This document shows positions 1 through 64,000 of a stretch of 64,000 nucleotides of DNA, piece by piece (the stretch's first letter is position 1; each line of letters starts with the position of its first letter). The stretch spans positions 1 through 64,000 of the IMG/VR virus record IMGVR_UViG_3300026521_000466. One strand, given 5' to 3'. The DNA is from a virus. A program made the position numbers and the translations under genes. Below the pieces are notes generated by a model. The model had not been told where the DNA came from. It searched no databases and saw only the letters and a program-made list of their open reading frames with translations.

Positions 1-33
1 GATATATAGATCGAGGTTATTTCTAACCATATA

Positions 34-49
34 CTACTGTAATAATATA
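34..49 (-). promoter_or_regulatory. candidate leftward early promoter (copy 1)
   Basis: Read leftward this is TATATTATTACAGTAG, the same element found in six other intergenic gaps of this window. It would drive a leftward gene lying beyond the left edge of the window. It resembles the TATATTAC early promoter element of the phiKZ virion RNA polymerase; the assignment is an inference from similarity and position. Confidence 0.4.
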
Positions 50-114
50 CAAATATTCCTCTTTGGAAATCTATATTATCTTAATTATAAGAGTAGAACC
101 ATAAAGGGATTGTA

Positions 115-2421
115 ATGATAATAAAAAGATTAGTACTAAGACGATATAATCGTTTTACATTGAATAATATCAGAGAGTTTGATTATAGGCCCACAAGGTC
201 CAATTTAGTAGTGGGTAGTAATGGAAGTGGTAAATCATCATTGATGTCACAGTTGTCTCCACTGCCTGTAAATAAAAGTGATTTTGATCACGGCTATAAA
301 ATGATTGTAATAGAGCATAATGGGAGTGAATACAGATTAACCTTTGATGATGGCAAGTATTCATTTATCAAAGATGGAAAAGAACTAAATGAAAGCGGTA
401 CTGTAAAGAAACAAAGTTCATTGGTGACAGAACATTTTGGATTGACACAGTGGATATTTGATATAATGATAAACAAGAGACTATTTACATCCATGAGTCC
501 CAATGAGAGAAAAGATTGGTTTACTATGATATCTCCGATGGATTATGATTATCTATTAAAAGTATTCCAGAATGCAAAGACAAAACTGAGAGACCTACAG
601 GGTGCTCTGAAAATAGTGAGTAGCAGAGCAGTGAGTATAGAGAGATCACTCCTATCAAAAGAGGAAGTGACAATACTTGAAAAAGAGAGAGAGAAACTAA
701 ACTCTCTAATTAACGATTTTAGCAGAGCCATTACATCAATAGACTCAGATGTCAAGGTGAGTGATTTAAAAGCTTTAAAAGCTAAATACGACCTTTTAAG
801 AGAGGGTATTAAACCAGTAGTATCGCTAGAGAAGAAGTCAGCTGAATTAAAGTATACAAAAGAGAAGATAGATCAAGTGATGGAGAGATTGAATCAGTGG
901 GAGGAGCAGAATAGAACTACTGAAGTAGAGAGAGAGCTCAAAGATATAGATAATCGTATTTCGCAACTCTACTATCTTGATATTGAAGATATCAATCTAG
1001 TAGAACAATTACTCTATGATAGTGATAATTTTAGAGATATCATAGATAGAGTAACAGATACCCAATACAGTATTGAAGAGTATCAGAAGTGTAAACAGCA
1101 GTGTCATATATATCAAGAGCAGCTTAATGCGTACAATAGAGAGAGTGACCGTCTAAAGGCGTTGGAGAGTGAACAGTTAAATGCATCCAAGAGTGACGAT
1201 ATAGCATGTCCTAAATGTGAACATATATTTAAGGCCGGCTATGATAAAACCACACTGGACTCAACACGTACAAAACTATATACGGTAACAGAGAAGATAG
1301 AGAAACTTACTGCTACACTTAATGAAGAGAGTGAGGTTTTAGGAAAGATGGAGGTCTATTTTAAAGATACTTCCCGTCTCAATGATCTCTTGTCAAATAT
1401 GCCTAAACTGAAAACATTCCTATTAACAGGTTCTTTAAAAACAAAATATGCCAACCTTATAAGTGGTTTAGAGGATACGAAACAGTACCAGACATTGATA
1501 AAGAGAAAAGAGAAACTCCTACATGTAAAACAGGGTATGGATACAGCGTTCAAAGAGATTAGTGATAAACAGAAAGAGGAGCACGACGAATTGGAGTTTA
1601 CTCTTCGTATCTTAAATAGCAGAGTAAGAAGATTAAATAGAGATATATCTGTTATTAAGAAACAGTTGGAATTAAGGGATAAGTTAAAAGAGTTAGAAAT
1701 AGAACTTCTTAAAGGTATAGATGATACAAAGCAGGCAGTGGAGAATAGGAAGAGAGAGATATTCAATAACTACCTTGAAGAGTGTATACAGAAGTCAAGA
1801 GTATTACTGAAAGAGAAGGAGAGTGTATTAAATGCTTATAGGAACGAAGAGTATCTCTATAAGAAAACTAAATCAGAGATGCAAGAGTTGGAGAAAGATA
1901 TACAGGCAGCTAAAGAATTGGTAGATGCACTCTCTCCAAACAAAGGATTGATAGGTAGCACTCTATCAGGATTTCTAAAGGACTTTACAGATAGAGTAAA
2001 TACCATCATTTCAAAGATATGGACTTATGAGATGAAAGTGCTGCCTCCTGATATTGGTGAAGGTACACTTGATTATAAATTTAAAGTAGTGGCTAATGGA
2101 AAGGTAAGGAAAGATATAACAGATACATCTACCGGTATGGCAGAGATGATAAATCTTGCATTTAAACTGGTTAGCATGCATTATTTAAAGATGGATGATT
2201 ATCCTATATACCTTGATGAATTTGCCAGTAGTTTTGATATTGAACATAAGAGAAAGTCACTTGGCCTATTGAAGGATTTGAGAAATACATACCCTCAAAT
2301 GTTTGTGATATCCCATTATGAAAATATCATCTCCTTGGATGCTGATGTAGTTGTCCTTGATGAAGACAATATAAACCTCACCATATTTAACGAGTATAAC
2401 AAAACAGTAAAAATAAAATAG
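115..2421 (+). CDS. SbcC/Rad50/T4 gp46-like ATPase subunit of the recombination exonuclease
   Basis: This 768-residue protein is an SMC-type ATPase. The Walker A motif GSNGSGKSS is at residues 34-42. Two long Lys/Glu-rich coiled-coil stretches (about 160-340 and 390-630) flank a zinc-hook CPKC at about 365-368. The ABC signature STGMAEM lies near 672, and Walker B with D-loop (IYLDEFASSFD) near 698. Family members pair with an SbcD/Mre11/gp47 nuclease to resect DNA ends for recombination-dependent replication. The only such nuclease in the window is at 55252-56328, far away, whereas the T4 genes are neighbours. The ATG follows AAAGGG. The gene ends at a 24-base perfect palindrome. Family assignment is secure; physical pairing with the distant nuclease is inferred. 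Confidence 0.92.
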   Translation: MIIKRLVLRRYNRFTLNNIREFDYRPTRSNLVVGSNGSGKSSLMSQLSPLPVNKSDFDHGYKMIVIEHNGSEYRLTFDDGKYSFIKDGKELNESGTVKKQSSLVTEHFGLTQWIFDIMINKRLFTSMSPNERKDWFTMISPMDYDYLLKVFQNAKTKLRDLQGALKIVSSRAVSIERSLLSKEEVTILEKEREKLNSLINDFSRAITSIDSDVKVSDLKALKAKYDLLREGIKPVVSLEKKSAELKYTKEKIDQVMERLNQWEEQNRTTEVERELKDIDNRISQLYYLDIEDINLVEQLLYDSDNFRDIIDRVTDTQYSIEEYQKCKQQCHIYQEQLNAYNRESDRLKALESEQLNASKSDDIACPKCEHIFKAGYDKTTLDSTRTKLYTVTEKIEKLTATLNEESEVLGKMEVYFKDTSRLNDLLSNMPKLKTFLLTGSLKTKYANLISGLEDTKQYQTLIKRKEKLLHVKQGMDTAFKEISDKQKEEHDELEFTLRILNSRVRRLNRDISVIKKQLELRDKLKELEIELLKGIDDTKQAVENRKREIFNNYLEECIQKSRVLLKEKESVLNAYRNEEYLYKKTKSEMQELEKDIQAAKELVDALSPNKGLIGSTLSGFLKDFTDRVNTIISKIWTYEMKVLPPDIGEGTLDYKFKVVANGKVRKDITDTSTGMAEMINLAFKLVSMHYLKMDDYPIYLDEFASSFDIEHKRKSLGLLKDLRNTYPQMFVISHYENIISLDADVVVLDEDNINLTIFNEYNKTVKIK

Positions 2422-2423
2422 TT

Positions 2424-2447
2424 CAGTGTAGTGAATTCACTACACTG
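2424..2447. terminator. bidirectional palindromic terminator
   Basis: A perfect 24-base palindrome with arms CAGTGTAGTGAA and TTCACTACACTG directly follows the stop codon of the SbcC-like gene and faces the leftward gene ending at 2475. It can fold identically in transcripts from either side. Confidence 0.6.
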
Positions 2448-2474
2448 GGTTATTTAACGCATTACAATATTATA

Positions 2475-2693
2475 CTATTCTTTTTTGGGTGCATTTTGGT
2501 CGCATGGACTATATGATTCAAGTCTATCTTTGGAGTACGCCTCTTCTAACTGTGTTAAATCATCATATATCTTTTTAGTGTCTGTTCTGTGCACTGTTTT
2601 GTATATTGTTTTCCAGAAGAGTAAACAACATCTCTGCTGCACATAATACCAAATTGTTCCATTGTATCTGTCTGTTCTTATTCTGTATTTCAT
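2475..2693 (-). CDS. hypothetical protein, 72 residues
   Basis: No family recognised. It is a small Tyr- and basic-rich protein with a paired-Cys CCLLFW segment near residues 22-27 and a polar C-terminus. It starts at an ATG with AAAGGAAAATA just upstream, the ribosome binding site overlapping the end of the upstream gene (2703-3215), so the two are probably co-transcribed and translationally linked. Reality as a gene rests on the good ribosome binding site and tight spacing. Confidence 0.6.
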   Translation of the reverse strand: MKYRIRTDRYNGTIWYYVQQRCCLLFWKTIYKTVHRTDTKKIYDDLTQLEEAYSKDRLESYSPCDQNAPKKE

Positions 2694-2702
2694 TATTTTC
2701 CT

Positions 2703-3215
2703 TTATTCAAACATAGACTCTACATACTTCTTATAATCTCTGAATTTCAGTGTTGGGTTAACTATTATATACTCTCTTAAGTCATTTCCATATCTCCAGT
2801 AGATACTTTTTATATCTTTATAGAAATGTCTACCCATATCTTTCACGCTCTTTTTTGTTGGTGTGAATATAGTATTTTCATACACTGTTTCTATAATATC
2901 ATCGGTAGGCACTATATATGCTACTTCATCAACCGCAATCATAAACATCGCATCTATCTTATTCATAATGAAGATATTGTCCATATCGTTATTCATATCC
3001 TTATAATATTCTTTGTAAGGTCTCATGTTTATATATACTACGGCAGTATTTTTGCTTTTCAGTCCTTTTATCCGTTCAAAATCTCTTCTCGTTATATAAT
3101 GACCGTTTGTAATTATTACTTCTTTCTTTTTAGCTACCAGCATAGCACATACTATACCTCTTACAGATCTTGGTATCACCACTATTACTTTTTCATAACT
3201 TAACAAATCTTTCAT
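2703..3215 (-). CDS. hypothetical protein, 170 residues
   Basis: No family recognised. The first 60 residues look like a Rossmann-type start (hydrophobic strand KVIVVIPRS, helix, strand KEVIITNGHYI), followed by alternating strands and helices and a polar C-terminal helix. The start has a good AGGAG eight bases upstream. It is the first gene of a two-gene leftward unit and is divergent from 3293-3742 across 77 bases that must hold both promoters. Confidence 0.7.
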   Translation of the reverse strand: MKDLLSYEKVIVVIPRSVRGIVCAMLVAKKKEVIITNGHYITRRDFERIKGLKSKNTAVVYINMRPYKEYYKDMNNDMDNIFIMNKIDAMFMIAVDEVAYIVPTDDIIETVYENTIFTPTKKSVKDMGRHFYKDIKSIYWRYGNDLREYIIVNPTLKFRDYKKYVESMFE

Positions 3216-3292
3216 TATCTTTTCTCCTACTTGATATTCTTATTTAATAAGTCTCATATATTTTTACTGAATTTAAATTTTAAGGAGATGAG

Positions 3293-3742
3293 ATGAAAAG
3301 GATACTGCTTGTTGATGTATTAAATAATACTACAAAAAAACATATAAGAAATATTGAAAAACACTATAGGTCAAAGGTTTATTATCTTAGTAAAGATAAA
3401 GTTATTATGACAATACTAGACGAAGCTCTTCCAAAATGGCTTTCCTTTTTTGTTAAGAATTATACAAAAGAATTGATGCACCTTTTTGAAATAGTTTTCG
3501 GTGATGCCATGAACGAATATATTTATGGGGTTATTGATAACCGTATTGAGTTACATAGAGGTGAAATAAATAATACACTATTCGTAATTACCGGAATGAC
3601 TCTCAGTAAGGATGTATACTATTTTAAAAAGTGTAAGTATAAAGCAGTGTCTGTTATGTCTGAATATACTAACTTTGCAGATTTTTCAGTGGGTGAATAT
3701 GATGAAAGAATTACAAAGGCAATAATCTCTTCTTTAGCATGA
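3293..3742 (+). CDS. hypothetical protein, 149 residues
   Basis: No family recognised. It begins with a beta strand (KRILLVDVLN) and a basic helix, then alternating strands and helices; no catalytic motif is visible. The ATG follows AAGGAGATGAG. A CTGAATTTAA element at 3267-3276 fits the proposed second promoter class. It lies 35 bases ahead of the HNH gene and is probably co-transcribed with it. Confidence 0.7.
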   Translation: MKRILLVDVLNNTTKKHIRNIEKHYRSKVYYLSKDKVIMTILDEALPKWLSFFVKNYTKELMHLFEIVFGDAMNEYIYGVIDNRIELHRGEINNTLFVITGMTLSKDVYYFKKCKYKAVSVMSEYTNFADFSVGEYDERITKAIISSLA

Positions 3743-3777
3743 TGACTAATTCCTTGAATATAATTCAAAGGATATAA

Positions 3778-4083
3778 ATGGTTTCATTAGGGAAACAACG
3801 ATGGAGAAATAGTTCGGCCTATAGACATTGGGCAGAAGATATAAAAAAAAGAGACGGGTGCTGTATGATATGTGGTAGTGAAAAGAAATTGAATGCGCAC
3901 CACATCAACGATGCGTCAAACCACCCAGACCTTAGATACGATATGGATAATGGTATAACGTTGTGCAGAAAATGTCATGTACTTTATCATATTCTTTTTA
4001 GAGGCGGTTATCGAAAGAAAACAACCAAGAAAGATTTTAAAAAATATAGAGCGTTGGTAAAATACTATATGAACTTAGAGTAG
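3778..4083 (+). CDS. free-standing HNH endonuclease-type protein
   Basis: At 101 residues this is a compact HNH nuclease. CxxC (residues 29-32) and CRKC (63-66) form the structural zinc site, AHH (40-42) supplies the catalytic His, and N58 plus H67/H71 complete the beta-beta-alpha metal fold. Flanking regions are basic, as expected for DNA contact. Such genes are either homing endonucleases or HNH partners of the packaging terminase; here the large terminase gene begins about 1 kb downstream with one opposite-strand gene between them, so either role is possible. Its TAG stop lies inside a perfect inverted repeat. TTGAATATAAT at 3754-3764 could be its promoter. Confidence 0.88.
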   Translation: MVSLGKQRWRNSSAYRHWAEDIKKRDGCCMICGSEKKLNAHHINDASNHPDLRYDMDNGITLCRKCHVLYHILFRGGYRKKTTKKDFKKYRALVKYYMNLE

Positions 4084-4102
4084 TGCGTCAAATGACGCAC
4101 TA
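4081..4102. terminator. bidirectional terminator containing the HNH stop codon
   Basis: Arms TAGTGCGTCA and TGACGCACTA pair perfectly around an AA loop. The first three bases are the stop codon of the HNH gene. A T-rich run follows on the plus strand (4109-4118). Confidence 0.65.
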
Positions 4103-4116
4103 CTCCATGCTCTTTT

Positions 4117-4995
4117 TTAAAAGAGATCATTTAAGTTTTTCTTTTTCACTAACAGTTTCATATCAACAGATAGTTTTGGTGTATCCAACATCTTTGCAAA
4201 GTTTTTCAGCGTGTTCTTCAGCATAGTCTTTTGGTAGAGTCTTTCATTATCATACAACCATAAAAGAGCCAGCATAGTGACAGGTGAACGTAGACCTATC
4301 AAGAAATGAAGTCGGTGTGATTGAAATACCATTGATGATAACATACTATGCAGTACATCACCTTCCAGTTTTCTTAATGTTATAGAACATCTATCATTTT
4401 TGAATATGTCAAGCACATCCTGTAAAGTAACGAGGTCATTGTCTCCGATCATCTCATGAATGTCGTTCTCATTCATTACATCGCCTATTACACTGGTGGA
4501 TGCTACATGGAAACCTGAATATCCTTTAGTTTCATTCATTATATTATAAGCGTAAATGGCCACTATGTTGTTTACAATCATTAAGTCGCTGTTATCTAAC
4601 ATCAACTGTGATTTTAATTGTCCATTAATTAGAATTTGTAATGTCTTACTATATAATTTATAGTGCTCTCTTAAACCACCAATTGCTTCTTCATCAGTTA
4701 ATGCTGCTAGCAACAGTTTGTATCTGTAATCACTTCTTAGATTTAACATATCTTTTAAATTGTCTTTCTCGGGATGTCTAATCACATCTCTCATATCAAC
4801 AACCAGTTTATCATCAATGAGGTATGGGAACTTCAATACTGGAAGAGCTTTCTCCTCATATGTCTTGCCTGTTATAATATACAGGTCTTTTACTGTATCT
4901 ATTCCGTAGTTTTTCTTATCACCTAGTGTGAACTCTCTGAATTTTGTTTTATCTATAACAAAAGCCTTGCCAATGTCGGTATCTTGAGGTAACAT
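4117..4995 (-). CDS. hypothetical protein upstream of terminase, 292 residues
   Basis: No family recognised. It is a mostly helical protein with a basic C-terminal tail. The frame is open further upstream to 5028, but I place the start at 4995 because AAGGATATAAAT sits directly before that ATG, whereas the upstream ATG has no ribosome binding site. It is transcribed divergently from the large terminase gene across 99 bases. A role in packaging is possible from position only. Confidence 0.7.
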   Translation of the reverse strand: MLPQDTDIGKAFVIDKTKFREFTLGDKKNYGIDTVKDLYIITGKTYEEKALPVLKFPYLIDDKLVVDMRDVIRHPEKDNLKDMLNLRSDYRYKLLLAALTDEEAIGGLREHYKLYSKTLQILINGQLKSQLMLDNSDLMIVNNIVAIYAYNIMNETKGYSGFHVASTSVIGDVMNENDIHEMIGDNDLVTLQDVLDIFKNDRCSITLRKLEGDVLHSMLSSMVFQSHRLHFLIGLRSPVTMLALLWLYDNERLYQKTMLKNTLKNFAKMLDTPKLSVDMKLLVKKKNLNDLF

Positions 4996-5094
4996 ATTTA
5001 TATCCTTATTTACATCTTTATAGGTCATTGAATAGATTTAATTGAGTGTTTTCCTTATATACAAGGAGAAATATTTTATATTTTAGGATATGTT

Positions 5095-7218
5095 ATGATT
5101 TTATTTAAAGAGGATTGGGACAAATACCCATCTGCTATTGTACATTATACGACAAAGAACAAATCTGCGTTACAACTTTCTGTGTTACTGAAGAAGATGG
5201 GACAAGAGAACAATAAATTCTTTCTATCATTATTGAACCCAAAACTTATTAATATTGATCCACATGACCCAAACCTTACATACCAAGAAAAGGTAATGGT
5301 TGTTGAAGAGTGCCAAGCTAATTTTTGGTACTATATTAGAGAGGTAGCCAGAGTTCCAGTTAAAGGATCTCCGGAGCCCATTATGTTGGAACTTAATAGA
5401 GCAAATATTGCACTGTTCTGGTTATACTTTTTACATATAACACAGCTACTTATTCAACCAAGACAGACAGGTAAATCTCTGAATGTTGATGAACTTATTG
5501 TTTGGCTAAGTATTCTTGGATTAATAAAATCTAACATAGAAGGTGTTACAAAGAATACATCTCTTAGAGGGGATGAGATAGAAAGACTTAAAGATATTAT
5601 AAACACACTTCCACCATATTTGAATCTTAGAAGTAAAAAGGATACGAATAATATGGAAGATGTTACTATAAAAGCATTAGGTAACAGAGTCAGGTTCAGT
5701 GTTGCACAGAAAGATAAATCGGCTGCTTTGAATATTGGCCGTGGCGTTACATCAGCAAACGTATTTATCGATGAGATTGCTTTTATTCTTAATATTGATT
5801 TAACACTTCCAACTATACTTGCTGCAATGAATGCCGCTGTAGATGAAGCTAAAAAGAATGGTTCGCCATATGGGAGGGTTTTTTATACAACAGCTGGATT
5901 CTTGGATACTCCGTCGGGAGAGTTTGTTTATAAGAATATCTATAGTAAAGCATTTAGATTTAAAGAAGTTCTTTACGATATGAAAAATAAGGAAGAAGTT
6001 TACTCTTTCATTGTAAAAAATTCACAGTCAAAAACACCACTGGTGCTTGTGGAGATGAATCATAGATCTTTGAATAAAAGTGATGAATGGCTAGCAGAGA
6101 AACTATCGGAGGCTATGTCAAGCGGTGAAAGAGGTGAGGCTGACTATCTATTAAAGTGGAGTCGTGGTTCTTCAAACTCTGCGTTGGATAAAAAGATATA
6201 TAAAATATTGAGTAACTCAATAACAGAACCCGACCATACTGAAGTGAGTCCGTTTATGTTGTGTCTTGATTGGTATATTCCAGAAAATGAGAAAGAGAAA
6301 TATCAGTATAAACCATTTGCCATAGGATTGGATACATCAGATGGTTTCGGAAACGATGACCTTGGATTTGTTGGCCGTGATCCTATCACAGGAGAGGTGA
6401 TTGTTAAAGGTAAATATAATAATCTTTCACTGCATGAGTTTGGAGAGTTTCTATTTTGGTTCATGAAGAAGTATAGTCGATCTACTCTTATCTTTGAAAG
6501 AAAGAGTTCGGGCATGTCTATATGTGATCATATTGTTACTCATATGTGTGCAAATGATATGAATCCTTTTAAACGCATATTCAACTGGGTAATAGACGAT
6601 GATCGATATCATGAAGTAGTCGATAATTTCAATGGTGATTTATATCTTGCATATATTGAAAACAAAAAGTATTTCGGTTATGCAACTTCTGGTTCAGGTA
6701 GAAATGCAAGATCTAATTTATACGGTGATGTTTTAATGGAGTCTTTGAAACTCACTGGTGATTCTACCAGAGATAAGGATTTAGTCCATCAGTTATTACG
6801 ACTTGAGTTGAAGAATGGTAGAATTGATCATAAGCCCAATGAGCATGATGACCTTGTAATTGCTTATATGTTATGTTTCTGGTTATTCACACGTGCAAGA
6901 AATATTGATCTTTACGGATATCGGCCAGAAAGTATACTAACCGCAGTAATTATTTCTGATTCTGATTTTAAAAGTGAGCAAGAGAAGAAAGAGAAAGCTG
7001 CTGAAAGACACTCAATTGTGGATGAAATAAACATCCTTCTTGATAAACTAAAGGCTACAGATGATAAATACATCAAATTAAAATCTATAGCCCGTATTAC
7101 TTTATTGAAATCAAAATTGACAAAAGAAGATGTTGTTACATTGAACTTGGAACAACAATTAAAAGAGATACAAAAAAATAAAAAGGATACTCATGAGGAT
7201 CTCACTAGATGGTATTAA
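5095..7218 (+). CDS. terL: terminase large subunit (packaging ATPase and nuclease)
   Basis: This 707-residue protein has both terminase modules. Walker A is QPRQTGKS at residues 121-128 and Walker B FIDEIAF has the acidic pair at about 226-227. The RNase H-like nuclease domain begins with IGLDTSDG (D413) and ends with HDDLVIAY (D585/D586), supplying the metal-binding acids. It pumps DNA into the prohead through the portal and cuts the concatemer. A Lys/Glu-rich tail follows the nuclease domain. It overlaps the next gene by 26 bases and heads the rightward tail operon, as in phiKZ-type genomes. No intein or frameshift is visible. Confidence 0.96.
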   Translation: MILFKEDWDKYPSAIVHYTTKNKSALQLSVLLKKMGQENNKFFLSLLNPKLINIDPHDPNLTYQEKVMVVEECQANFWYYIREVARVPVKGSPEPIMLELNRANIALFWLYFLHITQLLIQPRQTGKSLNVDELIVWLSILGLIKSNIEGVTKNTSLRGDEIERLKDIINTLPPYLNLRSKKDTNNMEDVTIKALGNRVRFSVAQKDKSAALNIGRGVTSANVFIDEIAFILNIDLTLPTILAAMNAAVDEAKKNGSPYGRVFYTTAGFLDTPSGEFVYKNIYSKAFRFKEVLYDMKNKEEVYSFIVKNSQSKTPLVLVEMNHRSLNKSDEWLAEKLSEAMSSGERGEADYLLKWSRGSSNSALDKKIYKILSNSITEPDHTEVSPFMLCLDWYIPENEKEKYQYKPFAIGLDTSDGFGNDDLGFVGRDPITGEVIVKGKYNNLSLHEFGEFLFWFMKKYSRSTLIFERKSSGMSICDHIVTHMCANDMNPFKRIFNWVIDDDRYHEVVDNFNGDLYLAYIENKKYFGYATSGSGRNARSNLYGDVLMESLKLTGDSTRDKDLVHQLLRLELKNGRIDHKPNEHDDLVIAYMLCFWLFTRARNIDLYGYRPESILTAVIISDSDFKSEQEKKEKAAERHSIVDEINILLDKLKATDDKYIKLKSIARITLLKSKLTKEDVVTLNLEQQLKEIQKNKKDTHEDLTRWY

Positions 7219-7483
7219 ATTCCTTATAAAAAATAATGATCCATTATCCACCGATTGGATAGTTAATGCTATATTAATAGATTCAAACGGTGAAGAAGAA
7301 GAGGTATTCAGAAGCATGAATGATACAGAGAATATATACTCTATATCAGCTACATTGAAAAGAGAAGATGGTAGAGATGTATTGCCGGAAGAAATAGTTA
7401 AGCTTTATGCTGATATACGAGTAAACTACGACGAAGAGAGTCATAGTACCTTTAAACGATTTGAGTGCACCCAAGATATATAG
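7193..7483 (+). CDS. small tail-type protein, DW(I/Y)V family copy 1
   Basis: At 96 residues this is a small beta-rich protein overlapping the 3' end of terL. It contains STDWIVNAIL and then a strand-rich region ending YADIRVNY. The two following genes begin with the same pattern (SIDWYVNNTS and GTDWYVFQSN, each followed by strands and an LSD-type turn), so I read all three as diverged relatives of one domain. It starts at ATG after AAAAAGGATACTC. Position between terminase and sheath implies a virion protein; function unknown. Confidence 0.75.
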   Translation: MRISLDGIKFLIKNNDPLSTDWIVNAILIDSNGEEEEVFRSMNDTENIYSISATLKREDGRDVLPEEIVKLYADIRVNYDEESHSTFKRFECTQDI

Positions 7484-7492
7484 GAGAATAAT

Positions 7493-8404
7493 ATGAAAAA
7501 AAGACTTAAACTAATACCGCCAACAACGCCGGATGATATATCAATACGTTCTATTGATTGGTATGTGAATAACACTTCTGATTTTTCTGGTAGTGTTATA
7601 TTTCACGAAACAACAGCTGGCGATGTGGTTTCAATGGATGTTCCACTTACAATAACTGAAGAGGATGTTTATTATGGATTTATTGCAGTGACTCTTTCTG
7701 ACGATACTGTTGTAAATTCAGATATTCTTGTATTTAGTAAAAATACAAAATCCAAAGTTATTAATGAAGAGATTTATCCTCCGTTAGTTCGCATTAAACC
7801 AGAAGTGAAGCATATTGTTGTAGATGTAGAGCCTCCTAAATTCTTTTCAGGGATCAAAGAGCATTATGCAACTTCGTATGTTGTAAAAGATATATCCGGA
7901 AATATTGTTTTTAGACGAATGTTCGATACAGATAATTTATCCAGGCTCACTATTGATAGGAACGATATATCTAAAGAAGATGTGGTGATGATTGAGGTAA
8001 GACAAGAATTCAAAGGATTAACACATGATAATTGGTCAAGAACTTTTTTTAAAGTGAATGCTAGTATGTCTGATATCTATATTGTAAATGATCTTTTGTA
8101 TAATTTTAAAGACACTGAGCTGAAGATACACATCAATCTCGCTAAATATAACAATTTTCAGATAGAGGTTGTTACTATGGGTGATAGGGTTATTGTTTCT
8201 GACACTGTTGAAAATACGGACACATACACAATACGCGCAAGTGATGTTGGACTTTATACAAAAGTGAAAGTCAAATTACGTACACTTAGTGATGATATTC
8301 CTGTTCGGTATTATGAAAAGATAATGAGGGTGGTGAGTTATAGATTTATTAACCCTAATAATAATAGGTTGCCATATAGCCTACCATTTAATTTAGGAGC
8401 TTAG
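7493..8404 (+). CDS. virion tail-type protein, DWYV family copy 2, 303 residues
   Basis: A beta-strand-rich protein that seems to be built of immunoglobulin-like modules. The N-terminal module carries SIDWYVNN and ends with YYGFIAVTLSDDTVV; second and third strand-rich modules follow from about residues 100 and 200. It shares its first module with the neighbours on both sides. AGGAGAATAAT precedes the ATG. No enzymatic motif. In phiKZ-like phages the equivalent genes between terminase and sheath encode virion proteins; a tail-sheath-end or decoration role is a guess. Confidence 0.78.
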   Translation: MKKRLKLIPPTTPDDISIRSIDWYVNNTSDFSGSVIFHETTAGDVVSMDVPLTITEEDVYYGFIAVTLSDDTVVNSDILVFSKNTKSKVINEEIYPPLVRIKPEVKHIVVDVEPPKFFSGIKEHYATSYVVKDISGNIVFRRMFDTDNLSRLTIDRNDISKEDVVMIEVRQEFKGLTHDNWSRTFFKVNASMSDIYIVNDLLYNFKDTELKIHINLAKYNNFQIEVVTMGDRVIVSDTVENTDTYTIRASDVGLYTKVKVKLRTLSDDIPVRYYEKIMRVVSYRFINPNNNRLPYSLPFNLGA

Positions 8405-8405
8405 T

Positions 8406-10082
8406 ATGATATATAGAATACCAGAATATAATGGAACTGAAACACATACCGGTACGGATTGGTATGTTTTCCAATCTAATGATACCTCTGATAAATCAGA
8501 TTCTATTTTTTCAGTTACAAATAAACCGGAATATAAAAATATAGTGAATATTACAATCAATATACCGGTTGGAAATATTTACTATCTTGTAGCTTACTTA
8601 AAGTTATCGGATGGTACAGTTATCATCACAGACCCAATGCCTATGACACACTATGATATGGATGGTAAAAAGATACATCCTATTTCATACGGTGTGGAAA
8701 CACCGCGTATCAATATAGTCAGTAATGACTTTGCTAATGATGGCGATATTGTTATTTCTACTACAAAGATACGTCCTACGGATAACGTTTTAAAGAAACA
8801 GGTGATTGTTGTTACAGATGAAACAAACACTGTTTTAAAATATGATGAAGTTGAAGGGTATGAATATACAATAGATAGAAATATTATACCAACAGATACG
8901 CATGATATAATTGTCTACGTCGCTCATATAGACCATACAAATACTTCTAGTGAGTTTGCCAGACAGAGAATTCATTTAGTGGATAATGATATACTCTTAT
9001 TGAACCCTAAAATACTGCCTCTATATCAGTACATCCCCAAGTTTGAAGGTGAGTATGGAGCTGTTACAGAACTTGTTATCTCTGATAATGGTAGTATTGT
9101 ATTCTCCAGCCCAAATAATAAAGTTCCTAAAAACACACTTCTATTTGATAAAAGCTATGAAATGATTGTCACATTCAGGGTAGAGAATAATCAGTTTAAA
9201 ACATATACCTATCGCATTACCACAGTCAGCAGTAAAAGTGTTGATTATCTTGAAGAGTATGAGTATACAGGATTTGAAAATACAGATGAGTATAATCTCT
9301 TTATGGTGGATAATTCACATATTGATATTACTGCAAGAAACCTTATGGGGTTTGTGGATAATGAAGAGTATGTTGTAAAATATCTGAATAATGCTTCATA
9401 TACAGGTAAGATACATCTTCCATATGAGCCTTTAAGTAATTCAGAAACAATTAATCTCGCTGATAATATTGTTTATACAAAATATAAAACAGAAAATGGT
9501 TTTGCTGTTATTGTAGTTAATCTTAGTAGCGAGTACGCTGTCCCTGCAATATTGTCCAGCATAGAGATCACTGATGCTTTATCAAATGACTGTGTGATGA
9601 TAAGTGGACATGATATTGTTTATCTTAGAGAGAACGGCGCTGGTGAAGTAGAGCTAGTAAATAGAGATATCGATAGTGGCAATGATAAAATTATCACAGT
9701 AGTGCCAGACGAATATATCACAGACGATAATCCTCAAACCGGATATGAAGGCCTTTACAATAATCAATACTCTATGTTTTTATACGATAACCTTATATTG
9801 ATCATGAACAGAAATTTAGGTGTGTTTGCCTATGATAGATATACATCTTCTTTCAAATTTATTTTTAATCTTGAGGATGAGGATAAAGGCAAATCCTATT
9901 TTGGTTTAAGGTTACATGGTAATAAAATGATGTATGTCAATACTAATTCAAATGTTTATGTTTATGACTTTGATGTCGATGAGGCGATAGTGACCGCTAT
10001 AGATCCATCCAGTAATGTAATAAACATACTGGCATATGAAGTGCTTTTTAAAACAGAGAATGGGTATCTTATTTATAAGTAA
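8406..10082 (+). CDS. virion tail-type protein, DWYV family copy 3, 558 residues
   Basis: The N-terminus repeats the family module (GTDWYVFQ followed by YYLVAYLKLSDGT). Several further beta-sandwich-like stretches follow to about residue 280. The C-terminal half (about 290-558) is a string of short strands with Tyr/Asn turns (for example MFLYDNLILIMNRN, MMYVNTNSNVYVYDF), suggestive of a beta-propeller. It starts one base after the previous stop with AGGAGCTTAGT upstream, so the three genes are tightly coupled. A terminator follows at 10085. Virion role from synteny; exact part unknown. Confidence 0.78.
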   Translation: MIYRIPEYNGTETHTGTDWYVFQSNDTSDKSDSIFSVTNKPEYKNIVNITINIPVGNIYYLVAYLKLSDGTVIITDPMPMTHYDMDGKKIHPISYGVETPRINIVSNDFANDGDIVISTTKIRPTDNVLKKQVIVVTDETNTVLKYDEVEGYEYTIDRNIIPTDTHDIIVYVAHIDHTNTSSEFARQRIHLVDNDILLLNPKILPLYQYIPKFEGEYGAVTELVISDNGSIVFSSPNNKVPKNTLLFDKSYEMIVTFRVENNQFKTYTYRITTVSSKSVDYLEEYEYTGFENTDEYNLFMVDNSHIDITARNLMGFVDNEEYVVKYLNNASYTGKIHLPYEPLSNSETINLADNIVYTKYKTENGFAVIVVNLSSEYAVPAILSSIEITDALSNDCVMISGHDIVYLRENGAGEVELVNRDIDSGNDKIITVVPDEYITDDNPQTGYEGLYNNQYSMFLYDNLILIMNRNLGVFAYDRYTSSFKFIFNLEDEDKGKSYFGLRLHGNKMMYVNTNSNVYVYDFDVDEAIVTAIDPSSNVINILAYEVLFKTENGYLIYK

Positions 10083-10084
10083 TG

Positions 10085-10100
10085 GTGCGGATTACCGCAC
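10085..10100 (+). terminator. rho-independent terminator after the terminase/tail block
   Basis: GTGCGG and CCGCAC form a 6-bp G/C-rich stem around ATTA. A run of eight or more T follows within 20 bases. It separates the terminase-tail genes from the sheath gene. Confidence 0.75.
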
Positions 10101-10206
10101 TGTTACAAAAATATTTTTTTTATTAGTTGAATATGTTAATTCTATTCGCGATAGGGTTTATTTCCCACAATTAAAAACGTTTTTATTTCACAAGAAAGGA
10201 CACTAA

Positions 10207-12369
10207 ATGAACATTAGAAATGCTACTCCTATGCATTACATGGATGGTATGAAAGATGAGAGTGCGGGCGGTGTATTCCCCGAACCAAAAGGGCTGTCAC
10301 AATTCCAACCTCTTATTATATCCCATGCAGTAAAAGGACCATATGGTGAGTTTGAATGTACCGGTAAAGAACTCGAAGCTATTTTTGGCCTTGATACAAT
10401 CAACCCACTCAGCAAGTTTTACACGCACCAAACACACATGGCGTCAAAGATATTGAAGGCAGGTGGCGTTGTCAGTTTTAAAAGACTGCAATATATTAAT
10501 TCTCCACGAACACTACCTTATAACGTAGGCGATCCGGATGACACCAATGGTATTGCTAACATTGCATACTATTTGGTAATTACCGATGAGATCACAAGAA
10601 AACCATTCCTTAGAAATCAGGACGGTACTGTCGAAATGGTTGATGGGGTTCCACAAGAAGACCCAAATGGTGATGACATACAAGTTAAATATGCTATGCT
10701 TACCGCAAAGTATATACCGCAGTATAATGAAGATACGCAACTCTCTTCAATCATGGTAGAAGATGGAATGACCATATTTGGACAAACTGTAGATATTACA
10801 GCGTATCCTCTTTTTGTAGTTCCTGCTGAGGCTCACGGTGAATACTATAATAATATTGGTGTTGCGCTTACTGTTGCTGATGACATTGATATGGTTACAA
10901 AAGGGATGTTCCCATTCCAATTTTCACTGGTTGATAAGTCTACTGGTAGAGCAAAGATACATACAACAATTAATGAGGCAAAAGGTGCTAAGTTTACATT
11001 TAGACCAGATTCAAGTCACCCGTTGACAAATGCTTCTGTAACATTTGAAGATCTCATACCTCATGATTTCGGTAATTATACCGATGCTGATTATGAAGTA
11101 AAACCATATACTATTGGGGATGTTCGCTTGCTGAGAAATTATGTAAGTGATGTCACTATGATGGTGTCTGGTAGAGAGCTTGAGGGGTACAATGGCGTAT
11201 TGCCTGGATACTCAGATTATTCTGCTGGTGATGTTTCTGCATTACTCAACGAGCAGTATCTTGCAAATATTGTTGATTTTAAACACTCCAACGGTGCACT
11301 TTTCGAGTATACTAGATATGCATATAGTGGAGTATTGTCAGACCAAGCTAAAGCAGCGGTCGGTGTGAGAGTTCAAAGTACAATGTCTACACCTACTTAT
11401 ATGCAAGGTGGATATGACGGAGCAGTATTTGATAACGATGCATTTGAGGCAGCTATTGTAACAGAGCTGAAAGATGGATTTGGTGATCCTGCGAGCAGAT
11501 TGAACAATATGGCGATCAGTAGATTCTCTACATTTATCGATACTGGGTTCAGTGCAGCAACCAAGACAGAGTTTGGTGTAGTGCTTTCAAATAGAAAAGA
11601 CTTAAATCTCATTGGTGCGACTGCGTTCCTTAACAAACAGAACAAGAAACAAGAGAATGATGAAGCTATATCAATGGCGGCCATTCTTAACAGTATGTAT
11701 TCTATCTATACAGAATCAGAGCTCTACAACACACCTACATTCAGATACTGTATTGTTATGGGAAGTGGACTTTCCAGACATGAAAACTACAGATATCATC
11801 TACCATTAACATACGACTTCGTATATAAGAACGTAAGAATGTTTGGTGGTAAAGACGGTAAGTGGAACACTAAATATGAGTTCTCTGCAAGAGGTGGTAA
11901 TAACATTACCGAGCAAACAGATATCTATCCTGATTTTGTGCCTGACACTATCAAGAACAAACTATGGACATCTAACCTTATCTGGCCTCAAGGTAAAGAT
12001 AAACAGACATGGATATACCCAGCAATGCAAACAGGTTATAACGACGATACTTCAGTTGCAAACGGATGGTATTCAGTTATTGCAGACTGTTATGCGCAAA
12101 AAGTACTGAATGAAACATTCTTGTACCTGGTAGGTGATCAAGTGATGACCCGTACAGAATATAAAGATGAGTTTATTCGTTATGCATCAGCTATGTTGTC
12201 AGCAGAACACTTCGGTAATATTATTGAAGCTAAAGTAGTACTGCACTATACAAAAGAGGATGAACAAAGAGGTTACTCAGCACATGCGTATGTTGAACTA
12301 TATGTTCCTAACATGAAAACAGTGATAAATTCACATGTTGTTATGAAGCGTATTGATAACCTAGTATAA
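10207..12369 (+). CDS. contractile tail sheath protein
   Basis: A 720-residue protein with the length and position of the phiKZ gp29-type sheath, directly ahead of the tube gene. The C-terminal part (about 480-720) has the compact alpha/beta pattern of sheath C-terminal domains, closing with strands ...AHAYVELYVPNMKTVI. The sheath surrounds the tail tube and contracts to drive it through the envelope. It has its own 124-base leader with a TTGAATATGT element (10127-10136) and AGAAAGGACACTAA before the ATG, consistent with separate strong late expression. Its coding DNA has more C/G-ending codons than its neighbours, as expected for an abundant protein. Confidence 0.85.
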   Translation: MNIRNATPMHYMDGMKDESAGGVFPEPKGLSQFQPLIISHAVKGPYGEFECTGKELEAIFGLDTINPLSKFYTHQTHMASKILKAGGVVSFKRLQYINSPRTLPYNVGDPDDTNGIANIAYYLVITDEITRKPFLRNQDGTVEMVDGVPQEDPNGDDIQVKYAMLTAKYIPQYNEDTQLSSIMVEDGMTIFGQTVDITAYPLFVVPAEAHGEYYNNIGVALTVADDIDMVTKGMFPFQFSLVDKSTGRAKIHTTINEAKGAKFTFRPDSSHPLTNASVTFEDLIPHDFGNYTDADYEVKPYTIGDVRLLRNYVSDVTMMVSGRELEGYNGVLPGYSDYSAGDVSALLNEQYLANIVDFKHSNGALFEYTRYAYSGVLSDQAKAAVGVRVQSTMSTPTYMQGGYDGAVFDNDAFEAAIVTELKDGFGDPASRLNNMAISRFSTFIDTGFSAATKTEFGVVLSNRKDLNLIGATAFLNKQNKKQENDEAISMAAILNSMYSIYTESELYNTPTFRYCIVMGSGLSRHENYRYHLPLTYDFVYKNVRMFGGKDGKWNTKYEFSARGGNNITEQTDIYPDFVPDTIKNKLWTSNLIWPQGKDKQTWIYPAMQTGYNDDTSVANGWYSVIADCYAQKVLNETFLYLVGDQVMTRTEYKDEFIRYASAMLSAEHFGNIIEAKVVLHYTKEDEQRGYSAHAYVELYVPNMKTVINSHVVMKRIDNLV

Positions 12370-12385
12370 GAGAAGAGGAGTTATA

Positions 12386-13276
12386 ATGATATTAACAGAC
12401 GCATACGAAAATACAGCACCTGCGGGAGGAGCATCTTACGCACCTATGGCAAACCTGTTGTACGGTAGTACAGAAGGGCACACCGCCCATCTGTCAAGAA
12501 TGCTACAAGACGGTTCTGTCTTTGAAGAGTATATGTCCGCGGAACCATACATTAGTAACGATGTTGTTCCAGTGGTTGTAAGAACACCAAAGATATTTGA
12601 CGCACTAGCTGATGTAGCACTTGGAAAAAGATTAAAGCAACACTATATCAAAATGATGACGATCGCCCCTAAAACTATTGATGGACTTAAAAGAACAGTT
12701 AATGTCTCTTTTGCAGAAGATAGATTGAACGGAGGCGGTCAGATATTTGAAAGTGTTTCCAATGTGACTCGTGAAAGAGCTGAACCTACACACACATATA
12801 CAGATCGTGTCGGTAAGCCTTTCTGGTATTTGCTTGACTTTATCATTCGTTATGGTAGAATGGACCCTGAGACAAAAACTCCATTGGCTGTCACATTGCC
12901 ATTGAAGCCTGGGTTCCTTGATAAAGGACAACACTTGACTCCTGATTTTTATACAGGATCAATGCTTTACTTTGAACCAACACATACTGGAAAAGATATT
13001 ATTGAAGCATATGTTTGTGGTAATATGATGCCTAAAACAACAGGTGATAATACCAGCAAAAGAGATAAAGGTTCAGATAGAGAAAAGTCTGAATTGAGCA
13101 TTCCATTTACTTCAATCGATATCTCCGGTGATCCAGCTAAAGCAGTTGCTCAAATTGTACTTGATAAAATGAATGTGTTTAAATCAAATCCAGATAAATT
13201 GTCTGCATTTGTAAACGATACAGATATTCAGAAAGCTATGGAAGCATCACTTGGTTTTGACGAAGTAGTAAGATAA
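12386..13276 (+). CDS. tail tube protein
   Basis: A 296-residue protein immediately downstream of the sheath gene (16-base gap with AGAGGAGTTATA). It is beta-rich with one helix-rich C-terminus. Position, size and pairing match the phiKZ gp30-type tail tube, which stacks as hexameric rings under the sheath. I see no diagnostic short motif, so the call rests on synteny and composition. Transcription probably stops at the palindrome at 13290. Confidence 0.72.
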   Translation: MILTDAYENTAPAGGASYAPMANLLYGSTEGHTAHLSRMLQDGSVFEEYMSAEPYISNDVVPVVVRTPKIFDALADVALGKRLKQHYIKMMTIAPKTIDGLKRTVNVSFAEDRLNGGGQIFESVSNVTRERAEPTHTYTDRVGKPFWYLLDFIIRYGRMDPETKTPLAVTLPLKPGFLDKGQHLTPDFYTGSMLYFEPTHTGKDIIEAYVCGNMMPKTTGDNTSKRDKGSDREKSELSIPFTSIDISGDPAKAVAQIVLDKMNVFKSNPDKLSAFVNDTDIQKAMEASLGFDEVVR

Positions 13277-13289
13277 AAAAAGATACTGT

Positions 13290-13313
13290 CCCTAGACCTT
13301 TTTAGGTCTAGGG
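13290..13313. terminator. bidirectional terminator overlapping the end of the zinc-ribbon gene
   Basis: Arms CCCTAGACCT and AGGTCTAGGG pair perfectly around TTTT. It ends the tube gene transcript; its left arm contains the stop codon (CTA on the plus strand, 13292-13294) and last codons of the leftward gene. Confidence 0.7.
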
Positions 13314-13633
13314 GTTACTCTTTTTACATTTCTATGTATAACACTGGGGCTGGTGTTATACATTTCTGCTATTTTATGGTAGCTAATTCCTTGTTTTCTT
13401 AACTCTATCAGATCATCGAGTTGTTTATCGGTAAACTTAAACCTCTTCTTTTTTGCACAATACTTACATCCTTTAGTATTACCACATGTAATATTTGCGC
13501 CAGTAACAAGAAACTCATTTTTACATTCACTGCATTTTACTTTCCATTTACGATGGCCATATGGTGTGGACGGCCCTCTTTCTATTACAGTTAATGTATC
13601 TATTTTTCTGCCTAATAGATTGTTCTCTTTCAT
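13292..13633 (-). CDS. zinc-ribbon plus helix-turn-helix protein, homing-endonuclease-type DNA-binding region without nuclease
   Basis: At 113 residues it has two parts. Residues 7-60 follow the pattern common at the N-terminus of phage HNH/AP2 homing proteins (LLGRKIDTLTVIERG, then WKVKCSEC...GCKYC) with Cys at 34, 37, 56 and 59 for zinc. Residues 67-105 form a resolvase-like helix-turn-helix (LRKQGISYHKIAEMYNTSPS). No HNH or GIY-YIG nuclease motif follows. It may be a remnant of a homing gene or a repurposed DNA-binding regulator. It is inserted on the opposite strand right after the tube gene. AAAAGGAGAGATT precedes the ATG. Confidence 0.75.
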   Translation of the reverse strand: MKENNLLGRKIDTLTVIERGPSTPYGHRKWKVKCSECKNEFLVTGANITCGNTKGCKYCAKKKRFKFTDKQLDDLIELRKQGISYHKIAEMYNTSPSVIHRNVKRVTPRPKKV

Positions 13634-13666
13634 AATCTCTCCTTTTATTAGATATAAAAATAGATA

Positions 13667-13690
13667 CAGCAGCGAACTATGTCGCTGCTG
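13667..13690 (-). terminator. terminator of the 165-residue gene
   Basis: Arms CAGCAGCGA and TCGCTGCTG around ACTATG. Read leftward it is followed by a T-rich stretch (TATCTATTTTTATATC), fitting a terminator for the gene ending at 13699. Confidence 0.65.
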
Positions 13691-13698
13691 CGTAGCAC

Positions 13699-14196
13699 TT
13701 AGTACTTATTGAGTTTCTCCATAAGTACTGATTGGAGGTCTTTCATCTCCTCTTTACCAGCAAGGTATGGAGATTTATGCTCTGTTACAAAGAACGGCTT
13801 CGTAATTGTTTTGTCACTACCTGGAGCAGATGCGTTTCTACTTCTGGTCCCCGAGATAGCCAATTCGCCATGCTTTGTTCTTTCACCTTTACCGGCTTTA
13901 TGAGACGGTCCCCATCCACATTTTACGAAAACTTTATCTTCGTCTTCGTTTTCGTTCAGTTGTGTCACAATTTGACTCTCTGCCTCTTTTACGAAAGCGG
14001 CATCAAACTCTTTCATGAAGTTGAAAGTCTTTTCAACAGCTTCTACCATATCATCTGGCACGTTGTCCATGAATACTCCCTTGTCATATTCGACAAAGAT
14101 TCCTTTGGACTTTTTTTTGACTTCGGGTGTTCCAAAATCAAACACCATCTCTTTTTCAACCATTTTTACTTCTGGTTTTGGTTCTACATTACTCAT
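13699..14196 (-). CDS. hypothetical protein, 165 residues
   Basis: No family recognised. It has a charged N-terminus (EVKMVEKEMVFDFG), an acidic helix (about 55-85) and a Gly/Ser/Lys-rich stretch (about 95-130) likely to be flexible. AGGAGAAAAAAC precedes the ATG. The nearest leftward promoter-like element is copy 2 of the early motif, 93 bases upstream, so it may be an early gene in the middle of a structural region. A short Gly/Ser linker and high charge argue against a membrane or enzyme role. Confidence 0.7.
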   Translation of the reverse strand: MSNVEPKPEVKMVEKEMVFDFGTPEVKKKSKGIFVEYDKGVFMDNVPDDMVEAVEKTFNFMKEFDAAFVKEAESQIVTQLNENEDEDKVFVKCGWGPSHKAGKGERTKHGELAISGTRSRNASAPGSDKTITKPFFVTEHKSPYLAGKEEMKDLQSVLMEKLNKY

Positions 14197-14248
14197 TGTT
14201 TTTTCTCCTTAATTTATTTTACATTGTTAGCCTAAGCGCGCCTTTTTT

Positions 14249-14262
14249 CATAACCGGTTATG
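14249..14262. promoter_or_regulatory. perfect 14-bp palindrome in a divergent intergenic region
   Basis: CATAACCGGTTATG is a perfect inverted repeat without loop, lying between the start codons of the divergent genes 13699-14196 and 14380-15378, close to early-motif copy 2. Its size and position suit a dimeric regulator's operator. No binding protein can be named. Confidence 0.35.
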
Positions 14263-14280
14263 ATGTAAGCTATTACTTAA

Positions 14281-14298
14281 CATCACTGTAATAATATA
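14281..14298 (-). promoter_or_regulatory. candidate leftward early promoter (copy 2)
   Basis: Leftward reading TATATTATTACAGTGATG, matching copy 1 almost exactly. It is 93 bases upstream of the 165-residue gene, the longest spacing of the set. Confidence 0.4.
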
Positions 14299-14379
14299 TG
14301 TTTAAAAAATAATGATAACTAACAGGGTATTATATGAAGATACAGGCGCAAAGCACATTAAGAAGATAAAGGATTTTAT

Positions 14380-15378
14380 ATGGACACTCCTGTAAAATTG
14401 AGAGATGATTTAAAGATATCAGCTGAAGAGTTTAAGATAGAAAGTTATCTTGAGAAGTCTGAGGCATTTAAGTATATAGGTGAACTTCCTGGGGTAGAGG
14501 ACATAATAAAAGCTATTGATGGTTTCCTAGGTGATGTGGTGGCTTTTCTCGGTAAGCTTAAAGATATACTAATGAAGCTTTTGGAGTGGTTGGATATATT
14601 TGGATTGATATCAGGATTGGAAGATTTACTTCAGTTTATATTTGGTATATTTAACAATGGGCTATTCGGTTTCGGGTTTCCGTTACAAACGCGAGGATCT
14701 GTTTTGGATTCATTAAACGGAGGTTGTGTAGACTTAAATAGAAACTATGGATTTGACGGCTTAGAACATTTTGGGTTACTTTCATTATTGACTGCGCTAG
14801 GTTGTTCCGGCATGAGCAATTCATACTCCACAACATACGGGTTGTTTATGAATAATCCAAAACTGAAAGATAAGAAGACTGAGCTTACTTATTTACAATC
14901 CGAATATAATACAATAGATTCACAAGATGAGAAAGATAGATTGACTCAGGAGATAAGTAAAGTTCAACAAGATATCAATGGTAAAGAAAACGCCATTAAT
15001 GCATTGTTCGCAACCGCCACTCCATATATGTATAGTCTTATGTCAAAGAAACCAAACACCTCTCTTAAATCTGTTATAGATTTGACTAATGATATAGGTA
15101 CCACGCCGGTGGCAGGAATTATAGGCGGCACTACAACAGGAATATCAAATGTTATTACACACGCATTGAATAAATCTGATGGGGTCATGAATGGAATCAA
15201 TCCGTCTGGTTTTCCAACATTTATCGGCAACATAACAACTATGGATAGTGGGTTTATGAATAATGTAACTAAAGGAAGTTCAGTATTGTCTTCTCTAACC
15301 ACCTCGTTTAATAGATCAACTCCGGTTACCAGTTTTAGTAAACCATCATTCTCACCAAAAGATTTCTTACTATTTTAA
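14380..15378 (+). CDS. virion-type protein, 332 residues
   Basis: No family recognised. Residues 35-100 are a chain of hydrophobic/amphipathic helices (for example GFLGDVVAFLGKLKDILMKL), followed by a Gly/Asn-rich region, a coiled-coil-like segment at about 165-200 and a Gly/Thr/Ser-rich C-terminal half. This composition is typical of internal tail or capsid proteins rather than enzymes. ATAAAGGATTTTAT precedes the ATG. It ends at a 28-base palindrome shared with the leftward gene 15412-16188. Confidence 0.65.
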   Translation: MDTPVKLRDDLKISAEEFKIESYLEKSEAFKYIGELPGVEDIIKAIDGFLGDVVAFLGKLKDILMKLLEWLDIFGLISGLEDLLQFIFGIFNNGLFGFGFPLQTRGSVLDSLNGGCVDLNRNYGFDGLEHFGLLSLLTALGCSGMSNSYSTTYGLFMNNPKLKDKKTELTYLQSEYNTIDSQDEKDRLTQEISKVQQDINGKENAINALFATATPYMYSLMSKKPNTSLKSVIDLTNDIGTTPVAGIIGGTTTGISNVITHALNKSDGVMNGINPSGFPTFIGNITTMDSGFMNNVTKGSSVLSSLTTSFNRSTPVTSFSKPSFSPKDFLLF

Positions 15379-15379
15379 G

Positions 15380-15407
15380 CTACAGTACCCTATATAGGGT
15401 ACTGTAG
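15380..15407. terminator. bidirectional palindromic terminator
   Basis: A perfect 28-base palindrome with arms CTACAGTACCCTAT and ATAGGGTACTGTAG sits between the stops of the converging genes ending at 15378 and 15412. Confidence 0.65.
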
Positions 15408-15411
15408 TTGG

Positions 15412-16188
15412 TTATGCATTAAAGTAGATGCAAGATCCGTCATCGCATCCTGTAATGATGCCTCTCAGTTCTCTTAATAGAGTAGTGTCGTGACCTTCCA
15501 TATTATGAGAATTTAACTCTTTATCAATATTGTCTAACATAATCATTTTATCTTTATCCGTTAGAATATGTTCGTCAGATTCAAGGTTGATGTTTGACCA
15601 TACTGATTTTTTAGCTATTGGAATACCTGGTCTATCTACCCAATCGGCATTGAATATAAGATATGTATCTTTATAGGTTACACCGCCCCTTACGTGATTA
15701 TTTGAAAAGCTACGAATACTAAATGCAGTATTTATAGATGGATTATCCAATGATTGTTGCAGGCTTTTGCCACGTGGTCCAGATGGGGTAATGTTTGCTG
15801 TCATTACATATATTTCATCTCCGACATTTGGGACAGATATCGGTATATCGTGTAGCCGTACACTATTGGTGACAGCACATACATTACTATCATCATATGT
15901 CAATAATCTTTTTCTGAAGGAATCTAGTGATTGTGTCGGGTTCATTTCTGGATGCCCGTCTTCAGACTTCATCTCTTTATTTTGTACTCTGATGAGCATA
16001 GGTGATCCTTCACTAAACATATTTCGGACAGTGTCCGAGATCATATAGAAATCACCGCGTGTGCTATGCAGGTTAAATGCTGTAAATACTACATTATATG
16101 TTCCGTCAGGTTGTTTACCTAGGTTAAAGCCTTCAAGGTTTATATCCCCAAGGTATGTCTCTCTGTTCTCTATAGATAAATAACTCAT
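15412..16188 (-). CDS. virion/baseplate-type protein, 258 residues
   Basis: No family recognised; mostly beta, with strands such as YNVVFTAFNLHST and DEIYVMTANITPS. The frame is open to 16245, but I choose the ATG at 16188: AGGAG lies about ten bases upstream exactly where the previous gene (16196-16897) stops, so the two are translationally coupled. A CDDGSC near the C-terminus is notable for a phage structural protein. Membership of a leftward run of virion-type genes ahead of the polymerase supports a structural role. Confidence 0.65.
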   Translation of the reverse strand: MSYLSIENRETYLGDINLEGFNLGKQPDGTYNVVFTAFNLHSTRGDFYMISDTVRNMFSEGSPMLIRVQNKEMKSEDGHPEMNPTQSLDSFRKRLLTYDDSNVCAVTNSVRLHDIPISVPNVGDEIYVMTANITPSGPRGKSLQQSLDNPSINTAFSIRSFSNNHVRGGVTYKDTYLIFNADWVDRPGIPIAKKSVWSNINLESDEHILTDKDKMIMLDNIDKELNSHNMEGHDTTLLRELRGIITGCDDGSCIYFNA

Positions 16189-16195
16189 CTCTTTG

Positions 16196-16897
16196 TTAGC
16201 TCCTAAATATCTTTTCAATATCAGATTTGATAGGGTTGTCATCATTCAGTGCGGCTGTAGTTCCTCTGTCTTGATAGCTCCCCATAAATCTTGACATATT
16301 GTTACTATAGGCTAGGTCAGCATTTAACATACTCACCCATCTAATCTCTTTTGGTTTTTTGTCGGTTAGTCTTAACTCTGTTTTTCCATCTTCTGCGCGT
16401 GCAGTAACTGCTATCAAAGCAGATATTCTAGTAGGGTCTAATCCTACTTTTTTGGATGTGGTAATTGTACTCTTTGTAAAAATATCAATAATATCTTCTC
16501 TACTTAAAAAGAATGGTACATTGCCTTTCATGAAGAACTCCACCAGCTCTTCATATACTGGATCTGCCATGTCGATTACGCTATCTGAGGTGATGAATGT
16601 ATTATCATCAAATGACATCAATGTATATGATACTTTATCAATTTCCACCTCTTCAATTTGATTAGGGGAATATTTTATCAAGTTTGGCAGTTTGCTTACA
16701 ACATAATTATAATCTTCATCAATTATGATGTTGATGCCTAAACACTCCACATCCATCTCTATCTTAGCAAATCCAATGTCTAAATAACGAGTTGGAAATA
16801 AAACCCTTATAGGACGAGCGCAGTCAATGCGCCCATCTTTTTTCGTTAACAGGGATTTTACTTTATCATTTCTCTTCAACAGAGATTTGTTAAACAT
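16196..16897 (-). CDS. virion-type protein, 233 residues
   Basis: No family recognised. Mixed alpha/beta with a basic N-terminus (MFNKSLLKRNDKVKSLL). The reading frame opens at 16927, but AAAAAGGATATAAT directly before the ATG at 16897 marks the real start. It lies between the 466-residue gene and 15412-16188 in a tightly packed leftward unit, suggesting a shared structural or assembly function. Confidence 0.65.
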   Translation of the reverse strand: MFNKSLLKRNDKVKSLLTKKDGRIDCARPIRVLFPTRYLDIGFAKIEMDVECLGINIIIDEDYNYVVSKLPNLIKYSPNQIEEVEIDKVSYTLMSFDDNTFITSDSVIDMADPVYEELVEFFMKGNVPFFLSREDIIDIFTKSTITTSKKVGLDPTRISALIAVTARAEDGKTELRLTDKKPKEIRWVSMLNADLAYSNNMSRFMGSYQDRGTTAALNDDNPIKSDIEKIFRS

Positions 16898-16916
16898 ATT
16901 ATATCCTTTTTGATTA

Positions 16917-18317
16917 CTACTGGACAATTATACCTTCAAATAGTATGTCGAGTACCATGTCTATTCCAGTAAGGCCAGATGCTTCTGAAATCGTAAGTTC
17001 AGGAGATTGTTTTTGATAAAGAGATATAGAATCTACAAACTCTTTAAATCCGGTAATGCTAATGATGTATTCTCCAGTCATCTCTTCAATAACATCTTTG
17101 ATATTCATCAATTTTGCTGGGTCTTTAATACCTTTTATATAGGATATAACTCTTTGACGTACATCTTTCTTATCATCTTCTATAATGCCAGCACTTAGCA
17201 TTTCAATAATGCGATCTGTATTTTTAATATATGCATCAACATAGACTTCTTCAATCATATTCTTGCGAACAATATTATCTTTCATCTTTGCTTTGTTGTA
17301 CACATCCATCAGTCTTTCTTCATTGCTAATTACATAATCCATGCTGGCTTTATACTCTTTTGTCAAGAGTAGTCCCAATAGAGGTTCAATAGTGTGCTCT
17401 TTAAAGTATACACCTGCTACATCAGAATTCAAGATCAGTGTATTCTCAAATTTACGTACGATGAGTGTTTTTGATGTTATCATATCGTAATAACTTGTGC
17501 GGATTGCGTTCACTCTAGTATGTAGGAAATCTTTTAGTTCAACAATCATCTTATTATACTCTGCCACGCTACCAAGCGAACCATCAATAGGAGCTTGTTG
17601 TAATGAGTGAAGCATTGCATACGCAATAAAGATATAGTCAGGCTCAGCACTCTCGTTCTCTAGTAGGCCAGTATCTTTAGTATTTGATATTTCTGCCAAT
17701 CTTCTCCACACGTCCCTTTTTACATCAGGGGATATTTTATCCAAGTAATTGAAATTATCATTGAAGTTATCTACATCATATCTGCTTCCAAGGATGGCTC
17801 TTGTAGTAAACCCTTTAAATCTTGCTGTCGGTTCAGGCAGTTCAAGAACAAATTCGGGGATAGTTAAATATTTTACCTTTAACTTGTTGAGTGTTGTTTC
17901 TATTGGTGTGTTCTCTACAGACTCTTTTATTATCATAATAGAATCTTTGATTGCCTTAAAAACAGTATAACGATAAAAGTGCATTAGTTTACCAACTTTA
18001 CTCACGATGAGATCTTCTGTCTCTTCTCTTTCAGCAGGATTTAAACTCACTAATGTATTTAGAGGAGCACCTATTTTTGTGGTCAGTGTCTTTCCAGAAG
18101 CTGATAAATCGTTAAGGAGATTGTCTCGTCCAAAACGTACGTTGTTAAGGGCCTCATCTTTTTTTTGTAGTTTGATCTGCACCAGTTTCTCTACCTGTTT
18201 TTCAGCAAGATCAGTGTCCCTAGTTACGGAGAGTACTTTGTCAAGCAGCGCTTCTCCCAGTTTTGATGCTATGCTCAATGTGGAACCAATTATAGTATCT
18301 ATAATAACTTCATTCAT
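16917..18317 (-). CDS. virion-type protein, 466 residues
   Basis: No family recognised. The N-terminal 30 residues are hydrophobic then helical (IIGSTLSIASKLGEALL); the rest is strongly helical with charged heptad-like stretches. I compared it with the missing beta-prime C-terminal part of the polymerase, because it is downstream of the other subunits, and found no trigger-loop or bridge-helix-like motif. AAAAAGGATAAAC precedes the ATG, and TGATATATT (18337-18346) may be a promoter. A terminator at 18371 separates it from the polymerase gene. Confidence 0.65.
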   Translation of the reverse strand: MNEVIIDTIIGSTLSIASKLGEALLDKVLSVTRDTDLAEKQVEKLVQIKLQKKDEALNNVRFGRDNLLNDLSASGKTLTTKIGAPLNTLVSLNPAEREETEDLIVSKVGKLMHFYRYTVFKAIKDSIMIIKESVENTPIETTLNKLKVKYLTIPEFVLELPEPTARFKGFTTRAILGSRYDVDNFNDNFNYLDKISPDVKRDVWRRLAEISNTKDTGLLENESAEPDYIFIAYAMLHSLQQAPIDGSLGSVAEYNKMIVELKDFLHTRVNAIRTSYYDMITSKTLIVRKFENTLILNSDVAGVYFKEHTIEPLLGLLLTKEYKASMDYVISNEERLMDVYNKAKMKDNIVRKNMIEEVYVDAYIKNTDRIIEMLSAGIIEDDKKDVRQRVISYIKGIKDPAKLMNIKDVIEEMTGEYIISITGFKEFVDSISLYQKQSPELTISEASGLTGIDMVLDILFEGIIVQ

Positions 18318-18370
18318 GTTTATCCTTTTTCTATTAAATATATCATATAAATTGAGGTAACTCTATTGAT

Positions 18371-18395
18371 TACAGGGTGGGTAAACCACCCTGTA
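18371..18395 (-). terminator. terminator after the RNA polymerase beta gene
   Basis: Ten-bp perfect stem TACAGGGTGG / CCACCCTGTA around GTAAA, immediately beyond the stop codon at 18396. No strong T-run follows, as with several palindromes in this genome. Confidence 0.55.
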
Positions 18396-21300
18396 TTAAA
18401 AATTACCCTCTGCAAATCTTTTGTTCATTTCCATCAGTATCAAGTTTGTTGTAGCTATATCCTCTGGCGAGTTTACGATTCTTGCGCCCACACTTCTTCT
18501 ACTGATTTTTACATCAACGCTTCTACCATCCTCGGTAAGTAATTGTTCATAGATATCACCAACTGTATTTTTAAGTTGGTTACCCACAATAATTTTATCA
18601 CCTATAGTTAAAGTCTTCTCTTTTTCAATATAGTATTTGATATAGAGTTCATCTTCTGCTAGAGGTTTTCCTTTTATAGAGAATGTGTTTGTTACCTTGC
18701 CTGTATAGCCATAAAGTTCTTTCATTACCTTATCAGTCTTTTTAACCAATGTTTGTAACTCATCACTCAGTTCACTCAACTCACAACGATAGTATATCTC
18801 ATATCGAAACAGTGTCCCTTTTGCTTCAGCATAAACGTTATTTGTTTTTAAGTCGTCTATCTTCTCTCTGCTCTTCTTGAACACTGTGTCACCAATATCA
18901 TCTTCTGTAGTTAGTATATAACTGAAAACAATATCGTTATGAGATACTTTTGATCCCAACTCTGCAAGCTCTTTTATTTTGATGTCTTTGCTAAAACTTT
19001 TTCCGTTTACTTTGGTTACTTTCGTAGTAAAGTTTTCGCTAAACTTTTTACTTACGGCACAACTATCTTCGTATGTTTCATCGCTCTCTTCAAGAGCTGT
19101 CAACGCAGTCTCACCTACTTTATAAACAATACGCTTTCTATTAAACATATCTCTTCCAAAGAATAGATCGTCGTAGAATATGATATCGTATTCATTTACA
19201 GTATCACCTACCTTTAAATTGGTAACACTCTTATGTTTATAAGCTAATCCACCTACCTCTTTGGTAGTCCATTCTTTTAGCTTGTAGCTGACCTCTTTTG
19301 TTCCATATAGTATCTTCACCTCTTTATCAGTGACTTTTATTACTTTACCTTTCTCAGTAGCATATGTAACGTACTCTTTATTCATTCTGTATGGAACTAT
19401 TGATTCAAACCCTGTTCTAACAGGCAGTGATCTTTGATTCTTGGTAGGTATGATATGAGCATTTTGAATGGATATATAGAGCATACGTTTACCATCATCG
19501 GTTGTTGACCCTGGCATTAACAATACACCGCTACTAAATACATTAGCTGCTGTTATTTCTGACATGTCAATGTCTTTTAAAACACCATATATATTATTTA
19601 TTTTCGGAGAGGCACTTAGATATGTAGTAATACCAATATCGGCACTATCCTTTGACGCTTCTGATATTATACCAAAGTTAGACGGGTCATATACACGGTC
19701 ATTCATTGCAATAGAATCTTTCTGTCTACCAAACTTTCCGGTGAGTGTAACCTCTTCTTTTTGTTTCATAATGTTTAATGGGTTCATGTCTGTGTCAAGT
19801 ACAAATGTTCCATCTTCCGATAACATCCCTAAGAGCTCGTATGGATTTACAGTAACTTTACTGGTAACCAATCCTTGTCTCTGAGTCTGGTCCCTTATAG
19901 CTTTTGCCATAATATGATAGAGCATACCATTAAGTCTCTCATACCCTTTAACCATAATTCCATCAGAATCATTCTGAGGTTTGTAGTAATCGTCCTTCAA
20001 TAATTCTGCTGTTTTATACAGTATACCAACAAATGTAGTAGGTTCTTTTCTTAATTTAAGAATATCTTCTGTTATTGGATCGATCCACATAGCTTTTAGA
20101 TTGTCAAGTTCTATAAAAGTTCTTCTCTTATATCCTATTAACATCATTAAGTCACGCACTACACTACGTATATTAAGGCTTTTGCTATCGCCCTCTTTAA
20201 GTTCGGGCATTACTGTCAATGCTCCCACAACCACTTCGGTCCAGTCTCTTTTTACTACATACTTGGTGTCTTTAAAACGAATGATATATTCATCATGTTC
20301 AGTAATTACTCTTTTATTCGCTTCGTGCTCTTTATATTTAACGCCTAATGTGTTAAACATATTTGTGATGCCTTTGTAATACATCAATACCAGAGCCAAT
20401 GGTATCCTTTCGCCAAGCATATTAATAGTAGCATATTCGGCTTTTATTTTTCTTCTATCAATTCCAAGGAATGTTATAAAGTCATCAACATCATTTCCCT
20501 TTGCATCTAACAACACGCCGTCGTTTCTAAGATAGTAATAATTATTTTGTTTATCTTTTCCTACTACAATGCCATGTTTTTTATCATGTTTTGGAAAGAG
20601 TTCATCTATTTTACTATAGTTGAACGAAAAGAATATTTTATCTTTTATAAATGATTTCACTACAGACATCATTGTAGTATATAAGAATGGCAGATGTACT
20701 TTTACTACAGTTGCTTTTCCCAATACCAGCATAGATATCTGATTGTTGTCTTTTAATTTTTTCAACTCTCTTAGAATGGACGCGGACTGTTTGTTCTTAT
20801 TCATCTCACCACGTTTCACAAACATTTTATTGTAGTATGACGTCAGCGCTACTTCATTAGGTTTGACTTTTTTAATAGGTACGTCAGTTTTCATTTTTCG
20901 CAGTCGGTATTTATTTGTATTCAACTTCATGTATCCCTCATCATCAAGTGCGGGTATTCTTTGGTTTAGTGTTATTGTTGTCCCATTTGGTGTTAACATG
21001 GGAGTTGATAATATTTCTATATCATCAGATATATTCGTATCTTTTTCTGTTTTTATTTCATTCGCAAGGTACCCAGATTTTCCAAAGGATAACAGGATTG
21101 CTTCTCTCTGTTTTTTATATACCTTTTTAATATATTGTTTATCGAATGCGTCCACTGTATTTTCAAGCATACCTTCGTCTAACACAGTGTTCTGTTTAGG
21201 AAGTTTTTTCATCTGCAATTCGATATCTTCTTTAGTAAGTTTTAACTCTTCTAATCGTTTGTTGTTTTTTTCTATTAGCGGTAGAGCTTTCTTCACATAG

Positions 21301-22397
21301 CTATCTTTTACCATGCCGTCATCTAACTTATCGTTGATGTACTCTTTGGCCGTTTCCTCAAATGACTCTTCTTTTGATATTACTTCGTCCATGGTTTCGG
21401 CATGGATGGAGATAGTTTCATCTTTTTCTAGTTCCTCTTCCACTTTTTTATTGTGGACTTCAATGAGGTCTTCAACATCATCTTCCTTACTATCATTTGA
21501 GATAGCTACGTCTGTTTTGCTATTTTTCTCTAGTTCTTCCAAAGTGCGCGGTGTTTCAAGACTGATTTTCATTAGATAAGTAATGAATATTTTCATAGCT
21601 TTATCTGGGGATACCCCTTTTATAGGTGTCAATATATCATTGTCCTCAGAAAGACTGAATAGATTTTCTATACTACACATAGTAACTTTTCCAAGGTATC
21701 CAAAAACAAATACTATGTCACTGCTCTCTATATTTTTTATTCTGGAGAAAACACTTTTTCCTTTTGTCTTTTCGTCGAACATTTTCAATATTTCAAGTAT
21801 CAGTATCATGTCTTTGTTTTTAACGATGTCAAGTGAACGATATCCATCTTTCTTTAATGCGTTTTTTATTTCATTTAGTTTAGGCATGGATCTGGGAACA
21901 GGCACTGTAATAAATATTTTCCTATCTGTTATTCTATCTGGTTCCATAGACGCATCGACTAAGGTCTCGATCAGATTTCTCTCTTTGTCATACTCTGATG
22001 CTTTATATTTTTGATATTTATAAATTGTATCTAATCTATACAGATCCAGCATAATAACTTTATTACTTTGTGTCTGATATAGTTTTTTTACACTTGGAAC
22101 AAAGTCAAAATCTTTATCCCTATCCATCTTTTTTGCCATGGTATTTAACATAGACTGTTTAATATTTCTTTTTGAATATTTGCCAGGCAACTTTCTAAAA
22201 TAACTGTCTAGTATCAATACTTTAGTAGGACCTACTATATTTTTGAATAGCGGGTTTCCTATGTATTCTTTGTGATACCATAAAACAGCACTATTCTTTG
22301 GAAACAGGAATTCATTACTGTTTATGATTTTTGGGTTAATGAAGTCGTATTGCTTCCTTACACCGAATATTTTCTCCATTTGTTTATATGTAAACAT
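18396..22397 (-). CDS. phage RNA polymerase beta subunit, N-terminal and central part (virion RNAP type)
   Basis: A 1333-residue protein. Around residues 895-925, RVYDPSNFGIISEAS followed by DSADIGITTYL aligns with the cellular beta segment VHPTHYGRVCPIETPEG.NIGLI. At 1266-1280, GDKIIVGNQLKNTVG corresponds to GDKMAGRHGNKG, keeping both active-centre lysines (K1268, K1276), followed by EDGRSVDVKISRRSVGAR. The chain stops about 60 residues later, so the C-terminal clamp part is missing; I find it at 46387-47046. The N-terminal third is divergent and lysine-rich. The gene is 11 bases downstream of the beta-prime piece. Adjacency to the tape-measure gene matches the phiKZ virion polymerase, which is packaged and transcribes early genes. 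Confidence 0.88.
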   Translation of the reverse strand: MFTYKQMEKIFGVRKQYDFINPKIINSNEFLFPKNSAVLWYHKEYIGNPLFKNIVGPTKVLILDSYFRKLPGKYSKRNIKQSMLNTMAKKMDRDKDFDFVPSVKKLYQTQSNKVIMLDLYRLDTIYKYQKYKASEYDKERNLIETLVDASMEPDRITDRKIFITVPVPRSMPKLNEIKNALKKDGYRSLDIVKNKDMILILEILKMFDEKTKGKSVFSRIKNIESSDIVFVFGYLGKVTMCSIENLFSLSEDNDILTPIKGVSPDKAMKIFITYLMKISLETPRTLEELEKNSKTDVAISNDSKEDDVEDLIEVHNKKVEEELEKDETISIHAETMDEVISKEESFEETAKEYINDKLDDGMVKDSYVKKALPLIEKNNKRLEELKLTKEDIELQMKKLPKQNTVLDEGMLENTVDAFDKQYIKKVYKKQREAILLSFGKSGYLANEIKTEKDTNISDDIEILSTPMLTPNGTTITLNQRIPALDDEGYMKLNTNKYRLRKMKTDVPIKKVKPNEVALTSYYNKMFVKRGEMNKNKQSASILRELKKLKDNNQISMLVLGKATVVKVHLPFLYTTMMSVVKSFIKDKIFFSFNYSKIDELFPKHDKKHGIVVGKDKQNNYYYLRNDGVLLDAKGNDVDDFITFLGIDRRKIKAEYATINMLGERIPLALVLMYYKGITNMFNTLGVKYKEHEANKRVITEHDEYIIRFKDTKYVVKRDWTEVVVGALTVMPELKEGDSKSLNIRSVVRDLMMLIGYKRRTFIELDNLKAMWIDPITEDILKLRKEPTTFVGILYKTAELLKDDYYKPQNDSDGIMVKGYERLNGMLYHIMAKAIRDQTQRQGLVTSKVTVNPYELLGMLSEDGTFVLDTDMNPLNIMKQKEEVTLTGKFGRQKDSIAMNDRVYDPSNFGIISEASKDSADIGITTYLSASPKINNIYGVLKDIDMSEITAANVFSSGVLLMPGSTTDDGKRMLYISIQNAHIIPTKNQRSLPVRTGFESIVPYRMNKEYVTYATEKGKVIKVTDKEVKILYGTKEVSYKLKEWTTKEVGGLAYKHKSVTNLKVGDTVNEYDIIFYDDLFFGRDMFNRKRIVYKVGETALTALEESDETYEDSCAVSKKFSENFTTKVTKVNGKSFSKDIKIKELAELGSKVSHNDIVFSYILTTEDDIGDTVFKKSREKIDDLKTNNVYAEAKGTLFRYEIYYRCELSELSDELQTLVKKTDKVMKELYGYTGKVTNTFSIKGKPLAEDELYIKYYIEKEKTLTIGDKIIVGNQLKNTVGDIYEQLLTEDGRSVDVKISRRSVGARIVNSPEDIATTNLILMEMNKRFAEGNF

Positions 22398-22408
22398 AGT
22401 TGTCCTTT

Positions 22409-24001
22409 TTAACGTGTCATGAATTTCATCATTTTGCTAGTGATAGAGTCATTCAGGGAGAGTAATGATTTACCGTCTGTACTAATATATAGTACATCTC
22501 TATTAAAGAGTTCCATAGTTTCCTCTATACTGTCATCCATCATCAGTGCTGTAACAGACATTTGATCTCCGTCGCGGTCGGCTCCAAAACCTTCCATTCT
22601 CATAAACGGAATATTCATTCCATGCACCCACTCATTATCCTGTGTAGGGTATTTATTTATAGAATACTTTTTACTATCAATTCCAACATATTTGAATTTT
22701 ACATTTCTTGTTTTTGTTGTTGTGTGTAATCCTAATATTACAGGTACAATACTTCCTTGCTCAGCGATAGGATATCTTGTTAATACAGCAGGGTATTTAT
22801 TTACAGTTTCATAAATAGATAGAAAGAATAACTCCCCGTATGTTATAGGTCTTAAATATTTGCTTTCTGGTATACTATGAGGGTCTGCATAATACGTGAT
22901 TGTTTCACCAGTGTCTTCCAATACTGCAAGGTAATGATCTTCAACCATAACAGGTTCGTTATTGATACTGCTATCCATTAGCATATTCATTACTTTGTCC
23001 AAACCATCGTCTGTTAACCAACGTCTTTTTACTTTACTGGTAGTTGGTATAGTAGTGAGCTTCATATTTTTATCAAATAGGTAAACATCATCTCTCTCTT
23101 CACTAATCGCATTTGAAATGAATTTTGATATAACATGGTGTTTTGTTATTGGGTCTAATGACTTTGTATACTGTAATATACCTACTTCACATCTATCTAT
23201 GATATCATCAGGTATCTCATCAAGTCTTTTCAATTTTAGCGGTGTCCCGGTAATAACGGTTCTACTTCTATACTCCACTGCACGACTGAAGTAATCACCA
23301 TTGATCAAACCTTTTTTACCATTTAAAAATCTCTTTATAAAGTCTCTAAGCAACTCTATTTTATTCTGAAGATTAAACATAAATGCATCGGCTGTACTAT
23401 CGTGGTCTATATTTTTCAATATTTGAGCAGCATTAAAGATAGCCCTATAGTAATCGTTTACCTCGTTTTCAATAACCCTATCATGTTTATCAACTTCAAA
23501 ATCTCTTAATCCAGCTGGGAGTACTAGCAATTTGTCGTTAGTGAGCGTTCCTTTCTTTTGATATTTTTTAAACACTTCAATAATATCATTACGTTCTGCA
23601 CCATCTCTCTTAGGAGGGTTTAGTTCATATACATGTTTCATAAAGAATGTAAAACCTGTCTCTCCATTGGCAATATCGCTGGCTTCAAAATCTTTTGTTT
23701 TGTTATTGAATACAGCATACGCTTTCCCGGCCATAATGTTCATATATAGTTTGCTTAGTTTTGTTAAGTAATAATAGATACGAGGATGTAACAGAGGAAC
23801 ATATATATCAATATACGCAAATGTTGTCATTCTTTTTTCGCTTCCTACACTGCCAAATATCCTTTGAGAATAGAGTCCGTTTTCGTCTATCTGTCGTCCC
23901 ATATTTTCAAACAGGTTTACTGTCGTTATCTCATTCATAAATCTTACATATTGTTTATTCGGAAATATTAATCCGAAATACATATATTCTTTTTCATTCA
24001 T
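22409..24001 (-). CDS. phage RNA polymerase beta-prime subunit, N-terminal part with catalytic loop
   Basis: A 530-residue protein ending shortly after the nucleotidyl-transfer loop GADRDGDQMSV (residues 473-483). D475, D477 and D479 match the metal-binding NADFDGDQMAV loop of all multisubunit polymerases; the usual Phe is Arg. Upstream, SRAVEYRSRTVITGTPLKLKRLDEIP resembles the beta-prime SGRSVIV.GP.L segment. The rest of beta-prime (bridge helix, trigger loop) is absent, as in phiKZ where it is a separate gene. I start at 24001 because AAGGATATGAG precedes that ATG; the frame itself opens at 24031. The 24002-24097 gap holds a symmetrical pair of CATTGATT elements. Confidence 0.92.
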   Translation of the reverse strand: MNEKEYMYFGLIFPNKQYVRFMNEITTVNLFENMGRQIDENGLYSQRIFGSVGSEKRMTTFAYIDIYVPLLHPRIYYYLTKLSKLYMNIMAGKAYAVFNNKTKDFEASDIANGETGFTFFMKHVYELNPPKRDGAERNDIIEVFKKYQKKGTLTNDKLLVLPAGLRDFEVDKHDRVIENEVNDYYRAIFNAAQILKNIDHDSTADAFMFNLQNKIELLRDFIKRFLNGKKGLINGDYFSRAVEYRSRTVITGTPLKLKRLDEIPDDIIDRCEVGILQYTKSLDPITKHHVISKFISNAISEERDDVYLFDKNMKLTTIPTTSKVKRRWLTDDGLDKVMNMLMDSSINNEPVMVEDHYLAVLEDTGETITYYADPHSIPESKYLRPITYGELFFLSIYETVNKYPAVLTRYPIAEQGSIVPVILGLHTTTKTRNVKFKYVGIDSKKYSINKYPTQDNEWVHGMNIPFMRMEGFGADRDGDQMSVTALMMDDSIEETMELFNRDVLYISTDGKSLLSLNDSITSKMMKFMTR

Positions 24002-24025
24002 CTCATATCCTTGGTTGAATAGTCT

Positions 24026-24067
24026 AATCAATGAAAAAAGACTTCTGATACTTCTTTTTCATTGATT
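24026..24067. promoter_or_regulatory. symmetrical divergent promoter between polymerase and tape-measure genes
   Basis: AATCAATGAAAAAAG (24026-24040) and CTTTTTCATTGATT (24054-24067) are inverted copies around 13 bases. Each copy reads toward one of the divergent genes, so both start with the same CTTTTTCATTGATT element. The TTGATT part fits the second promoter motif seen ahead of other virion genes. It could also fold as a hairpin; the promoter reading is favoured because transcripts diverge here. Confidence 0.45.
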
Positions 24068-24097
24068 GCTACCTTTATATAGGAAAAAGGAAATGAT

Positions 24098-27000
24098 ATG
24101 GCTGATTTTGATGATTTAGATATGGGTCTTGATGACCTTGATAATGAGATAGATAATATGGATATTGGTGGTGGGAACACTAACCTAAAAGATAACCGTA
24201 AACCAATTGTGAAAGCTGCGTCTAATGCAGTAGCTGGTATAAAAGAGAATATTAAAACTGATGGCGTTGTAAAAAACGCTAGTAAGATAATTAATAGCGC
24301 CATGCCGTCTGTCTTAGGCGACAAGGGAAGTGATGGGTTAAAAGAGGTTACTGAAGAGGTAATAGATAGTATAGATGAGGTAAAAGAGGCTACACAAAAA
24401 GCAGCTTCGCCTCTATTAAAGAATTTAAAGAGAACGCTACCCAAAGATAGTATGTTCTCATCATTTGTTGATAAAATAGCATCTGTCACCGGTATAGACC
24501 TTGACAGATCATCAAGTGCTTTGTCCGAACCCTCTGAAGATGATAAGATATCAGCTTCTATAACTGAAACTTTTCAAGGGATAACAAACAATCTAAACGA
24601 GACACAGACTAAGATGGCTGCCCTTAGTGCGAGTGTAGCAGATGAAAATACTAAAAGGGTATTGTCCAGTCAACACGGTATATTTAATGTACTTTTATAT
24701 AACTCAAGAATAGCAGATACATATTATAGAAAAAGTATAGAGTTAAGTTATAAACAACTCTTTGAATTGAAACGTATTGTTAAGACTCAAATATCTTTGA
24801 ATGAAATTAATGTTGAAAAACTTGATGCCATTGTAAAGAATACAGGTTTGCCGGATGCGATAAAGTTAAGAACATCTGAAGCTGTTAAGCGTCAATTCCA
24901 AGCTAATGTAGGTGAATCATTATATCAAACTATGATAAGTAATAATGATTGGATACAGACTGCAAAGAAAGGTATTCGTAGAAAAGTAGGTAATTTCAAA
25001 AATTCTGTAGTTGATGCATTTATGATCGGAAATGAATCATTAAATGGTTACAACGACATGAATGAAATGATGTCTGGTGATATGCTAGACCCTGAATTTA
25101 TGACACCTGAACAAATGGCAGCTATGTCCAAAGAAGGCATACTTGCGGGACAGGCTACAGATTTCGGTAAGACTTCCATAGGTCGTCTTATAGGTAAGCG
25201 CTTATCTAAAACGAAAATCGGCAGACGCATAAAGTCAAATACAGATTATGTAATGGCAAATCCATATGAATTTGCAAAAGAGAAAAAAGCAGAATCTACA
25301 GGTATAGCTAGTTGGTTATGGGGCTTGGGTGCTAGTGTATTGAAACCAGACACTATGTATCAAGATATAAAGATCAATCATAAAGCATATGGGATAAATG
25401 ATATTGCACAATGGGATGGTCGTTCATATATGACTTTGAATTCTGTAATTCCTGGCTATTTATCCAAAATGCTTAATGAGCTAATGACAATGAATGGGAA
25501 ACAACCAACAGATTTAAAGTTTGATTATACAAAGCGTGCGTTCAGATCTGTTTCCAGTGTTACTAAAGATTTAAGAAAAGAGTTATCGGATGAATACACT
25601 CAAAAGAATGTAGGCACTAGGTTTAATACTCTAGTGGATAGACTTGAGAATAGTTCTGATATAAAGCTATCTACAAAAGAACGTAGAAAGTTTATCAAGG
25701 CATTAGCTAATCATGAAGGTCCATTGGATGTGGACAGAATAGAGAAACAGATAGCTAACGGTAAGTTTATAAAAGGGCTATCCGCAAAAGAGAAAATGAA
25801 GTTTACATCTTTGATAAAGAATGCTGGCGGTGAGCAGTATTTCGATAAAGAAGGTAAATTGGTCACAGATTCTGAAAGAAGATTTGAAGTAAATGATATG
25901 CTTAGGTCAGTGGCTAATAGCAAAATAAATGCTAGAGAGAGAATTGAAAGACTTATAGAGGACGGTTTTAAAGAACCGCTTATTAAGTCAGGTATTGTGA
26001 CATATGATAAATATGATGATTCGTACACTATTGATTATGACAAGTACAATGATTTCAATATCTCCGCTATGATGGATGCGTATGATAACAATATACTGCA
26101 TATAACAAAATCCAAAAAAGAATCATATAGAAATGCACAAAGTATTAAGAAGGCAGCTACTGGAGTAAAAGAGACTACTGTCAATCTTTTAAACACTGGT
26201 AAAGAGAAAGCGGGAACCTTTATAAAAGATAAGAAGATAGACAAATATTTTAAAGAGAAATTTGGCATTATTAAATCTGGCGCAAAGGATATTTACAATG
26301 GCCTTAAAGGTAAAGTGGAAGAGACTGAACTATATAAAACAGTGGCTAACTATCTTGATGCTCAGCTGAAGCCTTTACGGGACGAGTATGTTTCCCTCAA
26401 AGCGAGATTAAAAGTAGCTGATGGTGAAGAGAGTATAAAACTTAACGCCATGCTAAAAGAGGTAGAGTCATCTATCAGAAGTATTGAAAAAGAGAAACAG
26501 TATTATGCAAAACTAAAGGCAAAGGCTCTAAAGACTAAAAAATATTTAGAGAGTTCAGATGCCTATTCTGTAGAGAAAGATATTATCAAGATTTATGGGA
26601 AATTAAAAAGCGGTGCCGTCAATATTATTGAGGATAGAGAACTTGACGTAATGTATAAAGATATTACAGACCTATCTGCTAATATAGCAAGTGGAACAAA
26701 ATCAATATTCACATCCATGAAAGGGAAGGTAAAAGATACCGAAGTTTATAAGCAGACTAAAGAGTACTATGATACACAGACTAAAAAACTAGAAGAGAAA
26801 GAGTCTATGTTAGAGGCGGCTATTGAAACACTCCCTCCTGAAAAGAGAAGTAAGGCAAGAAGAAAATTAAAGAAATCGAGAGTCAAAATAGCCAGAGGCA
26901 GGCGTAAAGCGGAAAAAGAGCTACAGAATATATCCAAAGACACCATACGGACGAAAGCCAGTGAGACAGGTGCTCAGATATTTGGTACATTAAAAGAGGA

Positions 27001-30000
27001 TATGAAGTATACTAAAATAAAGAAAGCTGCAAAGGATGGTATTGATAAAGTAGATGTCGAGGCAGGTAAGAGTGGTTTGACAGGAGCAATAAATAAGCTA
27101 GTTAATATACTATCTCCTAAGAAGAAAATACAGGGTGATGAGGATGGCGATGGGCATAAAGACAACTCATGGTGGTCTATTCTTAGAAACAGAAAAAAAG
27201 AGAAAGAGAAAGAGGATAGTAAGAAGACAGTTGAGAAAGAGGAGAAAAAAGATGAGAGTTTTTTAACTAAAATATTTAAAACACTTGGACTTACTCTATT
27301 ACCGACGTTAATAGGCAAAATGTATACAGCCACTACTACCGCATTCTCTATATTGAAGGACATAGGAAAATCAGTATGGGGCGTTGGAAAGTTCTTTGGT
27401 TTCGGAGAGAAAGGAATGAATATAACTTCAATGTTTACTACATTTGCAAAGTATATAGGCACTAGCATGGCAGCATCATCATTAATGTCTGGTGGTTTTG
27501 TGTCGAAACTCATAGGTCATGCATTTACCATGTTAGGCATGAAAAAAGTTGGCGACTTCTTCAAAGGTGCTGGAAAAGCAGCTAATGAGAGCTCTAAGAA
27601 AATGATGAAAGGTAAATCTGTTTTCAGTAAGTTACTGAATGTAGCTAAACGACATAAAGGGAAATTACTATTAGCTACAGCCGCGGCAGGTATGTTTTCG
27701 GCAACACAATCAGAAGCATCTGATGATTTTGAATTGCCTGATATTAATTTACATGGAGCAGAAAAATCTAAAGAAGAGGATTCGGTTAAGGAAACAGGAG
27801 ATGATAATAGCGCTATCAGTATGGGCACTGATATAGCAACTGCTATGGCTGGAACATATGTGGTTGATAAAGTTATTGATAAAGTAGTTGGTGCGTTTAA
27901 GAAAAAAGATCCTAAAACTAAGGTTGTTGAGGAGCAGGCTAAAAAATCAGCTACTGGAGCAACAAAATGGCTTAGTAATAAGATAAAGTTATTGAAAAAT
28001 CCGAAAGTAGCTAAACGAATTGCTAAAATGGGTATTAAAAAGATACCTGGCATTGGATTGGTTGCTAGTCTAGGAACATCTATTGCAGATATGGCTGCCG
28101 GTAAATATAAAAGTGCAGGGCTTGGCGTACTCAGTGGTCTTTTGTCTATGATACCAGTTGTTGGCACGGTAGCGTCTATAGGTGTTGATATGTATGCGGA
28201 TGAGCCATCTAAAATAGAGTCTAAGCAAGAAATAGATGCTAAAGACCTTAGGGCTTCGCAAATAGCTGATGATATATTAGCTAATGAAAAGCAAGCAGAA
28301 TCTAATAAGAAAATAAATGAGGGTAAAGTATTAAAAGATAGATTTGATGCTATGGTTGCTGACAAGGGTGTTGTTGCAGAGAATACTTATAAGTCTAAAA
28401 AAGGAAAAGCTTCTATTACTTTTTATAAGAAAGATAATAAAATAGTTGGGCGAAAAATAGTTAATGCCGAGGGCAAAGTTACAGCAGCAATAAATGTTAA
28501 CGGAAAATTAAAGACATTTGATTATGATGTTGATAAACAACAAGTAAAACCTCTTAAAACAATAGATTATACTAAAAAGAAACCGCATGCAATAGAAAAA
28601 ACAGAAGTTGGAAATGCTGTAGTTCATGGGCACGAAGAGACTACCGCTTCCACACAGCCGCCCAAAATAATTAGAAAAATAATAACTAAGGGTGATAGAG
28701 TATTATTAGAATTCATTTCTAATAAAGAGAGCTCCAAGGGGGATCGCGGATATAATATGGTTGTTGGTAATGTAGATATAGGTAATAAGAAACTCACAGA
28801 GATGACCATCTTAGAGATATATAAATTGCAATCTATAATTAAATCACAATATAAAAAATCAGGCGCAGTCGGTAAATATCAGTTTGTGCCAATAACACTA
28901 AAAGAAACTGTGTCTCAATCTAAAAATTTAGGCATTACTAATAAAACACTTTTTACACCATTGACCCAGGATGTTTTAATAAAACAGAGATTAATAAATA
29001 AAAGAAAATATGACCAGTGGAAACTTGGAAATCTTTCAGATGTTGAGTTTGCTTATGAACTGGCAAAAGAGTTTGCATCTATTAAAGTACCTGGTACAAA
29101 CCATGGATATTACGATGCCACCACCAGTAATGTAGGCACAGTAAACTCTAGTGCAGTAATTGACACATTAGTTAAAGTAAGAGAGATAGACGGGTGTAAG
29201 TCTCACCCCGATAATGTTAAGCACGATACGTCTAAAATAGCGGGCGAACATTCAAAAACTAAACAGGGCCAGAATAAGCAATCACAGCCAGCTACTGTCA
29301 GTGGTCCAATGGCCGGATTGAAAATGGCTATTAATGCAGTTATGGAATTTTTTGGTGCTGAAGCGCCGACATCATTATCAACTCAACCAGCAAGAGAACT
29401 TGAAGATGCAGAGGGCAGACCTACGGTAAATATGGACTCCACAGTAGGTAATCTAAATAAGACTCCTATAGAATTGCCAGGTGGTGTAGATGCAGAACTT
29501 TGCGGCATAAAGGCAAAAAGGCTCTCCGCATTAGCATTTGGTAAAGCGGTAGCAATGGCTAATAACAGACATTTTAAAGGCGGTAAAGCTGAATACCTTA
29601 TGGTGCACAATACAGCAGGATCATCTCTCTATTTAGGTAGGATGAAGAAAGACGGTTATGGTACACAGTTATGGATTGATAAATCTGGTGCTGTTACTAT
29701 CATAGGTGATATTACACAGATCTATTATCATGTCGGCCCTGTAAAACCAGAGTGGAAAGGAAAAGTTAGTTCTTATAATACTATAGGTATTGAAATGGTC
29801 TGTGCTTATAAGAATGGTGAGTGGGAACCATATACAGAAGCACAAAAGAAAGCGTTATTGCAAGTAGGTTCATGCATTATGAAAAAGTTTGGAATTGACA
29901 GAGATCATATACTTTATCATGAGCAGGTATCCTATAAAACAAAAGACGAAGGCCGAATAGGCGCAATGATGTTAAAAGGCGTGGATGTAGGCGATTCAAA

Positions 30001-30430
30001 AGAACCTGATCAAGTAGTGTCAAAGCAAGCTGATGTGAGTGCCAACGTTGCTATGCCGAGGAACCAGCATGCAAAGAAAGAACTAGATGATGCAGAAGGT
30101 ATTAAACACATGGTTGTAAATAAAACAACCAGTAAGAAAAATAAAGATCGTATATCCTCACTTTCAAATTCTACACTTGATATAATAGATCCAAGTGCCG
30201 ATATACTACGTGCGAATAATGATCTATTAGATTTAGGATATAAACGACTTAATACATTAGAATCTATTGAGAAATATATGAAGATAATGGCCGAGAAGGA
30301 CAATGCCACAATACACCATCATTATGATGAAAATAAGAAAATAATAAAAACTGAAAAGATAGAAAATGAGAATAAGAAAACCTTTGATGTTATAGAGAAA
30401 GATAAAGAGCCAAAAATAAAACTGAAGTAG
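24098..30430 (+). CDS. giant tail tape-measure/cell-puncturing protein with two peptidoglycan hydrolase domains
   Basis: A 2110-residue protein. The N-terminus is acidic (DDLDMGLDDLDNEIDNMD). Long helical and coiled-coil regions fill most of the chain, with a repeated module at about 735-760 and 873-900 (KGKVEETELYK and KGKVKDTEVYK). Hydrophobic stretches at about 1055-1110 and 1310-1370 resemble tape-measure membrane-active segments. About 1535-1690 looks like a lysozyme/transglycosylase fold: catalytic E in SNKESSKGDRGYN, then SGAVGKYQFVPITL. About 1825-1965 is an Amidase_2 domain with VHNTAG, YYHVGP, NTIGIEMV and HEQVSYKTKDEG. It sets tail length and opens the cell wall during DNA entry. 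phiKZ gp181 occupies the same position and carries a transglycosylase. Confidence 0.9.
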   Translation: MADFDDLDMGLDDLDNEIDNMDIGGGNTNLKDNRKPIVKAASNAVAGIKENIKTDGVVKNASKIINSAMPSVLGDKGSDGLKEVTEEVIDSIDEVKEATQKAASPLLKNLKRTLPKDSMFSSFVDKIASVTGIDLDRSSSALSEPSEDDKISASITETFQGITNNLNETQTKMAALSASVADENTKRVLSSQHGIFNVLLYNSRIADTYYRKSIELSYKQLFELKRIVKTQISLNEINVEKLDAIVKNTGLPDAIKLRTSEAVKRQFQANVGESLYQTMISNNDWIQTAKKGIRRKVGNFKNSVVDAFMIGNESLNGYNDMNEMMSGDMLDPEFMTPEQMAAMSKEGILAGQATDFGKTSIGRLIGKRLSKTKIGRRIKSNTDYVMANPYEFAKEKKAESTGIASWLWGLGASVLKPDTMYQDIKINHKAYGINDIAQWDGRSYMTLNSVIPGYLSKMLNELMTMNGKQPTDLKFDYTKRAFRSVSSVTKDLRKELSDEYTQKNVGTRFNTLVDRLENSSDIKLSTKERRKFIKALANHEGPLDVDRIEKQIANGKFIKGLSAKEKMKFTSLIKNAGGEQYFDKEGKLVTDSERRFEVNDMLRSVANSKINARERIERLIEDGFKEPLIKSGIVTYDKYDDSYTIDYDKYNDFNISAMMDAYDNNILHITKSKKESYRNAQSIKKAATGVKETTVNLLNTGKEKAGTFIKDKKIDKYFKEKFGIIKSGAKDIYNGLKGKVEETELYKTVANYLDAQLKPLRDEYVSLKARLKVADGEESIKLNAMLKEVESSIRSIEKEKQYYAKLKAKALKTKKYLESSDAYSVEKDIIKIYGKLKSGAVNIIEDRELDVMYKDITDLSANIASGTKSIFTSMKGKVKDTEVYKQTKEYYDTQTKKLEEKESMLEAAIETLPPEKRSKARRKLKKSRVKIARGRRKAEKELQNISKDTIRTKASETGAQIFGTLKEDMKYTKIKKAAKDGIDKVDVEAGKSGLTGAINKLVNILSPKKKIQGDEDGDGHKDNSWWSILRNRKKEKEKEDSKKTVEKEEKKDESFLTKIFKTLGLTLLPTLIGKMYTATTTAFSILKDIGKSVWGVGKFFGFGEKGMNITSMFTTFAKYIGTSMAASSLMSGGFVSKLIGHAFTMLGMKKVGDFFKGAGKAANESSKKMMKGKSVFSKLLNVAKRHKGKLLLATAAAGMFSATQSEASDDFELPDINLHGAEKSKEEDSVKETGDDNSAISMGTDIATAMAGTYVVDKVIDKVVGAFKKKDPKTKVVEEQAKKSATGATKWLSNKIKLLKNPKVAKRIAKMGIKKIPGIGLVASLGTSIADMAAGKYKSAGLGVLSGLLSMIPVVGTVASIGVDMYADEPSKIESKQEIDAKDLRASQIADDILANEKQAESNKKINEGKVLKDRFDAMVADKGVVAENTYKSKKGKASITFYKKDNKIVGRKIVNAEGKVTAAINVNGKLKTFDYDVDKQQVKPLKTIDYTKKKPHAIEKTEVGNAVVHGHEETTASTQPPKIIRKIITKGDRVLLEFISNKESSKGDRGYNMVVGNVDIGNKKLTEMTILEIYKLQSIIKSQYKKSGAVGKYQFVPITLKETVSQSKNLGITNKTLFTPLTQDVLIKQRLINKRKYDQWKLGNLSDVEFAYELAKEFASIKVPGTNHGYYDATTSNVGTVNSSAVIDTLVKVREIDGCKSHPDNVKHDTSKIAGEHSKTKQGQNKQSQPATVSGPMAGLKMAINAVMEFFGAEAPTSLSTQPARELEDAEGRPTVNMDSTVGNLNKTPIELPGGVDAELCGIKAKRLSALAFGKAVAMANNRHFKGGKAEYLMVHNTAGSSLYLGRMKKDGYGTQLWIDKSGAVTIIGDITQIYYHVGPVKPEWKGKVSSYNTIGIEMVCAYKNGEWEPYTEAQKKALLQVGSCIMKKFGIDRDHILYHEQVSYKTKDEGRIGAMMLKGVDVGDSKEPDQVVSKQADVSANVAMPRNQHAKKELDDAEGIKHMVVNKTTSKKNKDRISSLSNSTLDIIDPSADILRANNDLLDLGYKRLNTLESIEKYMKIMAEKDNATIHHHYDENKKIIKTEKIENENKKTFDVIEKDKEPKIKLK

Positions 30431-30453
30431 TTACCGGGACTGCCCGGTAACTA
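30428..30453. terminator. bidirectional terminator containing both convergent stop codons
   Basis: Eleven-bp perfect stem TAGTTACCGGG / CCCGGTAACTA around ACTG. The left arm holds the tape-measure stop TAG (30428-30430) and, on the other strand, the TAA stop of the 104-residue gene (30431-30433). Confidence 0.75.
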
Positions 30454-30745
30454 TATCTTTTAGTATTTCTGTATATTCTATTTTTTCAAGAAATATATTT
30501 AATAGTTTGATAAATAGTTCATCAAACTTCCCCGCCCGCGCTTTTAGTATCTTTGTATTAATGTGAGTTAATATTTTATTGTCCTCACATTCATACGTGA
30601 ACCAGATAACATCTCGATAATCTATTAGATCTCGCATAGGTATAATCTCTATAGGGTCTATTATTATATCACCGATGCGTTCCATTTCATCGTCAAATGA
30701 AATGGTCTCTTTAAATTTGTTCCTCATATACCCATCTATGTTCAT
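30431..30745 (-). CDS. hypothetical protein co-transcribed with the macrodomain gene, 104 residues
   Basis: No family recognised. Acidic N-terminal half with Ile/Asp-rich strands (GDIIIDPIEIIPMRDLIDYRD), then a strand pair around WFTYECEDNK and C-terminal helices. It begins ten bases after the macrodomain stop with TAGGAGGAGTAAA, so it is translated from the same early-looking transcript and may act in the same process. Confidence 0.72.
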   Translation of the reverse strand: MNIDGYMRNKFKETISFDDEMERIGDIIIDPIEIIPMRDLIDYRDVIWFTYECEDNKILTHINTKILKARAGKFDELFIKLLNIFLEKIEYTEILKDIVTGQSR

Positions 30746-30755
30746 TTTACTCCTC

Positions 30756-31184
30756 CTAGAAGTTTACTTTTATAACATCGATATCACTCCCATCAAAGAC
30801 TTCGTCTATAGCTTTACTCACATTATCTTTTGATAATCCACCTAAGCCACACCCTATTGGTGGTATTACTATGGATTTCATTTCATGGTCTTCCATATAG
30901 TTTCGTATACTTCTTAAACCAATGTATATCCAATACAGACGAGACGGATCTCTCCAATGCTCTTTAGTGGCTAGATGAAATATTTCGTTATATCCTTTGA
31001 TGTTACTTTTTGTTAATACTATATCTCCTCCGTTCAAACCTTGTGTTTTACAGACGCGTTTATACATTTCATAACTTTCGTGGTCTTTTTCCTTTACGGA
31101 AAGAGCCAATCCTTTGCCCATTACACCCTGTGTATTTACAGGATTAATAAATGCGTCTGCTTTCATCGCAAACAAGTCTGTCAT
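30756..31184 (-). CDS. DarG-type macrodomain protein (ADP-ribosyl hydrolase)
   Basis: A 142-residue single macrodomain. It keeps the ribose/ADP-binding motifs in order: FINPVNTQGVMGKGLAL (residues 12-28), LATKEHWRDPSR (71-82) and VIPPIGCGLGGL (106-117). The NPVNT.GVMGKGLA and K.HWR patterns are those of DarG and TARG1/ALC1-like macrodomains. DarG removes ADP-ribose from thymidine in DNA and neutralises the DarT toxin, an anti-phage defence. Here there is no DarT and no C-terminal DarT-binding domain. An early-type promoter lies 29 bases upstream, so I infer a counter-defence enzyme reversing nucleic-acid or protein ADP-ribosylation early in infection. Housekeeping removal of ADP-ribose metabolites is the alternative. 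Confidence 0.88.
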   Translation of the reverse strand: MTDLFAMKADAFINPVNTQGVMGKGLALSVKEKDHESYEMYKRVCKTQGLNGGDIVLTKSNIKGYNEIFHLATKEHWRDPSRLYWIYIGLRSIRNYMEDHEMKSIVIPPIGCGLGGLSKDNVSKAIDEVFDGSDIDVIKVNF

Positions 31185-31212
31185 GCCTCATCCTTTTTAT
31201 ATTATTATATGA

Positions 31213-31222
31213 CAATAATATG
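31213..31222 (-). promoter_or_regulatory. candidate leftward early promoter (copy 3) before the macrodomain gene
   Basis: Leftward CATATTATTGTC, a shortened match to the seven-copy motif, 29 bases before the macrodomain start. The 174-base gap 31185-31358 otherwise holds the GroEL-side hairpin and no gene I would support. Confidence 0.4.
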
Positions 31223-31324
31223 TCCCTTAGCTAGAAATCATCGCTCTAGTTATTGTATTTTTTTCATTTTTTCGCCTAGCCAGCCCTGCCATAAAACTGA
31301 TTAGATGACTACTCCTTGATTTTA

Positions 31325-31346
31325 CCCAGCCCTCTCATGGGCAGGG
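31325..31346. terminator. hairpin downstream of the GroEL gene
   Basis: CCCAGCCC and GGGCAGGG pair (one A-A mismatch) around TCTCAT, just past the GroEL stop codon at 31359. The T-run lies on the plus-strand side (TTTTATCTTTTTTT), so its orientation as a terminator is unclear. Confidence 0.5.
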
Positions 31347-31358
31347 TTTTATCTTTTT

Positions 31359-32951
31359 TTAGATCTTATCACTATCATCGATGGTGATTGCCACTCTTGT
31401 AGTTAAGAGATTGCATGCTGCTGATACAGCGTTCTTTAACGCTGTTTCAGTTACCAGATATGGATCAACAATACCATGCTCGAAGATGTTATCAACTATT
31501 CTGTTTTTAGTCAAGTGATAGAATCTATTTTCTTCGCATGAGATACTGGCAAGCTGTTCTGCTTGGGTGTCATCAGGCGATGCATCATAATAATTCATAA
31601 TCAGCTGATATAGTGGATCGCATAGCACAGACCATACCACCCGTGTTCCAGGAGTCATATTTGATATATCACTATGATACTCTTTATATATTTTATTATA
31701 AATGCTGGATAACGCATTTCCACCCCCTGGCACTACACCCTGTTTCAATGCAGCATCTACCGCAGCTACAGTGTCATCGTATCTGTCTTTTCTCTCTTTG
31801 GCCTCTGCCTCTGTACTACCACCCACATAGATAGTGGATATTTGGCCTGATAGTTTAATTACCCTCTCTTCTAGTTTACCTTTTAAGAAAGGATCATCTT
31901 CTTCATCAATAGCTTTAGTTAATGCTTCGAGATGATCTTTTAATGTATCAGCATCAGCAGATCTTTTTAAGACGATCTCTTCAGTAGTAAGTTCAATCTC
32001 ATCTACTTCTCCTAATTTGATAGGCCCGCAGGATTCGGTTGTTGTAATGCCTGTATAAGCAGCGATATCCATGGCAGTGTCTTTTTTTCTTTCTCCGAAC
32101 CCATCTAGTTTCACAAAGACAATATCCAAGCCCGACTGTCTAATTCTAAGTTGTCCAGCTACTAGATTTGGTACTATCTTGTCAGCTATATCTTTTACGA
32201 AGATCACCAATCTTTTAGGCTTATTCTCTCCAAGACTTGCGATAATGTGTTCAATGTCTTCAGCACTACTGATCTCTTTATAATGAACCAATACTTTTGC
32301 ATTAACCATTGTATGTTTCATATCTACATTCGTAAAGATATCTCTCGATATTGGATCATGCCTATATGTAAGCCCGCTTGTAGTATGGACTTTATCGATA
32401 TGCGTCTGTCCTTCTTCTACTTTCACAACACCGTTCTCATCAGCTGCCCTATACGCATCCACTACAACTTTTGCGATGGTCTCATCTCTGTTTGATGATA
32501 TCATGGCAATATCATATGTCAGAGGGCTGTGTATGTCTATAGTCTTTTTCATATTACCCAATTCAGCAATGATTGGATAAATTGCCTCCTTCATATCTCT
32601 CGTCAGTTCGATAGGGGAAATGTTTTCATTCTCCATCATGGACCGACCAGCTATATATAGTCGTGTTGATAATAGTACACTTGTAGTTGTACCATCACCG
32701 GCAGTAAGTGCTGTTTCTCTAGCTGCTTGCCGTACAAGCTTTATTGCCATATTTTCAATATGGTCACGTGACTCAACATGTTCTGCTACAGTAACGCCGT
32801 CTTTTGTCAAATGGGGATCGCCTGCATAATCCTCGATAAGTACGTTTGCTCCACCAGGTCCCATTGTGGCTACCACAGCATCAAAGAGGGTTGTTAGCCC
32901 GTTCTCGATTGTATTTGTTAAACCGCTATGGCTGAAATGTGTTTGTTTCAT
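31359..32951 (-). CDS. groEL: phage GroEL-type chaperonin
   Basis: A 530-residue complete group I chaperonin. The ATPase signatures are intact: MGPGGANVLIE (about 30-40), LTKDGVTVAEHVE (48-60), TAGDGTTTSVLL (catalytic Asp in AGDGTTT) and DDTVAAVDAALKQGVVPGGG with the second catalytic Asp. The apical domain is recognisable (LDGFGERKKDTAMDIAAYTG for KAPGFGDRRKAML.DIA.LTG). The GGM-repeat tail of cellular GroEL is absent and the end is acidic (DDSDKI). No GroES gene is in the window. The phiKZ-like phage EL encodes a chaperonin that works without co-chaperonin, so the same may hold here. Early-motif copy 4 lies 60 bases upstream; AAGGAGTAATCAA precedes the ATG. Confidence 0.95.
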   Translation of the reverse strand: MKQTHFSHSGLTNTIENGLTTLFDAVVATMGPGGANVLIEDYAGDPHLTKDGVTVAEHVESRDHIENMAIKLVRQAARETALTAGDGTTTSVLLSTRLYIAGRSMMENENISPIELTRDMKEAIYPIIAELGNMKKTIDIHSPLTYDIAMISSNRDETIAKVVVDAYRAADENGVVKVEEGQTHIDKVHTTSGLTYRHDPISRDIFTNVDMKHTMVNAKVLVHYKEISSAEDIEHIIASLGENKPKRLVIFVKDIADKIVPNLVAGQLRIRQSGLDIVFVKLDGFGERKKDTAMDIAAYTGITTTESCGPIKLGEVDEIELTTEEIVLKRSADADTLKDHLEALTKAIDEEDDPFLKGKLEERVIKLSGQISTIYVGGSTEAEAKERKDRYDDTVAAVDAALKQGVVPGGGNALSSIYNKIYKEYHSDISNMTPGTRVVWSVLCDPLYQLIMNYYDASPDDTQAEQLASISCEENRFYHLTKNRIVDNIFEHGIVDPYLVTETALKNAVSAACNLLTTRVAITIDDSDKI

Positions 32952-33000
32952 TTGATTACTCCTTATGTTTTTTAGTTAATGTCTATCGACACACCTAAAC

Positions 33001-33021
33001 CTATACACCATAATAATATAC
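33001..33021 (-). promoter_or_regulatory. candidate leftward early promoter (copy 4) before GroEL
   Basis: Leftward GTATATTATTATGGTGTATAG. The only start codon it can serve is that of GroEL, 60 bases away, because the next gene upstream (33081-33194) is also leftward. Confidence 0.5.
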
Positions 33022-33070
33022 ATACATAAAATAATGCTCATCTTATTTTTTAAGAAAAAAAATATATACA

Positions 33071-33102
33071 GGTACAGGGACTAATCAAATAGTCCTTGTA
33101 CC
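33071..33102 (-). terminator. 13-bp hairpin covering the end of the 37-residue gene
   Basis: GGTACAGGGACTA (33071-33083) pairs with TAGTCCTTGTACC (33090-33102), one G-U pair, loop ATCAAA. The stop codon of the tiny gene lies inside the arm, as in other terminators here. A second 13-bp hairpin lies 10 bases away inside the gene. Confidence 0.55.
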
Positions 33103-33194
33103 CACTTTGAACGTGCCAGCAACAACGCCATTACTGTTGCTGGCACGCCGATGCCTACGAATGTAATCATCGTGATAGCCATATCTACAATCAT
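33081..33194 (-). CDS. 37-residue membrane peptide, or structured RNA locus
   Basis: The leftward frame encodes 37 residues: a single predicted membrane helix (about 6-27, ITMITFVGIGVPATVMALLL) followed by basic RSKWVQ. AAAGGAACATT precedes the ATG and early-motif copy 5 lies 63 bases upstream. Unusually, the frame contains a perfect 13-bp hairpin (arms CGTGCCAGCAACA 33112-33124 and TGTTGCTGGCACG 33135-33147) and ends in another. So this could be a tiny membrane protein, possibly toxin-like or inhibitor-like, or a stable small RNA. Membrane peptides of this size often modify the host envelope early; that is inference. Confidence 0.55.
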   Translation of the reverse strand: MIVDMAITMITFVGIGVPATVMALLLARSKWVQGLFD

Positions 33195-33250
33195 AATGTT
33201 CCTTTCTTTTTATTTAATTTTTAAGAACATGTAATGTATATGTCCTTAAT

Positions 33251-33266
33251 CTACTACAATAATATA
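33251..33266 (-). promoter_or_regulatory. candidate leftward early promoter (copy 5)
   Basis: Leftward TATATTATTGTAGTAG, 63 bases before the 37-residue gene. It lies in a divergent gap, but the orientation of the other copies favours the leftward gene. Confidence 0.5.
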
Positions 33267-33340
33267 TAAACGACACTTGTTGGAAATTGATGTTTTGTCT
33301 ATCCTTATTATTAATTGAATTTATTGCATAAGGAGATATT

Positions 33341-33730
33341 ATGGCTAAAGTAGCGGTATTATCCGATGAAGAGAAAAAAATATTTGAACAGAATTTAGGC
33401 CGTATGGGAGATATAGTAGATGATCTTTTTAAAGACGGTACGCCCGATACAAATAGAGATAAGAGACTTGCATTGGAAGCAATGGAAAAACAGAACGATA
33501 GTGTTTTGAAGTTAGCGGAAATAAGAAGTAAAGCAGCGCAAGAAGAGGGTGATGAAGCAGTGAAAGGCATAGTCGTTGAGTTATTAAAGCAGGCACGACT
33601 AACTAAATCACAGCCATCAGAAAGAGAGTTTGTCGATATTGATGAGGCGGAGGTAGAACCTATTCTGCCTACGGCATTGTCAATGGAAAAAGAGGAACTT
33701 AATATTGAAGATTTCGTAGAAGAGGAATAA
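33341..33730 (+). CDS. acidic helical protein, 129 residues
   Basis: No family recognised. Nearly all helix with long charged stretches (RDKRLALEAMEKQNDSVLKLAE) and a strongly acidic C-terminus (IEDFVEEE). Size and composition would suit a scaffold, adaptor or small terminase-like protein, but I see no diagnostic motif. AAGGAGATATT precedes the ATG and TTGAATTTAT (33315-33324) fits the second promoter class. It leads a three-gene rightward unit ending with the RuvC-like gene. Confidence 0.7.
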   Translation: MAKVAVLSDEEKKIFEQNLGRMGDIVDDLFKDGTPDTNRDKRLALEAMEKQNDSVLKLAEIRSKAAQEEGDEAVKGIVVELLKQARLTKSQPSEREFVDIDEAEVEPILPTALSMEKEELNIEDFVEEE

Positions 33731-33734
33731 TGGT

Positions 33735-34529
33735 ATGATAGTAAATAAAACAAACACGACAATATATTCATCAATAGTAGATGCCGTAGTAAAAACAGGC
33801 ACAGGTATTTTAAATCCTATTATAGGATCGACGTTAAATGAGAAATACCATATCAATATTACTTCTGATGCATCTGACATACCTACACTGGGATACTATG
33901 GTGTCGGTCTTTCCCCAGAGAGTATAGTTTCAGAAAATGACCTTGACCTTTATAAATACAGACACTCGCCTACGTCAATAGACTTGTTCAGGCCTGTGCC
34001 ATTTATTGCAAGAGATGCTAATGTTGGATTGACAGATATAGAAGAGAACACATATCGAATTAAAGTGCGTAAAGAGATAGATAATAAAACATATATACTC
34101 TGTTATCTTAAAAAGATTGACTTTGTAGACACTGAACCGACAGTCGGCACATTTGAACTGAATGAAGATGGGAACTATGTAATGTCTGTATATGACCCAG
34201 AAATAGATGCTACTAAAGAGATGCCTGTTGATAACGATTCAAATTTCTTTATAGGCACGTCACAATCAATGACATTGACACTGACCGATATTGAAATAGC
34301 TAATATTAAAGATGCAGTAGCTTTACTCTATCCGGAATTAGCATCTGAGTTAGTAGGTCAATATATAGGAGAACTGGCTATTTACCACGGAGTAGAAAAA
34401 CCAGAGCAAAGAGATGAGGCCTCAAAAGTACAAGCTGCTTATTTTATACAAAGACATTTTTCGTTAGACTCTGAAAAGTTTAAATATATTCTGAATATAG
34501 GTGGTATGACACCTAGGATATTCGGATGA
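33735..34529 (+). CDS. virion-type protein, 264 residues
   Basis: No family recognised. Beta-rich central part (TYRIKVRKEIDNKTYILCYLKKIDF) with a helical C-terminal third (DEASKVQAAYFIQRHFSL). It starts four bases after the previous stop and ends overlapping the start of the RuvC-like gene (ATGA), so the three genes form one translational unit. A virion or tail-completion role is a guess from composition. Confidence 0.65.
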   Translation: MIVNKTNTTIYSSIVDAVVKTGTGILNPIIGSTLNEKYHINITSDASDIPTLGYYGVGLSPESIVSENDLDLYKYRHSPTSIDLFRPVPFIARDANVGLTDIEENTYRIKVRKEIDNKTYILCYLKKIDFVDTEPTVGTFELNEDGNYVMSVYDPEIDATKEMPVDNDSNFFIGTSQSMTLTLTDIEIANIKDAVALLYPELASELVGQYIGELAIYHGVEKPEQRDEASKVQAAYFIQRHFSLDSEKFKYILNIGGMTPRIFG

Positions 34530-35086
34530 GTACATATACAATTATGGGGATCGACCCTGGAACTTCGACAGTAGGAGTTGCAATATATCATTATGAAAAC
34601 AATAGGCTAACTAAAATAACAAGTGAGCTTATAGATGTATCCAAAGAGAACAACAGGCATAAGTTAAATACTCATCTTGATGTCAGGCTAACAGCTATTG
34701 CGACGGAGTTATCATTACTTTATAAAAAGTATAATCCTATTGCAGTGGCTATGGAGCATCCATTCATAAATGCTAGAAGACCAACGTCTATTATACCGCT
34801 AGCTAGGTCTATAGAGGCAATCATACACACTGCTTTATTGTTTAATCCCAATATATTCATATATAAACCAGCGCCTACAAAGATAAAAGCTTATGTAAAA
34901 GTAAAAGACTTCAAATCTAAAACTGCTGTCTTGAATGCCATGCTCGAACTTGATGAGATTAAAGGTATTATTGAAAATCCATTCTCAATATCAGAGCATG
35001 AGATAGATGGTGTAGTTATTGGATATCTTCTTCATAAACTAATAGAAGAGGCCCCGTTTATTCCATATATAGTAAGTGACAGGTAG
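34526..35086 (+). CDS. RuvC-like Holliday junction resolvase/RNase H-fold nuclease
   Basis: A 186-residue RNase H-fold nuclease. MGIDPGTSTVGVA (residues 7-19) gives the first catalytic Asp (D10); AMEHPF supplies E77; the C-terminal helix SEHEIDGVVIGYLL supplies H158 and D161, equivalent to the closing acidic pair of RuvC. This pattern fits phage RuvC-like resolvases that cut recombination junctions before packaging. It overlaps the preceding gene by four bases, and its stop codon lies inside a perfect 24-base palindrome. Confidence 0.88.
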   Translation: MSTYTIMGIDPGTSTVGVAIYHYENNRLTKITSELIDVSKENNRHKLNTHLDVRLTAIATELSLLYKKYNPIAVAMEHPFINARRPTSIIPLARSIEAIIHTALLFNPNIFIYKPAPTKIKAYVKVKDFKSKTAVLNAMLELDEIKGIIENPFSISEHEIDGVVIGYLLHKLIEEAPFIPYIVSDR

Positions 35087-35106
35087 TGGTGTATATACAC
35101 CACTAC
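35083..35106. terminator. bidirectional terminator containing both convergent stop codons
   Basis: Perfect 24-base palindrome, arms GTAGTGGTGTAT and ATACACCACTAC. It contains the last bases of the RuvC-like stop (35084-35086) and the TAG of the leftward 49-residue gene (35103-35105). Confidence 0.75.
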
Positions 35107-35252
35107 ACCGTCTTTGTTGTCATCATACTATCTTTAACTTTCTTAAACTTTGTGAGGATGTTCTTATCAGAACAATTTTTAATATGGTTATTTATTCTCT
35201 TCTCAGCCAACCGTAGTAAACGCATGATAAGAGATATGTCTTGTGTTTGCAT
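35103..35252 (-). CDS. small basic helical protein, 49 residues
   Basis: Found by reading the gap: the leftward frame from ATG at 35252 has AAAAGGATTACA immediately upstream and ends in the palindromic terminator. The product starts MQTQDISLIMRLLRLAEKR and is helical and lysine-rich with no known motif. It lies 56 bases after the 535-residue gene and is probably co-transcribed with it. Confidence 0.65.
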   Translation of the reverse strand: MQTQDISLIMRLLRLAEKRINNHIKNCSDKNILTKFKKVKDSMMTTKTV

Positions 35253-35308
35253 TGTAATCCTTTTCATGGGTGAACATTACCATTTCATTAAAAAAAGAAA
35301 CTAAGACG

Positions 35309-36916
35309 TTACACATGCCGCATAACGTCTCTAGCTACTGTTTTTATAAAGTCGTACCCATCCTTTGTATTCTTTAAATTTGCATTCTGATTTGCCAACG
35401 TCTGTTTCTCGATTTCTAACATCTTGATTATTGTAGATTGATCATTTTCAGTCTCTATGATTTTCAGCATCTTTGTGATAAGATCTATTTTACTTTTCCT
35501 TTCTATTGTTATTTTAGATAACATTATCTGCTCATGTTTTCTTCTTAGCTCTTCCAGCTTTAGCATAAACATACGCTCTTCTATACTCTCCTTTTGACCT
35601 CCGTCTTCCAATGCCTTTTGGTAACTAACATAAATATTATGCTCTTTCATCAATCGCTCAGGAATCATTACTCTTTTAAGTTCATTATGGTGATTCTTAT
35701 AAGTGATGATTATCTCTGTTTTATTGTCCTTTATACATTCTACCTTATGAATAACGCCACACATAGGGATATAAACATAATCATATTTTTCAGAGAAGGC
35801 TTTTATTTTAATTCCCTCGACACTATTGATTATGTAAACATTATCTTTTATGTGTTTATACTCGTCAGGATTCTCTGTTATCAGATAGTAGTCTGATACA
35901 AACAGTGTTTTTCTGCGAATAATGTCCTCCATACTAATATGCTTTATAAGGTACATTGAATCGTTAATTATATTCTTTTCTATCTTGCCACTTTTTATCA
36001 TCCTCTCTTTTGTGTATTTAATAAGATTTTTTACAAGACTTACATCTATTCTGTTTAACCCTGTTTTTATTTGTGTTACTGGATCTGCAATATTGCCATA
36101 CTGATCAGTGGAGTCTTTTATGACATAACTTAACTCATCTATGAACTTCTTCTGCGTAAAGAGTTCACTTTGATTGAATGTTTTTCTATAGAGCTCAATC
36201 ATATCATTTATCTTCTCAGATATTGTAAGTAAACCCCCCACATCCTTTTTACATTCGTTCAGTATAAGTCTCTCAAAGTTACTCTCCTTTATCTCGTATA
36301 TACCAAACAGACTTTCAGGGATATCTTCTTCTCTAACCTGATTATAGAGATTTGTATTTTCCACATCAGCAGCATTCATTGTTTCAAACTCTATCCCTTT
36401 AGATGCAAGTAGTGCCTCTAATACTGTATTTCTTGTTATGCGAAATTTCCCCGTTGCGTCCTTATATATATTTGGATAGTATCTTGGTATCTCATTTACA
36501 AGCCCCTCGCTATTTACCAATTCTCTATTTATATCTCCAATATAGAACCTAAAATCAAAGTTTATTTTCATATTGTTGATAATGGTTTTTATCACAGGTT
36601 CTGTATATATCATATCCCCCACACTCAACTCTTTATTTTTGGCTATTGAAATAATATCATGCCAATCTATATTGAGTATGAAATTAATGATATCTGTTCT
36701 TTTCATAAATGAGAAAATTATATTTGGCGATCCAAATACTTTATCATTATTGATTTCATGTTTTTCTTCTTCACTGTTGTCTGTCTCTTCTATAACTCCT
36801 GTCTCTATTATATTATCGAGATACTTAGATATTTTAAGATACTCGTCTGTCTTTGGAATTTCAATATTATCGAATATCTCATTTTCCAATTCGTTCACTC
36901 TTTTGTTGATCTCCAT
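35309..36916 (-). CDS. hypothetical protein, 535 residues
   Basis: No family recognised. The N-terminus is acidic and helical, a mixed region follows, residues about 370-430 contain a strand-rich segment (YDYVYIPMCGVIHKVECI), and the C-terminal 110 residues form a long coiled coil (KLEELRRKHEQIMLSK...). I tested it as the missing beta-prime C-terminal subunit and as nuclear-shell protein and saw no support. TAAGGAGCTGAG precedes the ATG; a terminator separates it from the gene upstream, so it needs its own promoter, which I could not place. Confidence 0.7.
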   Translation of the reverse strand: MEINKRVNELENEIFDNIEIPKTDEYLKISKYLDNIIETGVIEETDNSEEEKHEINNDKVFGSPNIIFSFMKRTDIINFILNIDWHDIISIAKNKELSVGDMIYTEPVIKTIINNMKINFDFRFYIGDINRELVNSEGLVNEIPRYYPNIYKDATGKFRITRNTVLEALLASKGIEFETMNAADVENTNLYNQVREEDIPESLFGIYEIKESNFERLILNECKKDVGGLLTISEKINDMIELYRKTFNQSELFTQKKFIDELSYVIKDSTDQYGNIADPVTQIKTGLNRIDVSLVKNLIKYTKERMIKSGKIEKNIINDSMYLIKHISMEDIIRRKTLFVSDYYLITENPDEYKHIKDNVYIINSVEGIKIKAFSEKYDYVYIPMCGVIHKVECIKDNKTEIIITYKNHHNELKRVMIPERLMKEHNIYVSYQKALEDGGQKESIEERMFMLKLEELRRKHEQIMLSKITIERKSKIDLITKMLKIIETENDQSTIIKMLEIEKQTLANQNANLKNTKDGYDFIKTVARDVMRHV

Positions 36917-36930
36917 CTCAGCTCCTTAAA

Positions 36931-36960
36931 GAAACCGCGGACCCTCAGGCCTGCGGTCTC
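36931..36960 (-). terminator. terminator after the 125-residue early-type gene
   Basis: GAAACCGC and GCGGTCTC form an imperfect stem around a 14-base loop, directly beyond the stop at 36962. Leftward it is followed by TTTCTTT. It isolates the short transcript starting at early-motif copy 6. Confidence 0.6.
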
Positions 36961-36961
36961 A

Positions 36962-37339
36962 TTATGTCTTTTTATTATCAAATGTTTGTGATAGCATTTT
37001 AGAATCTATAGGGAGTTCGGCTGAAGCAATGTTGCCGTTCCTCATAGTCACCTCTATTCTAAACACTATCTTTTTTGTTTTAAGTATTTTTACCAGTAAG
37101 AGGACAAATGTTTTCATTGTCATCTTTTCTCCATATATATACTCCCTCAGGTTTGTGCTGTTCAATTTCTTTTCTGACTCTGGATCGTATGATCTATTTA
37201 TATAGTCCAGAATCATGGCATCCACATTATCCACCAGACCTGCGTCCACTAAAAGTTTACGCCACAGTGTTGTTAATATCCCCCCTGCATTTTTTTCGGT
37301 AGATGGATTTAATAGGTTTTTTCTATCGTATTTTGCCAT
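36962..37339 (-). CDS. hypothetical early-type protein, 125 residues
   Basis: No family recognised. It is a basic alpha/beta protein with an internal hydrophobic helix (TFVLLLVKILKT) and a following strand pair (KIVFRIEVTM). The start is the ATG at 37339 with AAAGGAGTGACT; the frame extends two codons further via GTG. It is a single-gene unit flanked by early-motif copy 6 (35 bases upstream) and a terminator, the cleanest early transcription unit in the window. Confidence 0.72.
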   Translation of the reverse strand: MAKYDRKNLLNPSTEKNAGGILTTLWRKLLVDAGLVDNVDAMILDYINRSYDPESEKKLNSTNLREYIYGEKMTMKTFVLLLVKILKTKKIVFRIEVTMRNGNIASAELPIDSKMLSQTFDNKKT

Positions 37340-37367
37340 AGTCACTCCTTTATTATTTACTATGTAA

Positions 37368-37383
37368 CTACTATAATAATATA
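37368..37383 (-). promoter_or_regulatory. candidate leftward early promoter (copy 6)
   Basis: Leftward TATATTATTATAGTAG, 35 bases before the ATG of the 125-residue gene. The gene on its other side also runs leftward and ends here, so the element can only serve leftward transcription. Confidence 0.55.
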
Positions 37384-37391
37384 TAAATGTA

Positions 37392-37763
37392 TTATTCTAC
37401 TATATCAGAAAATGATTTTTTCAACTCTTCTAATATATGATGTATCCTTGTTAATGCATCAATATCTTTTATTGTCTTTCCTTTCTTATATTTTTTACTT
37501 AAACTCTCTATTTTAGAATAGAGATCATCAACCACCTCTTCTATATTATTAATAACATTCCCATTATAGTCTGTAAAGAACATATGTCTTTTAATATAAC
37601 GTTTGTTAAAATTTGTATAGTATATTTGCTGTAAATCATTCTCTATATTATTGAGATTATTGTGAAGTTCAAATATGTTTACGGAGTGATACTCTTTTAC
37701 AACGTTAGGGAGTGTATATGGGTTTATGATTTTTCTTTTCTTCTTTCTAAATAGTCCAAACAT
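37392..37763 (-). CDS. hypothetical protein, 123 residues
   Basis: No family recognised. Very basic N-terminus (FGLFRKKKRKIINP) followed by charged helices and a C-terminal helix pair. The ATG at 37763 has AAAGGAGGGTTG upstream; a TTG one codon earlier is less likely. A terminator lies just upstream (37819), so it is not part of the portal operon; no clear promoter seen in the 55 bases between. Confidence 0.65.
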   Translation of the reverse strand: MFGLFRKKKRKIINPYTLPNVVKEYHSVNIFELHNNLNNIENDLQQIYYTNFNKRYIKRHMFFTDYNGNVINNIEEVVDDLYSKIESLSKKYKKGKTIKDIDALTRIHHILEELKKSFSDIVE

Positions 37764-37818
37764 CAACCCTCCTTTAAATTATCAACTAATAGAAATATAA
37801 AAATAAATATAATTAACA

Positions 37819-37838
37819 CCATTCGGAAGACCGAATGG
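37819..37838 (-). terminator. terminator of the portal/inner-body operon
   Basis: Eight-bp perfect stem CCATTCGG / CCGAATGG around AAGA, followed leftward by a T/A-rich stretch. It follows the 56-residue membrane protein gene. Confidence 0.65.
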
Positions 37839-37840
37839 CA

Positions 37841-38011
37841 TTAAAGATATCCTAGAATTGCCCCAATGGGAGGGACTAACATACCAACTCCGCGCAGTAT
37901 ATAACAACCTGTTGAGCAGTATTCGTCTAGCATCAGTACTATATTATATATGTATCCTATAGAGAGAAATATACCAGATAATATATTTAATATTTTTAAT
38001 GTTTTTTTCAT
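37841..38011 (-). CDS. small membrane protein, 56 residues
   Basis: Found by reading the gap. The ATG at 38011 follows the stop of the 677-residue gene by one base, indicating coupled translation. The product starts MKKTLKILNILSGIFLSIGY, resembling a signal-anchor or membrane helix, has CSTGC near residues 32-36 and ends in a second hydrophobic segment (GMLVPPIGAILGYL). Two membrane passes with a Cys pair in the loop. Last gene of a structural operon; function unknown. Confidence 0.6.
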   Translation of the reverse strand: MKKTLKILNILSGIFLSIGYIYNIVLMLDEYCSTGCYILRGVGMLVPPIGAILGYL

Positions 38012-38012
38012 C

Positions 38013-40046
38013 TTACTGGTTTATTGTTTTACGCGCTACTTCATTTAGGAAGTAATTTTTTAATCTGTCATACTCAACCACATTTTTAGTCATTGCTAGT
38101 ACAGCACCGACGCCTACACTGATGTTAGTCTTTACATCACCTTCTGTAGTGTTTTTTCCAGCTTTCATATAGGAGAGCATAATAGGTGATCCACTGATAC
38201 CATTGCTTATTGCATTAAAGCTTTTTTCTACATCACTAATACTTTTGATATAGGCAGCTACTTTTTTATTTGTGAATTGGTCGTCTCTGATAAGTATCAA
38301 TATTTTGTTAACAACCATATTAAGTATGCCTTTTGTAACTACAGTGGTCTTTAACTCTTTTGATATCAATGCATTTTTCAACACTACGCCATCGATATCT
38401 ATGAGCTGCACCAATAGGGTAATATATGGAACATAAGTCATTCTTCCATGTTTTGCACTTTGTATACTTATATTGTAGTTTACCATAACAGCATCAATCT
38501 TTACACTCTTCCCATCATATAGACCAAGTTTATGATCGTATTTCGGTATCTTCTTATAATCAGCAGGATCAAGTATATTTATTAACTTTTGTCCGTAGTT
38601 TGTTTTTATTGCTGCTTTTGCGTCACCATTTATGTAGGACGCCAGTGTACTATTAATGCCTTGATAACCAATCATTATATCAGACAAACGTATTCCGTAG
38701 TCTTTACTAAGCACCCACAGGAAATGTAATTTAGCCAGCTCTTTATTCAATCTTAGCGGCACATCTCTTTTACCTATTTGCTCAAACAGCAATCTTGCTT
38801 TAAGTTGTGTATTTGCGGCTGTCTTTACATTGATTTGACCTATACTCTTAAGATACTTCCATGTATCATTATATTGCGATGGGGCGTAAGTACCACTCTC
38901 AAGGTTAAACAATTCTTGTAGTAGCATTGACTCTTTTTCATTATCTACGACCGGAGAGAAATCAACTGATGTGTCTGATTCCATGTTTGCATTATCAACA
39001 GAGAGAGTGTCCATAAGACTCAACGCCTTTTTGTTATAGCTATGTAATATAGAATAATAAGTTGGTGTTGCCGATAAATAGTTTCCTATAGCACGCATAT
39101 ATACATCATGATCGAGTACAGATATTTTTTTATTTTTATACCTGTCTACTATTTTGTCCATAGTCTTTTTATCTTTTATCTTTTTATTCAATTTGATAAG
39201 TTTATCTTTGAAAGATTCCATATTATCTTGCATTTTCTTATCATAATAGAATTTGAGTATTTGATGTTTCAAATCATCTTCGCTATACTCATCTGTTATT
39301 GTTATGTTATAATCTACACTCACTTTTTTAATGTAGACCAATGTGTTGTTCAGGTATTGTAGATTTAACAGATAGTATTTTATCTTATTCTCTTTCACTT
39401 TCCATGAATAGAGGACATAACGGTGAACTATCTTCTCTCCAGCGAACTCTTTTGGTATTTTTGTAATATGGATAGCTTTACTAAGAAGATCGCCCTTAAC
39501 ATTAGATTCGATCACCTTATCATCTTTCCCATCTACAATATTATTGATTTCATCATACATATCCAGTATAGTACTATCTACACCGTCTATTCCAAGACTA
39601 TCCATGTGTTTCCCAATAGCAACAATATATTTAGGAACATCTTTATCTTTTAACTTTTTGAATGCGTCTGCATTAAAGTGCTTTTCAAAACTCTCCTGTT
39701 TCTTCTCTTTGCTCTTTGGTGTTTTTTCATTACTGTTTCCGCCAAACAATTTGACGATGAAATCAATAATACTATTGATAATTTTACCGATCATTTCGGA
39801 TATAGTGCTGAATACTTCGAGGTTGCATCCGCTTAATTTCAATACCTCTTCTTTGTTAAGCTGGTATTCAAGTGATATTCTCTTGATGAGTTGTTCTGTA
39901 AATAAGGTACCGTCATTTTCCAGATTTATCACTCCTGCATTATATTTATTTTCCAAGTAATGCACTGCGTTGTCATACTTGGATATAATTGACTCTATAT
40001 CGATTGGTCGTTTTTTGGCTGCTTCTCTTAACTTTTTCATATTCAT
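38013..40046 (-). CDS. inner-body/head-type virion protein, 677 residues
   Basis: No enzymatic family recognised. Residues 60-102 (EYQLNKEEVLKL followed by a hydrophobic helix ending IVKLFGG) resemble residues 53-95 of the protein at 40880-41923 (AYQVDKDTVLAV, then KKFFTGVFGYIKRAIFF), so the two look like paralogues. The rest is long, lysine-rich and alpha/beta. It sits three genes after the portal in the same leftward operon. In phiKZ-like phages the portal region encodes inner-body proteins cleaved by the prohead protease; that role is inferred. AAAAAAGGACAATT precedes the ATG. Confidence 0.65.
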   Translation of the reverse strand: MNMKKLREAAKKRPIDIESIISKYDNAVHYLENKYNAGVINLENDGTLFTEQLIKRISLEYQLNKEEVLKLSGCNLEVFSTISEMIGKIINSIIDFIVKLFGGNSNEKTPKSKEKKQESFEKHFNADAFKKLKDKDVPKYIVAIGKHMDSLGIDGVDSTILDMYDEINNIVDGKDDKVIESNVKGDLLSKAIHITKIPKEFAGEKIVHRYVLYSWKVKENKIKYYLLNLQYLNNTLVYIKKVSVDYNITITDEYSEDDLKHQILKFYYDKKMQDNMESFKDKLIKLNKKIKDKKTMDKIVDRYKNKKISVLDHDVYMRAIGNYLSATPTYYSILHSYNKKALSLMDTLSVDNANMESDTSVDFSPVVDNEKESMLLQELFNLESGTYAPSQYNDTWKYLKSIGQINVKTAANTQLKARLLFEQIGKRDVPLRLNKELAKLHFLWVLSKDYGIRLSDIMIGYQGINSTLASYINGDAKAAIKTNYGQKLINILDPADYKKIPKYDHKLGLYDGKSVKIDAVMVNYNISIQSAKHGRMTYVPYITLLVQLIDIDGVVLKNALISKELKTTVVTKGILNMVVNKILILIRDDQFTNKKVAAYIKSISDVEKSFNAISNGISGSPIMLSYMKAGKNTTEGDVKTNISVGVGAVLAMTKNVVEYDRLKNYFLNEVARKTINQ

Positions 40047-40058
40047 AATTGTCCTTTT

Positions 40059-40883
40059 TTAATATAGTTTATGTTCATCATTCATTGTTTTGCTTTTGCC
40101 ATTAAACCTGCAAGCTGCTAAATGATTGCAGAGTTTCATAAATTTAGTCATAGCATCCACCATAAATCCACTGGCTTTTAGTGATATGGTGCCTGTGACC
40201 ATTTTGATCACTGATCTTGCATTGATGGTAAAGTTGCTTCCAGTAAAATTTACAGTGGTGATATTTACATCAAGCTTCTTATTAGCTGGGTCCCAGATTA
40301 TCTTTTCTCCATTCCCGGCATCAAATGTAACACTGCCTTTAGACATATCCATAGTAAAGTTAAATCCAATGGGCTCTCCATTGTTGGTAGGAGTTTTTAA
40401 TTGTATTCTATTTTCTAATGTAGATACAGTTAATAGGATAGATGTCTTAGAATCAAAATGTTTGCCAAAGTTCTTTTTTTTACTTTGGTCTGTATTAGAG
40501 AATGCGTATGTGACAACCTCTTTACCTTGTAAGTCAGGTTCAATATGCATGGGTTCGTAAAAGTATCTGTCCGTATCGAGTTTCTTAAACACTTCAACAG
40601 TTACACCTGCATATAACACAGGAGGAGTTATTCTATTGCTCCCTCTATTCATCCATCTTGCAGAGACTATCATGTCAGGCTCTTTTGCCGTAGCAAGAAT
40701 AATGTTGCCTTGACCATCTATTGCAGTGTCCGCTGCAATAGGGTCTTGACCTTCTTTCTTTTTCTTATACTCTTTATCCAGTGTTACATGTTCATATAAC
40801 GCTATCTCTATCTCACGCATGTCCGGTTTTGTGTCATGTATAACAACACCATGACCAACACTTATAAATTGCGGAGTCATCAT
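40059..40883 (-). CDS. baseplate spike-type protein, 274 residues
   Basis: Two beta regions. Residues about 1-130 resemble an OB-type barrel (FISVGHGVVIHDTKPDMREIEI). From about 150 to 250 short regular strands alternate with Asn/Asp/Gly turns (GSVTFDAGNGEKIIWD, KLDVNITTVNFTGSNFTINA), like the triangular beta-helix of gp5/gpV central spikes. The C-terminus turns helical with two Cys. The start overlaps the upstream stop (ATGA). A spike or needle at the tail tip is the likely role; a capsid decoration protein is an alternative. Confidence 0.55.
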   Translation of the reverse strand: MMTPQFISVGHGVVIHDTKPDMREIEIALYEHVTLDKEYKKKKEGQDPIAADTAIDGQGNIILATAKEPDMIVSARWMNRGSNRITPPVLYAGVTVEVFKKLDTDRYFYEPMHIEPDLQGKEVVTYAFSNTDQSKKKNFGKHFDSKTSILLTVSTLENRIQLKTPTNNGEPIGFNFTMDMSKGSVTFDAGNGEKIIWDPANKKLDVNITTVNFTGSNFTINARSVIKMVTGTISLKASGFMVDAMTKFMKLCNHLAACRFNGKSKTMNDEHKLY

Positions 40884-41923
40884 TTATGTACCATATTGGC
40901 CATTATACGGTTATCCCCTTTGACCTTTTTAAACAATATTTTTATAGTGCTGCCGATCATACTTACCATATCTTTGACATCAACATTATATCCAATCTCA
41001 TGTAACGCCTTCCATAATGCAGAGTCCTCTTCCTCTTTTTCAAGTTTAGCAAGTGCTTTTTCTACTTTGGCCATTGCATTCATCGAGTTTTCCATATCAC
41101 TGAGTATATCTTTCACAATAGCTGGGTGTTTTTTAACATACTCTTCCACACCTTTTATTACATTCTCTTTTGATACTTCTATATCAAGATTATATTCTAT
41201 CGGAGCTAAGGACACGATATTGTCTTTAGTGTCTCTAATTACCGCTATAAGAGATAACTTGGCTGTTCCTGATAGCGCGTTATCCTTCTCTGTAATGTTA
41301 GTTACATCAATCATAAGTAATGCTAATTCATAAGATACTTCAAGTTTCTTTTTGAAAAGAATCATTCTTTTTTCATCGGGAATGTATCGTTTAATAGCCT
41401 GTTTAAAATCCTCTGTTTTAGTTGCCCATGATAAGTCAGCGGTATCTTTAAGAGGCGTTTTCAATTTACCTTGCAGTAAAGATAGAAGCATATCAGAAAG
41501 CGCATCATCAAATCTAACGCCCATCTTGTTAAGTAGATAAAGTTCTATTTGTGTTTTTGGACGCTTTTTCACTTTTTCAATAATTGCTTCAGGAGTACAT
41601 TTGTTTAAGCTCTTTTTAATATCTTGTTTTTTCCAGAAAAAGATAGCTCTTTTTATGTACCCGAATACCCCAGTAAAGAATTTCTTTATACCATCCAGTA
41701 TTTTTGTAAATTTTCCACTTTCAAGATTTGCGACTGCAAGCACTGTATCTTTGTCTACCTGATAAGCAGACATAAGTCCACCTATCTCTTTCTCAACATT
41801 TGTCTCTTTAAAGCCGAATGTCTGTTTTGTTTTAAGGTCTAACTCTATAAACTTTGGAATGCTATGGTCTTCCAAATTGGCCTCTTCCATGGCCAATTCA
41901 TACCCTTCTAACATATTATCCAT
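40880..41923 (-). CDS. inner-body/head-type virion protein, 347 residues
   Basis: Related in its N-terminal module to 38013-40046 (see residues 53-95) and otherwise helical and lysine-rich, with a C-terminal amphipathic helix (MVSMIGSTIKILFKKVKG). The frame is open to 41947 but AAAAGGATATAAG before the ATG at 41923 marks the start. It directly follows the portal gene. An inner-body or ejected internal head protein is inferred from synteny with phiKZ. Confidence 0.65.
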   Translation of the reverse strand: MDNMLEGYELAMEEANLEDHSIPKFIELDLKTKQTFGFKETNVEKEIGGLMSAYQVDKDTVLAVANLESGKFTKILDGIKKFFTGVFGYIKRAIFFWKKQDIKKSLNKCTPEAIIEKVKKRPKTQIELYLLNKMGVRFDDALSDMLLSLLQGKLKTPLKDTADLSWATKTEDFKQAIKRYIPDEKRMILFKKKLEVSYELALLMIDVTNITEKDNALSGTAKLSLIAVIRDTKDNIVSLAPIEYNLDIEVSKENVIKGVEEYVKKHPAIVKDILSDMENSMNAMAKVEKALAKLEKEEEDSALWKALHEIGYNVDVKDMVSMIGSTIKILFKKVKGDNRIMANMVHK

Positions 41924-41978
41924 CTTATATCCTTTTATATTACTCATTCATTAAAAATCTGTGGATGTCATTGCCTAT

Positions 41979-44393
41979 TTACACCTCTTCATCCATTTCA
42001 TCATTTTTGTTACCTGTTCCCTCACTAGGTTTTTCTCCAGGAGTACTGTTATCTTCGTTTTCCTCAGGCAATTCATACTCATCCAGTTCATCTAGTTTCT
42101 TATCTGTCTTTTTTACATCTTTGACAGTTTTCTTTTTATAGTTTATAAATGCCTCTTTAGCATTCTCTACAAAGAGTTTATAATCCTCTAATGGTGTACT
42201 GCTTACACCGTCTTCTGTTTTGGTAAACAGAGTAAATAGTTCAGGCATATAGTTGTTCTCAGCCATCCATTGTCTTAGTAGAGCTGCCTTCATGGCATCT
42301 TTGATATCTTCAAGTTTTTCACCTATTGAACCACTTAACTCTTCAGAGATAACATCCGAAGAAAGATGAAGATCGATAACTTTCTCAATATTATCAAGTC
42401 TTGCTTCAAACTGTTTATCCAGCGCATTGTCTTCAAAGTTTTCTATCTTAGGCAATGATATTTTAAATATCTTGATAAACTCATTGATTAGGTATTCCAT
42501 TATGGCGTCGTCATCGATATTATTGTCTTTAAAGAATTGAATTAAAGAATCATCAAGTCTTCCAAGCAACTGTTTGAATCTTTTTTCTAAGATGTCGATT
42601 ACTTTGTTTCGTAGTGTGAAATCATGCTTGATTATTATCTCTGAAAATTCTTTCAGTGCTTTATTGTATGGTTTTTGTTTACGAATATTGTCTCTCGCAA
42701 ACATTAAGTTTTGCGTGTTTATAGTTCCTGCAAAATCAGCATCACTCAATGCACTCTCTGCAATCTCCGGTGCAATCCCTATTTTCATATAGGTAGCTCG
42801 TCTAAGTTCTTCATCGATATCGCTGTCTGGTATTTTAATGTCCATATCCATGACACTTCCTTCGATATCAAAGGTAGGTACATCTTTATGAGTGATGTTT
42901 AAAACCACACCACTATTATGCAACCAATCAGTTACATCAGTTGAGCTAACTAAACCATTTGGCATAGTCATTGATCTGTTTCTATTAATAAAGTTTCTTG
43001 CCTTTGCAATTACTTTATCTATACCTTTAACATCGTCATCAATAGTAATGTCATATTTCTCAAGAGGCAGGACACTTCTTAGATTACCGAATACCCTAGC
43101 GTGTCTAAGTAGAGATCGCAGTGAACTGATACTTGCCAAATCCTCTAGTACTGTTTTACCTGTTCCGTTATCTCTATAGTTTGCAGCCACATACCACAAA
43201 TATTCTTTTGGAATGAATAGTATTTTTGTTTTCTGTTTCTTCAAAGCTCTATTCAGCATAACCAGATAAATACTGTTTAACATTTCTGTATCTACAAGTT
43301 CAGAGAGCTTATTTCCAACTACCATATTTTTCAATTTGTTATCGATGATTGTTGAGGCGATATCATCAAGTTCATTAATGCGGGGCTCTTTTTTTTCATT
43401 TTCTGCCGATTTCTCTTTAGCTTTCTCTATAATAGATCTAGTTAATACTAATGCGTTAGACAAATCATCATTTTCATCTTTTTTCATTCCGTTCATTCTT
43501 GTATAGCTACTACCACTGATAGGCATGTAGTTTTCATCCAAGGTGATCACATACCCTAAATGTTTTTTTGGATCATGTTTATACGATATTGGGGTTACGG
43601 CCTCTGCTGGGATTTGCATTCTAAACGGCCTGCCTTGTGATTTATTCACTTTGGTGGAAAGAGCAAATAGATTTTTTACAGTATCCGTATCAGTTACTCC
43701 ATCTTTAAAGACTGCGTCTAGTATTTTTTTACTCTTTGCCTTGGAAATAGTGTTACTTAGATCATCACCTTCCAAATTTGCATCTAGTGATAGTTCACCT
43801 AGCTTCATTACAGACGGGTCATTAATTGGAGTTATATAATCCCCTACATAATTAAAAAACTCTCGATCGTCGTTGTCTGTTTCTATTTGGTAGTTTTCAG
43901 CAGTTCTATTTATTACCGCACTTTCAAGGTTAGCTGAGCCAGTAGTAAACATTATTTGATCTATCATCTGTTCTGGTAATATTAATTCGCAATATGCTCC
44001 GTCTGTCACCATTGCTGTTTTGATAATATCATAAATTCTCTCTTCTATTTTATAATAGTTTAGAATATCATCTTTAAATGTTTTTAATAGCTCTGTTCTT
44101 GTTTCAGCGTCAAACAGATTTGTATTTTCTGTAGACATCGCTATAGTATCTGTTATTACATCAGTAGGCGCTGTCATACTACTAATAATAATATTAAGTA
44201 TAAACTCTAATTCAGGGAATGTTTCCAATATTTCTCTGCTTATACGTTTTTTATCTCTAGTGAATCTACCGACGATGTTATAATCTATTTTATCTAGGTC
44301 TATTCCATGAGAATTGTCATCTCCATCAGAGATTATTTTATTACTGATATAGTCATGTGTGCCATTCTCAGGCTTTTTTAACGTCTTATCCAT
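41979..44393 (-). CDS. portal protein
   Basis: An 804-residue protein with portal architecture. The N-terminal region has the wing pattern (RFTRDKKRISREI followed by PELEFILNIIISSM), a long helical stem-type region lies in the middle (SALSDADFAGTINTQNLMFARDN, as in many portals), and the C-terminus is acidic, Pro/Gly-rich and disordered. Portals form the dodecameric vertex ring through which terminase packages DNA. Size and neighbouring inner-body-type genes match phiKZ gp129. I start at 44393 because AAAGG is eight bases upstream; the ATG two codons earlier is too close to it. Confidence 0.8.
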   Translation of the reverse strand: MDKTLKKPENGTHDYISNKIISDGDDNSHGIDLDKIDYNIVGRFTRDKKRISREILETFPELEFILNIIISSMTAPTDVITDTIAMSTENTNLFDAETRTELLKTFKDDILNYYKIEERIYDIIKTAMVTDGAYCELILPEQMIDQIMFTTGSANLESAVINRTAENYQIETDNDDREFFNYVGDYITPINDPSVMKLGELSLDANLEGDDLSNTISKAKSKKILDAVFKDGVTDTDTVKNLFALSTKVNKSQGRPFRMQIPAEAVTPISYKHDPKKHLGYVITLDENYMPISGSSYTRMNGMKKDENDDLSNALVLTRSIIEKAKEKSAENEKKEPRINELDDIASTIIDNKLKNMVVGNKLSELVDTEMLNSIYLVMLNRALKKQKTKILFIPKEYLWYVAANYRDNGTGKTVLEDLASISSLRSLLRHARVFGNLRSVLPLEKYDITIDDDVKGIDKVIAKARNFINRNRSMTMPNGLVSSTDVTDWLHNSGVVLNITHKDVPTFDIEGSVMDMDIKIPDSDIDEELRRATYMKIGIAPEIAESALSDADFAGTINTQNLMFARDNIRKQKPYNKALKEFSEIIIKHDFTLRNKVIDILEKRFKQLLGRLDDSLIQFFKDNNIDDDAIMEYLINEFIKIFKISLPKIENFEDNALDKQFEARLDNIEKVIDLHLSSDVISEELSGSIGEKLEDIKDAMKAALLRQWMAENNYMPELFTLFTKTEDGVSSTPLEDYKLFVENAKEAFINYKKKTVKDVKKTDKKLDELDEYELPEENEDNSTPGEKPSEGTGNKNDEMDEEV

Positions 44394-44419
44394 TTTCATT
44401 ACCTTTAAGGAGTATAATT

Positions 44420-46390
44420 ATGTATTATATTACATCAAATAATAACGTCGGTCAGATATTTAATCTGGCAAATTCATTAATAATAAAATCTCATGTCATG
44501 GCCGTACACATGAATATTCAACTAGAGAGTAAGATGGGTGTCCAATATGACAGCAATGACTTAAGTACATGGCCATATTATAGAAATTTAGCGGGATTGC
44601 CACATAATGCCAATACAGAAATTGTTGTGAGTTCGATTGATACTGGCACTAATGTTGTTATGGATAATACTTTCAAAAATACACATCCTAAAACATACGC
44701 TAAGTTAATGACGTATGACGTATTCTACGACGCATTAATTAACAAGTATGTTGGTCAAGAGTTATATATAATAGGTATGTTAAACCCAACAGACATCGAT
44801 GTTATTATATCGTCTGAAGATGGGACAATACTGTATTATAATAGAGACTATGTGGAGTATAATGAGCAGTCCCTTATACCAACATTAGAAGTTAATATTA
44901 AAGGGTATATGGCGAGGTGGTTATTTGAAGAGTATATATTGACAGATAATTTATACCTCCCAGGTTTTTGGAAAACTATGGTTGGTTTTATTGTTAAAAA
45001 GATATACAATATACGCCATAGGAACATTATTACCTATGAAGTAAATGAGTATTATAAAACAGTCATTCTAAATTCACATATGAATTTAGGTTTGTTTGCT
45101 TCTGTACTTTCAAAAGATGTAAAGTTATGGCTTGTTAAAAACATTGAATATATTAATTATAATATTGGTAAACACGAGATACTTAAATTAATAGTTGATA
45201 AAATATTTAGGCCTTCTAATATATATGTCGATGAAATAGTGTTGGAAAGAGTAAGGACAGAAAACGTAGAGGGATTGCCAGAGACTGTTACTGATCAGGT
45301 CTATATACGTGATTTTGAAACTGATAAGTCTATAAAATATAATATAGATGATTTAGCATCCATGTATCACAAAGCATATCTTATGAATTCCGATATAGAT
45401 TTAAAAAACATAATTAATGTAGAGGATAAGAGGTTAAGCGAGATAAGAGATATTGAAACGAAAACCAAATATCTGATATTAACTAACCGGTATACAGATA
45501 TTATGTCTCTTATTTACAATGTTGAATTACTCTTTGGCATTATTGTAGTTTCACTGGATACAGATGAGTCTATAAGATTTACTCTAAAGTGTGGCAAAAC
45601 TATATACACTACAAAAAAAGAGTTACTACGCACATTCATCTATCTGCTGTTGAAGTATCATGGTGATTCTGATTTTCATATTGAGAATGTTATTATACAT
45701 AGTATAATTTCTAATACTGCATCTGAATATGGGATAAATTACACACCTATCAGCGATTACCTCAATGTAGTAAAGTCAAATATAGATACAATACTTCAAG
45801 AAGAGAGTGATTTTGTAAAGCAACAACATGAAATATATAAATACTTACAAACAGAGAGAAGTAACTTACCAGATGATTTTTTTAGATTTGAATTTGATAG
45901 GTTTGTACATAGTATAAGAGATGAAAGTATTATTAATATCGATGTGAATAATAACCTAAGTAATGATTTATTATCAACTGTTATTACATTTGAACAACTA
46001 TTTGAAGCTATATGTGAGATAATGAATATCAGTATTCCCGATAATGATCGAGCAGATATGTTCAAAAATATAATGGATAGATTAACATCGTATACAATTA
46101 ATGCGGTGGTAGCAAATAATACATCTGATGCATTTATACCAGATCATACAATGAAATTAGAAGGACCAACTATAGCTACTATAGATGGGGCTACATTAGA
46201 TTGTAGAGGAGCTGTCGCAGAGCCTACTCCTATGGCTGATACTAGGAAGGCAGTAATAAGAAGAGGCAATAACGATATATTGTTTATAGAAGATATGGAA
46301 GCCCCTATATTCTTTACAAGGGCAGTAAAGGGAAGTACTCGCATAGTAAAAGATAGAATGCTAATAGACATAATAGATGCAGGGGATTAA
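44420..46390 (+). CDS. virion-type protein, 656 residues
   Basis: No family recognised. Starts with a beta/helix N-terminus (YYITSNNNVGQIFNLANS), then long mixed regions rich in Ile, Tyr, Asn and Asp, ending in a beta-rich 80-residue tail (KLEGPTIATIDGATLDCRGA...). AAGGAGTATAATT marks the ATG at 44420. Its start codon is only 26 bases from that of the divergent portal gene, so promoters for each must lie within the other's coding region. It overlaps the convergent beta C-terminal gene by four bases. A virion role is likely from composition and location. Confidence 0.68.
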   Translation: MYYITSNNNVGQIFNLANSLIIKSHVMAVHMNIQLESKMGVQYDSNDLSTWPYYRNLAGLPHNANTEIVVSSIDTGTNVVMDNTFKNTHPKTYAKLMTYDVFYDALINKYVGQELYIIGMLNPTDIDVIISSEDGTILYYNRDYVEYNEQSLIPTLEVNIKGYMARWLFEEYILTDNLYLPGFWKTMVGFIVKKIYNIRHRNIITYEVNEYYKTVILNSHMNLGLFASVLSKDVKLWLVKNIEYINYNIGKHEILKLIVDKIFRPSNIYVDEIVLERVRTENVEGLPETVTDQVYIRDFETDKSIKYNIDDLASMYHKAYLMNSDIDLKNIINVEDKRLSEIRDIETKTKYLILTNRYTDIMSLIYNVELLFGIIVVSLDTDESIRFTLKCGKTIYTTKKELLRTFIYLLLKYHGDSDFHIENVIIHSIISNTASEYGINYTPISDYLNVVKSNIDTILQEESDFVKQQHEIYKYLQTERSNLPDDFFRFEFDRFVHSIRDESIINIDVNNNLSNDLLSTVITFEQLFEAICEIMNISIPDNDRADMFKNIMDRLTSYTINAVVANNTSDAFIPDHTMKLEGPTIATIDGATLDCRGAVAEPTPMADTRKAVIRRGNNDILFIEDMEAPIFFTRAVKGSTRIVKDRMLIDIIDAGD

Positions 46391-46404
46391 ACCCCGGCAT
46401 CTAT
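46373..46404. terminator. palindrome with overlapping convergent stop codons in its loop
   Basis: ATAGATGC/GCATCTAT and, after one mismatch, GGGG/CCCC form the stem; the loop ATTAAA contains TAA of the rightward gene and TTA (TAA leftward) of the beta C-terminal gene. Confidence 0.65.
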
Positions 46405-47046
46405 ATGTATTGCTTTCATGTATGCTTTTAACGTTTTCCCTATTTGGGTTTTATCCATAAACGGTTTCAGTTCTTGTTGGTTGACTTTGCCTTTTTTCAT
46501 AAGCATTCCTTTGAATGCATTTGAAGCACTTACATCACCGCCTCTAATTCCGAGTAGTTCTTTTAGAGAAACATCCATACCAATAGATTTCAGTATTTGC
46601 GTCTCCATATTTGAAAGTTCCCCACTTTTGCTATCACCTGCCACTTGGCCGGTGATGGTATTTCTTACCTTAGTGTTTTTATGCACTGTAAAGTTCTTCA
46701 TAATGTGTTGAGCAGCTAATCTTACCGGGAGTTCCAATATCTGATATTTGATATCAGGGGTAAATACATTTTCACCATCAGTAATGGTTAGTTTTTGATA
46801 TATATCTATTTTTAACTCTTTCAGTATCTTTCTGTTTCTGTTGGCATCTAACTTTATTTTAGGATGACCTTCTGGAGCGATTATGGTTAATGTACTTTTA
46901 CCATCTTTAATATCTTGTCTAAGTTGTTCAAACTCTTTATTGGAGAGTCCTTTAAAGAACTCTTCATATATTTTTTTATTTTCTCCGCTCGGGTCTATCT
47001 TTTGTATATATTTAAGAATAAACGACTCTGCTTTTTTTCTATCCAT
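46387..47046 (-). CDS. RNA polymerase beta subunit C-terminal piece
   Basis: A 219-residue protein that I align with the C-terminus of cellular beta. SGELSNMETQILKSIG (141-156) matches FGEMEVWALEAYGA, and VSLKELLGIRGGDV (159-172) matches YTLQEMLTVKSDDV; the preceding QILELPVRLAAQHI...KVRNTITGQ corresponds to [22 protein letters not shown]. This anchors to the beta-prime N-terminus in cellular enzymes. It would complete the beta piece encoded at 18396-22397, which stops just after its GDK motif. In phiKZ the virion enzyme likewise has a separate beta C-terminal gene (gp149) near the RecA-like gene, as here. Alignment was by eye; identity is low outside these motifs. Confidence 0.75.
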   Translation of the reverse strand: MDRKKAESFILKYIQKIDPSGENKKIYEEFFKGLSNKEFEQLRQDIKDGKSTLTIIAPEGHPKIKLDANRNRKILKELKIDIYQKLTITDGENVFTPDIKYQILELPVRLAAQHIMKNFTVHKNTKVRNTITGQVAGDSKSGELSNMETQILKSIGMDVSLKELLGIRGGDVSASNAFKGMLMKKGKVNQQELKPFMDKTQIGKTLKAYMKAIHIDAGV

Positions 47047-47312
47047 TATAAGTCCTTTAGGATATCATCCACCTCTTTTTCTGCTAATGCTATGTCTCTG
47101 TCAGCTTCTGCTACGGCTTGTTCTGTCTCTTCATCAATGCGGTCATTCACTCGCTGTGAATTAAATGTGGCGACTACATTGGTTTTTATACCTATGTAGT
47201 CTGTAATGGTTGTGTGTTTAGGCTGTTCTTTATACATTGGTTGTTTTACACATGCGGTAAATAGAGAAACAGTAAAAACAGCTATTGTAGATTTTACACT
47301 ATTCATTCTCAT
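47046..47312 (-). CDS. small lipoprotein, 88 residues
   Basis: A signal peptide with basic start (MRMNSVK), hydrophobic core (STIAVFTVSLF) and lipobox LFTAC with Cys 21 predicts lipidation. The mature part is 68 residues, highly charged and helical at the C-terminus (EETEQAVAEADRDIALAEKEVDD). It overlaps the start of the beta C-terminal gene by a few bases. Outer-membrane phage lipoproteins include o-spanins and superinfection-exclusion factors; no i-spanin-like gene is adjacent, so exclusion or envelope binding is an open option. Confidence 0.72.
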   Translation of the reverse strand: MRMNSVKSTIAVFTVSLFTACVKQPMYKEQPKHTTITDYIGIKTNVVATFNSQRVNDRIDEETEQAVAEADRDIALAEKEVDDILKDL

Positions 47313-47321
47313 TAAGCACTC

Positions 47322-48032
47322 CTAGAAAATGAGTGGTATAAGTAATTCATCTGGAGACCCTGACTTAAGCGAACTTACTTTTTTTGTATCAATGCCTGTA
47401 GTAACAATCGTTACGTAGTTAATATCGTCTCCGAAACTCAGTGCATCTGAGATAACAGCCCACTCAATGATCTGTGAGTGTGTTGCATTTACATTCAGTG
47501 TGTCACTGATCATCATCTCGTAATTATATCCATTTCCTGCACTCAAGCCTCTGGAGATCATTGTTACTGTTGTAACTGGGTCATCTGTAGTGTCTGGTTC
47601 TGGTAAATCATATGCTGTAGATTCAGTGTTGCCATAGAGTGAGTCAGACACTCTTAATCCAAGTATATACCCTGTTACAGACACTCCATCTTCAAACATA
47701 TTTGGATCAGGGAGCATGAACAGTGCTTTATTTGTTTTATCGTAATAAATATATGCTTCTGCTTTTTTGATATATGATGCTACTACAGTAATGAATGTAA
47801 ATCTATCTGAATCATCTTCACCAACTACCGTTAATATTGGCACCACAATAGAATTTAATTTATTTTTATCGTAAAGTTCTTCGGATAGAGCGTAATCTCT
47901 ATCTGCGTTGTCATTTCTTTTCTGCGCACCAAATGATTTAGGTACGTGAACTAAGGGCATCCCTCCGTCTAAGTTTAATGTGACGTTGCTTGTCACATTG
48001 CCGTCAATGTCTACATTCAATATGAGTTCCAT
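47322..48032 (-). CDS. virion-type beta-rich protein, 236 residues
   Basis: No family recognised. Strand-rich throughout with Asn/Asp/Thr turns (LILNVDIDGNVTSNVTLNLDGG) and acidic. Overlaps the upstream gene by one base. Composition fits a virion surface or tail protein. AAAGGATTCTA precedes the ATG. Confidence 0.65.
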   Translation of the reverse strand: MELILNVDIDGNVTSNVTLNLDGGMPLVHVPKSFGAQKRNDNADRDYALSEELYDKNKLNSIVVPILTVVGEDDSDRFTFITVVASYIKKAEAYIYYDKTNKALFMLPDPNMFEDGVSVTGYILGLRVSDSLYGNTESTAYDLPEPDTTDDPVTTVTMISRGLSAGNGYNYEMMISDTLNVNATHSQIIEWAVISDALSFGDDINYVTIVTTGIDTKKVSSLKSGSPDELLIPLIF

Positions 48033-48340
48033 TAGAATCCTTTGCTTATAAGTATTTGAATAATCTCATCTAATCTCCGTTTAAACATATCTATTCCGAC
48101 ATCGTCCATTAGTAATAGAGATAATCTGCTATCAATAGTAGCATTATGGATATTCAGCAGGCAATGGAATGCATAAGTGATTGATACAATACCAACCTGT
48201 TCCTGTATGCTAAATATCATGTCCTCTTTTTTTATTATGTAATTAAGTCTGGTAGACTCTTTTTCATATTGCTTGTTGATAATAGTCTTGCTCTCCTCGC
48301 TAAGTGGAGAACAATCTATCAATGATAAAATCTCATCCAT
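48032..48340 (-). CDS. hypothetical helical protein, 102 residues
   Basis: No family recognised. All-helical pattern with an initial acidic helix (MDEILSLIDCSPLSEESK). Start one base after the stop of the RecA-like gene region, in a tightly packed unit with overlapping ends, suggesting a partner of a neighbour. AGAGAGGAAAATGAC precedes the ATG. Confidence 0.65.
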   Translation of the reverse strand: MDEILSLIDCSPLSEESKTIINKQYEKESTRLNYIIKKEDMIFSIQEQVGIVSITYAFHCLLNIHNATIDSRLSLLLMDDVGIDMFKRRLDEIIQILISKGF

Positions 48341-48341
48341 G

Positions 48342-49781
48342 TCATTTTCCTCTCTTTCTATCTTTTAAAAATTCTTCTTGTTTCCAGTAAGGTGTATATT
48401 TACCATGGTACATATTGAACAGATCTATGACAGACAATACATTAGGTGTATCGTCATCATACATACGAATTGTGTAATCATTCTCTGTAGTGAGTATTTC
48501 ATCCCAATCATACCCTTTTGCAATCAATCCTTCATAAAGCTCTTTAGGCTCTACATAGAGTCCTGTTTTAACAACAAATGGGTGATACTGTTTAACTTGT
48601 AGTATGTCGTGTCCTATCTCCAATGCCCTGTGTAGTTTTTTGTTTTTAGCTACTAAGTCACGGACTGTATTTTTACTCATCTTTACACCTGGTAAAAAAA
48701 CACTTTCATGGAAACGATCATTTCCTTCCATAGAGAATTTACCCTCTTCTTTCAAATTTAAGTAGTAACTAAATCCTTCCAAGACACCTTCAGATTGTGA
48801 TACCGCAACATCAATCTTGCAACCTGTAGGACCTGTCTTGTTTCGTAGAGCTTCTAATGTTACCAAGTTCAGGTCAGTTTCTGATTTTGAACCGAATTCA
48901 CTTGCATATTCAGGCTCTTTATCTTTGTTCTTTAATACTTTCAGTCTCACTACTTTCCAAAGCACTTTTGTTAAGTAGTAGAATTCAGGACCTACTTTTT
49001 TTAACTCCTCATTTTCTTTTAATGCAGATAGTTTCTTCATAGGTTTGCTGTATTTATTTTCATCCATAGTGCTTCGCACGCCTATATGGGCAGTAGTAAA
49101 GAAATACATGTTGTATTTTTGTGCCAGTACAGTGATACGACTCAACGCTTTTGTTTTAAACCCTCCAGCTTTCATAAATATCATATTGGTGGAGCCGTCT
49201 TCGCCTTTAGCCTTATCCATCATCTCTTCTGTAACTAATGGTTCAAACTTACTATATGAATCTATTATAGACATTGTTGGCGGGTAGTGTTGGTATACTT
49301 TACCATTCTTTTGAAACATGGGATATTTTATCTTTGGACTCTTGGCGATCTCTTTAGTATAATCCGTTACTATTTTCCACCATTGATCTCCAGCCATCAT
49401 AGATTTATCTGTTAATGACACTATACCTTCATCCTCCTCATCTTCATCAATGAATGGTTGAGGTAAATGCGGATACTTTTCCGCCAGTGAATTCAGTCTG
49501 GGAACACTGACGTTGTTTTCACTATCATAGTAGATGCAGTATGGCATAGTTGATGTTGCTATGGTATCCATGGCTTTCATTGCCAAATGTTGTATGATTA
49601 CAGATTTAAACGAGTTTCCTGGACCAGTCACTGCTGTTAAGGTATTGACTCCGCCGTTTAGAATAGTTTCGTCATATGGTCCTTTTACCCATACTCCTGT
49701 AGGTATATCGAACCCTGTTGACACATTGATAGAATATACTTTCTTAGGTTTTTCCAAATTTAACTTAGGTCTTCCTGACAT
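48342..49781 (-). CDS. RecA/UvsX-like recombinase-type ATPase
   Basis: A 479-residue RecA-fold ATPase. The nucleotide loop is GPGNSFKS (residues 53-60), a shortened Walker A; MSIIDSYSKFEPLV provides the Walker B strand, and KYNMYFFTTAHIG the next core strand. In phages such proteins load on single-stranded DNA and drive recombination-dependent replication together with the SbcCD-type exonuclease. phiKZ has a similar gene (gp152) near its separate beta C-terminal gene. A DnaB/RadA-like helicase role is an alternative because the loop is atypical. AAAAGGAAGTAAT precedes the ATG. Confidence 0.75.
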   Translation of the reverse strand: MSGRPKLNLEKPKKVYSINVSTGFDIPTGVWVKGPYDETILNGGVNTLTAVTGPGNSFKSVIIQHLAMKAMDTIATSTMPYCIYYDSENNVSVPRLNSLAEKYPHLPQPFIDEDEEDEGIVSLTDKSMMAGDQWWKIVTDYTKEIAKSPKIKYPMFQKNGKVYQHYPPTMSIIDSYSKFEPLVTEEMMDKAKGEDGSTNMIFMKAGGFKTKALSRITVLAQKYNMYFFTTAHIGVRSTMDENKYSKPMKKLSALKENEELKKVGPEFYYLTKVLWKVVRLKVLKNKDKEPEYASEFGSKSETDLNLVTLEALRNKTGPTGCKIDVAVSQSEGVLEGFSYYLNLKEEGKFSMEGNDRFHESVFLPGVKMSKNTVRDLVAKNKKLHRALEIGHDILQVKQYHPFVVKTGLYVEPKELYEGLIAKGYDWDEILTTENDYTIRMYDDDTPNVLSVIDLFNMYHGKYTPYWKQEEFLKDRKRGK

Positions 49782-49888
49782 ATTACTTCCTTTTAATTGT
49801 TCTCATTATAAAAACATCATTGATAAATATTTGATTTTTTGTTACTCGTATATTGCGAATTATATACTCTTAAACATTTAAAATGTGG

Positions 49889-49918
49889 TAGTCTGTATGG
49901 CATATGCCATACAGACTA
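49889..49918 (-). terminator. 30-base perfect palindrome containing the dUTPase stop codon
   Basis: Arms TAGTCTGTATGGCAT and ATGCCATACAGACTA are exact reverse complements. The dUTPase-type gene's TAG stop (49916-49918) is the end of the right arm. Confidence 0.7.
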
Positions 49919-50665
49919 TACTACCATGTCATGATAAGTATCATGCAATGCATTATACATATTATCAAATGTCAACTCATCATGTAGTAACAAGTGTTCT
50001 TTAATTTCATTCATTACTACATTATCTTCTACTTCACCCCATTGTTTTACATATGTTCCATCTTGATATCCATTATTAAGCCTCAAGTAGTTCAATGCAT
50101 TCTTTGAAATGTATAACTCATATATTTCGTTCCATTCCATATTGAGGTATGACATCATCACCATTAATACAGACATACTATTTCGAGCTGCCTCAGCCTG
50201 ACTATGTTGTATTACTGCATTGTTAAGAGCTAGAATATGAAATATAAAATTATTTAGTAGCACCCGTACTTTAAAGATATCGAATTCTTTACCCTCTATC
50301 ACATACTCATCATTCTTAGTCTCACCATTGTACTTAAAGGTTACAACTATGTCATCAAACAAACCGGTCAGTGTTTCATGCTTGAAATCTCTTATTTTCA
50401 TAACATATATGATAAGAGAGATGACAAAGTGTAGTAGATCAATTAGTTCCACCTTAGCGTTTTCAAAATCATCACCGCTGTATTTCCAATGTTTCCAGTC
50501 AAAGCTATCTATGAATTCGGCTGCCTCTACAAGGATGGCAGTATCATATGCGATAGGTTTGCCTGTTTTACATATCCCTTTTAACCAATCTTCTCCGCAA
50601 GTTGCGGCATTCAGTTTACTCTGCACTTCAAACAACGAATAGAGCTGTTTCTTGTTTATTCTCAT
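49916..50665 (-). CDS. dimeric (all-alpha) dUTPase family nucleotide pyrophosphatase
   Basis: A 249-residue all-alpha NTP pyrophosphatase. The metal-binding helix pair is clear: EAAEFIDS (E47, E50) with DWKHWK (56-61), then ENAKVELIDLLHF with E73 and D76. This matches dimeric dUTPases, which hydrolyse dUTP to dUMP, keeping uracil out of DNA and feeding dTMP synthesis. Transcription is leftward; TCTGATATAAT (50694-50704) just upstream looks like an extended -10 promoter. It diverges from 50752-51327. Confidence 0.87.
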   Translation of the reverse strand: MRINKKQLYSLFEVQSKLNAATCGEDWLKGICKTGKPIAYDTAILVEAAEFIDSFDWKHWKYSGDDFENAKVELIDLLHFVISLIIYVMKIRDFKHETLTGLFDDIVVTFKYNGETKNDEYVIEGKEFDIFKVRVLLNNFIFHILALNNAVIQHSQAEAARNSMSVLMVMMSYLNMEWNEIYELYISKNALNYLRLNNGYQDGTYVKQWGEVEDNVVMNEIKEHLLLHDELTFDNMYNALHDTYHDMVV

Positions 50666-50751
50666 ATTGATCCTTTACTATTTGATTCTTTAAATTATAT
50701 CAGAATAAAAAAATAGACCTATTAACTGAACTAAATTTCAAAGGTTATGTT

Positions 50752-51327
50752 ATGGCAATATTTAGAATTTTATACCATGAGGATATAAATATTCTTCATA
50801 AGAGTTTTAAAAACTCCAAAGTAAGAGTATATCCTATATCCTACAATGGCGAAGTTATATCGAAGGTCCTAGGCGACCTCCTAAAAGATAAAGTTTATAA
50901 GTCTATTTATAAAGAGACTACTATCTCTCATAGGGTCACTAGGAAGAAAGAGCGAGAAGAGGCATTGGAAAAAACCACTATTATACAGTTGCAGGATGGT
51001 GGGATACATACATATTATAATAATGTGCGGTATACAGTATTTCTTCCTATACATAAAAAGAGCACACGACTATCTTATTTAAAAGCTCCATTGATGCATC
51101 TGTTAACTAAAGCAAAAGAATATAATTCAATAGCTATATCCTTCCCTCTTTATGGAGACGCATTCAGTACGATAAAGATAAAAGATATATTGGACTTGTT
51201 GATTACTTATAGAGATAGATATCCTGCATTTTTTAATCTCTTTATCTTAAAGAAAGAGTTGCCTAAAGTCCAGAAGATATTGAAAAAACATAATATTATA
51301 TTTGATCTAAAAGAGATAAAACCGTAG
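50752..51327 (+). CDS. hypothetical protein, 191 residues, with possible divergent macrodomain-like half
   Basis: No secure family. The second half has the order strand-helix-strand-helix-strand seen in the end of macrodomains: LMHLLTKAKEYNSIAISFPL, then a helix and a final strand FFNLFIL, but it lacks the NPVNT and GKG motifs, so it could not bind ADP-ribose in the usual way. The first half is basic with a charged helix (TRKKEREEALEK). The stop is inside a palindrome shared with the next gene. CTGAACTAAA (50726-50735) may be its promoter. Confidence 0.65.
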   Translation: MAIFRILYHEDINILHKSFKNSKVRVYPISYNGEVISKVLGDLLKDKVYKSIYKETTISHRVTRKKEREEALEKTTIIQLQDGGIHTYYNNVRYTVFLPIHKKSTRLSYLKAPLMHLLTKAKEYNSIAISFPLYGDAFSTIKIKDILDLLITYRDRYPAFFNLFILKKELPKVQKILKKHNIIFDLKEIKP

Positions 51328-51354
51328 ACTACAGTGGAGTTCCACTGTAGTCTA
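51325..51354. terminator. bidirectional terminator containing both convergent stop codons
   Basis: Fourteen-bp perfect stem TAGACTACAGTGGA / TCCACTGTAGTCTA around GT. Its outermost three bases on each side are the TAG stops of the two converging genes, an exact symmetrical arrangement. Confidence 0.8.
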
Positions 51355-53424
51355 TTCAAATAGTCTGGTAATAGATTTGTTGCTGTTATTAAATTTTATA
51401 AAATCACCTACTATAGTATCGCCCATGAATGCTGCGTATTTAGCAGGATTTGTGCTATCAATAATGTTCTTTTTAGCTATGGCCAATTTATATTTAATGC
51501 TCTTACTTACATACCTTGTATTCGTATAAGATCTGCCACCAATCCCTCTGATGTATTTTGATAATACATCATACTCATTTGTATAGCCACCAAATATACC
51601 AAGTAAGCCGTCATTTACAGAGGCTGTTGCTATATCTGAGAAATCAGTTATGCCAAACTTTAAATCTATATATAAAGGTGCGCCATACACATTCTTTTCA
51701 GAACTTGATGTTAATGAGACGGAAGTGATCATTCCGAAGTCTATATTCAGTACGCCGCGTATAAAAGCTTTACATAAATATGGCGAAGTATATGCTGTAT
51801 CACCTATGCTTAATGGTAAAGACCCGCCTAGTATAAGTGAGAGTATTACATCAATATCCATGGTGTTACTTATTGGGTTGGAATATGGCCCGCCTAACCT
51901 CATACTAAAACTATGGCTTGGTAAGGATACGCTACTATCACTCCACATTTTTGGAAATGATAGGTAGCCGCCACTAACTAATCCCGCAATAACATTAGTT
52001 AGTCCAAAAGTAGTTTTACTTAATGTTCCTGCTACTACGTCTCTTCCTGCTTTTATAAAGCTATCCACAGTATCACCTAGAAATTTACCATCTCCAAAAT
52101 TAAATCTAATATCTCTACTAGCAGATCCTATAGAGTTTATCATAGATTTGGCAGGTATATCTTTCACCTCGTTTGAGAATGATATGGTAGACCCTCCATC
52201 ATAAGTTACATAGAGAGCAATATATTCCATGCCGTAATTCTCTACTCCTTGTTTATATTTATGAAAGTTCTCTGTCCAAATATCAAAGTCACCAATAAGT
52301 CTTTTAAATAGTCCCGTCTCTTTATCTTTCTCTTTGTACTCATTTGGGTCTATGTTTGCTGTAGTAGCCTCTGGCCGTGATTTGTTCTGCGGGTTGGTGT
52401 GGCCCTCATTATCTTTATCAGAAGAGACCAGTTCTTTAGCAGACTGCATTATGTTGGCTACAGCATCTTTAAACTCTGCCAATACAGGTACGTTGATATA
52501 GAGTTTATCTACAATACCTTCTTCTAATGCAAGTCTATTCTTTTGTATGAGTTCATTGACCATCAACTGTGGTCGCGCAATAATATTGTAAATATTAAAT
52601 CCATATTTAGGATGCATAATATCTGGATATTCGGACTGTAGTTCTTTTAATAGTGATGCATCTACTTCTACAGGAACACCATATCTATCAGATTTACCAC
52701 TGCCTGTCTCCAACACCTTAAATTTTATTAAACCCCTTTCAGTTTGTAGTTGTGTTAATATATTGTTAGCTGTCTGTAGATAGTTGTGCATGTCTGGTTT
52801 AAAGCTGTAATATCTAAAGTCATCTCCGCCCACTAAGGTTTTAGTTACGGAATATATTTCATAAGCCGCTGTTATCCCTGGCATAATTGCCCATCTGGCC
52901 GCTTCCCCAGCTCCCTGGCCTAATGTATAAAAGAATGTAGTCCTACCCTCGTTAGCAATTATGGCCTTGCCATAATCTACAGCATTTGCAAAATTAGAGA
53001 ATATATTTCTATGCTTCGGTTTTCCAAATTCAAGATATAGTATGTTTGGCTGGCTTCGTAATTGTACCTCATCCCCCCACATAGTTCCCATACCCATATT
53101 CTTAGCATAAATATTATCTTCAAAATCCTCCCTGCCTTGTAACACGCCTTTTCTTGGCGGATCTGCCAATGGTGTATTTGCATAAGGAACACCCAAGGCG
53201 ATGTGACCACCTAATGAGGTATTCATAAATTCATTATTAGCAGTGCATCGGAATTGTGCACCATTATATTCATCTGGTATTTTCACAGAGGTTGTGATTA
53301 AATAATTGTTTGTAAAATAGACGTCATCTAGTATCACTACATCCTTTTTCGGTGCGACATATTCTGTTAATGGGTCGTATTCGATTTGAGGTAATTTATA
53401 TTCTATTGGTTGTTGTGCGGACAT
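51352..53424 (-). CDS. baseplate/tail-tube-type virion protein, 690 residues
   Basis: The region about 520-640 follows the pattern of tube-like baseplate proteins: SHSFSMRLGGPYSNP, then SLPLSIGDTAYTSPYLCKAF and GAPLYIDLKFGITDFS. The first half has beta-rich N-terminal strands and a long middle helix region. This suggests a baseplate protein that initiates or caps the tail tube. AGGAG precedes the ATG; TTGATTATAA at 53441-53450 is a candidate late promoter, and the upstream early cassette is cut off by a terminator. Confidence 0.6.
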   Translation of the reverse strand: MSAQQPIEYKLPQIEYDPLTEYVAPKKDVVILDDVYFTNNYLITTSVKIPDEYNGAQFRCTANNEFMNTSLGGHIALGVPYANTPLADPPRKGVLQGREDFEDNIYAKNMGMGTMWGDEVQLRSQPNILYLEFGKPKHRNIFSNFANAVDYGKAIIANEGRTTFFYTLGQGAGEAARWAIMPGITAAYEIYSVTKTLVGGDDFRYYSFKPDMHNYLQTANNILTQLQTERGLIKFKVLETGSGKSDRYGVPVEVDASLLKELQSEYPDIMHPKYGFNIYNIIARPQLMVNELIQKNRLALEEGIVDKLYINVPVLAEFKDAVANIMQSAKELVSSDKDNEGHTNPQNKSRPEATTANIDPNEYKEKDKETGLFKRLIGDFDIWTENFHKYKQGVENYGMEYIALYVTYDGGSTISFSNEVKDIPAKSMINSIGSASRDIRFNFGDGKFLGDTVDSFIKAGRDVVAGTLSKTTFGLTNVIAGLVSGGYLSFPKMWSDSSVSLPSHSFSMRLGGPYSNPISNTMDIDVILSLILGGSLPLSIGDTAYTSPYLCKAFIRGVLNIDFGMITSVSLTSSSEKNVYGAPLYIDLKFGITDFSDIATASVNDGLLGIFGGYTNEYDVLSKYIRGIGGRSYTNTRYVSKSIKYKLAIAKKNIIDSTNPAKYAAFMGDTIVGDFIKFNNSNKSITRLFE

Positions 53425-53476
53425 AAAACTCTCCTTTTCCTTATAATCAAGTAAAAAACTGAAAAAGAAAAGGGTG

Positions 53477-53502
53477 ACAGTATGGCATTACCACCATACT
53501 GT
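53477..53502 (-). terminator. terminator at the end of the early cassette
   Basis: Nine-bp stem ACAGTATGG / CCATACTGT around CATTACCA. The stop codon of the 41-residue gene lies within the loop. It separates the early-looking genes from the structural gene 51352-53424. Confidence 0.6.
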
Positions 53503-53613
53503 TGTATTTGTTTTTGATAATATTTTTTTGTCTCTGTAGATAATACGTAATTTTTTACCTTGTATCTCTATATTCAGTACCCTTAAGTTACTCTTCTTCT
53601 GACTTTTGCTCAT
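53488..53613 (-). CDS. 41-residue basic protein
   Basis: Found by reading the gap. The ATG at 53613 overlaps the end of the previous gene in another frame, with AAAAAGGAACGTG upstream. The product is very basic (MSKSQKKSNLRVLNIEIQGK...) with a strand-like middle and ends in TVWW just at the terminator hairpin. Size and charge suit a nucleic-acid-binding or inhibitor peptide; this is a guess. Fourth gene of the cassette that begins at 55212. Confidence 0.6.
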   Translation of the reverse strand: MSKSQKKSNLRVLNIEIQGKKLRIIYRDKKILSKTNTTVWW

Positions 53614-54157
53614 CACGTTCCTTTTTGCGCTTTTTATCAATGACAATAATTTGGTGTGTGTGTATATTTGAAACTAATTGTTTCATTGCATCAATGTATG
53701 CATTTGCTGTTAAGTAATACATCTGTTTATCAACATTAGTTCCATTGATATAGAAATTGAAGAATTTGGCATCCAGTAATACAGGAAAATCAAGATTATA
53801 CTCACCATGCGCGATGTTAAGTATCAGTGCACCAGACACAGCATCTACCCGTGTTGTTATTTTACCGACAGAGACAATATCGTCAGATTTGACGTTGTTC
53901 TCATAGTTATAGTTCTTGCTGTCAATTGTGATGGGTTCGCCACCATCTAACACGTTCTTCATTGCTGTGAACAGTGTCATAATACCAAGTAATGTGAATG
54001 TTACTTTTACATCAGGGTATTTTTTATTGCTCTCCCTTACTGTAAATCTTGGATATCCATCCATAAATTCTACTCCCAGGAAATACTCTTTGCCGTCCTT
54101 AATTGTTCTCAGGTTCATATGATAGAGTGAGAAGTACATTTTTTTTATATCGTTCAT
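53588..54157 (-). CDS. hypothetical protein with acidic tail, 189 residues
   Basis: No secure family. Two strand-rich stretches (about 8-60 and 85-140) followed by a helix and a tail of alternating charge ending QKSEEE. The tail and beta-rich core recall single-strand DNA-binding proteins, but there is no clear motif, so this is only a suggestion. AAGGAGTTGACA precedes the ATG at 54157; a TTG two codons earlier is less likely. Third gene downstream of early-motif copy 7. Confidence 0.6.
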   Translation of the reverse strand: MNDIKKMYFSLYHMNLRTIKDGKEYFLGVEFMDGYPRFTVRESNKKYPDVKVTFTLLGIMTLFTAMKNVLDGGEPITIDSKNYNYENNVKSDDIVSVGKITTRVDAVSGALILNIAHGEYNLDFPVLLDAKFFNFYINGTNVDKQMYYLTANAYIDAMKQLVSNIHTHQIIVIDKKRKKERDEQKSEEE

Positions 54158-54159
54158 TG

Positions 54160-54381
54160 TCAACTCCTTATTTTATTATGTATCCAATATGGACAGTTTG
54201 CTCCGTCGTTATATACATGACTCGGTATGTTATGCCAGCATTTCTTTTTCATTGCTGAACTATCATATATACGAGCAGCACAGTTTAAACAAGATTTTCT
54301 CTCATCACCTTTTTCTTTTAGCAGTATGACAACTATAAGCACTACTGCAATTATGATAACTACCGCTATTATCTTTTCCAT
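54160..54381 (-). CDS. small membrane protein with Cys cluster, 73 residues
   Basis: One N-terminal membrane helix (IIAVVIIIAVVLIVVILL, about 4-21) and a soluble domain with four Cys (CLNC near 31-34, then C48 and C63) likely to bind zinc. The stop overlaps the start region of the next gene. Membrane anchor plus zinc domain suggests a regulator or adaptor at the inner membrane. GGAGG lies before the ATG. Confidence 0.7.
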   Translation of the reverse strand: MEKIIAVVIIIAVVLIVVILLKEKGDERKSCLNCAARIYDSSAMKKKCWHNIPSHVYNDGANCPYWIHNKIRS

Positions 54382-54390
54382 ATATACCTC

Positions 54391-55212
54391 CTAGTATGGA
54401 TTGTTAAATGTTTTAATAAAGTCAGACGCATATTTACTACGCATAAGTATAGTTCTTACTCTACTGTATGTTGTAGTTTGCGTCACTGCGTTTTTAGCCA
54501 ATGTTTCAATGGCGTCTTTCCTAGCATTTCTATCTATTAGTTTAAGTAATCCCGTATCATCCGCCAGAAGATATAGTAACAGACTATTAAAGGGTAAGAA
54601 TGACGTATCCATTGATGTCTTTCTATACTTCTTATTATACATATGTTTAGGAAGTATCTCTCCTGTATGACTTTGAAGTATATCCACTTTGCTTTTGTTA
54701 ATAAGTAGATCAAACGGCATATGTGTAAGTAGTAACATATTACCATATTTCGGATTATGGTTGTCTTCATAATCATATTTGATTCTGTCTATAGATGTCA
54801 ACGCAATATACATTGTATCCGTTTTTTGTGTCAGCTTGTCGTTAAATACAAACGGTTTCAGTTTTTTATAATTTGGGGCCAATACTACTAGTTCAATATC
54901 TTCATTTGCACATAGGTGTGCAATAGTCTCTATCTCCATATTAGCAACGGCGATCAAATCATCTTTAATATTGCCAGACCCTTTGAATACTTTATGCTTT
55001 GTGTCTTTATCTAAGGACTCTATGACGTTCCTGATAATGGTATACCAGTTTACTGCGAATACATCATATTTTTCCAGAGCTATTCTTTTTGGTTTATGAT
55101 CCGTATCATAGACCTCATGTGTAGCATTGAACACTGCCTCTAACGCCATTCCTGTTCCTATAGACAGATCAAAACCACTCTTAGTTCTGTCTTGCATTTT
55201 TCGTAGGCTCAT
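54391..55212 (-). CDS. hypothetical early-type protein, 273 residues
   Basis: No family recognised. Alpha/beta fold with a first strand-turn SIGTGMALEAVF and strands IELVVLAP and MYIALTSID; this could be a nucleotide- or RNA-binding Rossmann-like core. C-terminal third is helical and basic. AAGGAGGAGTA precedes the ATG. Early-motif copy 7 is 27 bases upstream, the tightest spacing, making this the first gene of a four-gene early cassette. Confidence 0.7.
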   Translation of the reverse strand: MSLRKMQDRTKSGFDLSIGTGMALEAVFNATHEVYDTDHKPKRIALEKYDVFAVNWYTIIRNVIESLDKDTKHKVFKGSGNIKDDLIAVANMEIETIAHLCANEDIELVVLAPNYKKLKPFVFNDKLTQKTDTMYIALTSIDRIKYDYEDNHNPKYGNMLLLTHMPFDLLINKSKVDILQSHTGEILPKHMYNKKYRKTSMDTSFLPFNSLLLYLLADDTGLLKLIDRNARKDAIETLAKNAVTQTTTYSRVRTILMRSKYASDFIKTFNNPY

Positions 55213-55233
55213 TACTCCTCCTTATTTTGATTT

Positions 55234-55250
55234 CTATATAATAATATACC
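55234..55250 (-). promoter_or_regulatory. candidate leftward early promoter (copy 7)
   Basis: Leftward GGTATATTATTATATAG, overlapping the last bases before the SbcD-like stop region and 27 bases before the ATG of the 273-residue gene. Only leftward genes flank it. Confidence 0.55.
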
Positions 55251-55251
55251 A

Positions 55252-56328
55252 TTATAAAATATCTAATAGCAACTTATCATGCCTCTCTGTCAACGGAAGT
55301 CTTTTCTCTATATTCTCCCGTATGTTGTTTTTATCTATTTGATATGGTATGTATGTAACGACTATTTCTGTATCAATTACCTCAGAGTCTTTTCTCTCTA
55401 TCTTTAGATTGACGTCGTTCTCTTTTATCATGTTTGCTATCGGTGTGTAGTCTATATTGCTTCTAATTATTAGACGCACATGTTTAGGCTTATGTTCATT
55501 AATATATTTTTCAATCTGTGTTGTCCAGTAATGCACATCCTCATCATTAATATCAAATGTTTTAAATAACATAGCGTGTTTATTTTCTATAAAGTTAAAA
55601 GATTTATTTCCAGTCCCTGATAGATTAAATAGAACAAATCCTTTACTCTCTTCTTCATTAAATGCCATCCTATCAAAACTGCCAGGGGCTATGATGTTGT
55701 TCATGACACTAAACTTATGAATATGGTTTATTATTATATAGTATTTAACATAACTAAATTGAGAGACATCAAAACTATGCTCTAGTTTTATGGGTAGTTG
55801 ATAATCAAACATACCGTGAATGAATAGTAGATCCAGTGTATCAATTCCATACTTATCCATCTTCTCTCTCAATATCCGTTCTATCTCAATAGGAGAATAT
55901 CCAGTATCATCAGGTATAAATCCAATATGTAATCCTAACTCTTTATTATATACTATATCAATCTTTTCTATATATTTAAACAACTTCGAGTCATTATAGA
56001 GAGTTAATGTTTTTATTTGGTTATAGTCATGTGTAAATGTACCTTTTAAATAATATAGATACACATTGTGTTTTATAGCTAAATCATTTAGATACTTATC
56101 AAATTCAGCTATCATTAACGCATCTTCACTGCCTAATAATATATCTCTGTCATATAGATCGCCGTTAACTACAAAGATATCTATATTTCTAAATAGGTCA
56201 GGAGTGACATATCTATATAGATTAGCTATTATATATTTCGTTTCGTTTCTAGTATTGCCAAGATGGATATCTCCTATGGTGGCTCCTCTTACTTTAAACA
56301 TATCGACCCCCGTATTAAATTCAGACAA
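55252..56328 (-). CDS. SbcD/Mre11/T4 gp47-like nuclease subunit
   Basis: A 358-residue calcineurin-like metallophosphoesterase. Motifs in order: GDIHLG (19-24), NGDLYD (55-60), GTFTHD (96-101, for the usual GNHD), FIHG (169-172) and NHIHK (201-205, for GHxH). It is the nuclease partner expected for the SbcC/gp46-like protein at 115-2421. AAAGGAGC lies a few bases before a TTG start at 56328; an ATG at 56301 preceded by GGGGGTCGAT is the alternative. Both starts keep the first motif. Confidence 0.9.
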   Translation of the reverse strand: MSEFNTGVDMFKVRGATIGDIHLGNTRNETKYIIANLYRYVTPDLFRNIDIFVVNGDLYDRDILLGSEDALMIAEFDKYLNDLAIKHNVYLYYLKGTFTHDYNQIKTLTLYNDSKLFKYIEKIDIVYNKELGLHIGFIPDDTGYSPIEIERILREKMDKYGIDTLDLLFIHGMFDYQLPIKLEHSFDVSQFSYVKYYIIINHIHKFSVMNNIIAPGSFDRMAFNEEESKGFVLFNLSGTGNKSFNFIENKHAMLFKTFDINDEDVHYWTTQIEKYINEHKPKHVRLIIRSNIDYTPIANMIKENDVNLKIERKDSEVIDTEIVVTYIPYQIDKNNIRENIEKRLPLTERHDKLLLDIL

Positions 56329-56375
56329 AAAGCTCCTTTAAACTTTTTTATTGATATAAAACGAAAGGGGCTACA

Positions 56376-56765
56376 ATGGTTACGCTCAACATACATAGTG
56401 AATTAACGGATTCATTAGCTGTAAAAAAACTCATGGATTATTTCTTAATATCTGATTTTTCCCAAACCTATTTCTATACAGGGCATGTATCATCTTTAAA
56501 ATATTTACTACAAGAGAAAGAAGAAAATAAGGTACGTACTGTAATAGATAGGATAGAGGAGAGTTTACATGCGTTATATAGTACATACTATCCATCAGTG
56601 AAGGTTTCTGTATCTCCTATATATGAAAAAGATAGTAATGTATATAATATTGCAGTAAATGTTATTGTAAAAAATAAAGAGGGAAATACTTTTGAATTAT
56701 CCGATAGGGTAGCTATTGATAATCCGTATAACAACAAATATATAGCAGAGCTAAAGAAAAGATAA
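56376..56765 (+). CDS. gp25-like baseplate wedge protein (tentative)
   Basis: At 129 residues this fits the short gp25/W family: a Gly-His turn followed by LKYLLQEKEE, a helix ending IEESLHALYSTYYPSVKVSVSPI and a strand pair NIAVNVIVKNKEG, the usual order in gp25-type proteins. The EPR core motif is not preserved (YYPSV instead). Location beside baseplate-type genes agrees. TTGATATAAA (56351-56360) and AAAGGGG precede the ATG. Confidence 0.5.
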   Translation: MVTLNIHSELTDSLAVKKLMDYFLISDFSQTYFYTGHVSSLKYLLQEKEENKVRTVIDRIEESLHALYSTYYPSVKVSVSPIYEKDSNVYNIAVNVIVKNKEGNTFELSDRVAIDNPYNNKYIAELKKR

Positions 56766-56819
56766 AAAATAGTTTAACATTATATAGTGAATATATAACA
56801 ATTTAGAAAAGGATATACA

Positions 56820-57323
56820 ATGAGTAATTTTTTGGAAAAGATGGCAGATGACTTAGATAGTCTTGATTATGGAGGTACAGTTAAACTGAATGAAGATGCA
56901 TTTAAGAGACTTTACCTTCCATATATGATAGGTGAAAAACATAATGAGAATCTTGTAGCGAAATGGATAGAGTTGTCAGGCTCGCCGTTAAAAGAGGTAC
57001 AGCTTGTAAATGAGCAGGGTGAGGTAGTAAATACACTTCCGCCACTAATACAGCCAAATATTGACGCTAATGAAAATGGCGAACTGGATAACATGGCAAA
57101 CAGTTTGACAGAAGGAAAACTTCAAGAAGATATGTATGGTGCAAGCCCTATTATATCTAGTAAAATGACCGCCATTGCAAATTGTTTCGATAAACAATCT
57201 ATGTCTGATGAGTGGGTGTCAGCGTTGAAGCCGTATATCTCAGAGACGAAAGATGGTGAAGAAGAGGTGGGTGTGCATTCATCTAACCTAGACAACGAAG
57301 ATGAAATCGAATTAGAGTTTTAG
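56820..57323 (+). CDS. hypothetical acidic protein, 167 residues
   Basis: No family recognised. A helical N-terminus (NFLEKMADDLDSLDYGG), a polar middle and an acidic end (NEDEIELEF). AGAAAAGGATATACA precedes the ATG; TGAATATATA (56788-56797) may be a promoter. It ends at the palindrome at 57323. Possibly an assembly chaperone or virion protein. Confidence 0.62.
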   Translation: MSNFLEKMADDLDSLDYGGTVKLNEDAFKRLYLPYMIGEKHNENLVAKWIELSGSPLKEVQLVNEQGEVVNTLPPLIQPNIDANENGELDNMANSLTEGKLQEDMYGASPIISSKMTAIANCFDKQSMSDEWVSALKPYISETKDGEEEVGVHSSNLDNEDEIELEF

Positions 57324-57348
57324 TAGAGTGGGTCTATGCCCACTCTAC
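57323..57348. terminator. bidirectional terminator embedding the leftward stop codon
   Basis: Ten-bp perfect stem GTAGAGTGGG / CCCACTCTAC around TCTATG. It begins in the rightward stop (57321-57323) and contains the TAG of the leftward gene (57345-57347). Confidence 0.75.
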
Positions 57349-57647
57349 AATATTTTAGCGCTATGTGTTATTCCACCTAACTCTTTAGAATCTTTTATAT
57401 AGATTTCCATGTTATATTTGCCCTTAACAGTAATTAGGATGCCCGCGCGTACATCATGCTGATTAATAAACTTATCTACTATAAATGCTTCAATAGCCAT
57501 ATACTCCCATGTCAAGTTTTTCACTGGCGCATACTGCTTTCTGTTTTTTGTAATCATTGCAGTAAAAGCCATAAATGATTTTACATACTCTATATCCTCA
57601 TCCATTATAGTGTATTCATATTTGTTGTTCTCAATATGATTAAACAT
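57345..57647 (-). CDS. hypothetical protein, 100 residues
   Basis: No family recognised. Alpha/beta with a final strand-helix region (AGILITVKGKYNMEIYIKDS). Overlaps the previous gene by eight bases and ends at the operon terminator. AAAAAAGGAGAGTTAA precedes the ATG. Confidence 0.65.
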   Translation of the reverse strand: MFNHIENNKYEYTIMDEDIEYVKSFMAFTAMITKNRKQYAPVKNLTWEYMAIEAFIVDKFINQHDVRAGILITVKGKYNMEIYIKDSKELGGITHSAKIL

Positions 57648-58950
57648 TTAACTCTCCTTTTTTGTTAAAGAATACTGATAGTTTTGAATTTTCTGTATTT
57701 GTCGCACTATCAATTACGGTATCTGTTCTTTGTAGCAGGCCCTCATGTCTGAATATAGCATTGTCGCTTTCATAAACATATACAACAGGCATCATTGGAT
57801 AGAGTAATTTAAAGTCGCTGTGGTGCCAATCGAATTGCACTACCATTCCATCATTTGCTAATACTTCTGTTCTATCTTGATAAAGGTTATTTGTTTTTCC
57901 TTTATTTTTATAATCAACTACTCCTGATTTTATCTCTTTATGTTGACTCTTTTCTATTAGATAGTCTCTTTTGACCTCTAGTTTATCTTTTGAAACACGG
58001 AATGGTCTACTCAATAGTGCGTCTGTGTTTAAAGATATTGTGCCGACACCCTCGCTTTTGAGTTTACTGTCATCGTCGAAGAATTTCTCTGTTTTCATAA
58101 CCACGATCTTCAACATATCATTACTCATTGCATATGTAGCCTTCACTCCAATGAGTGTAGTGGAGTCTACTCCGATTATATACAGTATCTTTTTATTAAA
58201 AGTTATAAGGTTAGGTCGGTATTTTGGAAAAATATACATATTGTTTTTAGAGTCAAAACTTTGTAGGTAAATATTAACATCTCCATTATATATACCAAAA
58301 CTTCCTTCCTGTAATGTTTTTGGGACATCTAGGAGAGGCGTATTGTTTGGTATATCAATATGCTTATATTTCCGTGTATTGTCAGGCGATATAATAACCA
58401 GATGACCTGGCATCTCACCAACTTCATAAGATGCTGATCGTAAATATTTTGCCATAGTGAGTATCAATGCATTTTCTACAGTTGTCTCTCTGAATATATT
58501 CTGTGTCTTCTCTTTTTTCAAAGATAGGAATAATTTACTTGTACATTCTGCTTTTATTGTAGCTAAATGATTATTCAAGTCATCCTGCTTCATATTCATA
58601 TATTTATTGGAGCGAATATCTTTATCATAATCCCCTAACACAACATGGTATTGTCGCGTAGTTAAATCACCTAACGAATAGTATGAGATAGATATAGAAA
58701 TATCGTCTCTCTCCGGATAAATATGGAATACAAAATCTCCGAGAGGTATTTGAAAAGTGATCTCTACAAAGTCACTTCTATAATTCAAATAGTCTCTTTT
58801 TACATATAGTGATGAAATCATGTTGAGATAATAGTTATCCTTCCCAACATGCAAGATCGCTTTGACATATGACTCTCTTTCTACTTCAGGATCTACCGTA
58901 ATGACACTCAAAACTTCACTTGTTATTTTATCCTCTGATGACAGAACCAT
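57640..58950 (-). CDS. baseplate hub-type protein, 436 residues
   Basis: Rich in beta strands (VEITFQIPLGDFVFHIYPERDDISISISYY), with a domain around 200-260 (NNTPLLDVPKTL...VNIYLQSFDSKNNMYIFP) and a C-terminal segment (FRHEGLLQRTDTVIDSATNTENSKLSVFF) resembling the strand pattern of gp27/gpD hub proteins. It starts inside the end of the upstream gene. The hub reading is tentative; virion role is more certain from the operon. Confidence 0.5.
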   Translation of the reverse strand: MVLSSEDKITSEVLSVITVDPEVERESYVKAILHVGKDNYYLNMISSLYVKRDYLNYRSDFVEITFQIPLGDFVFHIYPERDDISISISYYSLGDLTTRQYHVVLGDYDKDIRSNKYMNMKQDDLNNHLATIKAECTSKLFLSLKKEKTQNIFRETTVENALILTMAKYLRSASYEVGEMPGHLVIISPDNTRKYKHIDIPNNTPLLDVPKTLQEGSFGIYNGDVNIYLQSFDSKNNMYIFPKYRPNLITFNKKILYIIGVDSTTLIGVKATYAMSNDMLKIVVMKTEKFFDDDSKLKSEGVGTISLNTDALLSRPFRVSKDKLEVKRDYLIEKSQHKEIKSGVVDYKNKGKTNNLYQDRTEVLANDGMVVQFDWHHSDFKLLYPMMPVVYVYESDNAIFRHEGLLQRTDTVIDSATNTENSKLSVFFNKKGELNV

Positions 58951-59797
58951 AATTAACTACTTTCAGTATCTTACTCACATGATCAATATGTGTTTCAGCT
59001 ACCTGTACGTATGAACCAACATCCAGCAACTTATCTATTGTACGCAGATGAATCTCTTTAAATTCAATATCCTCCATAACACTTGCAATAGTCTCCAAAG
59101 AATCCATCGCTTTCTCATAGTCAAACGCAATCAATAGTTTGAGTTGTGTGAGTATTTCGATATATATAGATTGTTTTGTATAATCACTTGAATTGTCAAT
59201 GTCATCTTCACAATGCACTTTATCACTTAGAAAGTTGATCGTTTTCCACTCTTCATCTTTTGCCAGTTGAGGATATTGTATGTTATACATGATTTGTCTC
59301 ATATACAGGTTATGATTGAATATAGCTCTATTGTTGATATTCAACATTTTAAGTATCTTTAAAAAAGAGTCTTTTTCAAACCCTGCTTCAGCGATAGCTT
59401 TATCCACCATATTCATAAACGTCGCATGCTCTGTAAAGTCTCCCTCATTAGCTCTTCTTAAGAGTTCATTTATATCATCTTCAGTTCTTTTAGAGAAATC
59501 ATTTTTTGTATCGCTGAAATATTTTAGTAACATCTTTGATTTACTCTTCAGCTCTTCAGTCATCTTCTCTTTCTGTTCTTCTAGTTGTTCTCTAAACTGT
59601 CGAATCGTGTACTCTTCCAGTTTTCTGTTTACACTACAAGAATCAACCAGTCCTTTCATATCTGTTATAAAATCAGACTGATAACTGTGTTTCATTTCGT
59701 CCAGTATATTTGAGAGTTGACCACAATCCTCAATATTTGTGTATTTTGCTTTTGTTATAACTGCAATAGCGAGCAGTGTTGTATTTATATGTATCAT
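58928..59797 (-). CDS. virion-type helical protein, 289 residues
   Basis: No family recognised. Almost entirely helical, with a coiled coil at about 60-115 (REQLEEQKEKMTEELKSK). ATGGAGATTAAAC precedes the ATG. The 91-base gap upstream (59798-59888) holds no supported gene or promoter motif. Confidence 0.65.
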   Translation of the reverse strand: MIHINTTLLAIAVITKAKYTNIEDCGQLSNILDEMKHSYQSDFITDMKGLVDSCSVNRKLEEYTIRQFREQLEEQKEKMTEELKSKSKMLLKYFSDTKNDFSKRTEDDINELLRRANEGDFTEHATFMNMVDKAIAEAGFEKDSFLKILKMLNINNRAIFNHNLYMRQIMYNIQYPQLAKDEEWKTINFLSDKVHCEDDIDNSSDYTKQSIYIEILTQLKLLIAFDYEKAMDSLETIASVMEDIEFKEIHLRTIDKLLDVGSYVQVAETHIDHVSKILKVVNYGSVIRG

Positions 59798-59888
59798 AGT
59801 TTAATCTCCATAAAAAGTTATGTGGGTTTCCCCGTATTGTTAGTACATAGTACACCTGAAACACCAATGCTATAGTCGCAATGATTGA

Positions 59889-60401
59889 TTACCAACTTAC
59901 TTTGGTTGCTCTCTTTGTTATATTAATAGGTTTATTGGACTTAGTATCCGGAATTACCATATTTATATCTTTGCTCATCTTCTTAAATTGGAACATAATA
60001 TTTGGAAGACTATTTTTATTCAACTCAAACACTTCTTCTGCAAATGCAAACATTAACTCCTTTTCTTCCACGGAGCGTGTTGATGTATTGACCTCATACT
60101 CAGATGCGCCAACGGCATATTCCTTATACTTTTTCAGTAGTCGATAAATTGTATCAAAGTCCTCTTTCTTATATAATGATATCCCAAACCCGTCCATGGC
60201 ATGCTTGGCAATATTGTATAGGGTCATGCCATAAACTTCCAGATCCATTGAAGTATCTACTTCAGCGCCATCGATTACCGAAGTACATACAGGAAACTCT
60301 TTTCTTTCATATTCACTATATTTCAATATAGCAGGTGCATTAACGATAAACATTTTATTATGTATTTCATCCATCACCCTGTCATAATTACGATCAAACA
60401 T
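59889..60401 (-). CDS. virion-type protein, 170 residues
   Basis: No family recognised. Mixed alpha/beta with a helical middle and a basic C-terminus (NITKRATKVSW). Overlaps the upstream gene by eight bases, so coupled in translation with the baseplate-type operon. GGGAGTACTGGACAA precedes the ATG. Confidence 0.65.
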   Translation of the reverse strand: MFDRNYDRVMDEIHNKMFIVNAPAILKYSEYERKEFPVCTSVIDGAEVDTSMDLEVYGMTLYNIAKHAMDGFGISLYKKEDFDTIYRLLKKYKEYAVGASEYEVNTSTRSVEEKELMFAFAEEVFELNKNSLPNIMFQFKKMSKDINMVIPDTKSNKPINITKRATKVSW

Positions 60402-61551
60402 TTGTCCAGTACTCCCTTAATAGAATCATTATGATTGGTCCATAATGGTATTTATCCATATCATCCATTGTGTAATAATCTTCAACTAGAGAGAAAAGAA
60501 GATCTCCATCCAATGCATTATATTCAATATAATCCATTACCAATTTCTCAATCCCATCGACCGCATCCCCGTTGTAGAATGCTTCGCTAAACAGATATTT
60601 TTCCGTATCAATGTATGAAGATGTATATTCCCCATCTGCTCGTATGATTTTATTCGGCATTCTATCAATTACAGTCATGAGCCTTACTGCATATGGATTT
60701 GAATTGTATGGATTATTATCTATATACCCAACACTCTCCATAGAGTTGAATAGGTGTATATCCCTCTCTTCTATTAAAGAAATTGGTGTTATATAGTTAA
60801 CCTCTTTATTTCTATATAGATGAAAATACTCCCCTGCTATAGAACCAAAAAGATTATTGATCTCATAGTTGAAATAAATATTGTCTTCAAAAGTCACCCA
60901 TAGGTAGTTTTCTTCAGATTTAAATCTTCTTATAAAATCTCTTTTTATATTATGAAATGTCTTTTTGGCATCGAATATTGAAGCCTGTTCTTCTGTAGTG
61001 ATGATTGGTTTTTCACCAAGAGTATCTACGTTATTATAGACAAACTCTTTTACCACTCTATTTTCTAATACTTCAAATTTTACAGGGTCCAGCACTTGAT
61101 ATGTATCAAGATGGTAAACTATCTCATATATAGTATTACTTACGTATGTTCTTTTTGTATGTTCTGTTATTACGAACATCGCACGTTTGCCTTCTGCAAT
61201 ATCTACAATGAAAACATCTCCGATATTTGGTATAACATGAAGTAAGTTTGCTGCACCATTTATATTGTCTGGAGAATCCATATTAATAGGTGTGGTTACC
61301 TTTATCTCTAAATCACTGTATTTGTAATACTGCTGCTCGCCATCAGGTAGTGATGGATCGAGGTTATGGGCTTGGTCATTACTGGTCAATACTTGACGAT
61401 AATAATCCACGGTCCAGTTTTTTCCTTCGATGTACTGTACACCGTTTACATTTATCTCTTGTTCCTCTGTCACAACCTGTCTTTCCAAATCTTCTTCAGG
61501 TTGGTGATCAGGAATTTCGAGATTAGAGCCTATGTCTGTTGCTAACATCAT
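60394..61551 (-). CDS. baseplate-type virion protein, 385 residues
   Basis: No family recognised. A strand-rich region after an acidic start has IGDVFIVDIAEGKRAMFVITEHTKRTYVS, the type of beta-barrel seen in baseplate hub and wedge proteins. C-terminal half helical with many Tyr/Asp. Overlaps both neighbours by a few bases, within a six-gene leftward unit. AAAGGATAA precedes the first of two adjacent ATGs. Confidence 0.6.
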   Translation of the reverse strand: MMLATDIGSNLEIPDHQPEEDLERQVVTEEQEINVNGVQYIEGKNWTVDYYRQVLTSNDQAHNLDPSLPDGEQQYYKYSDLEIKVTTPINMDSPDNINGAANLLHVIPNIGDVFIVDIAEGKRAMFVITEHTKRTYVSNTIYEIVYHLDTYQVLDPVKFEVLENRVVKEFVYNNVDTLGEKPIITTEEQASIFDAKKTFHNIKRDFIRRFKSEENYLWVTFEDNIYFNYEINNLFGSIAGEYFHLYRNKEVNYITPISLIEERDIHLFNSMESVGYIDNNPYNSNPYAVRLMTVIDRMPNKIIRADGEYTSSYIDTEKYLFSEAFYNGDAVDGIEKLVMDYIEYNALDGDLLFSLVEDYYTMDDMDKYHYGPIIMILLREYWTNV

Positions 61552-63026
61552 TTATCCTTTAACATGGCCAGTATATGACTGGTCAATACTGTTTTCATTA
61601 TCGGAGTATTTTTAAATATACACTCTGAATATATATCATATATAAAGAAACTATCCAAGATCATCAGATGCCCCTCTTCATATACTATGTTTGGTCTATC
61701 GCTGTTAATAAGTTTTTTCATTACATCTACTCTGAAAGCTTTATACCGTTCATAAGCAGGTCGTTTAAGAAACCCTATATCTGTAACTAGACCTATGCCT
61801 ATTCTATAGATAGCATTTAAATCTAAATCATCTACCGCAGACACTATTAGATCATCATTTATCTCTAGTGGAATGCCTGACAGACGATTGTCTTTAAATA
61901 ACATTACCTGTATAATAGATTCACCTTCATTTACTATGGCATTTCCTTCTCCCCTAATGAATTCAAGCACATCATCTGTAAACTGAATATCTCCCAGATT
62001 TTTCAAGTCTATCAGAGATTTACTGTCACTTGGACTCAACAAGGTAAGTCCGCACAGTATAGTGTTTATAAACGGATGTCTTTCAACATTACTGTCAACA
62101 TCATTTTCAGGCAATCTTATATATTTATTTGCCATAATATTATTGATCACTCTATTGAATAGAGATTCACTAATATTAAACCGTGACATTTCACTAATCA
62201 TTGTGCCAGGGCTATCTTTTTCATAAGATGTGTCTTCTGGTATCAATGCTTTTGGCAAGAATTGGTTTGCAATAACGTAATTATAGAATATATCAACATA
62301 CATAAGTTTACTATACTCTATCTCATATGAGAAATCAATAGTGTAGTAACCAGTCTCCTTATTAAACTCTATCTTCGGTTCTCTTATGTCTTTAAAAATA
62401 CCATTGATATTATTTATAGTTGTTGAATATGTCACGTTTACAGGGCGACCACTATTATCATATGTTAATTCCAAACCATTATCGGATATAGATGAAAGGA
62501 ATTCTAATAGCTCCATATTAATCAAATTATAATTTGTTCTGTATTTATGGATAAATAGTATCAGGTAGGAGATGGTGTTGTTTAAGTAATAGATATACTT
62601 TGAATGGTGGGTCAATCTGAATCCCTCCATGGCTACACGATATAACCTATCTGCTATTTCATTTATTACGGTTCGTGATTTTGAAATCACTTTAAAATTT
62701 AACTCCATTTTATACTGTATATAGACAGGTTTTACAGTTAAATCCCTATCTTGTATAAACGGTTTGTTTGTATTATAGGCAGGCATAAAATATAATGGGT
62801 CTTCAGAAGGACTTTCCTCATAGTAGACATCTATTTTATTTGCTCGTATTTCGTTATCTTTTTTATATTTCAATAGATACTTTTCATTTTTAAAATCACT
62901 ATTGTCATATACTAAGTCTACTGCATTAGTGAAATGCAGTAGCTCTCGTACATTATCCATTACTCCTAGAGCAATGGTGTGACTAATAGTTTTATCAGTT
63001 GCGGGTAGTGTTTCACGTATTATCAT
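61548..63026 (-). CDS. baseplate-type virion protein, 492 residues
   Basis: No family recognised. Mixed alpha/beta with strand pairs (VYIQYKMELNFKVISKSRTVI, GYYTIDFSYEIEYS) and helix-rich C-terminus. Four-base overlap with 60394-61551 and with 63023-63283. The run of overlapping beta-rich genes of this size is typical of baseplate wedge clusters; part unknown. GAGGGAGTGGCTGT precedes the ATG. Confidence 0.6.
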   Translation of the reverse strand: MIIRETLPATDKTISHTIALGVMDNVRELLHFTNAVDLVYDNSDFKNEKYLLKYKKDNEIRANKIDVYYEESPSEDPLYFMPAYNTNKPFIQDRDLTVKPVYIQYKMELNFKVISKSRTVINEIADRLYRVAMEGFRLTHHSKYIYYLNNTISYLILFIHKYRTNYNLINMELLEFLSSISDNGLELTYDNSGRPVNVTYSTTINNINGIFKDIREPKIEFNKETGYYTIDFSYEIEYSKLMYVDIFYNYVIANQFLPKALIPEDTSYEKDSPGTMISEMSRFNISESLFNRVINNIMANKYIRLPENDVDSNVERHPFINTILCGLTLLSPSDSKSLIDLKNLGDIQFTDDVLEFIRGEGNAIVNEGESIIQVMLFKDNRLSGIPLEINDDLIVSAVDDLDLNAIYRIGIGLVTDIGFLKRPAYERYKAFRVDVMKKLINSDRPNIVYEEGHLMILDSFFIYDIYSECIFKNTPIMKTVLTSHILAMLKDK

Positions 63027-63283
63027 ACAGCCACTCCCTCATTGACAAAGGCTAATGAGTGGCCATACAACATTTCATAAATATTGATGTCATCTTTATT
63101 AGTGGTCAATTTATTGGTATCAGGAACATAAGTTATATCATTTGAAAGATTTAAGATTGTGTCTCTACCCATTCCCATAGAGACAAGCTCAAATGCATTA
63201 TTTTTAATATGGAATAGATTTAAATCCACACCTAAGGAAAATGATATCTTTTTCATTGTTGACTCTATTGTTACACTTTTCAT
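63023..63283 (-). CDS. small virion-type protein, 86 residues
   Basis: No family recognised. Beta-rich and compact (SFSLGVDLNLFHIKNNAFELVSM). First gene of the leftward operon to 57345. CAGGAGCAATAT precedes the ATG. Divergent from the gene at 63362 across 78 bases. Confidence 0.62.
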   Translation of the reverse strand: MKSVTIESTMKKISFSLGVDLNLFHIKNNAFELVSMGMGRDTILNLSNDITYVPDTNKLTTNKDDINIYEMLYGHSLAFVNEGVAV

Positions 63284-63361
63284 ATATTGCTCCTGTTAGT
63301 AAAATCATTAAATTAAAGGTGTTTATTTTTTATTGATACTTATATATAAAAGGAAAAACCT

Positions 63362-64000
63362 ATGTTAAAACTACATATCGATGCCTATACTGATATGAAT
63401 CTTGAAGATTCCATGTTTATCGACATAAAACGACTCTCAAAAATGAATAACCATATATTCCAATCTTTATCTGCTAAGTTATATAAATTGTTCAATTTCA
63501 AAGAACATTTGGATAACCTGATAAAAGATGATATGCTCATCGGACTTATGACTGCGGCCAAGAATGAAAAGCTGTTTATTGCTAAGTATGACGAAATAAA
63601 AGATGAAAGTATCCCTGTCCCTATGGGATTCAACGGTAACTTAATTGGAATTACCGGAGTAATTGATAAATACTTCAGAGATTATCTCACTATGTATGAA
63701 GAGAGAATGACTACTTTCAATCAGGAACTTTCTGAATTTATCAACAGCAAAGATGCAAGAACAAAATTGGTATTCAGCTATGATAATACTGATCTAAAGA
63801 AACATTTAATTAAGATGGATAAAGAGATACATGACCAGCTGACAAAATATAAAAGTCCAGTGGCCACTGTAGGTGATCTTTTTGTAAGTAAAAAAGGGTT
63901 TGGAGAAGTAGTAAAAAACCTAACACCATCTATGAGGTATATTAACAGTAAACGTATGAAAGAGTATGTTGGTATGGTACGTGCATTGAATGTAAAGTTG
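63362..64000 (+). CDS. partial helical protein, at least 213 residues, cut by the window edge
   Basis: Open from ATG at 63362 to the last base with no stop. AAAGGAAAAACCT precedes the ATG and TTGATACTTA (63333-63342) fits the second promoter class. The product begins MLKLHIDAYTDMNLEDSMF and is helical, lysine-rich, with a Met/Gly segment (PMGFNGNLIGITG) near 85-100. Probably a virion protein; family not recognised. Confidence 0.75.
   Translation, partial: MLKLHIDAYTDMNLEDSMFIDIKRLSKMNNHIFQSLSAKLYKLFNFKEHLDNLIKDDMLIGLMTAAKNEKLFIAKYDEIKDESIPVPMGFNGNLIGITGVIDKYFRDYLTMYEERMTTFNQELSEFINSKDARTKLVFSYDNTDLKKHLIKMDKEIHDQLTKYKSPVATVGDLFVSKKGFGEVVKNLTPSMRYINSKRMKEYVGMVRALNVKL

Follow-up and report, generated by a model that had tools for sequence, protein, structure and literature searches.

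Genes for a phiKZ-type virion RNA polymerase, with beta in two pieces and beta' in three, in a divergent phage record of ~165 kb

The virion RNA polymerase (vRNAP) of phiKZ consists of gp178, gp149, gp180, and gp80 plus gp176. Of these, gp149 co-purifies with gp180, gp178, and gp80 (PMC10612078). The SPN3US enzyme comprises five polypeptides (gp241, betaN; gp218, betaC; gp240, beta'N; gp42, beta'M; and gp244, beta'C), a division based on genetics and mass spectrometry that has been in print since 2016 (PMC5105663). SPN3US heads without beta N lose gp218, and beta N is needed to package the other subunits (PMC5105663). In 201phi2-1, mass spectrometry identified the beta C homologue, gp233, as a virion protein. 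Phages of the AR9/PBS1 type also have two split multisubunit RNA polymerases (RNAPs). A cut of beta' after the DxDGD double-psi barrel is shared by both polymerases (PMC7598289), and beta' of the vRNAP is cut once more, giving three pieces (PMC5105663). The arrangement described here is already known from phiKZ, 201phi2-1, SPN3US, and JM-2012.

We analyzed a window of 64,000 nucleotides, corresponding to bases 1-64000 of the linear IMG/VR record IMGVR_UViG_3300026521_000466 (164797 bases). Beyond the window, we went through the record stretch by stretch and used blastp to compare its ORFs with the phiKZ and JM-2012 proteins from annotated records. By homology to phiKZ, all five vRNAP pieces and all five nonvirion RNAP (nvRNAP) pieces are present in the record (Table 1); the phiKZ identities of the vRNAP pieces are low (27-29%). 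The record almost certainly encodes the virion RNA polymerase of a phiKZ-type phage, with beta in two polypeptides and beta' in three. An initial annotation, made from the letters of the window, had proposed a polymerase of this type with beta in two distant genes, and the homologies to gp178, gp180, and gp149 bear it out.

Table 1. Predicted polymerase genes and their neighbors (positions in the window unless marked as positions in the record).
Feature	Position	Strand	Remarks
Head maturation protease, Peptidase_S80, phiKZ gp175 relative	15412..16245	(-)	E 1e-42; last gene of the block compared
Putative vRNAP beta' C piece, phiKZ gp176 / SPN3US gp244 relative	16196..16927	(-)	gp176; phrog_2926
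466-aa protein, phrog_3841, function unknown; phiKZ gp177 position	16917..18317	(-)	Same operon; conserved position
vRNAP beta N piece, phiKZ gp178 / SPN3US gp241 relative	18396..22397	(-)	1333 aa; phrog_3148, gp178 match
vRNAP beta' N piece, phiKZ gp180 / SPN3US gp240 relative	22409..24031	(-)	GADRDGD loop; phrog_2986; gp180
phiKZ gp181-like virion protein, C-terminal Amidase_2	24098..30430	(+)	2110 aa; divergent from the beta'/beta operon
vRNAP beta C piece, phiKZ gp149 / SPN3US gp218 relative	46387..47046	(-)	phrog_3233, gp149, profile, AlphaFold2 fold
UvsX/RecA-like ATPase, phiKZ gp152 relative	48342..49781	(-)	Near the beta C piece
vRNAP beta' middle piece, phiKZ gp80 relative	record 110046-111308, outside window	(-)	~420 aa; gp80 match
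nvRNAP set	record 78549-82509, 85630-87120, 118216-119658, 139717-141417		phiKZ gp55, gp68, gp71-73, gp74, gp123 relatives

The beta N product matched PHROGs phrog_3148 (E 4e-256) and, by blastp, phiKZ gp178 (28% over 1000 aa, E 4e-119). It contains the segment GDKIIVGNQLK, in which both catalytic lysines were aligned by eye with those of E. coli GDKMAGRHGNK, and the chain ends approximately 65 residues past this segment. Both the ORF and the motif were thus as the initial annotation had given them for a beta piece that stops just past GDK. The window copy of the gene is uninterrupted.

The missing C-terminal region of beta had been assigned to the 219-aa gene, which lies 24.0 kb from the beta N gene, and the gp149, PHROG, profile, and fold comparisons agree with this assignment. 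The 219-aa protein matched phrog_3233, an RNAP beta family (E 2e-57), and phiKZ gp149 (29% over 216 aa, E 3e-26; blastp). A profile of ten beta C sequences, searched against the PDB, hit mainly RNAP beta chains, in E. coli beta at residues 1160-1316 (E 0.007-0.024). With 47 sequences, the profile reached an E value of 0.0024 in the same region; the match maps to E. coli beta 1158-1310. The AlphaFold2 model had a mean pLDDT of 75, with a low-confidence stretch at residues 117-142. When it was compared with the PDB using Foldseek, the top 48 matches were all RNAP beta chains, with the AR9 nvRNAP as the best fold match (E 5.6e-3). The model superimposed on several bacterial beta chains at 3.6-3.9 A over ~100 columns. 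Its full-length rmsd is large, presumably owing to a different orientation of the two halves in the lone piece, and the Foldseek E values reach just 6e-3. By sequence, profile, and predicted fold, the 219-aa protein is assigned as the beta C-terminal module. A match of the beta C piece in Staphylococcus phage PALS_2 was weak (E 0.5), and we put it down to chance.

We also considered whether the 219-aa gene encodes an unrelated virion structural protein, the beta C-terminus being missing altogether. Many records name beta C homologues 'putative virion structural protein', the 219-aa protein was not recognised by Pfam, and PF04560 was silent in the record. This silence was shared by the beta' C model: PF04560 (beta C, Rpb2 domain 7) and PF04998 (beta' C) gave no signal across the record while the controls were positive, showing that the sequences are divergent. 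The profile of the 219-aa protein matches the bacterial beta C-terminus, however, and its predicted fold matches RNAP beta first. In addition, the co-purification of phiKZ gp149 with vRNAP subunits (PMC10612078) contradicts an unrelated structural protein, as does the loss of gp218 from SPN3US heads that lack beta N (PMC5105663). We consider this alternative very improbable. Structure prediction and comparison with gp149, both proposed in the initial annotation, gave the RNAP beta C match. Because the fold matches RNAP beta and a second copy of the beta C piece was not found in the 164797-base record, the assignment of this gene to the beta C-terminus stands.

The beta' N product (540 aa as an ORF, with a likely ATG start at about position 24001) matched phrog_2986 (E 4e-127), phiKZ gp180 (28.7%, E 4e-54), and JM-2012 TSMG0119 (E 7e-68), the latter two by blastp. 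It carries GADRDGDQ, and its ORF ends approximately 55 residues further on, in agreement with the proposal that this piece stops just past the DxDGD loop. The initial annotation had further placed the C-terminal part of beta' outside the window and suggested looking for a gp80-like gene in the rest of the genome. Such a gene was found (blastp E 2e-32 to phiKZ gp80), and this part of the proposal holds; the last piece, in contrast, lies inside the window. The middle piece, like the beta N, beta' N, and beta C pieces, falls in a PHROGs RNAP beta/beta' family, and it matches bacterial beta' 740-934 as well as phiKZ gp74. We dismissed a cut inside the trigger loop, with the middle piece ending near ...MSKFHATTYNLVELTVDDLF: inspected by eye, the end of this piece lines up with the DLF that follows the trigger loop of bacterial enzymes.

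The last piece, with a probable ATG start at 16897 and a product of ~233 aa, matched phiKZ gp176 (blastp E 6e-17) and phrog_2926, a family labelled 'virion structural protein' (E 4e-38). In the fold search, its best match was core chain F of the AR9 nvRNAP, a weak one (E 0.013), and its profile gave no RNAP match in the PDB. Since these comparisons yielded little, we base its putative role as the beta' C piece chiefly on its homology to SPN3US gp244. Judged by homology, beta' of the vRNAP is in three pieces, not two. Scans of viral contigs with the single 219-aa and 243-aa proteins gave no matches, and profile scans were needed.

The nvRNAP set raises the question of which polymerase is which. 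As the record contains both sets, the 18396-24031 genes might belong to the nonvirion polymerase, with the virion set elsewhere in the record. The orthology is one-to-one, though: the window pieces correspond to gp178/180/149/176, and the nvRNAP proteins gp71-73/74/55/123 have their counterparts at 78-82, 118, and 140 kb. An exchange of the two sets is therefore extremely improbable. The gp123 relative lies at ~139.8-141.4 kb of the record.

With the window set read as the vRNAP, the cuts in the two polymerases can be compared. The gp71-73 relative, nvRNAP beta C, is a single uninterrupted gene of 693 aa. The beta N profile, up to residue 1330 of 1333, aligns with residues 19-444 of this chain (E 3.5e-5). 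The active-site segment and the C-terminus are joined in the nvRNAP chain and separate in the vRNAP; consequently, beta is cut at different places in the two enzymes. The suggestion that both polymerases are divided alike thus holds for the beta' cut after DxDGD and fails for beta. A comparison of the beta C profile with the nvRNAP chain by hhalign gave no match, probably because the nvRNAP profile contained three sequences only.

The beta cut was then compared among relatives. The beta C piece was at least 80% covered in 273 of the 276 matching phage records. At 67 of 67 IMG/VR loci, beta C was a standalone ORF of 222-297 codons from stop to stop, and neither a beta N-beta C nor a beta' N-beta N fusion was found in 80 further loci. 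The operon of beta' N, beta N, (a small gene), gp177, gp176, and protease genes is also present in SPN3US, pVa-21, FLC6, and sm033, and in all four the gp181-like gene diverges upstream of it. Homology of the pieces, catalytic motifs, cut points, gene order, and a universal beta cut among relatives were all observed directly.

These data bear on whether the split is recent and peculiar to this phage, that is, a broken or intron-interrupted beta gene. Introns do interrupt the beta N and beta' N genes of other members (PMC11620839). Their sites are elsewhere, however (beta N profile position ~1025; in beta' N, the GAD preceding DGD), and neither gene is interrupted in the window. Moreover, all relatives examined share the position of the cut, and beta C stands alone in its own conserved neighborhood. 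We give a recent split almost no credence: because of its constant position, the beta cut is inherited across the whole clade. That the cut, which differs in place from the one in the nvRNAP, is maintained by selection, since separate shorter chains may permit packing, ejection through the tail, and reassembly in the cell, is a speculative and rather unlikely explanation.

Interruptions of the N-terminal genes were seen at several loci. The beta N gene is interrupted at profile position ~1025 in L100, L115, L121, L122, L125, L126, L139, L141, L153, and L155. This is probably the intron/homing-endonuclease site already described for PhiPA3 gp210; a further break, at ~545, is present in L122 and L155. 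In L099, L101, L106, L107, L109, L111, L134, L138, and L148, the beta' N ORF ends at profile position ~480-485, with GAD before DGD. These GAD-ending ORFs, like the annotated phiKZ gp180, probably reflect intron insertion within the codons for DxDGD.

The gene neighborhood resembles that of phiKZ. There, gp149 (224 aa) is ~27 kb from gp178, the RecA-like gp152 is near gp149, gp181 diverges beside gp180, and gp175-177 are downstream of gp178. The proximity of a RecA-like ATPase to the beta C piece, as the initial annotation had it, was confirmed by matches to phrog_97 (E 9e-31) and phiKZ gp152 (blastp E 1e-58). In contrast to the window, where the beta' N gene is uninterrupted, the annotated gp180 ORF stops at GAD in the catalytic motif and gp179 lies between gp180 and gp178; the orientation of the blocks is also not alike. 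SPN3US has the same operon, with divergent sequence. JM-2012 (Halocynthia (Vibrio) phage, 167 kb) is of comparable genome size and encodes relatives of these vRNAP and nvRNAP pieces; its TSMG0067, annotated as a gp149-like beta piece, lies 13 kb from TSMG0076. Its beta' N gene (TSMG0119), however, is elsewhere rather than beside beta N, and its beta and beta' N pieces are 25-30% identical to those of the present phage. AR9-type vRNAP beta C pieces bear an N-terminal HD domain (PMC7598289), whereas none was recognised in the 219-aa protein by Pfam or PHROGs.

The neighbor of the beta/beta' genes had been called a tape measure protein. This 2110-aa product is instead a gp181 relative, as identified by blastp via JM-2012 TSMG0075 and by phrog_3201, and we found no tape-measure evidence. 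For phiKZ, gp181 has been described as a hydrolase that acts on peptidoglycan and belongs to the puncturing device of the baseplate (PMC5380687). The product encoded here bears an Amidase_2 domain close to the C-terminal end (E 3e-12). As the phiKZ protein is reported to be a glycosidase (lysozyme or lytic transglycosylase), one enzymatic domain seems to have been exchanged for another. A GroEL-like chaperonin gene (Cpn60, E 1e-40) is located at 31359-32951(-), and JM-2012 has one too.

By analogy with phiKZ, SPN3US, and 201phi2-1, the vRNAP pieces would be made late. As in the relatives, the five chains would assemble before packaging, without alpha or sigma, into a bacterial-type core; neither alpha subunit nor sigma-70 domains were found in the 164797-base record, which may be incomplete. 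The assembled enzyme would be packed into the head, enter the cell along with the DNA by ejection, and transcribe early genes, those for the nvRNAP among them. Both virion packaging and a use in early transcription are inferred from homologues.

Other genes in the record give the phage context. A divergent chimallin-like gene (record 121926-123674(-)) matched phrog_4795 (E 1e-13), with the Pfam chimallin model silent, and a PhuZ tubulin gene (record 129358-130410(-)) matched phrog_4733 (E 2e-26). Carrying both, the phage is probably nucleus-forming (Chimalliviridae). The size of the record, ~165 kb, is like that of JM-2012, and a relative with 54% beta' N identity (L095) is in a contig of 164667 bases. 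The ORF for the ribonucleotide reductase large subunit (record 143998-147000(-); 1000 aa as read, with the ORF running past the stretch edge) has an HNH-endonuclease-like insert at residues ~383-473, which may be an in-frame intein or a comparable element.

The split polymerase is a published, defining trait of phiKZ-type phages, and what is new here is one more divergent member of the clade; it raises no question beyond those that phiKZ already raises. With this phage, the well-described two-polymerase system of the phiKZ type gains a divergent representative and a full inventory of ten RNAP pieces, the virion set being intron-free. According to a 2020 review, no vRNAP had been purified as yet, and the mapped cut points may aid vRNAP reconstitution.

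Follow-up and report, generated by a model that had tools for sequence, protein, structure and literature searches.

A stand-alone DarG-type macrodomain in a phiKZ-related jumbo phage and its candidate role against DNA ADP-ribosylation

We analyzed a stretch of 64,000 nucleotides (the window) of the virus record IMGVR_UViG_3300026521_000466, which is 164,797 bases (164.8 kb) long. By its gene content, the source is a phiKZ-related jumbo phage with RNA polymerase genes of its own: two genes for multisubunit RNA polymerase beta-type subunits lie at 22409-24031 and 18396-22397 (PHROG E=4e-127 and 4e-256, together spanning 18396-24031 on the minus strand), a tail sheath gene lies at 10207-12369, and the product of 33735-34529 matches a family known from EL- and phiKZ-type phages. 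The window also encodes a dUTPase_2 family protein at 49916-50665 on the minus strand (Pfam E=1.6e-23). Among viral contigs, single-protein scans with the macrodomain described here, its 104-aa neighbor, a DUF7208 virion gene, and a NADAR-RecJ protein did not turn up a close relative of the phage. The genes and signals at the macrodomain locus are the following:

30428-30454, both directions: terminator-like hairpin at which the minus-strand unit and the plus-strand gene converging on it (24098-30430) both end
30431-30745, minus strand: gene for an acidic 104-aa protein (pI 4.8) with no assigned function, from the ORF, codon usage, and homology searches
30752-30757, minus strand: ribosome-binding site (AGGAGG) for the 104-aa gene, which overlaps the stop codon of the macrodomain gene (sequence)
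30756-31184, minus strand: gene for a DarG-type macrodomain of 142 aa, from family profiles, alignment, and a structure model
31191-31195, minus strand: ribosome-binding site (AAGGA) for the macrodomain gene (sequence)
31207-31223, minus strand: partial, weak match ACATATTATTGTCATAT to the early-type motif GTATATTATTATAGTGG, before the macrodomain gene (motif scoring)
31359-32951, minus strand: phage GroEL-type chaperonin gene (ORF), upstream of the macrodomain gene
33005-33021, minus strand: strong early-type promoter motif GTATATTATTATGGTGT before the GroEL gene (score 22 bits)

Both minus-strand ORFs lie where a first-pass annotation had put them, and all three of the macrodomain motifs it quoted, including KEHWR and PPIGCGLGGL, are present. 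Its early-type promoter directly before the macrodomain gene fared less well. The phage motif GTATATTATTATAGTGG occurs in about 25 good copies in the record, mostly on the minus strand and 20-60 nt before gene starts, and it fits the early-promoter form of phiKZ-related phages, which in phage AR9 is AAATATATATTAT-(6N)-G (PMC5312081; early promoters of phiKZ-related phages are also treated in PMC7598289). One of these copies is at 37368-37384 on the minus strand. The site upstream of the macrodomain, ACATATTATT, ranks 23rd among 178 genes by its 10-nt core (shuffle p=0.009, uncorrected) and 36th by the full 17-nt motif (p=0.10), with the downstream half missing. In AR9, deviation at a single position is enough for loss of an early start (PMC5312081). 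We regard this site as just a weak partial match, the strong one being upstream of the GroEL gene. From the GroEL gene to the macrodomain gene the minus strand has no terminator-like site, and read-through from the GroEL promoter could possibly give early expression of the macrodomain.

The 142-aa protein matches Pfam Macro (E=3e-14), and its best family model is DarG, with E=4.9e-40 to the NCBIfam DarG N-terminus and E=3.8e-40 to the PADLOC DarG model. The NCBIfam match (NF048014, DarTG2) scores 137.8 bits, below the full-length cut-off of 250, and covers positions 7-143 of the 338 in the model. An AlphaFold model built from 33 window and locus sequences has a pLDDT of 95. Among solved structures, the DarG macrodomains 5m31/5m3e and 5m3i come closest, with TARG1 next; Foldseek TM-scores are 0.91 to M. 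tuberculosis DarG (5m3i), 0.85 to ADP-ribose-bound T. aquaticus DarG (5m3e), and 0.84 to TARG1. The earlier view of DarG as the closest pattern is thus borne out by NCBIfam, PADLOC, and crystal structures, as is that of a single catalytic domain, the 142 aa including no C-terminal DarT-binding domain. Compared with its homologues, the ORF has a start about 5 residues late (31182-31190); the first beta strand is absent, and the model has five strands compared to six in DarG. We rejected a frameshift hiding the N-terminal strand, because the ATG is preceded, two codons upstream, by an in-frame TGA and, by eye, there is no start or strand-like sequence there. The frame itself is open and its codon use is coding-like.

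Alignment with DarG and TARG1, a check that the first-pass annotation had proposed, finds the catalytic residues in place. N17, K24, K74, and G113 of the query correspond to N22, K29, K80, and G119 of T. aquaticus DarG (TaqDarG), where mutation of each has a marked effect (PMC5179494). W77 occupies the position of TaqDarG W83, which is proposed to stack on the thymine (PMC5179494), and of A90 in TARG1. At the position of TARG1 D125 the query has G115, and so lacks the TARG1-type combination of lysine and Asp125. All of 97 DarT-linked DarGs and 62 stand-alone proteins have the catalytic lysine and N22. Two ADP-ribose contacts of DarG, T20 and N120, are replaced in the query by P (37/62 stand-alones vs 1/97 DarT-linked DarGs) and L (30/62 vs 10/97). 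These are the commonest letters at the two positions among the stand-alones, and at the sequence level the pair is a stand-alone signature.

To place the protein among its relatives, we used 80 loci from bacteria, 80 from viruses, and 8 annotated phage regions, and counted proteins of 280 aa or more as full-length DarG-like (n=105) and the others as short (n=63). DarT is present at 97 of the 105 full-length loci and at one of the 63 short ones. Among the top 80 IMG/VR matches, 48 are short stand-alone forms, and tblastn found relatives of the macrodomain in 270 phage records; according to Iyer et al. 2022, 56% of jumbo phages carry macro domains (PMC9503650). Phage DarG-like enzymes are already known in kind and common, and the novelty first claimed for this one does not hold. 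The nearest kin in the tree are the stand-alone phage proteins L096 and L097. The query has a long branch (2.17) and falls outside most of the DarG clade, its exact placement not being resolved by the tree, and is at most 47% identical to L096, its nearest relative. DarT, noted early on as missing, is absent from the whole 164.8-kb record even with a custom DarT profile, although the record may be incomplete. On sequence grounds this is a stand-alone phage DarG-type macrodomain, a single domain in a phage genome without DarT and with stand-alone nearest kin. It is not a DarG, having the macrodomain but neither the DarT-binding domain nor the DarT operon.

Compared with the DarGs of T. aquaticus and M. 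tuberculosis (5m31, 5m3e, 5m3i), the query shares the macrodomain fold, the catalytic lysine, and the equivalents of N22, K29, G119, and W83, but has no DarT-binding C-terminal domain, no DarT neighbor, P and L at T20 and N120, and no first beta strand. With the phage stand-alones (phiKZ gp104, 201phi2-1 gp167, and relatives; PHROG 335 and 30914), some of which likewise come from phiKZ-related phages, it shares a single domain of about 145-160 aa, the lack of DarT, and the same signature, but it is divergent and its N-terminus is shorter by about 5 residues. The fold and catalytic lysine are also those of TARG1 (C6orf130), whereas the query has no D125 equivalent and a W instead of A90. AdfB (ICP1 gp145) and AdfA (RB69 61.2) have the same proposed outcome, protection from DarT. 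Unlike the query macrodomain, they are proposed to bind DarT, having no enzymatic domain, and not to hydrolyze the adduct; AdfB is reported to resemble DarG C-terminal domains in predicted structure only (PMC11481870).

Two further genes with ADP-ribose-related domains lie in the record outside the window, both recognized by domain matches:

G000:134722-136623 (L014:10722-12623), minus strand: ORF of 633 aa encoding a fusion of NADAR, at the N-terminus, with a RecJ-like exonuclease (DHH/DHHA1/RecJ_OB)
G000:137920-138669 (L014:13920-14669), plus strand: protein with DUF488 and SLOG/DprA-type domains, near the NADAR-RecJ gene

The NADAR match of the 633-aa protein scores 83 bits, and its RecJ_OB match falls slightly under the curated cut-off. 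No phage record in our collection covers at least 80% of this protein at one place, and a literature search for NADAR together with RecJ returned nothing relevant. NADARs reverse guanosine-ADP-ribose in DNA (PMC11543638), and a phage NADAR was active in vitro, yet cells remained unprotected from DarT1 (PMC11125620). The macrodomain and the NADAR-RecJ fusion in one phage hint that it may have a repair set for DNA carrying ADP-ribose. Such a set might cover two chemistries, the macrodomain erasing thymidine-ADP-ribose and the NADAR-RecJ protein erasing guanosine-ADP-ribose or processing the damaged strand, which we offer as a tentative and rather doubtful idea.

The analysis established the fold, the conserved active site, the absence of DarT, and membership in the stand-alone phage group. 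Our best explanation, to which we give about an even chance, is a catalytically intact, stand-alone ADP-ribosyl hydrolase of DarG type that most likely acts on thymidine-ADP-ribose in DNA as a counter-defense. K74, the equivalent of TaqDarG K80, would hydrolyze the bond between ADP-ribose and the thymine base, and a DarT-type attack by the host on phage DNA would thereby be undone. We infer the enzymatic activity, the DNA thymidine substrate, and the counter-defense role from the sequence and its comparisons. The role on thymidine-ADP-ribose is suggested by the active site and by TaqDarG, whose isolated macrodomain suffices as an antitoxin and rescues cells from DarT unless it carries the K80A change (PMC5179494). 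Also in favor are the DarG best matches, the retention of W77 and of the mutation-sensitive residues, the lack of DarT in the record, and the presence in the same phage of a NADAR domain, from the family that erases guanosine-ADP-ribose. Against it are the two ADP-ribose contacts unlike those of DarG (T20 to P and N120 to L), the late start, five strands, and long branch, which leave room for loss or change of function, the failure of a phage NADAR to protect cells from DarT1 (PMC11125620), and the argument of Iyer et al. 2022, who suggested that phage macrodomains could reverse DNA ADP-ribosylation but favored small ADP-ribose derivatives as their main substrates (PMC9503650). The anti-DarT counter-defense put forward by the first-pass annotation is plausible for the macrodomain; the two-gene form that it was given there is not supported. 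A macrodomain that balances an ADP-ribosyltransferase of the phage itself was rejected, as no DarT, KptA, SIR2, or Nudix was found in the phage; a search for ADPrib_exo_Tox gave no match, but neither did its positive controls.

The sequence would fit DNA thymidine, RNA, protein, or small ADP-ribose compounds as the substrate. It is possible, though somewhat unlikely, that the macrodomain clears low-molecular-weight ADP-ribose compounds, the signals or toxic products of NAD-consuming host defenses such as Thoeris, instead of DNA adducts. This agrees with the general case that Iyer et al. 2022 made for phage Macro and NADAR domains (PMC9503650) and with the DUF488-SLOG protein, which brings another domain of the NAD/ADP-ribose network into the same phage. 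However, in both sequence and fold the query is nearest to DarG and not to MacroD or Appr-1''-p-processing types, and it retains the tryptophan on the thymine side.

Removal of ADP-ribose from RNA or protein, for example from CmdT-modified mRNA or from nucleic-acid phosphate ends as TARG1 does, we consider unlikely. After DarG, TARG1 is the structure nearest to the query, and its substrates include protein as well as RNA phosphate ends, but two residues of the query, G115 in place of D125 and W77 at the A90 position, are DarG-like. In addition, a bacterial TARG1-like enzyme is active on thymidine-ADP-ribose and inactive on 5'-phosphate-ADP-ribose.

The gene might also be a degraded or binding-only remnant, either an ADP-ribose sensor or a decaying gene. 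The missing first strand, the long branch, and the P and L at two ADP-ribose-contact positions point that way, but the open frame with coding-like codons, the full set of catalytic residues, and the confident model make this quite improbable, and P and L are what most often stands at those positions in the stand-alone group.

The first-pass annotation had joined the macrodomain and the 104-aa gene into a two-gene counter-defense unit. The 104-aa gene is likely real, with a codon usage of 0.086 bits per codon, compared to antisense ORFs whose 95th percentile is -0.041, and it starts 10 nt from the macrodomain stop; its pairing with the macrodomain found no support. No relatives of the 104-aa protein were found in phages, plasmids, viral contigs, the PDB, or four family libraries, nor near the 168 macrodomain loci or in 23 whole phage records. 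The sole weak match, L176 (E=0.009), was rejected as a relative because its frame holds an internal stop. A same-strand downstream gene lies within 60 nt at 30 of 52 distinct stand-alone phage macrodomain loci, and clustering the neighbors of these loci revealed no recurring partner gene, so we read the tight spacing as ordinary gene packing. Probably the 104-aa gene is a small phage gene peculiar to the lineage, independent of the macrodomain but on the same transcript. Its single-sequence AlphaFold model (pLDDT 36) is too poor for structural comparison. A DarG split in two, with the 104-aa protein in the DarT-binding, ssDNA-mimicking role of the DarG C-terminal domain, a role proposed for AdfB on its own, would suit the 10-nt spacing, the gene's own strong ribosome site, its acidic product, and the common terminator, but we hold it to be very improbable given the absence of relatives and of a recurring neighbor, and also of any detectable sequence relation to 96 DarG C-terminal domains (-0.5 bits), to AdfB (ICP1 gp145), or to T4 61.2, the counterpart by which AdfA was represented. 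These sequence comparisons are a weak negative, as T4 61.2 itself fails to match those 96 domains.

As a gene, the macrodomain is one among many. An enzymatic role against ADP-ribosylation has been suggested for phage macrodomains (PMC9503650), and in the literature searched we found no experimental report of one as an enzymatic counter-defense against DarTG. If the macrodomain acts on thymidine-ADP-ribose in DNA, it would offer a direct test case of counter-defense against DarTG by enzymatic means, as opposed to binding. The contrast in DarT linkage between full-length and stand-alone forms (97/105 vs 1/63), together with the NADAR-RecJ fusion, offers a concrete approach to the question of whether phages repair ADP-ribosylated DNA.
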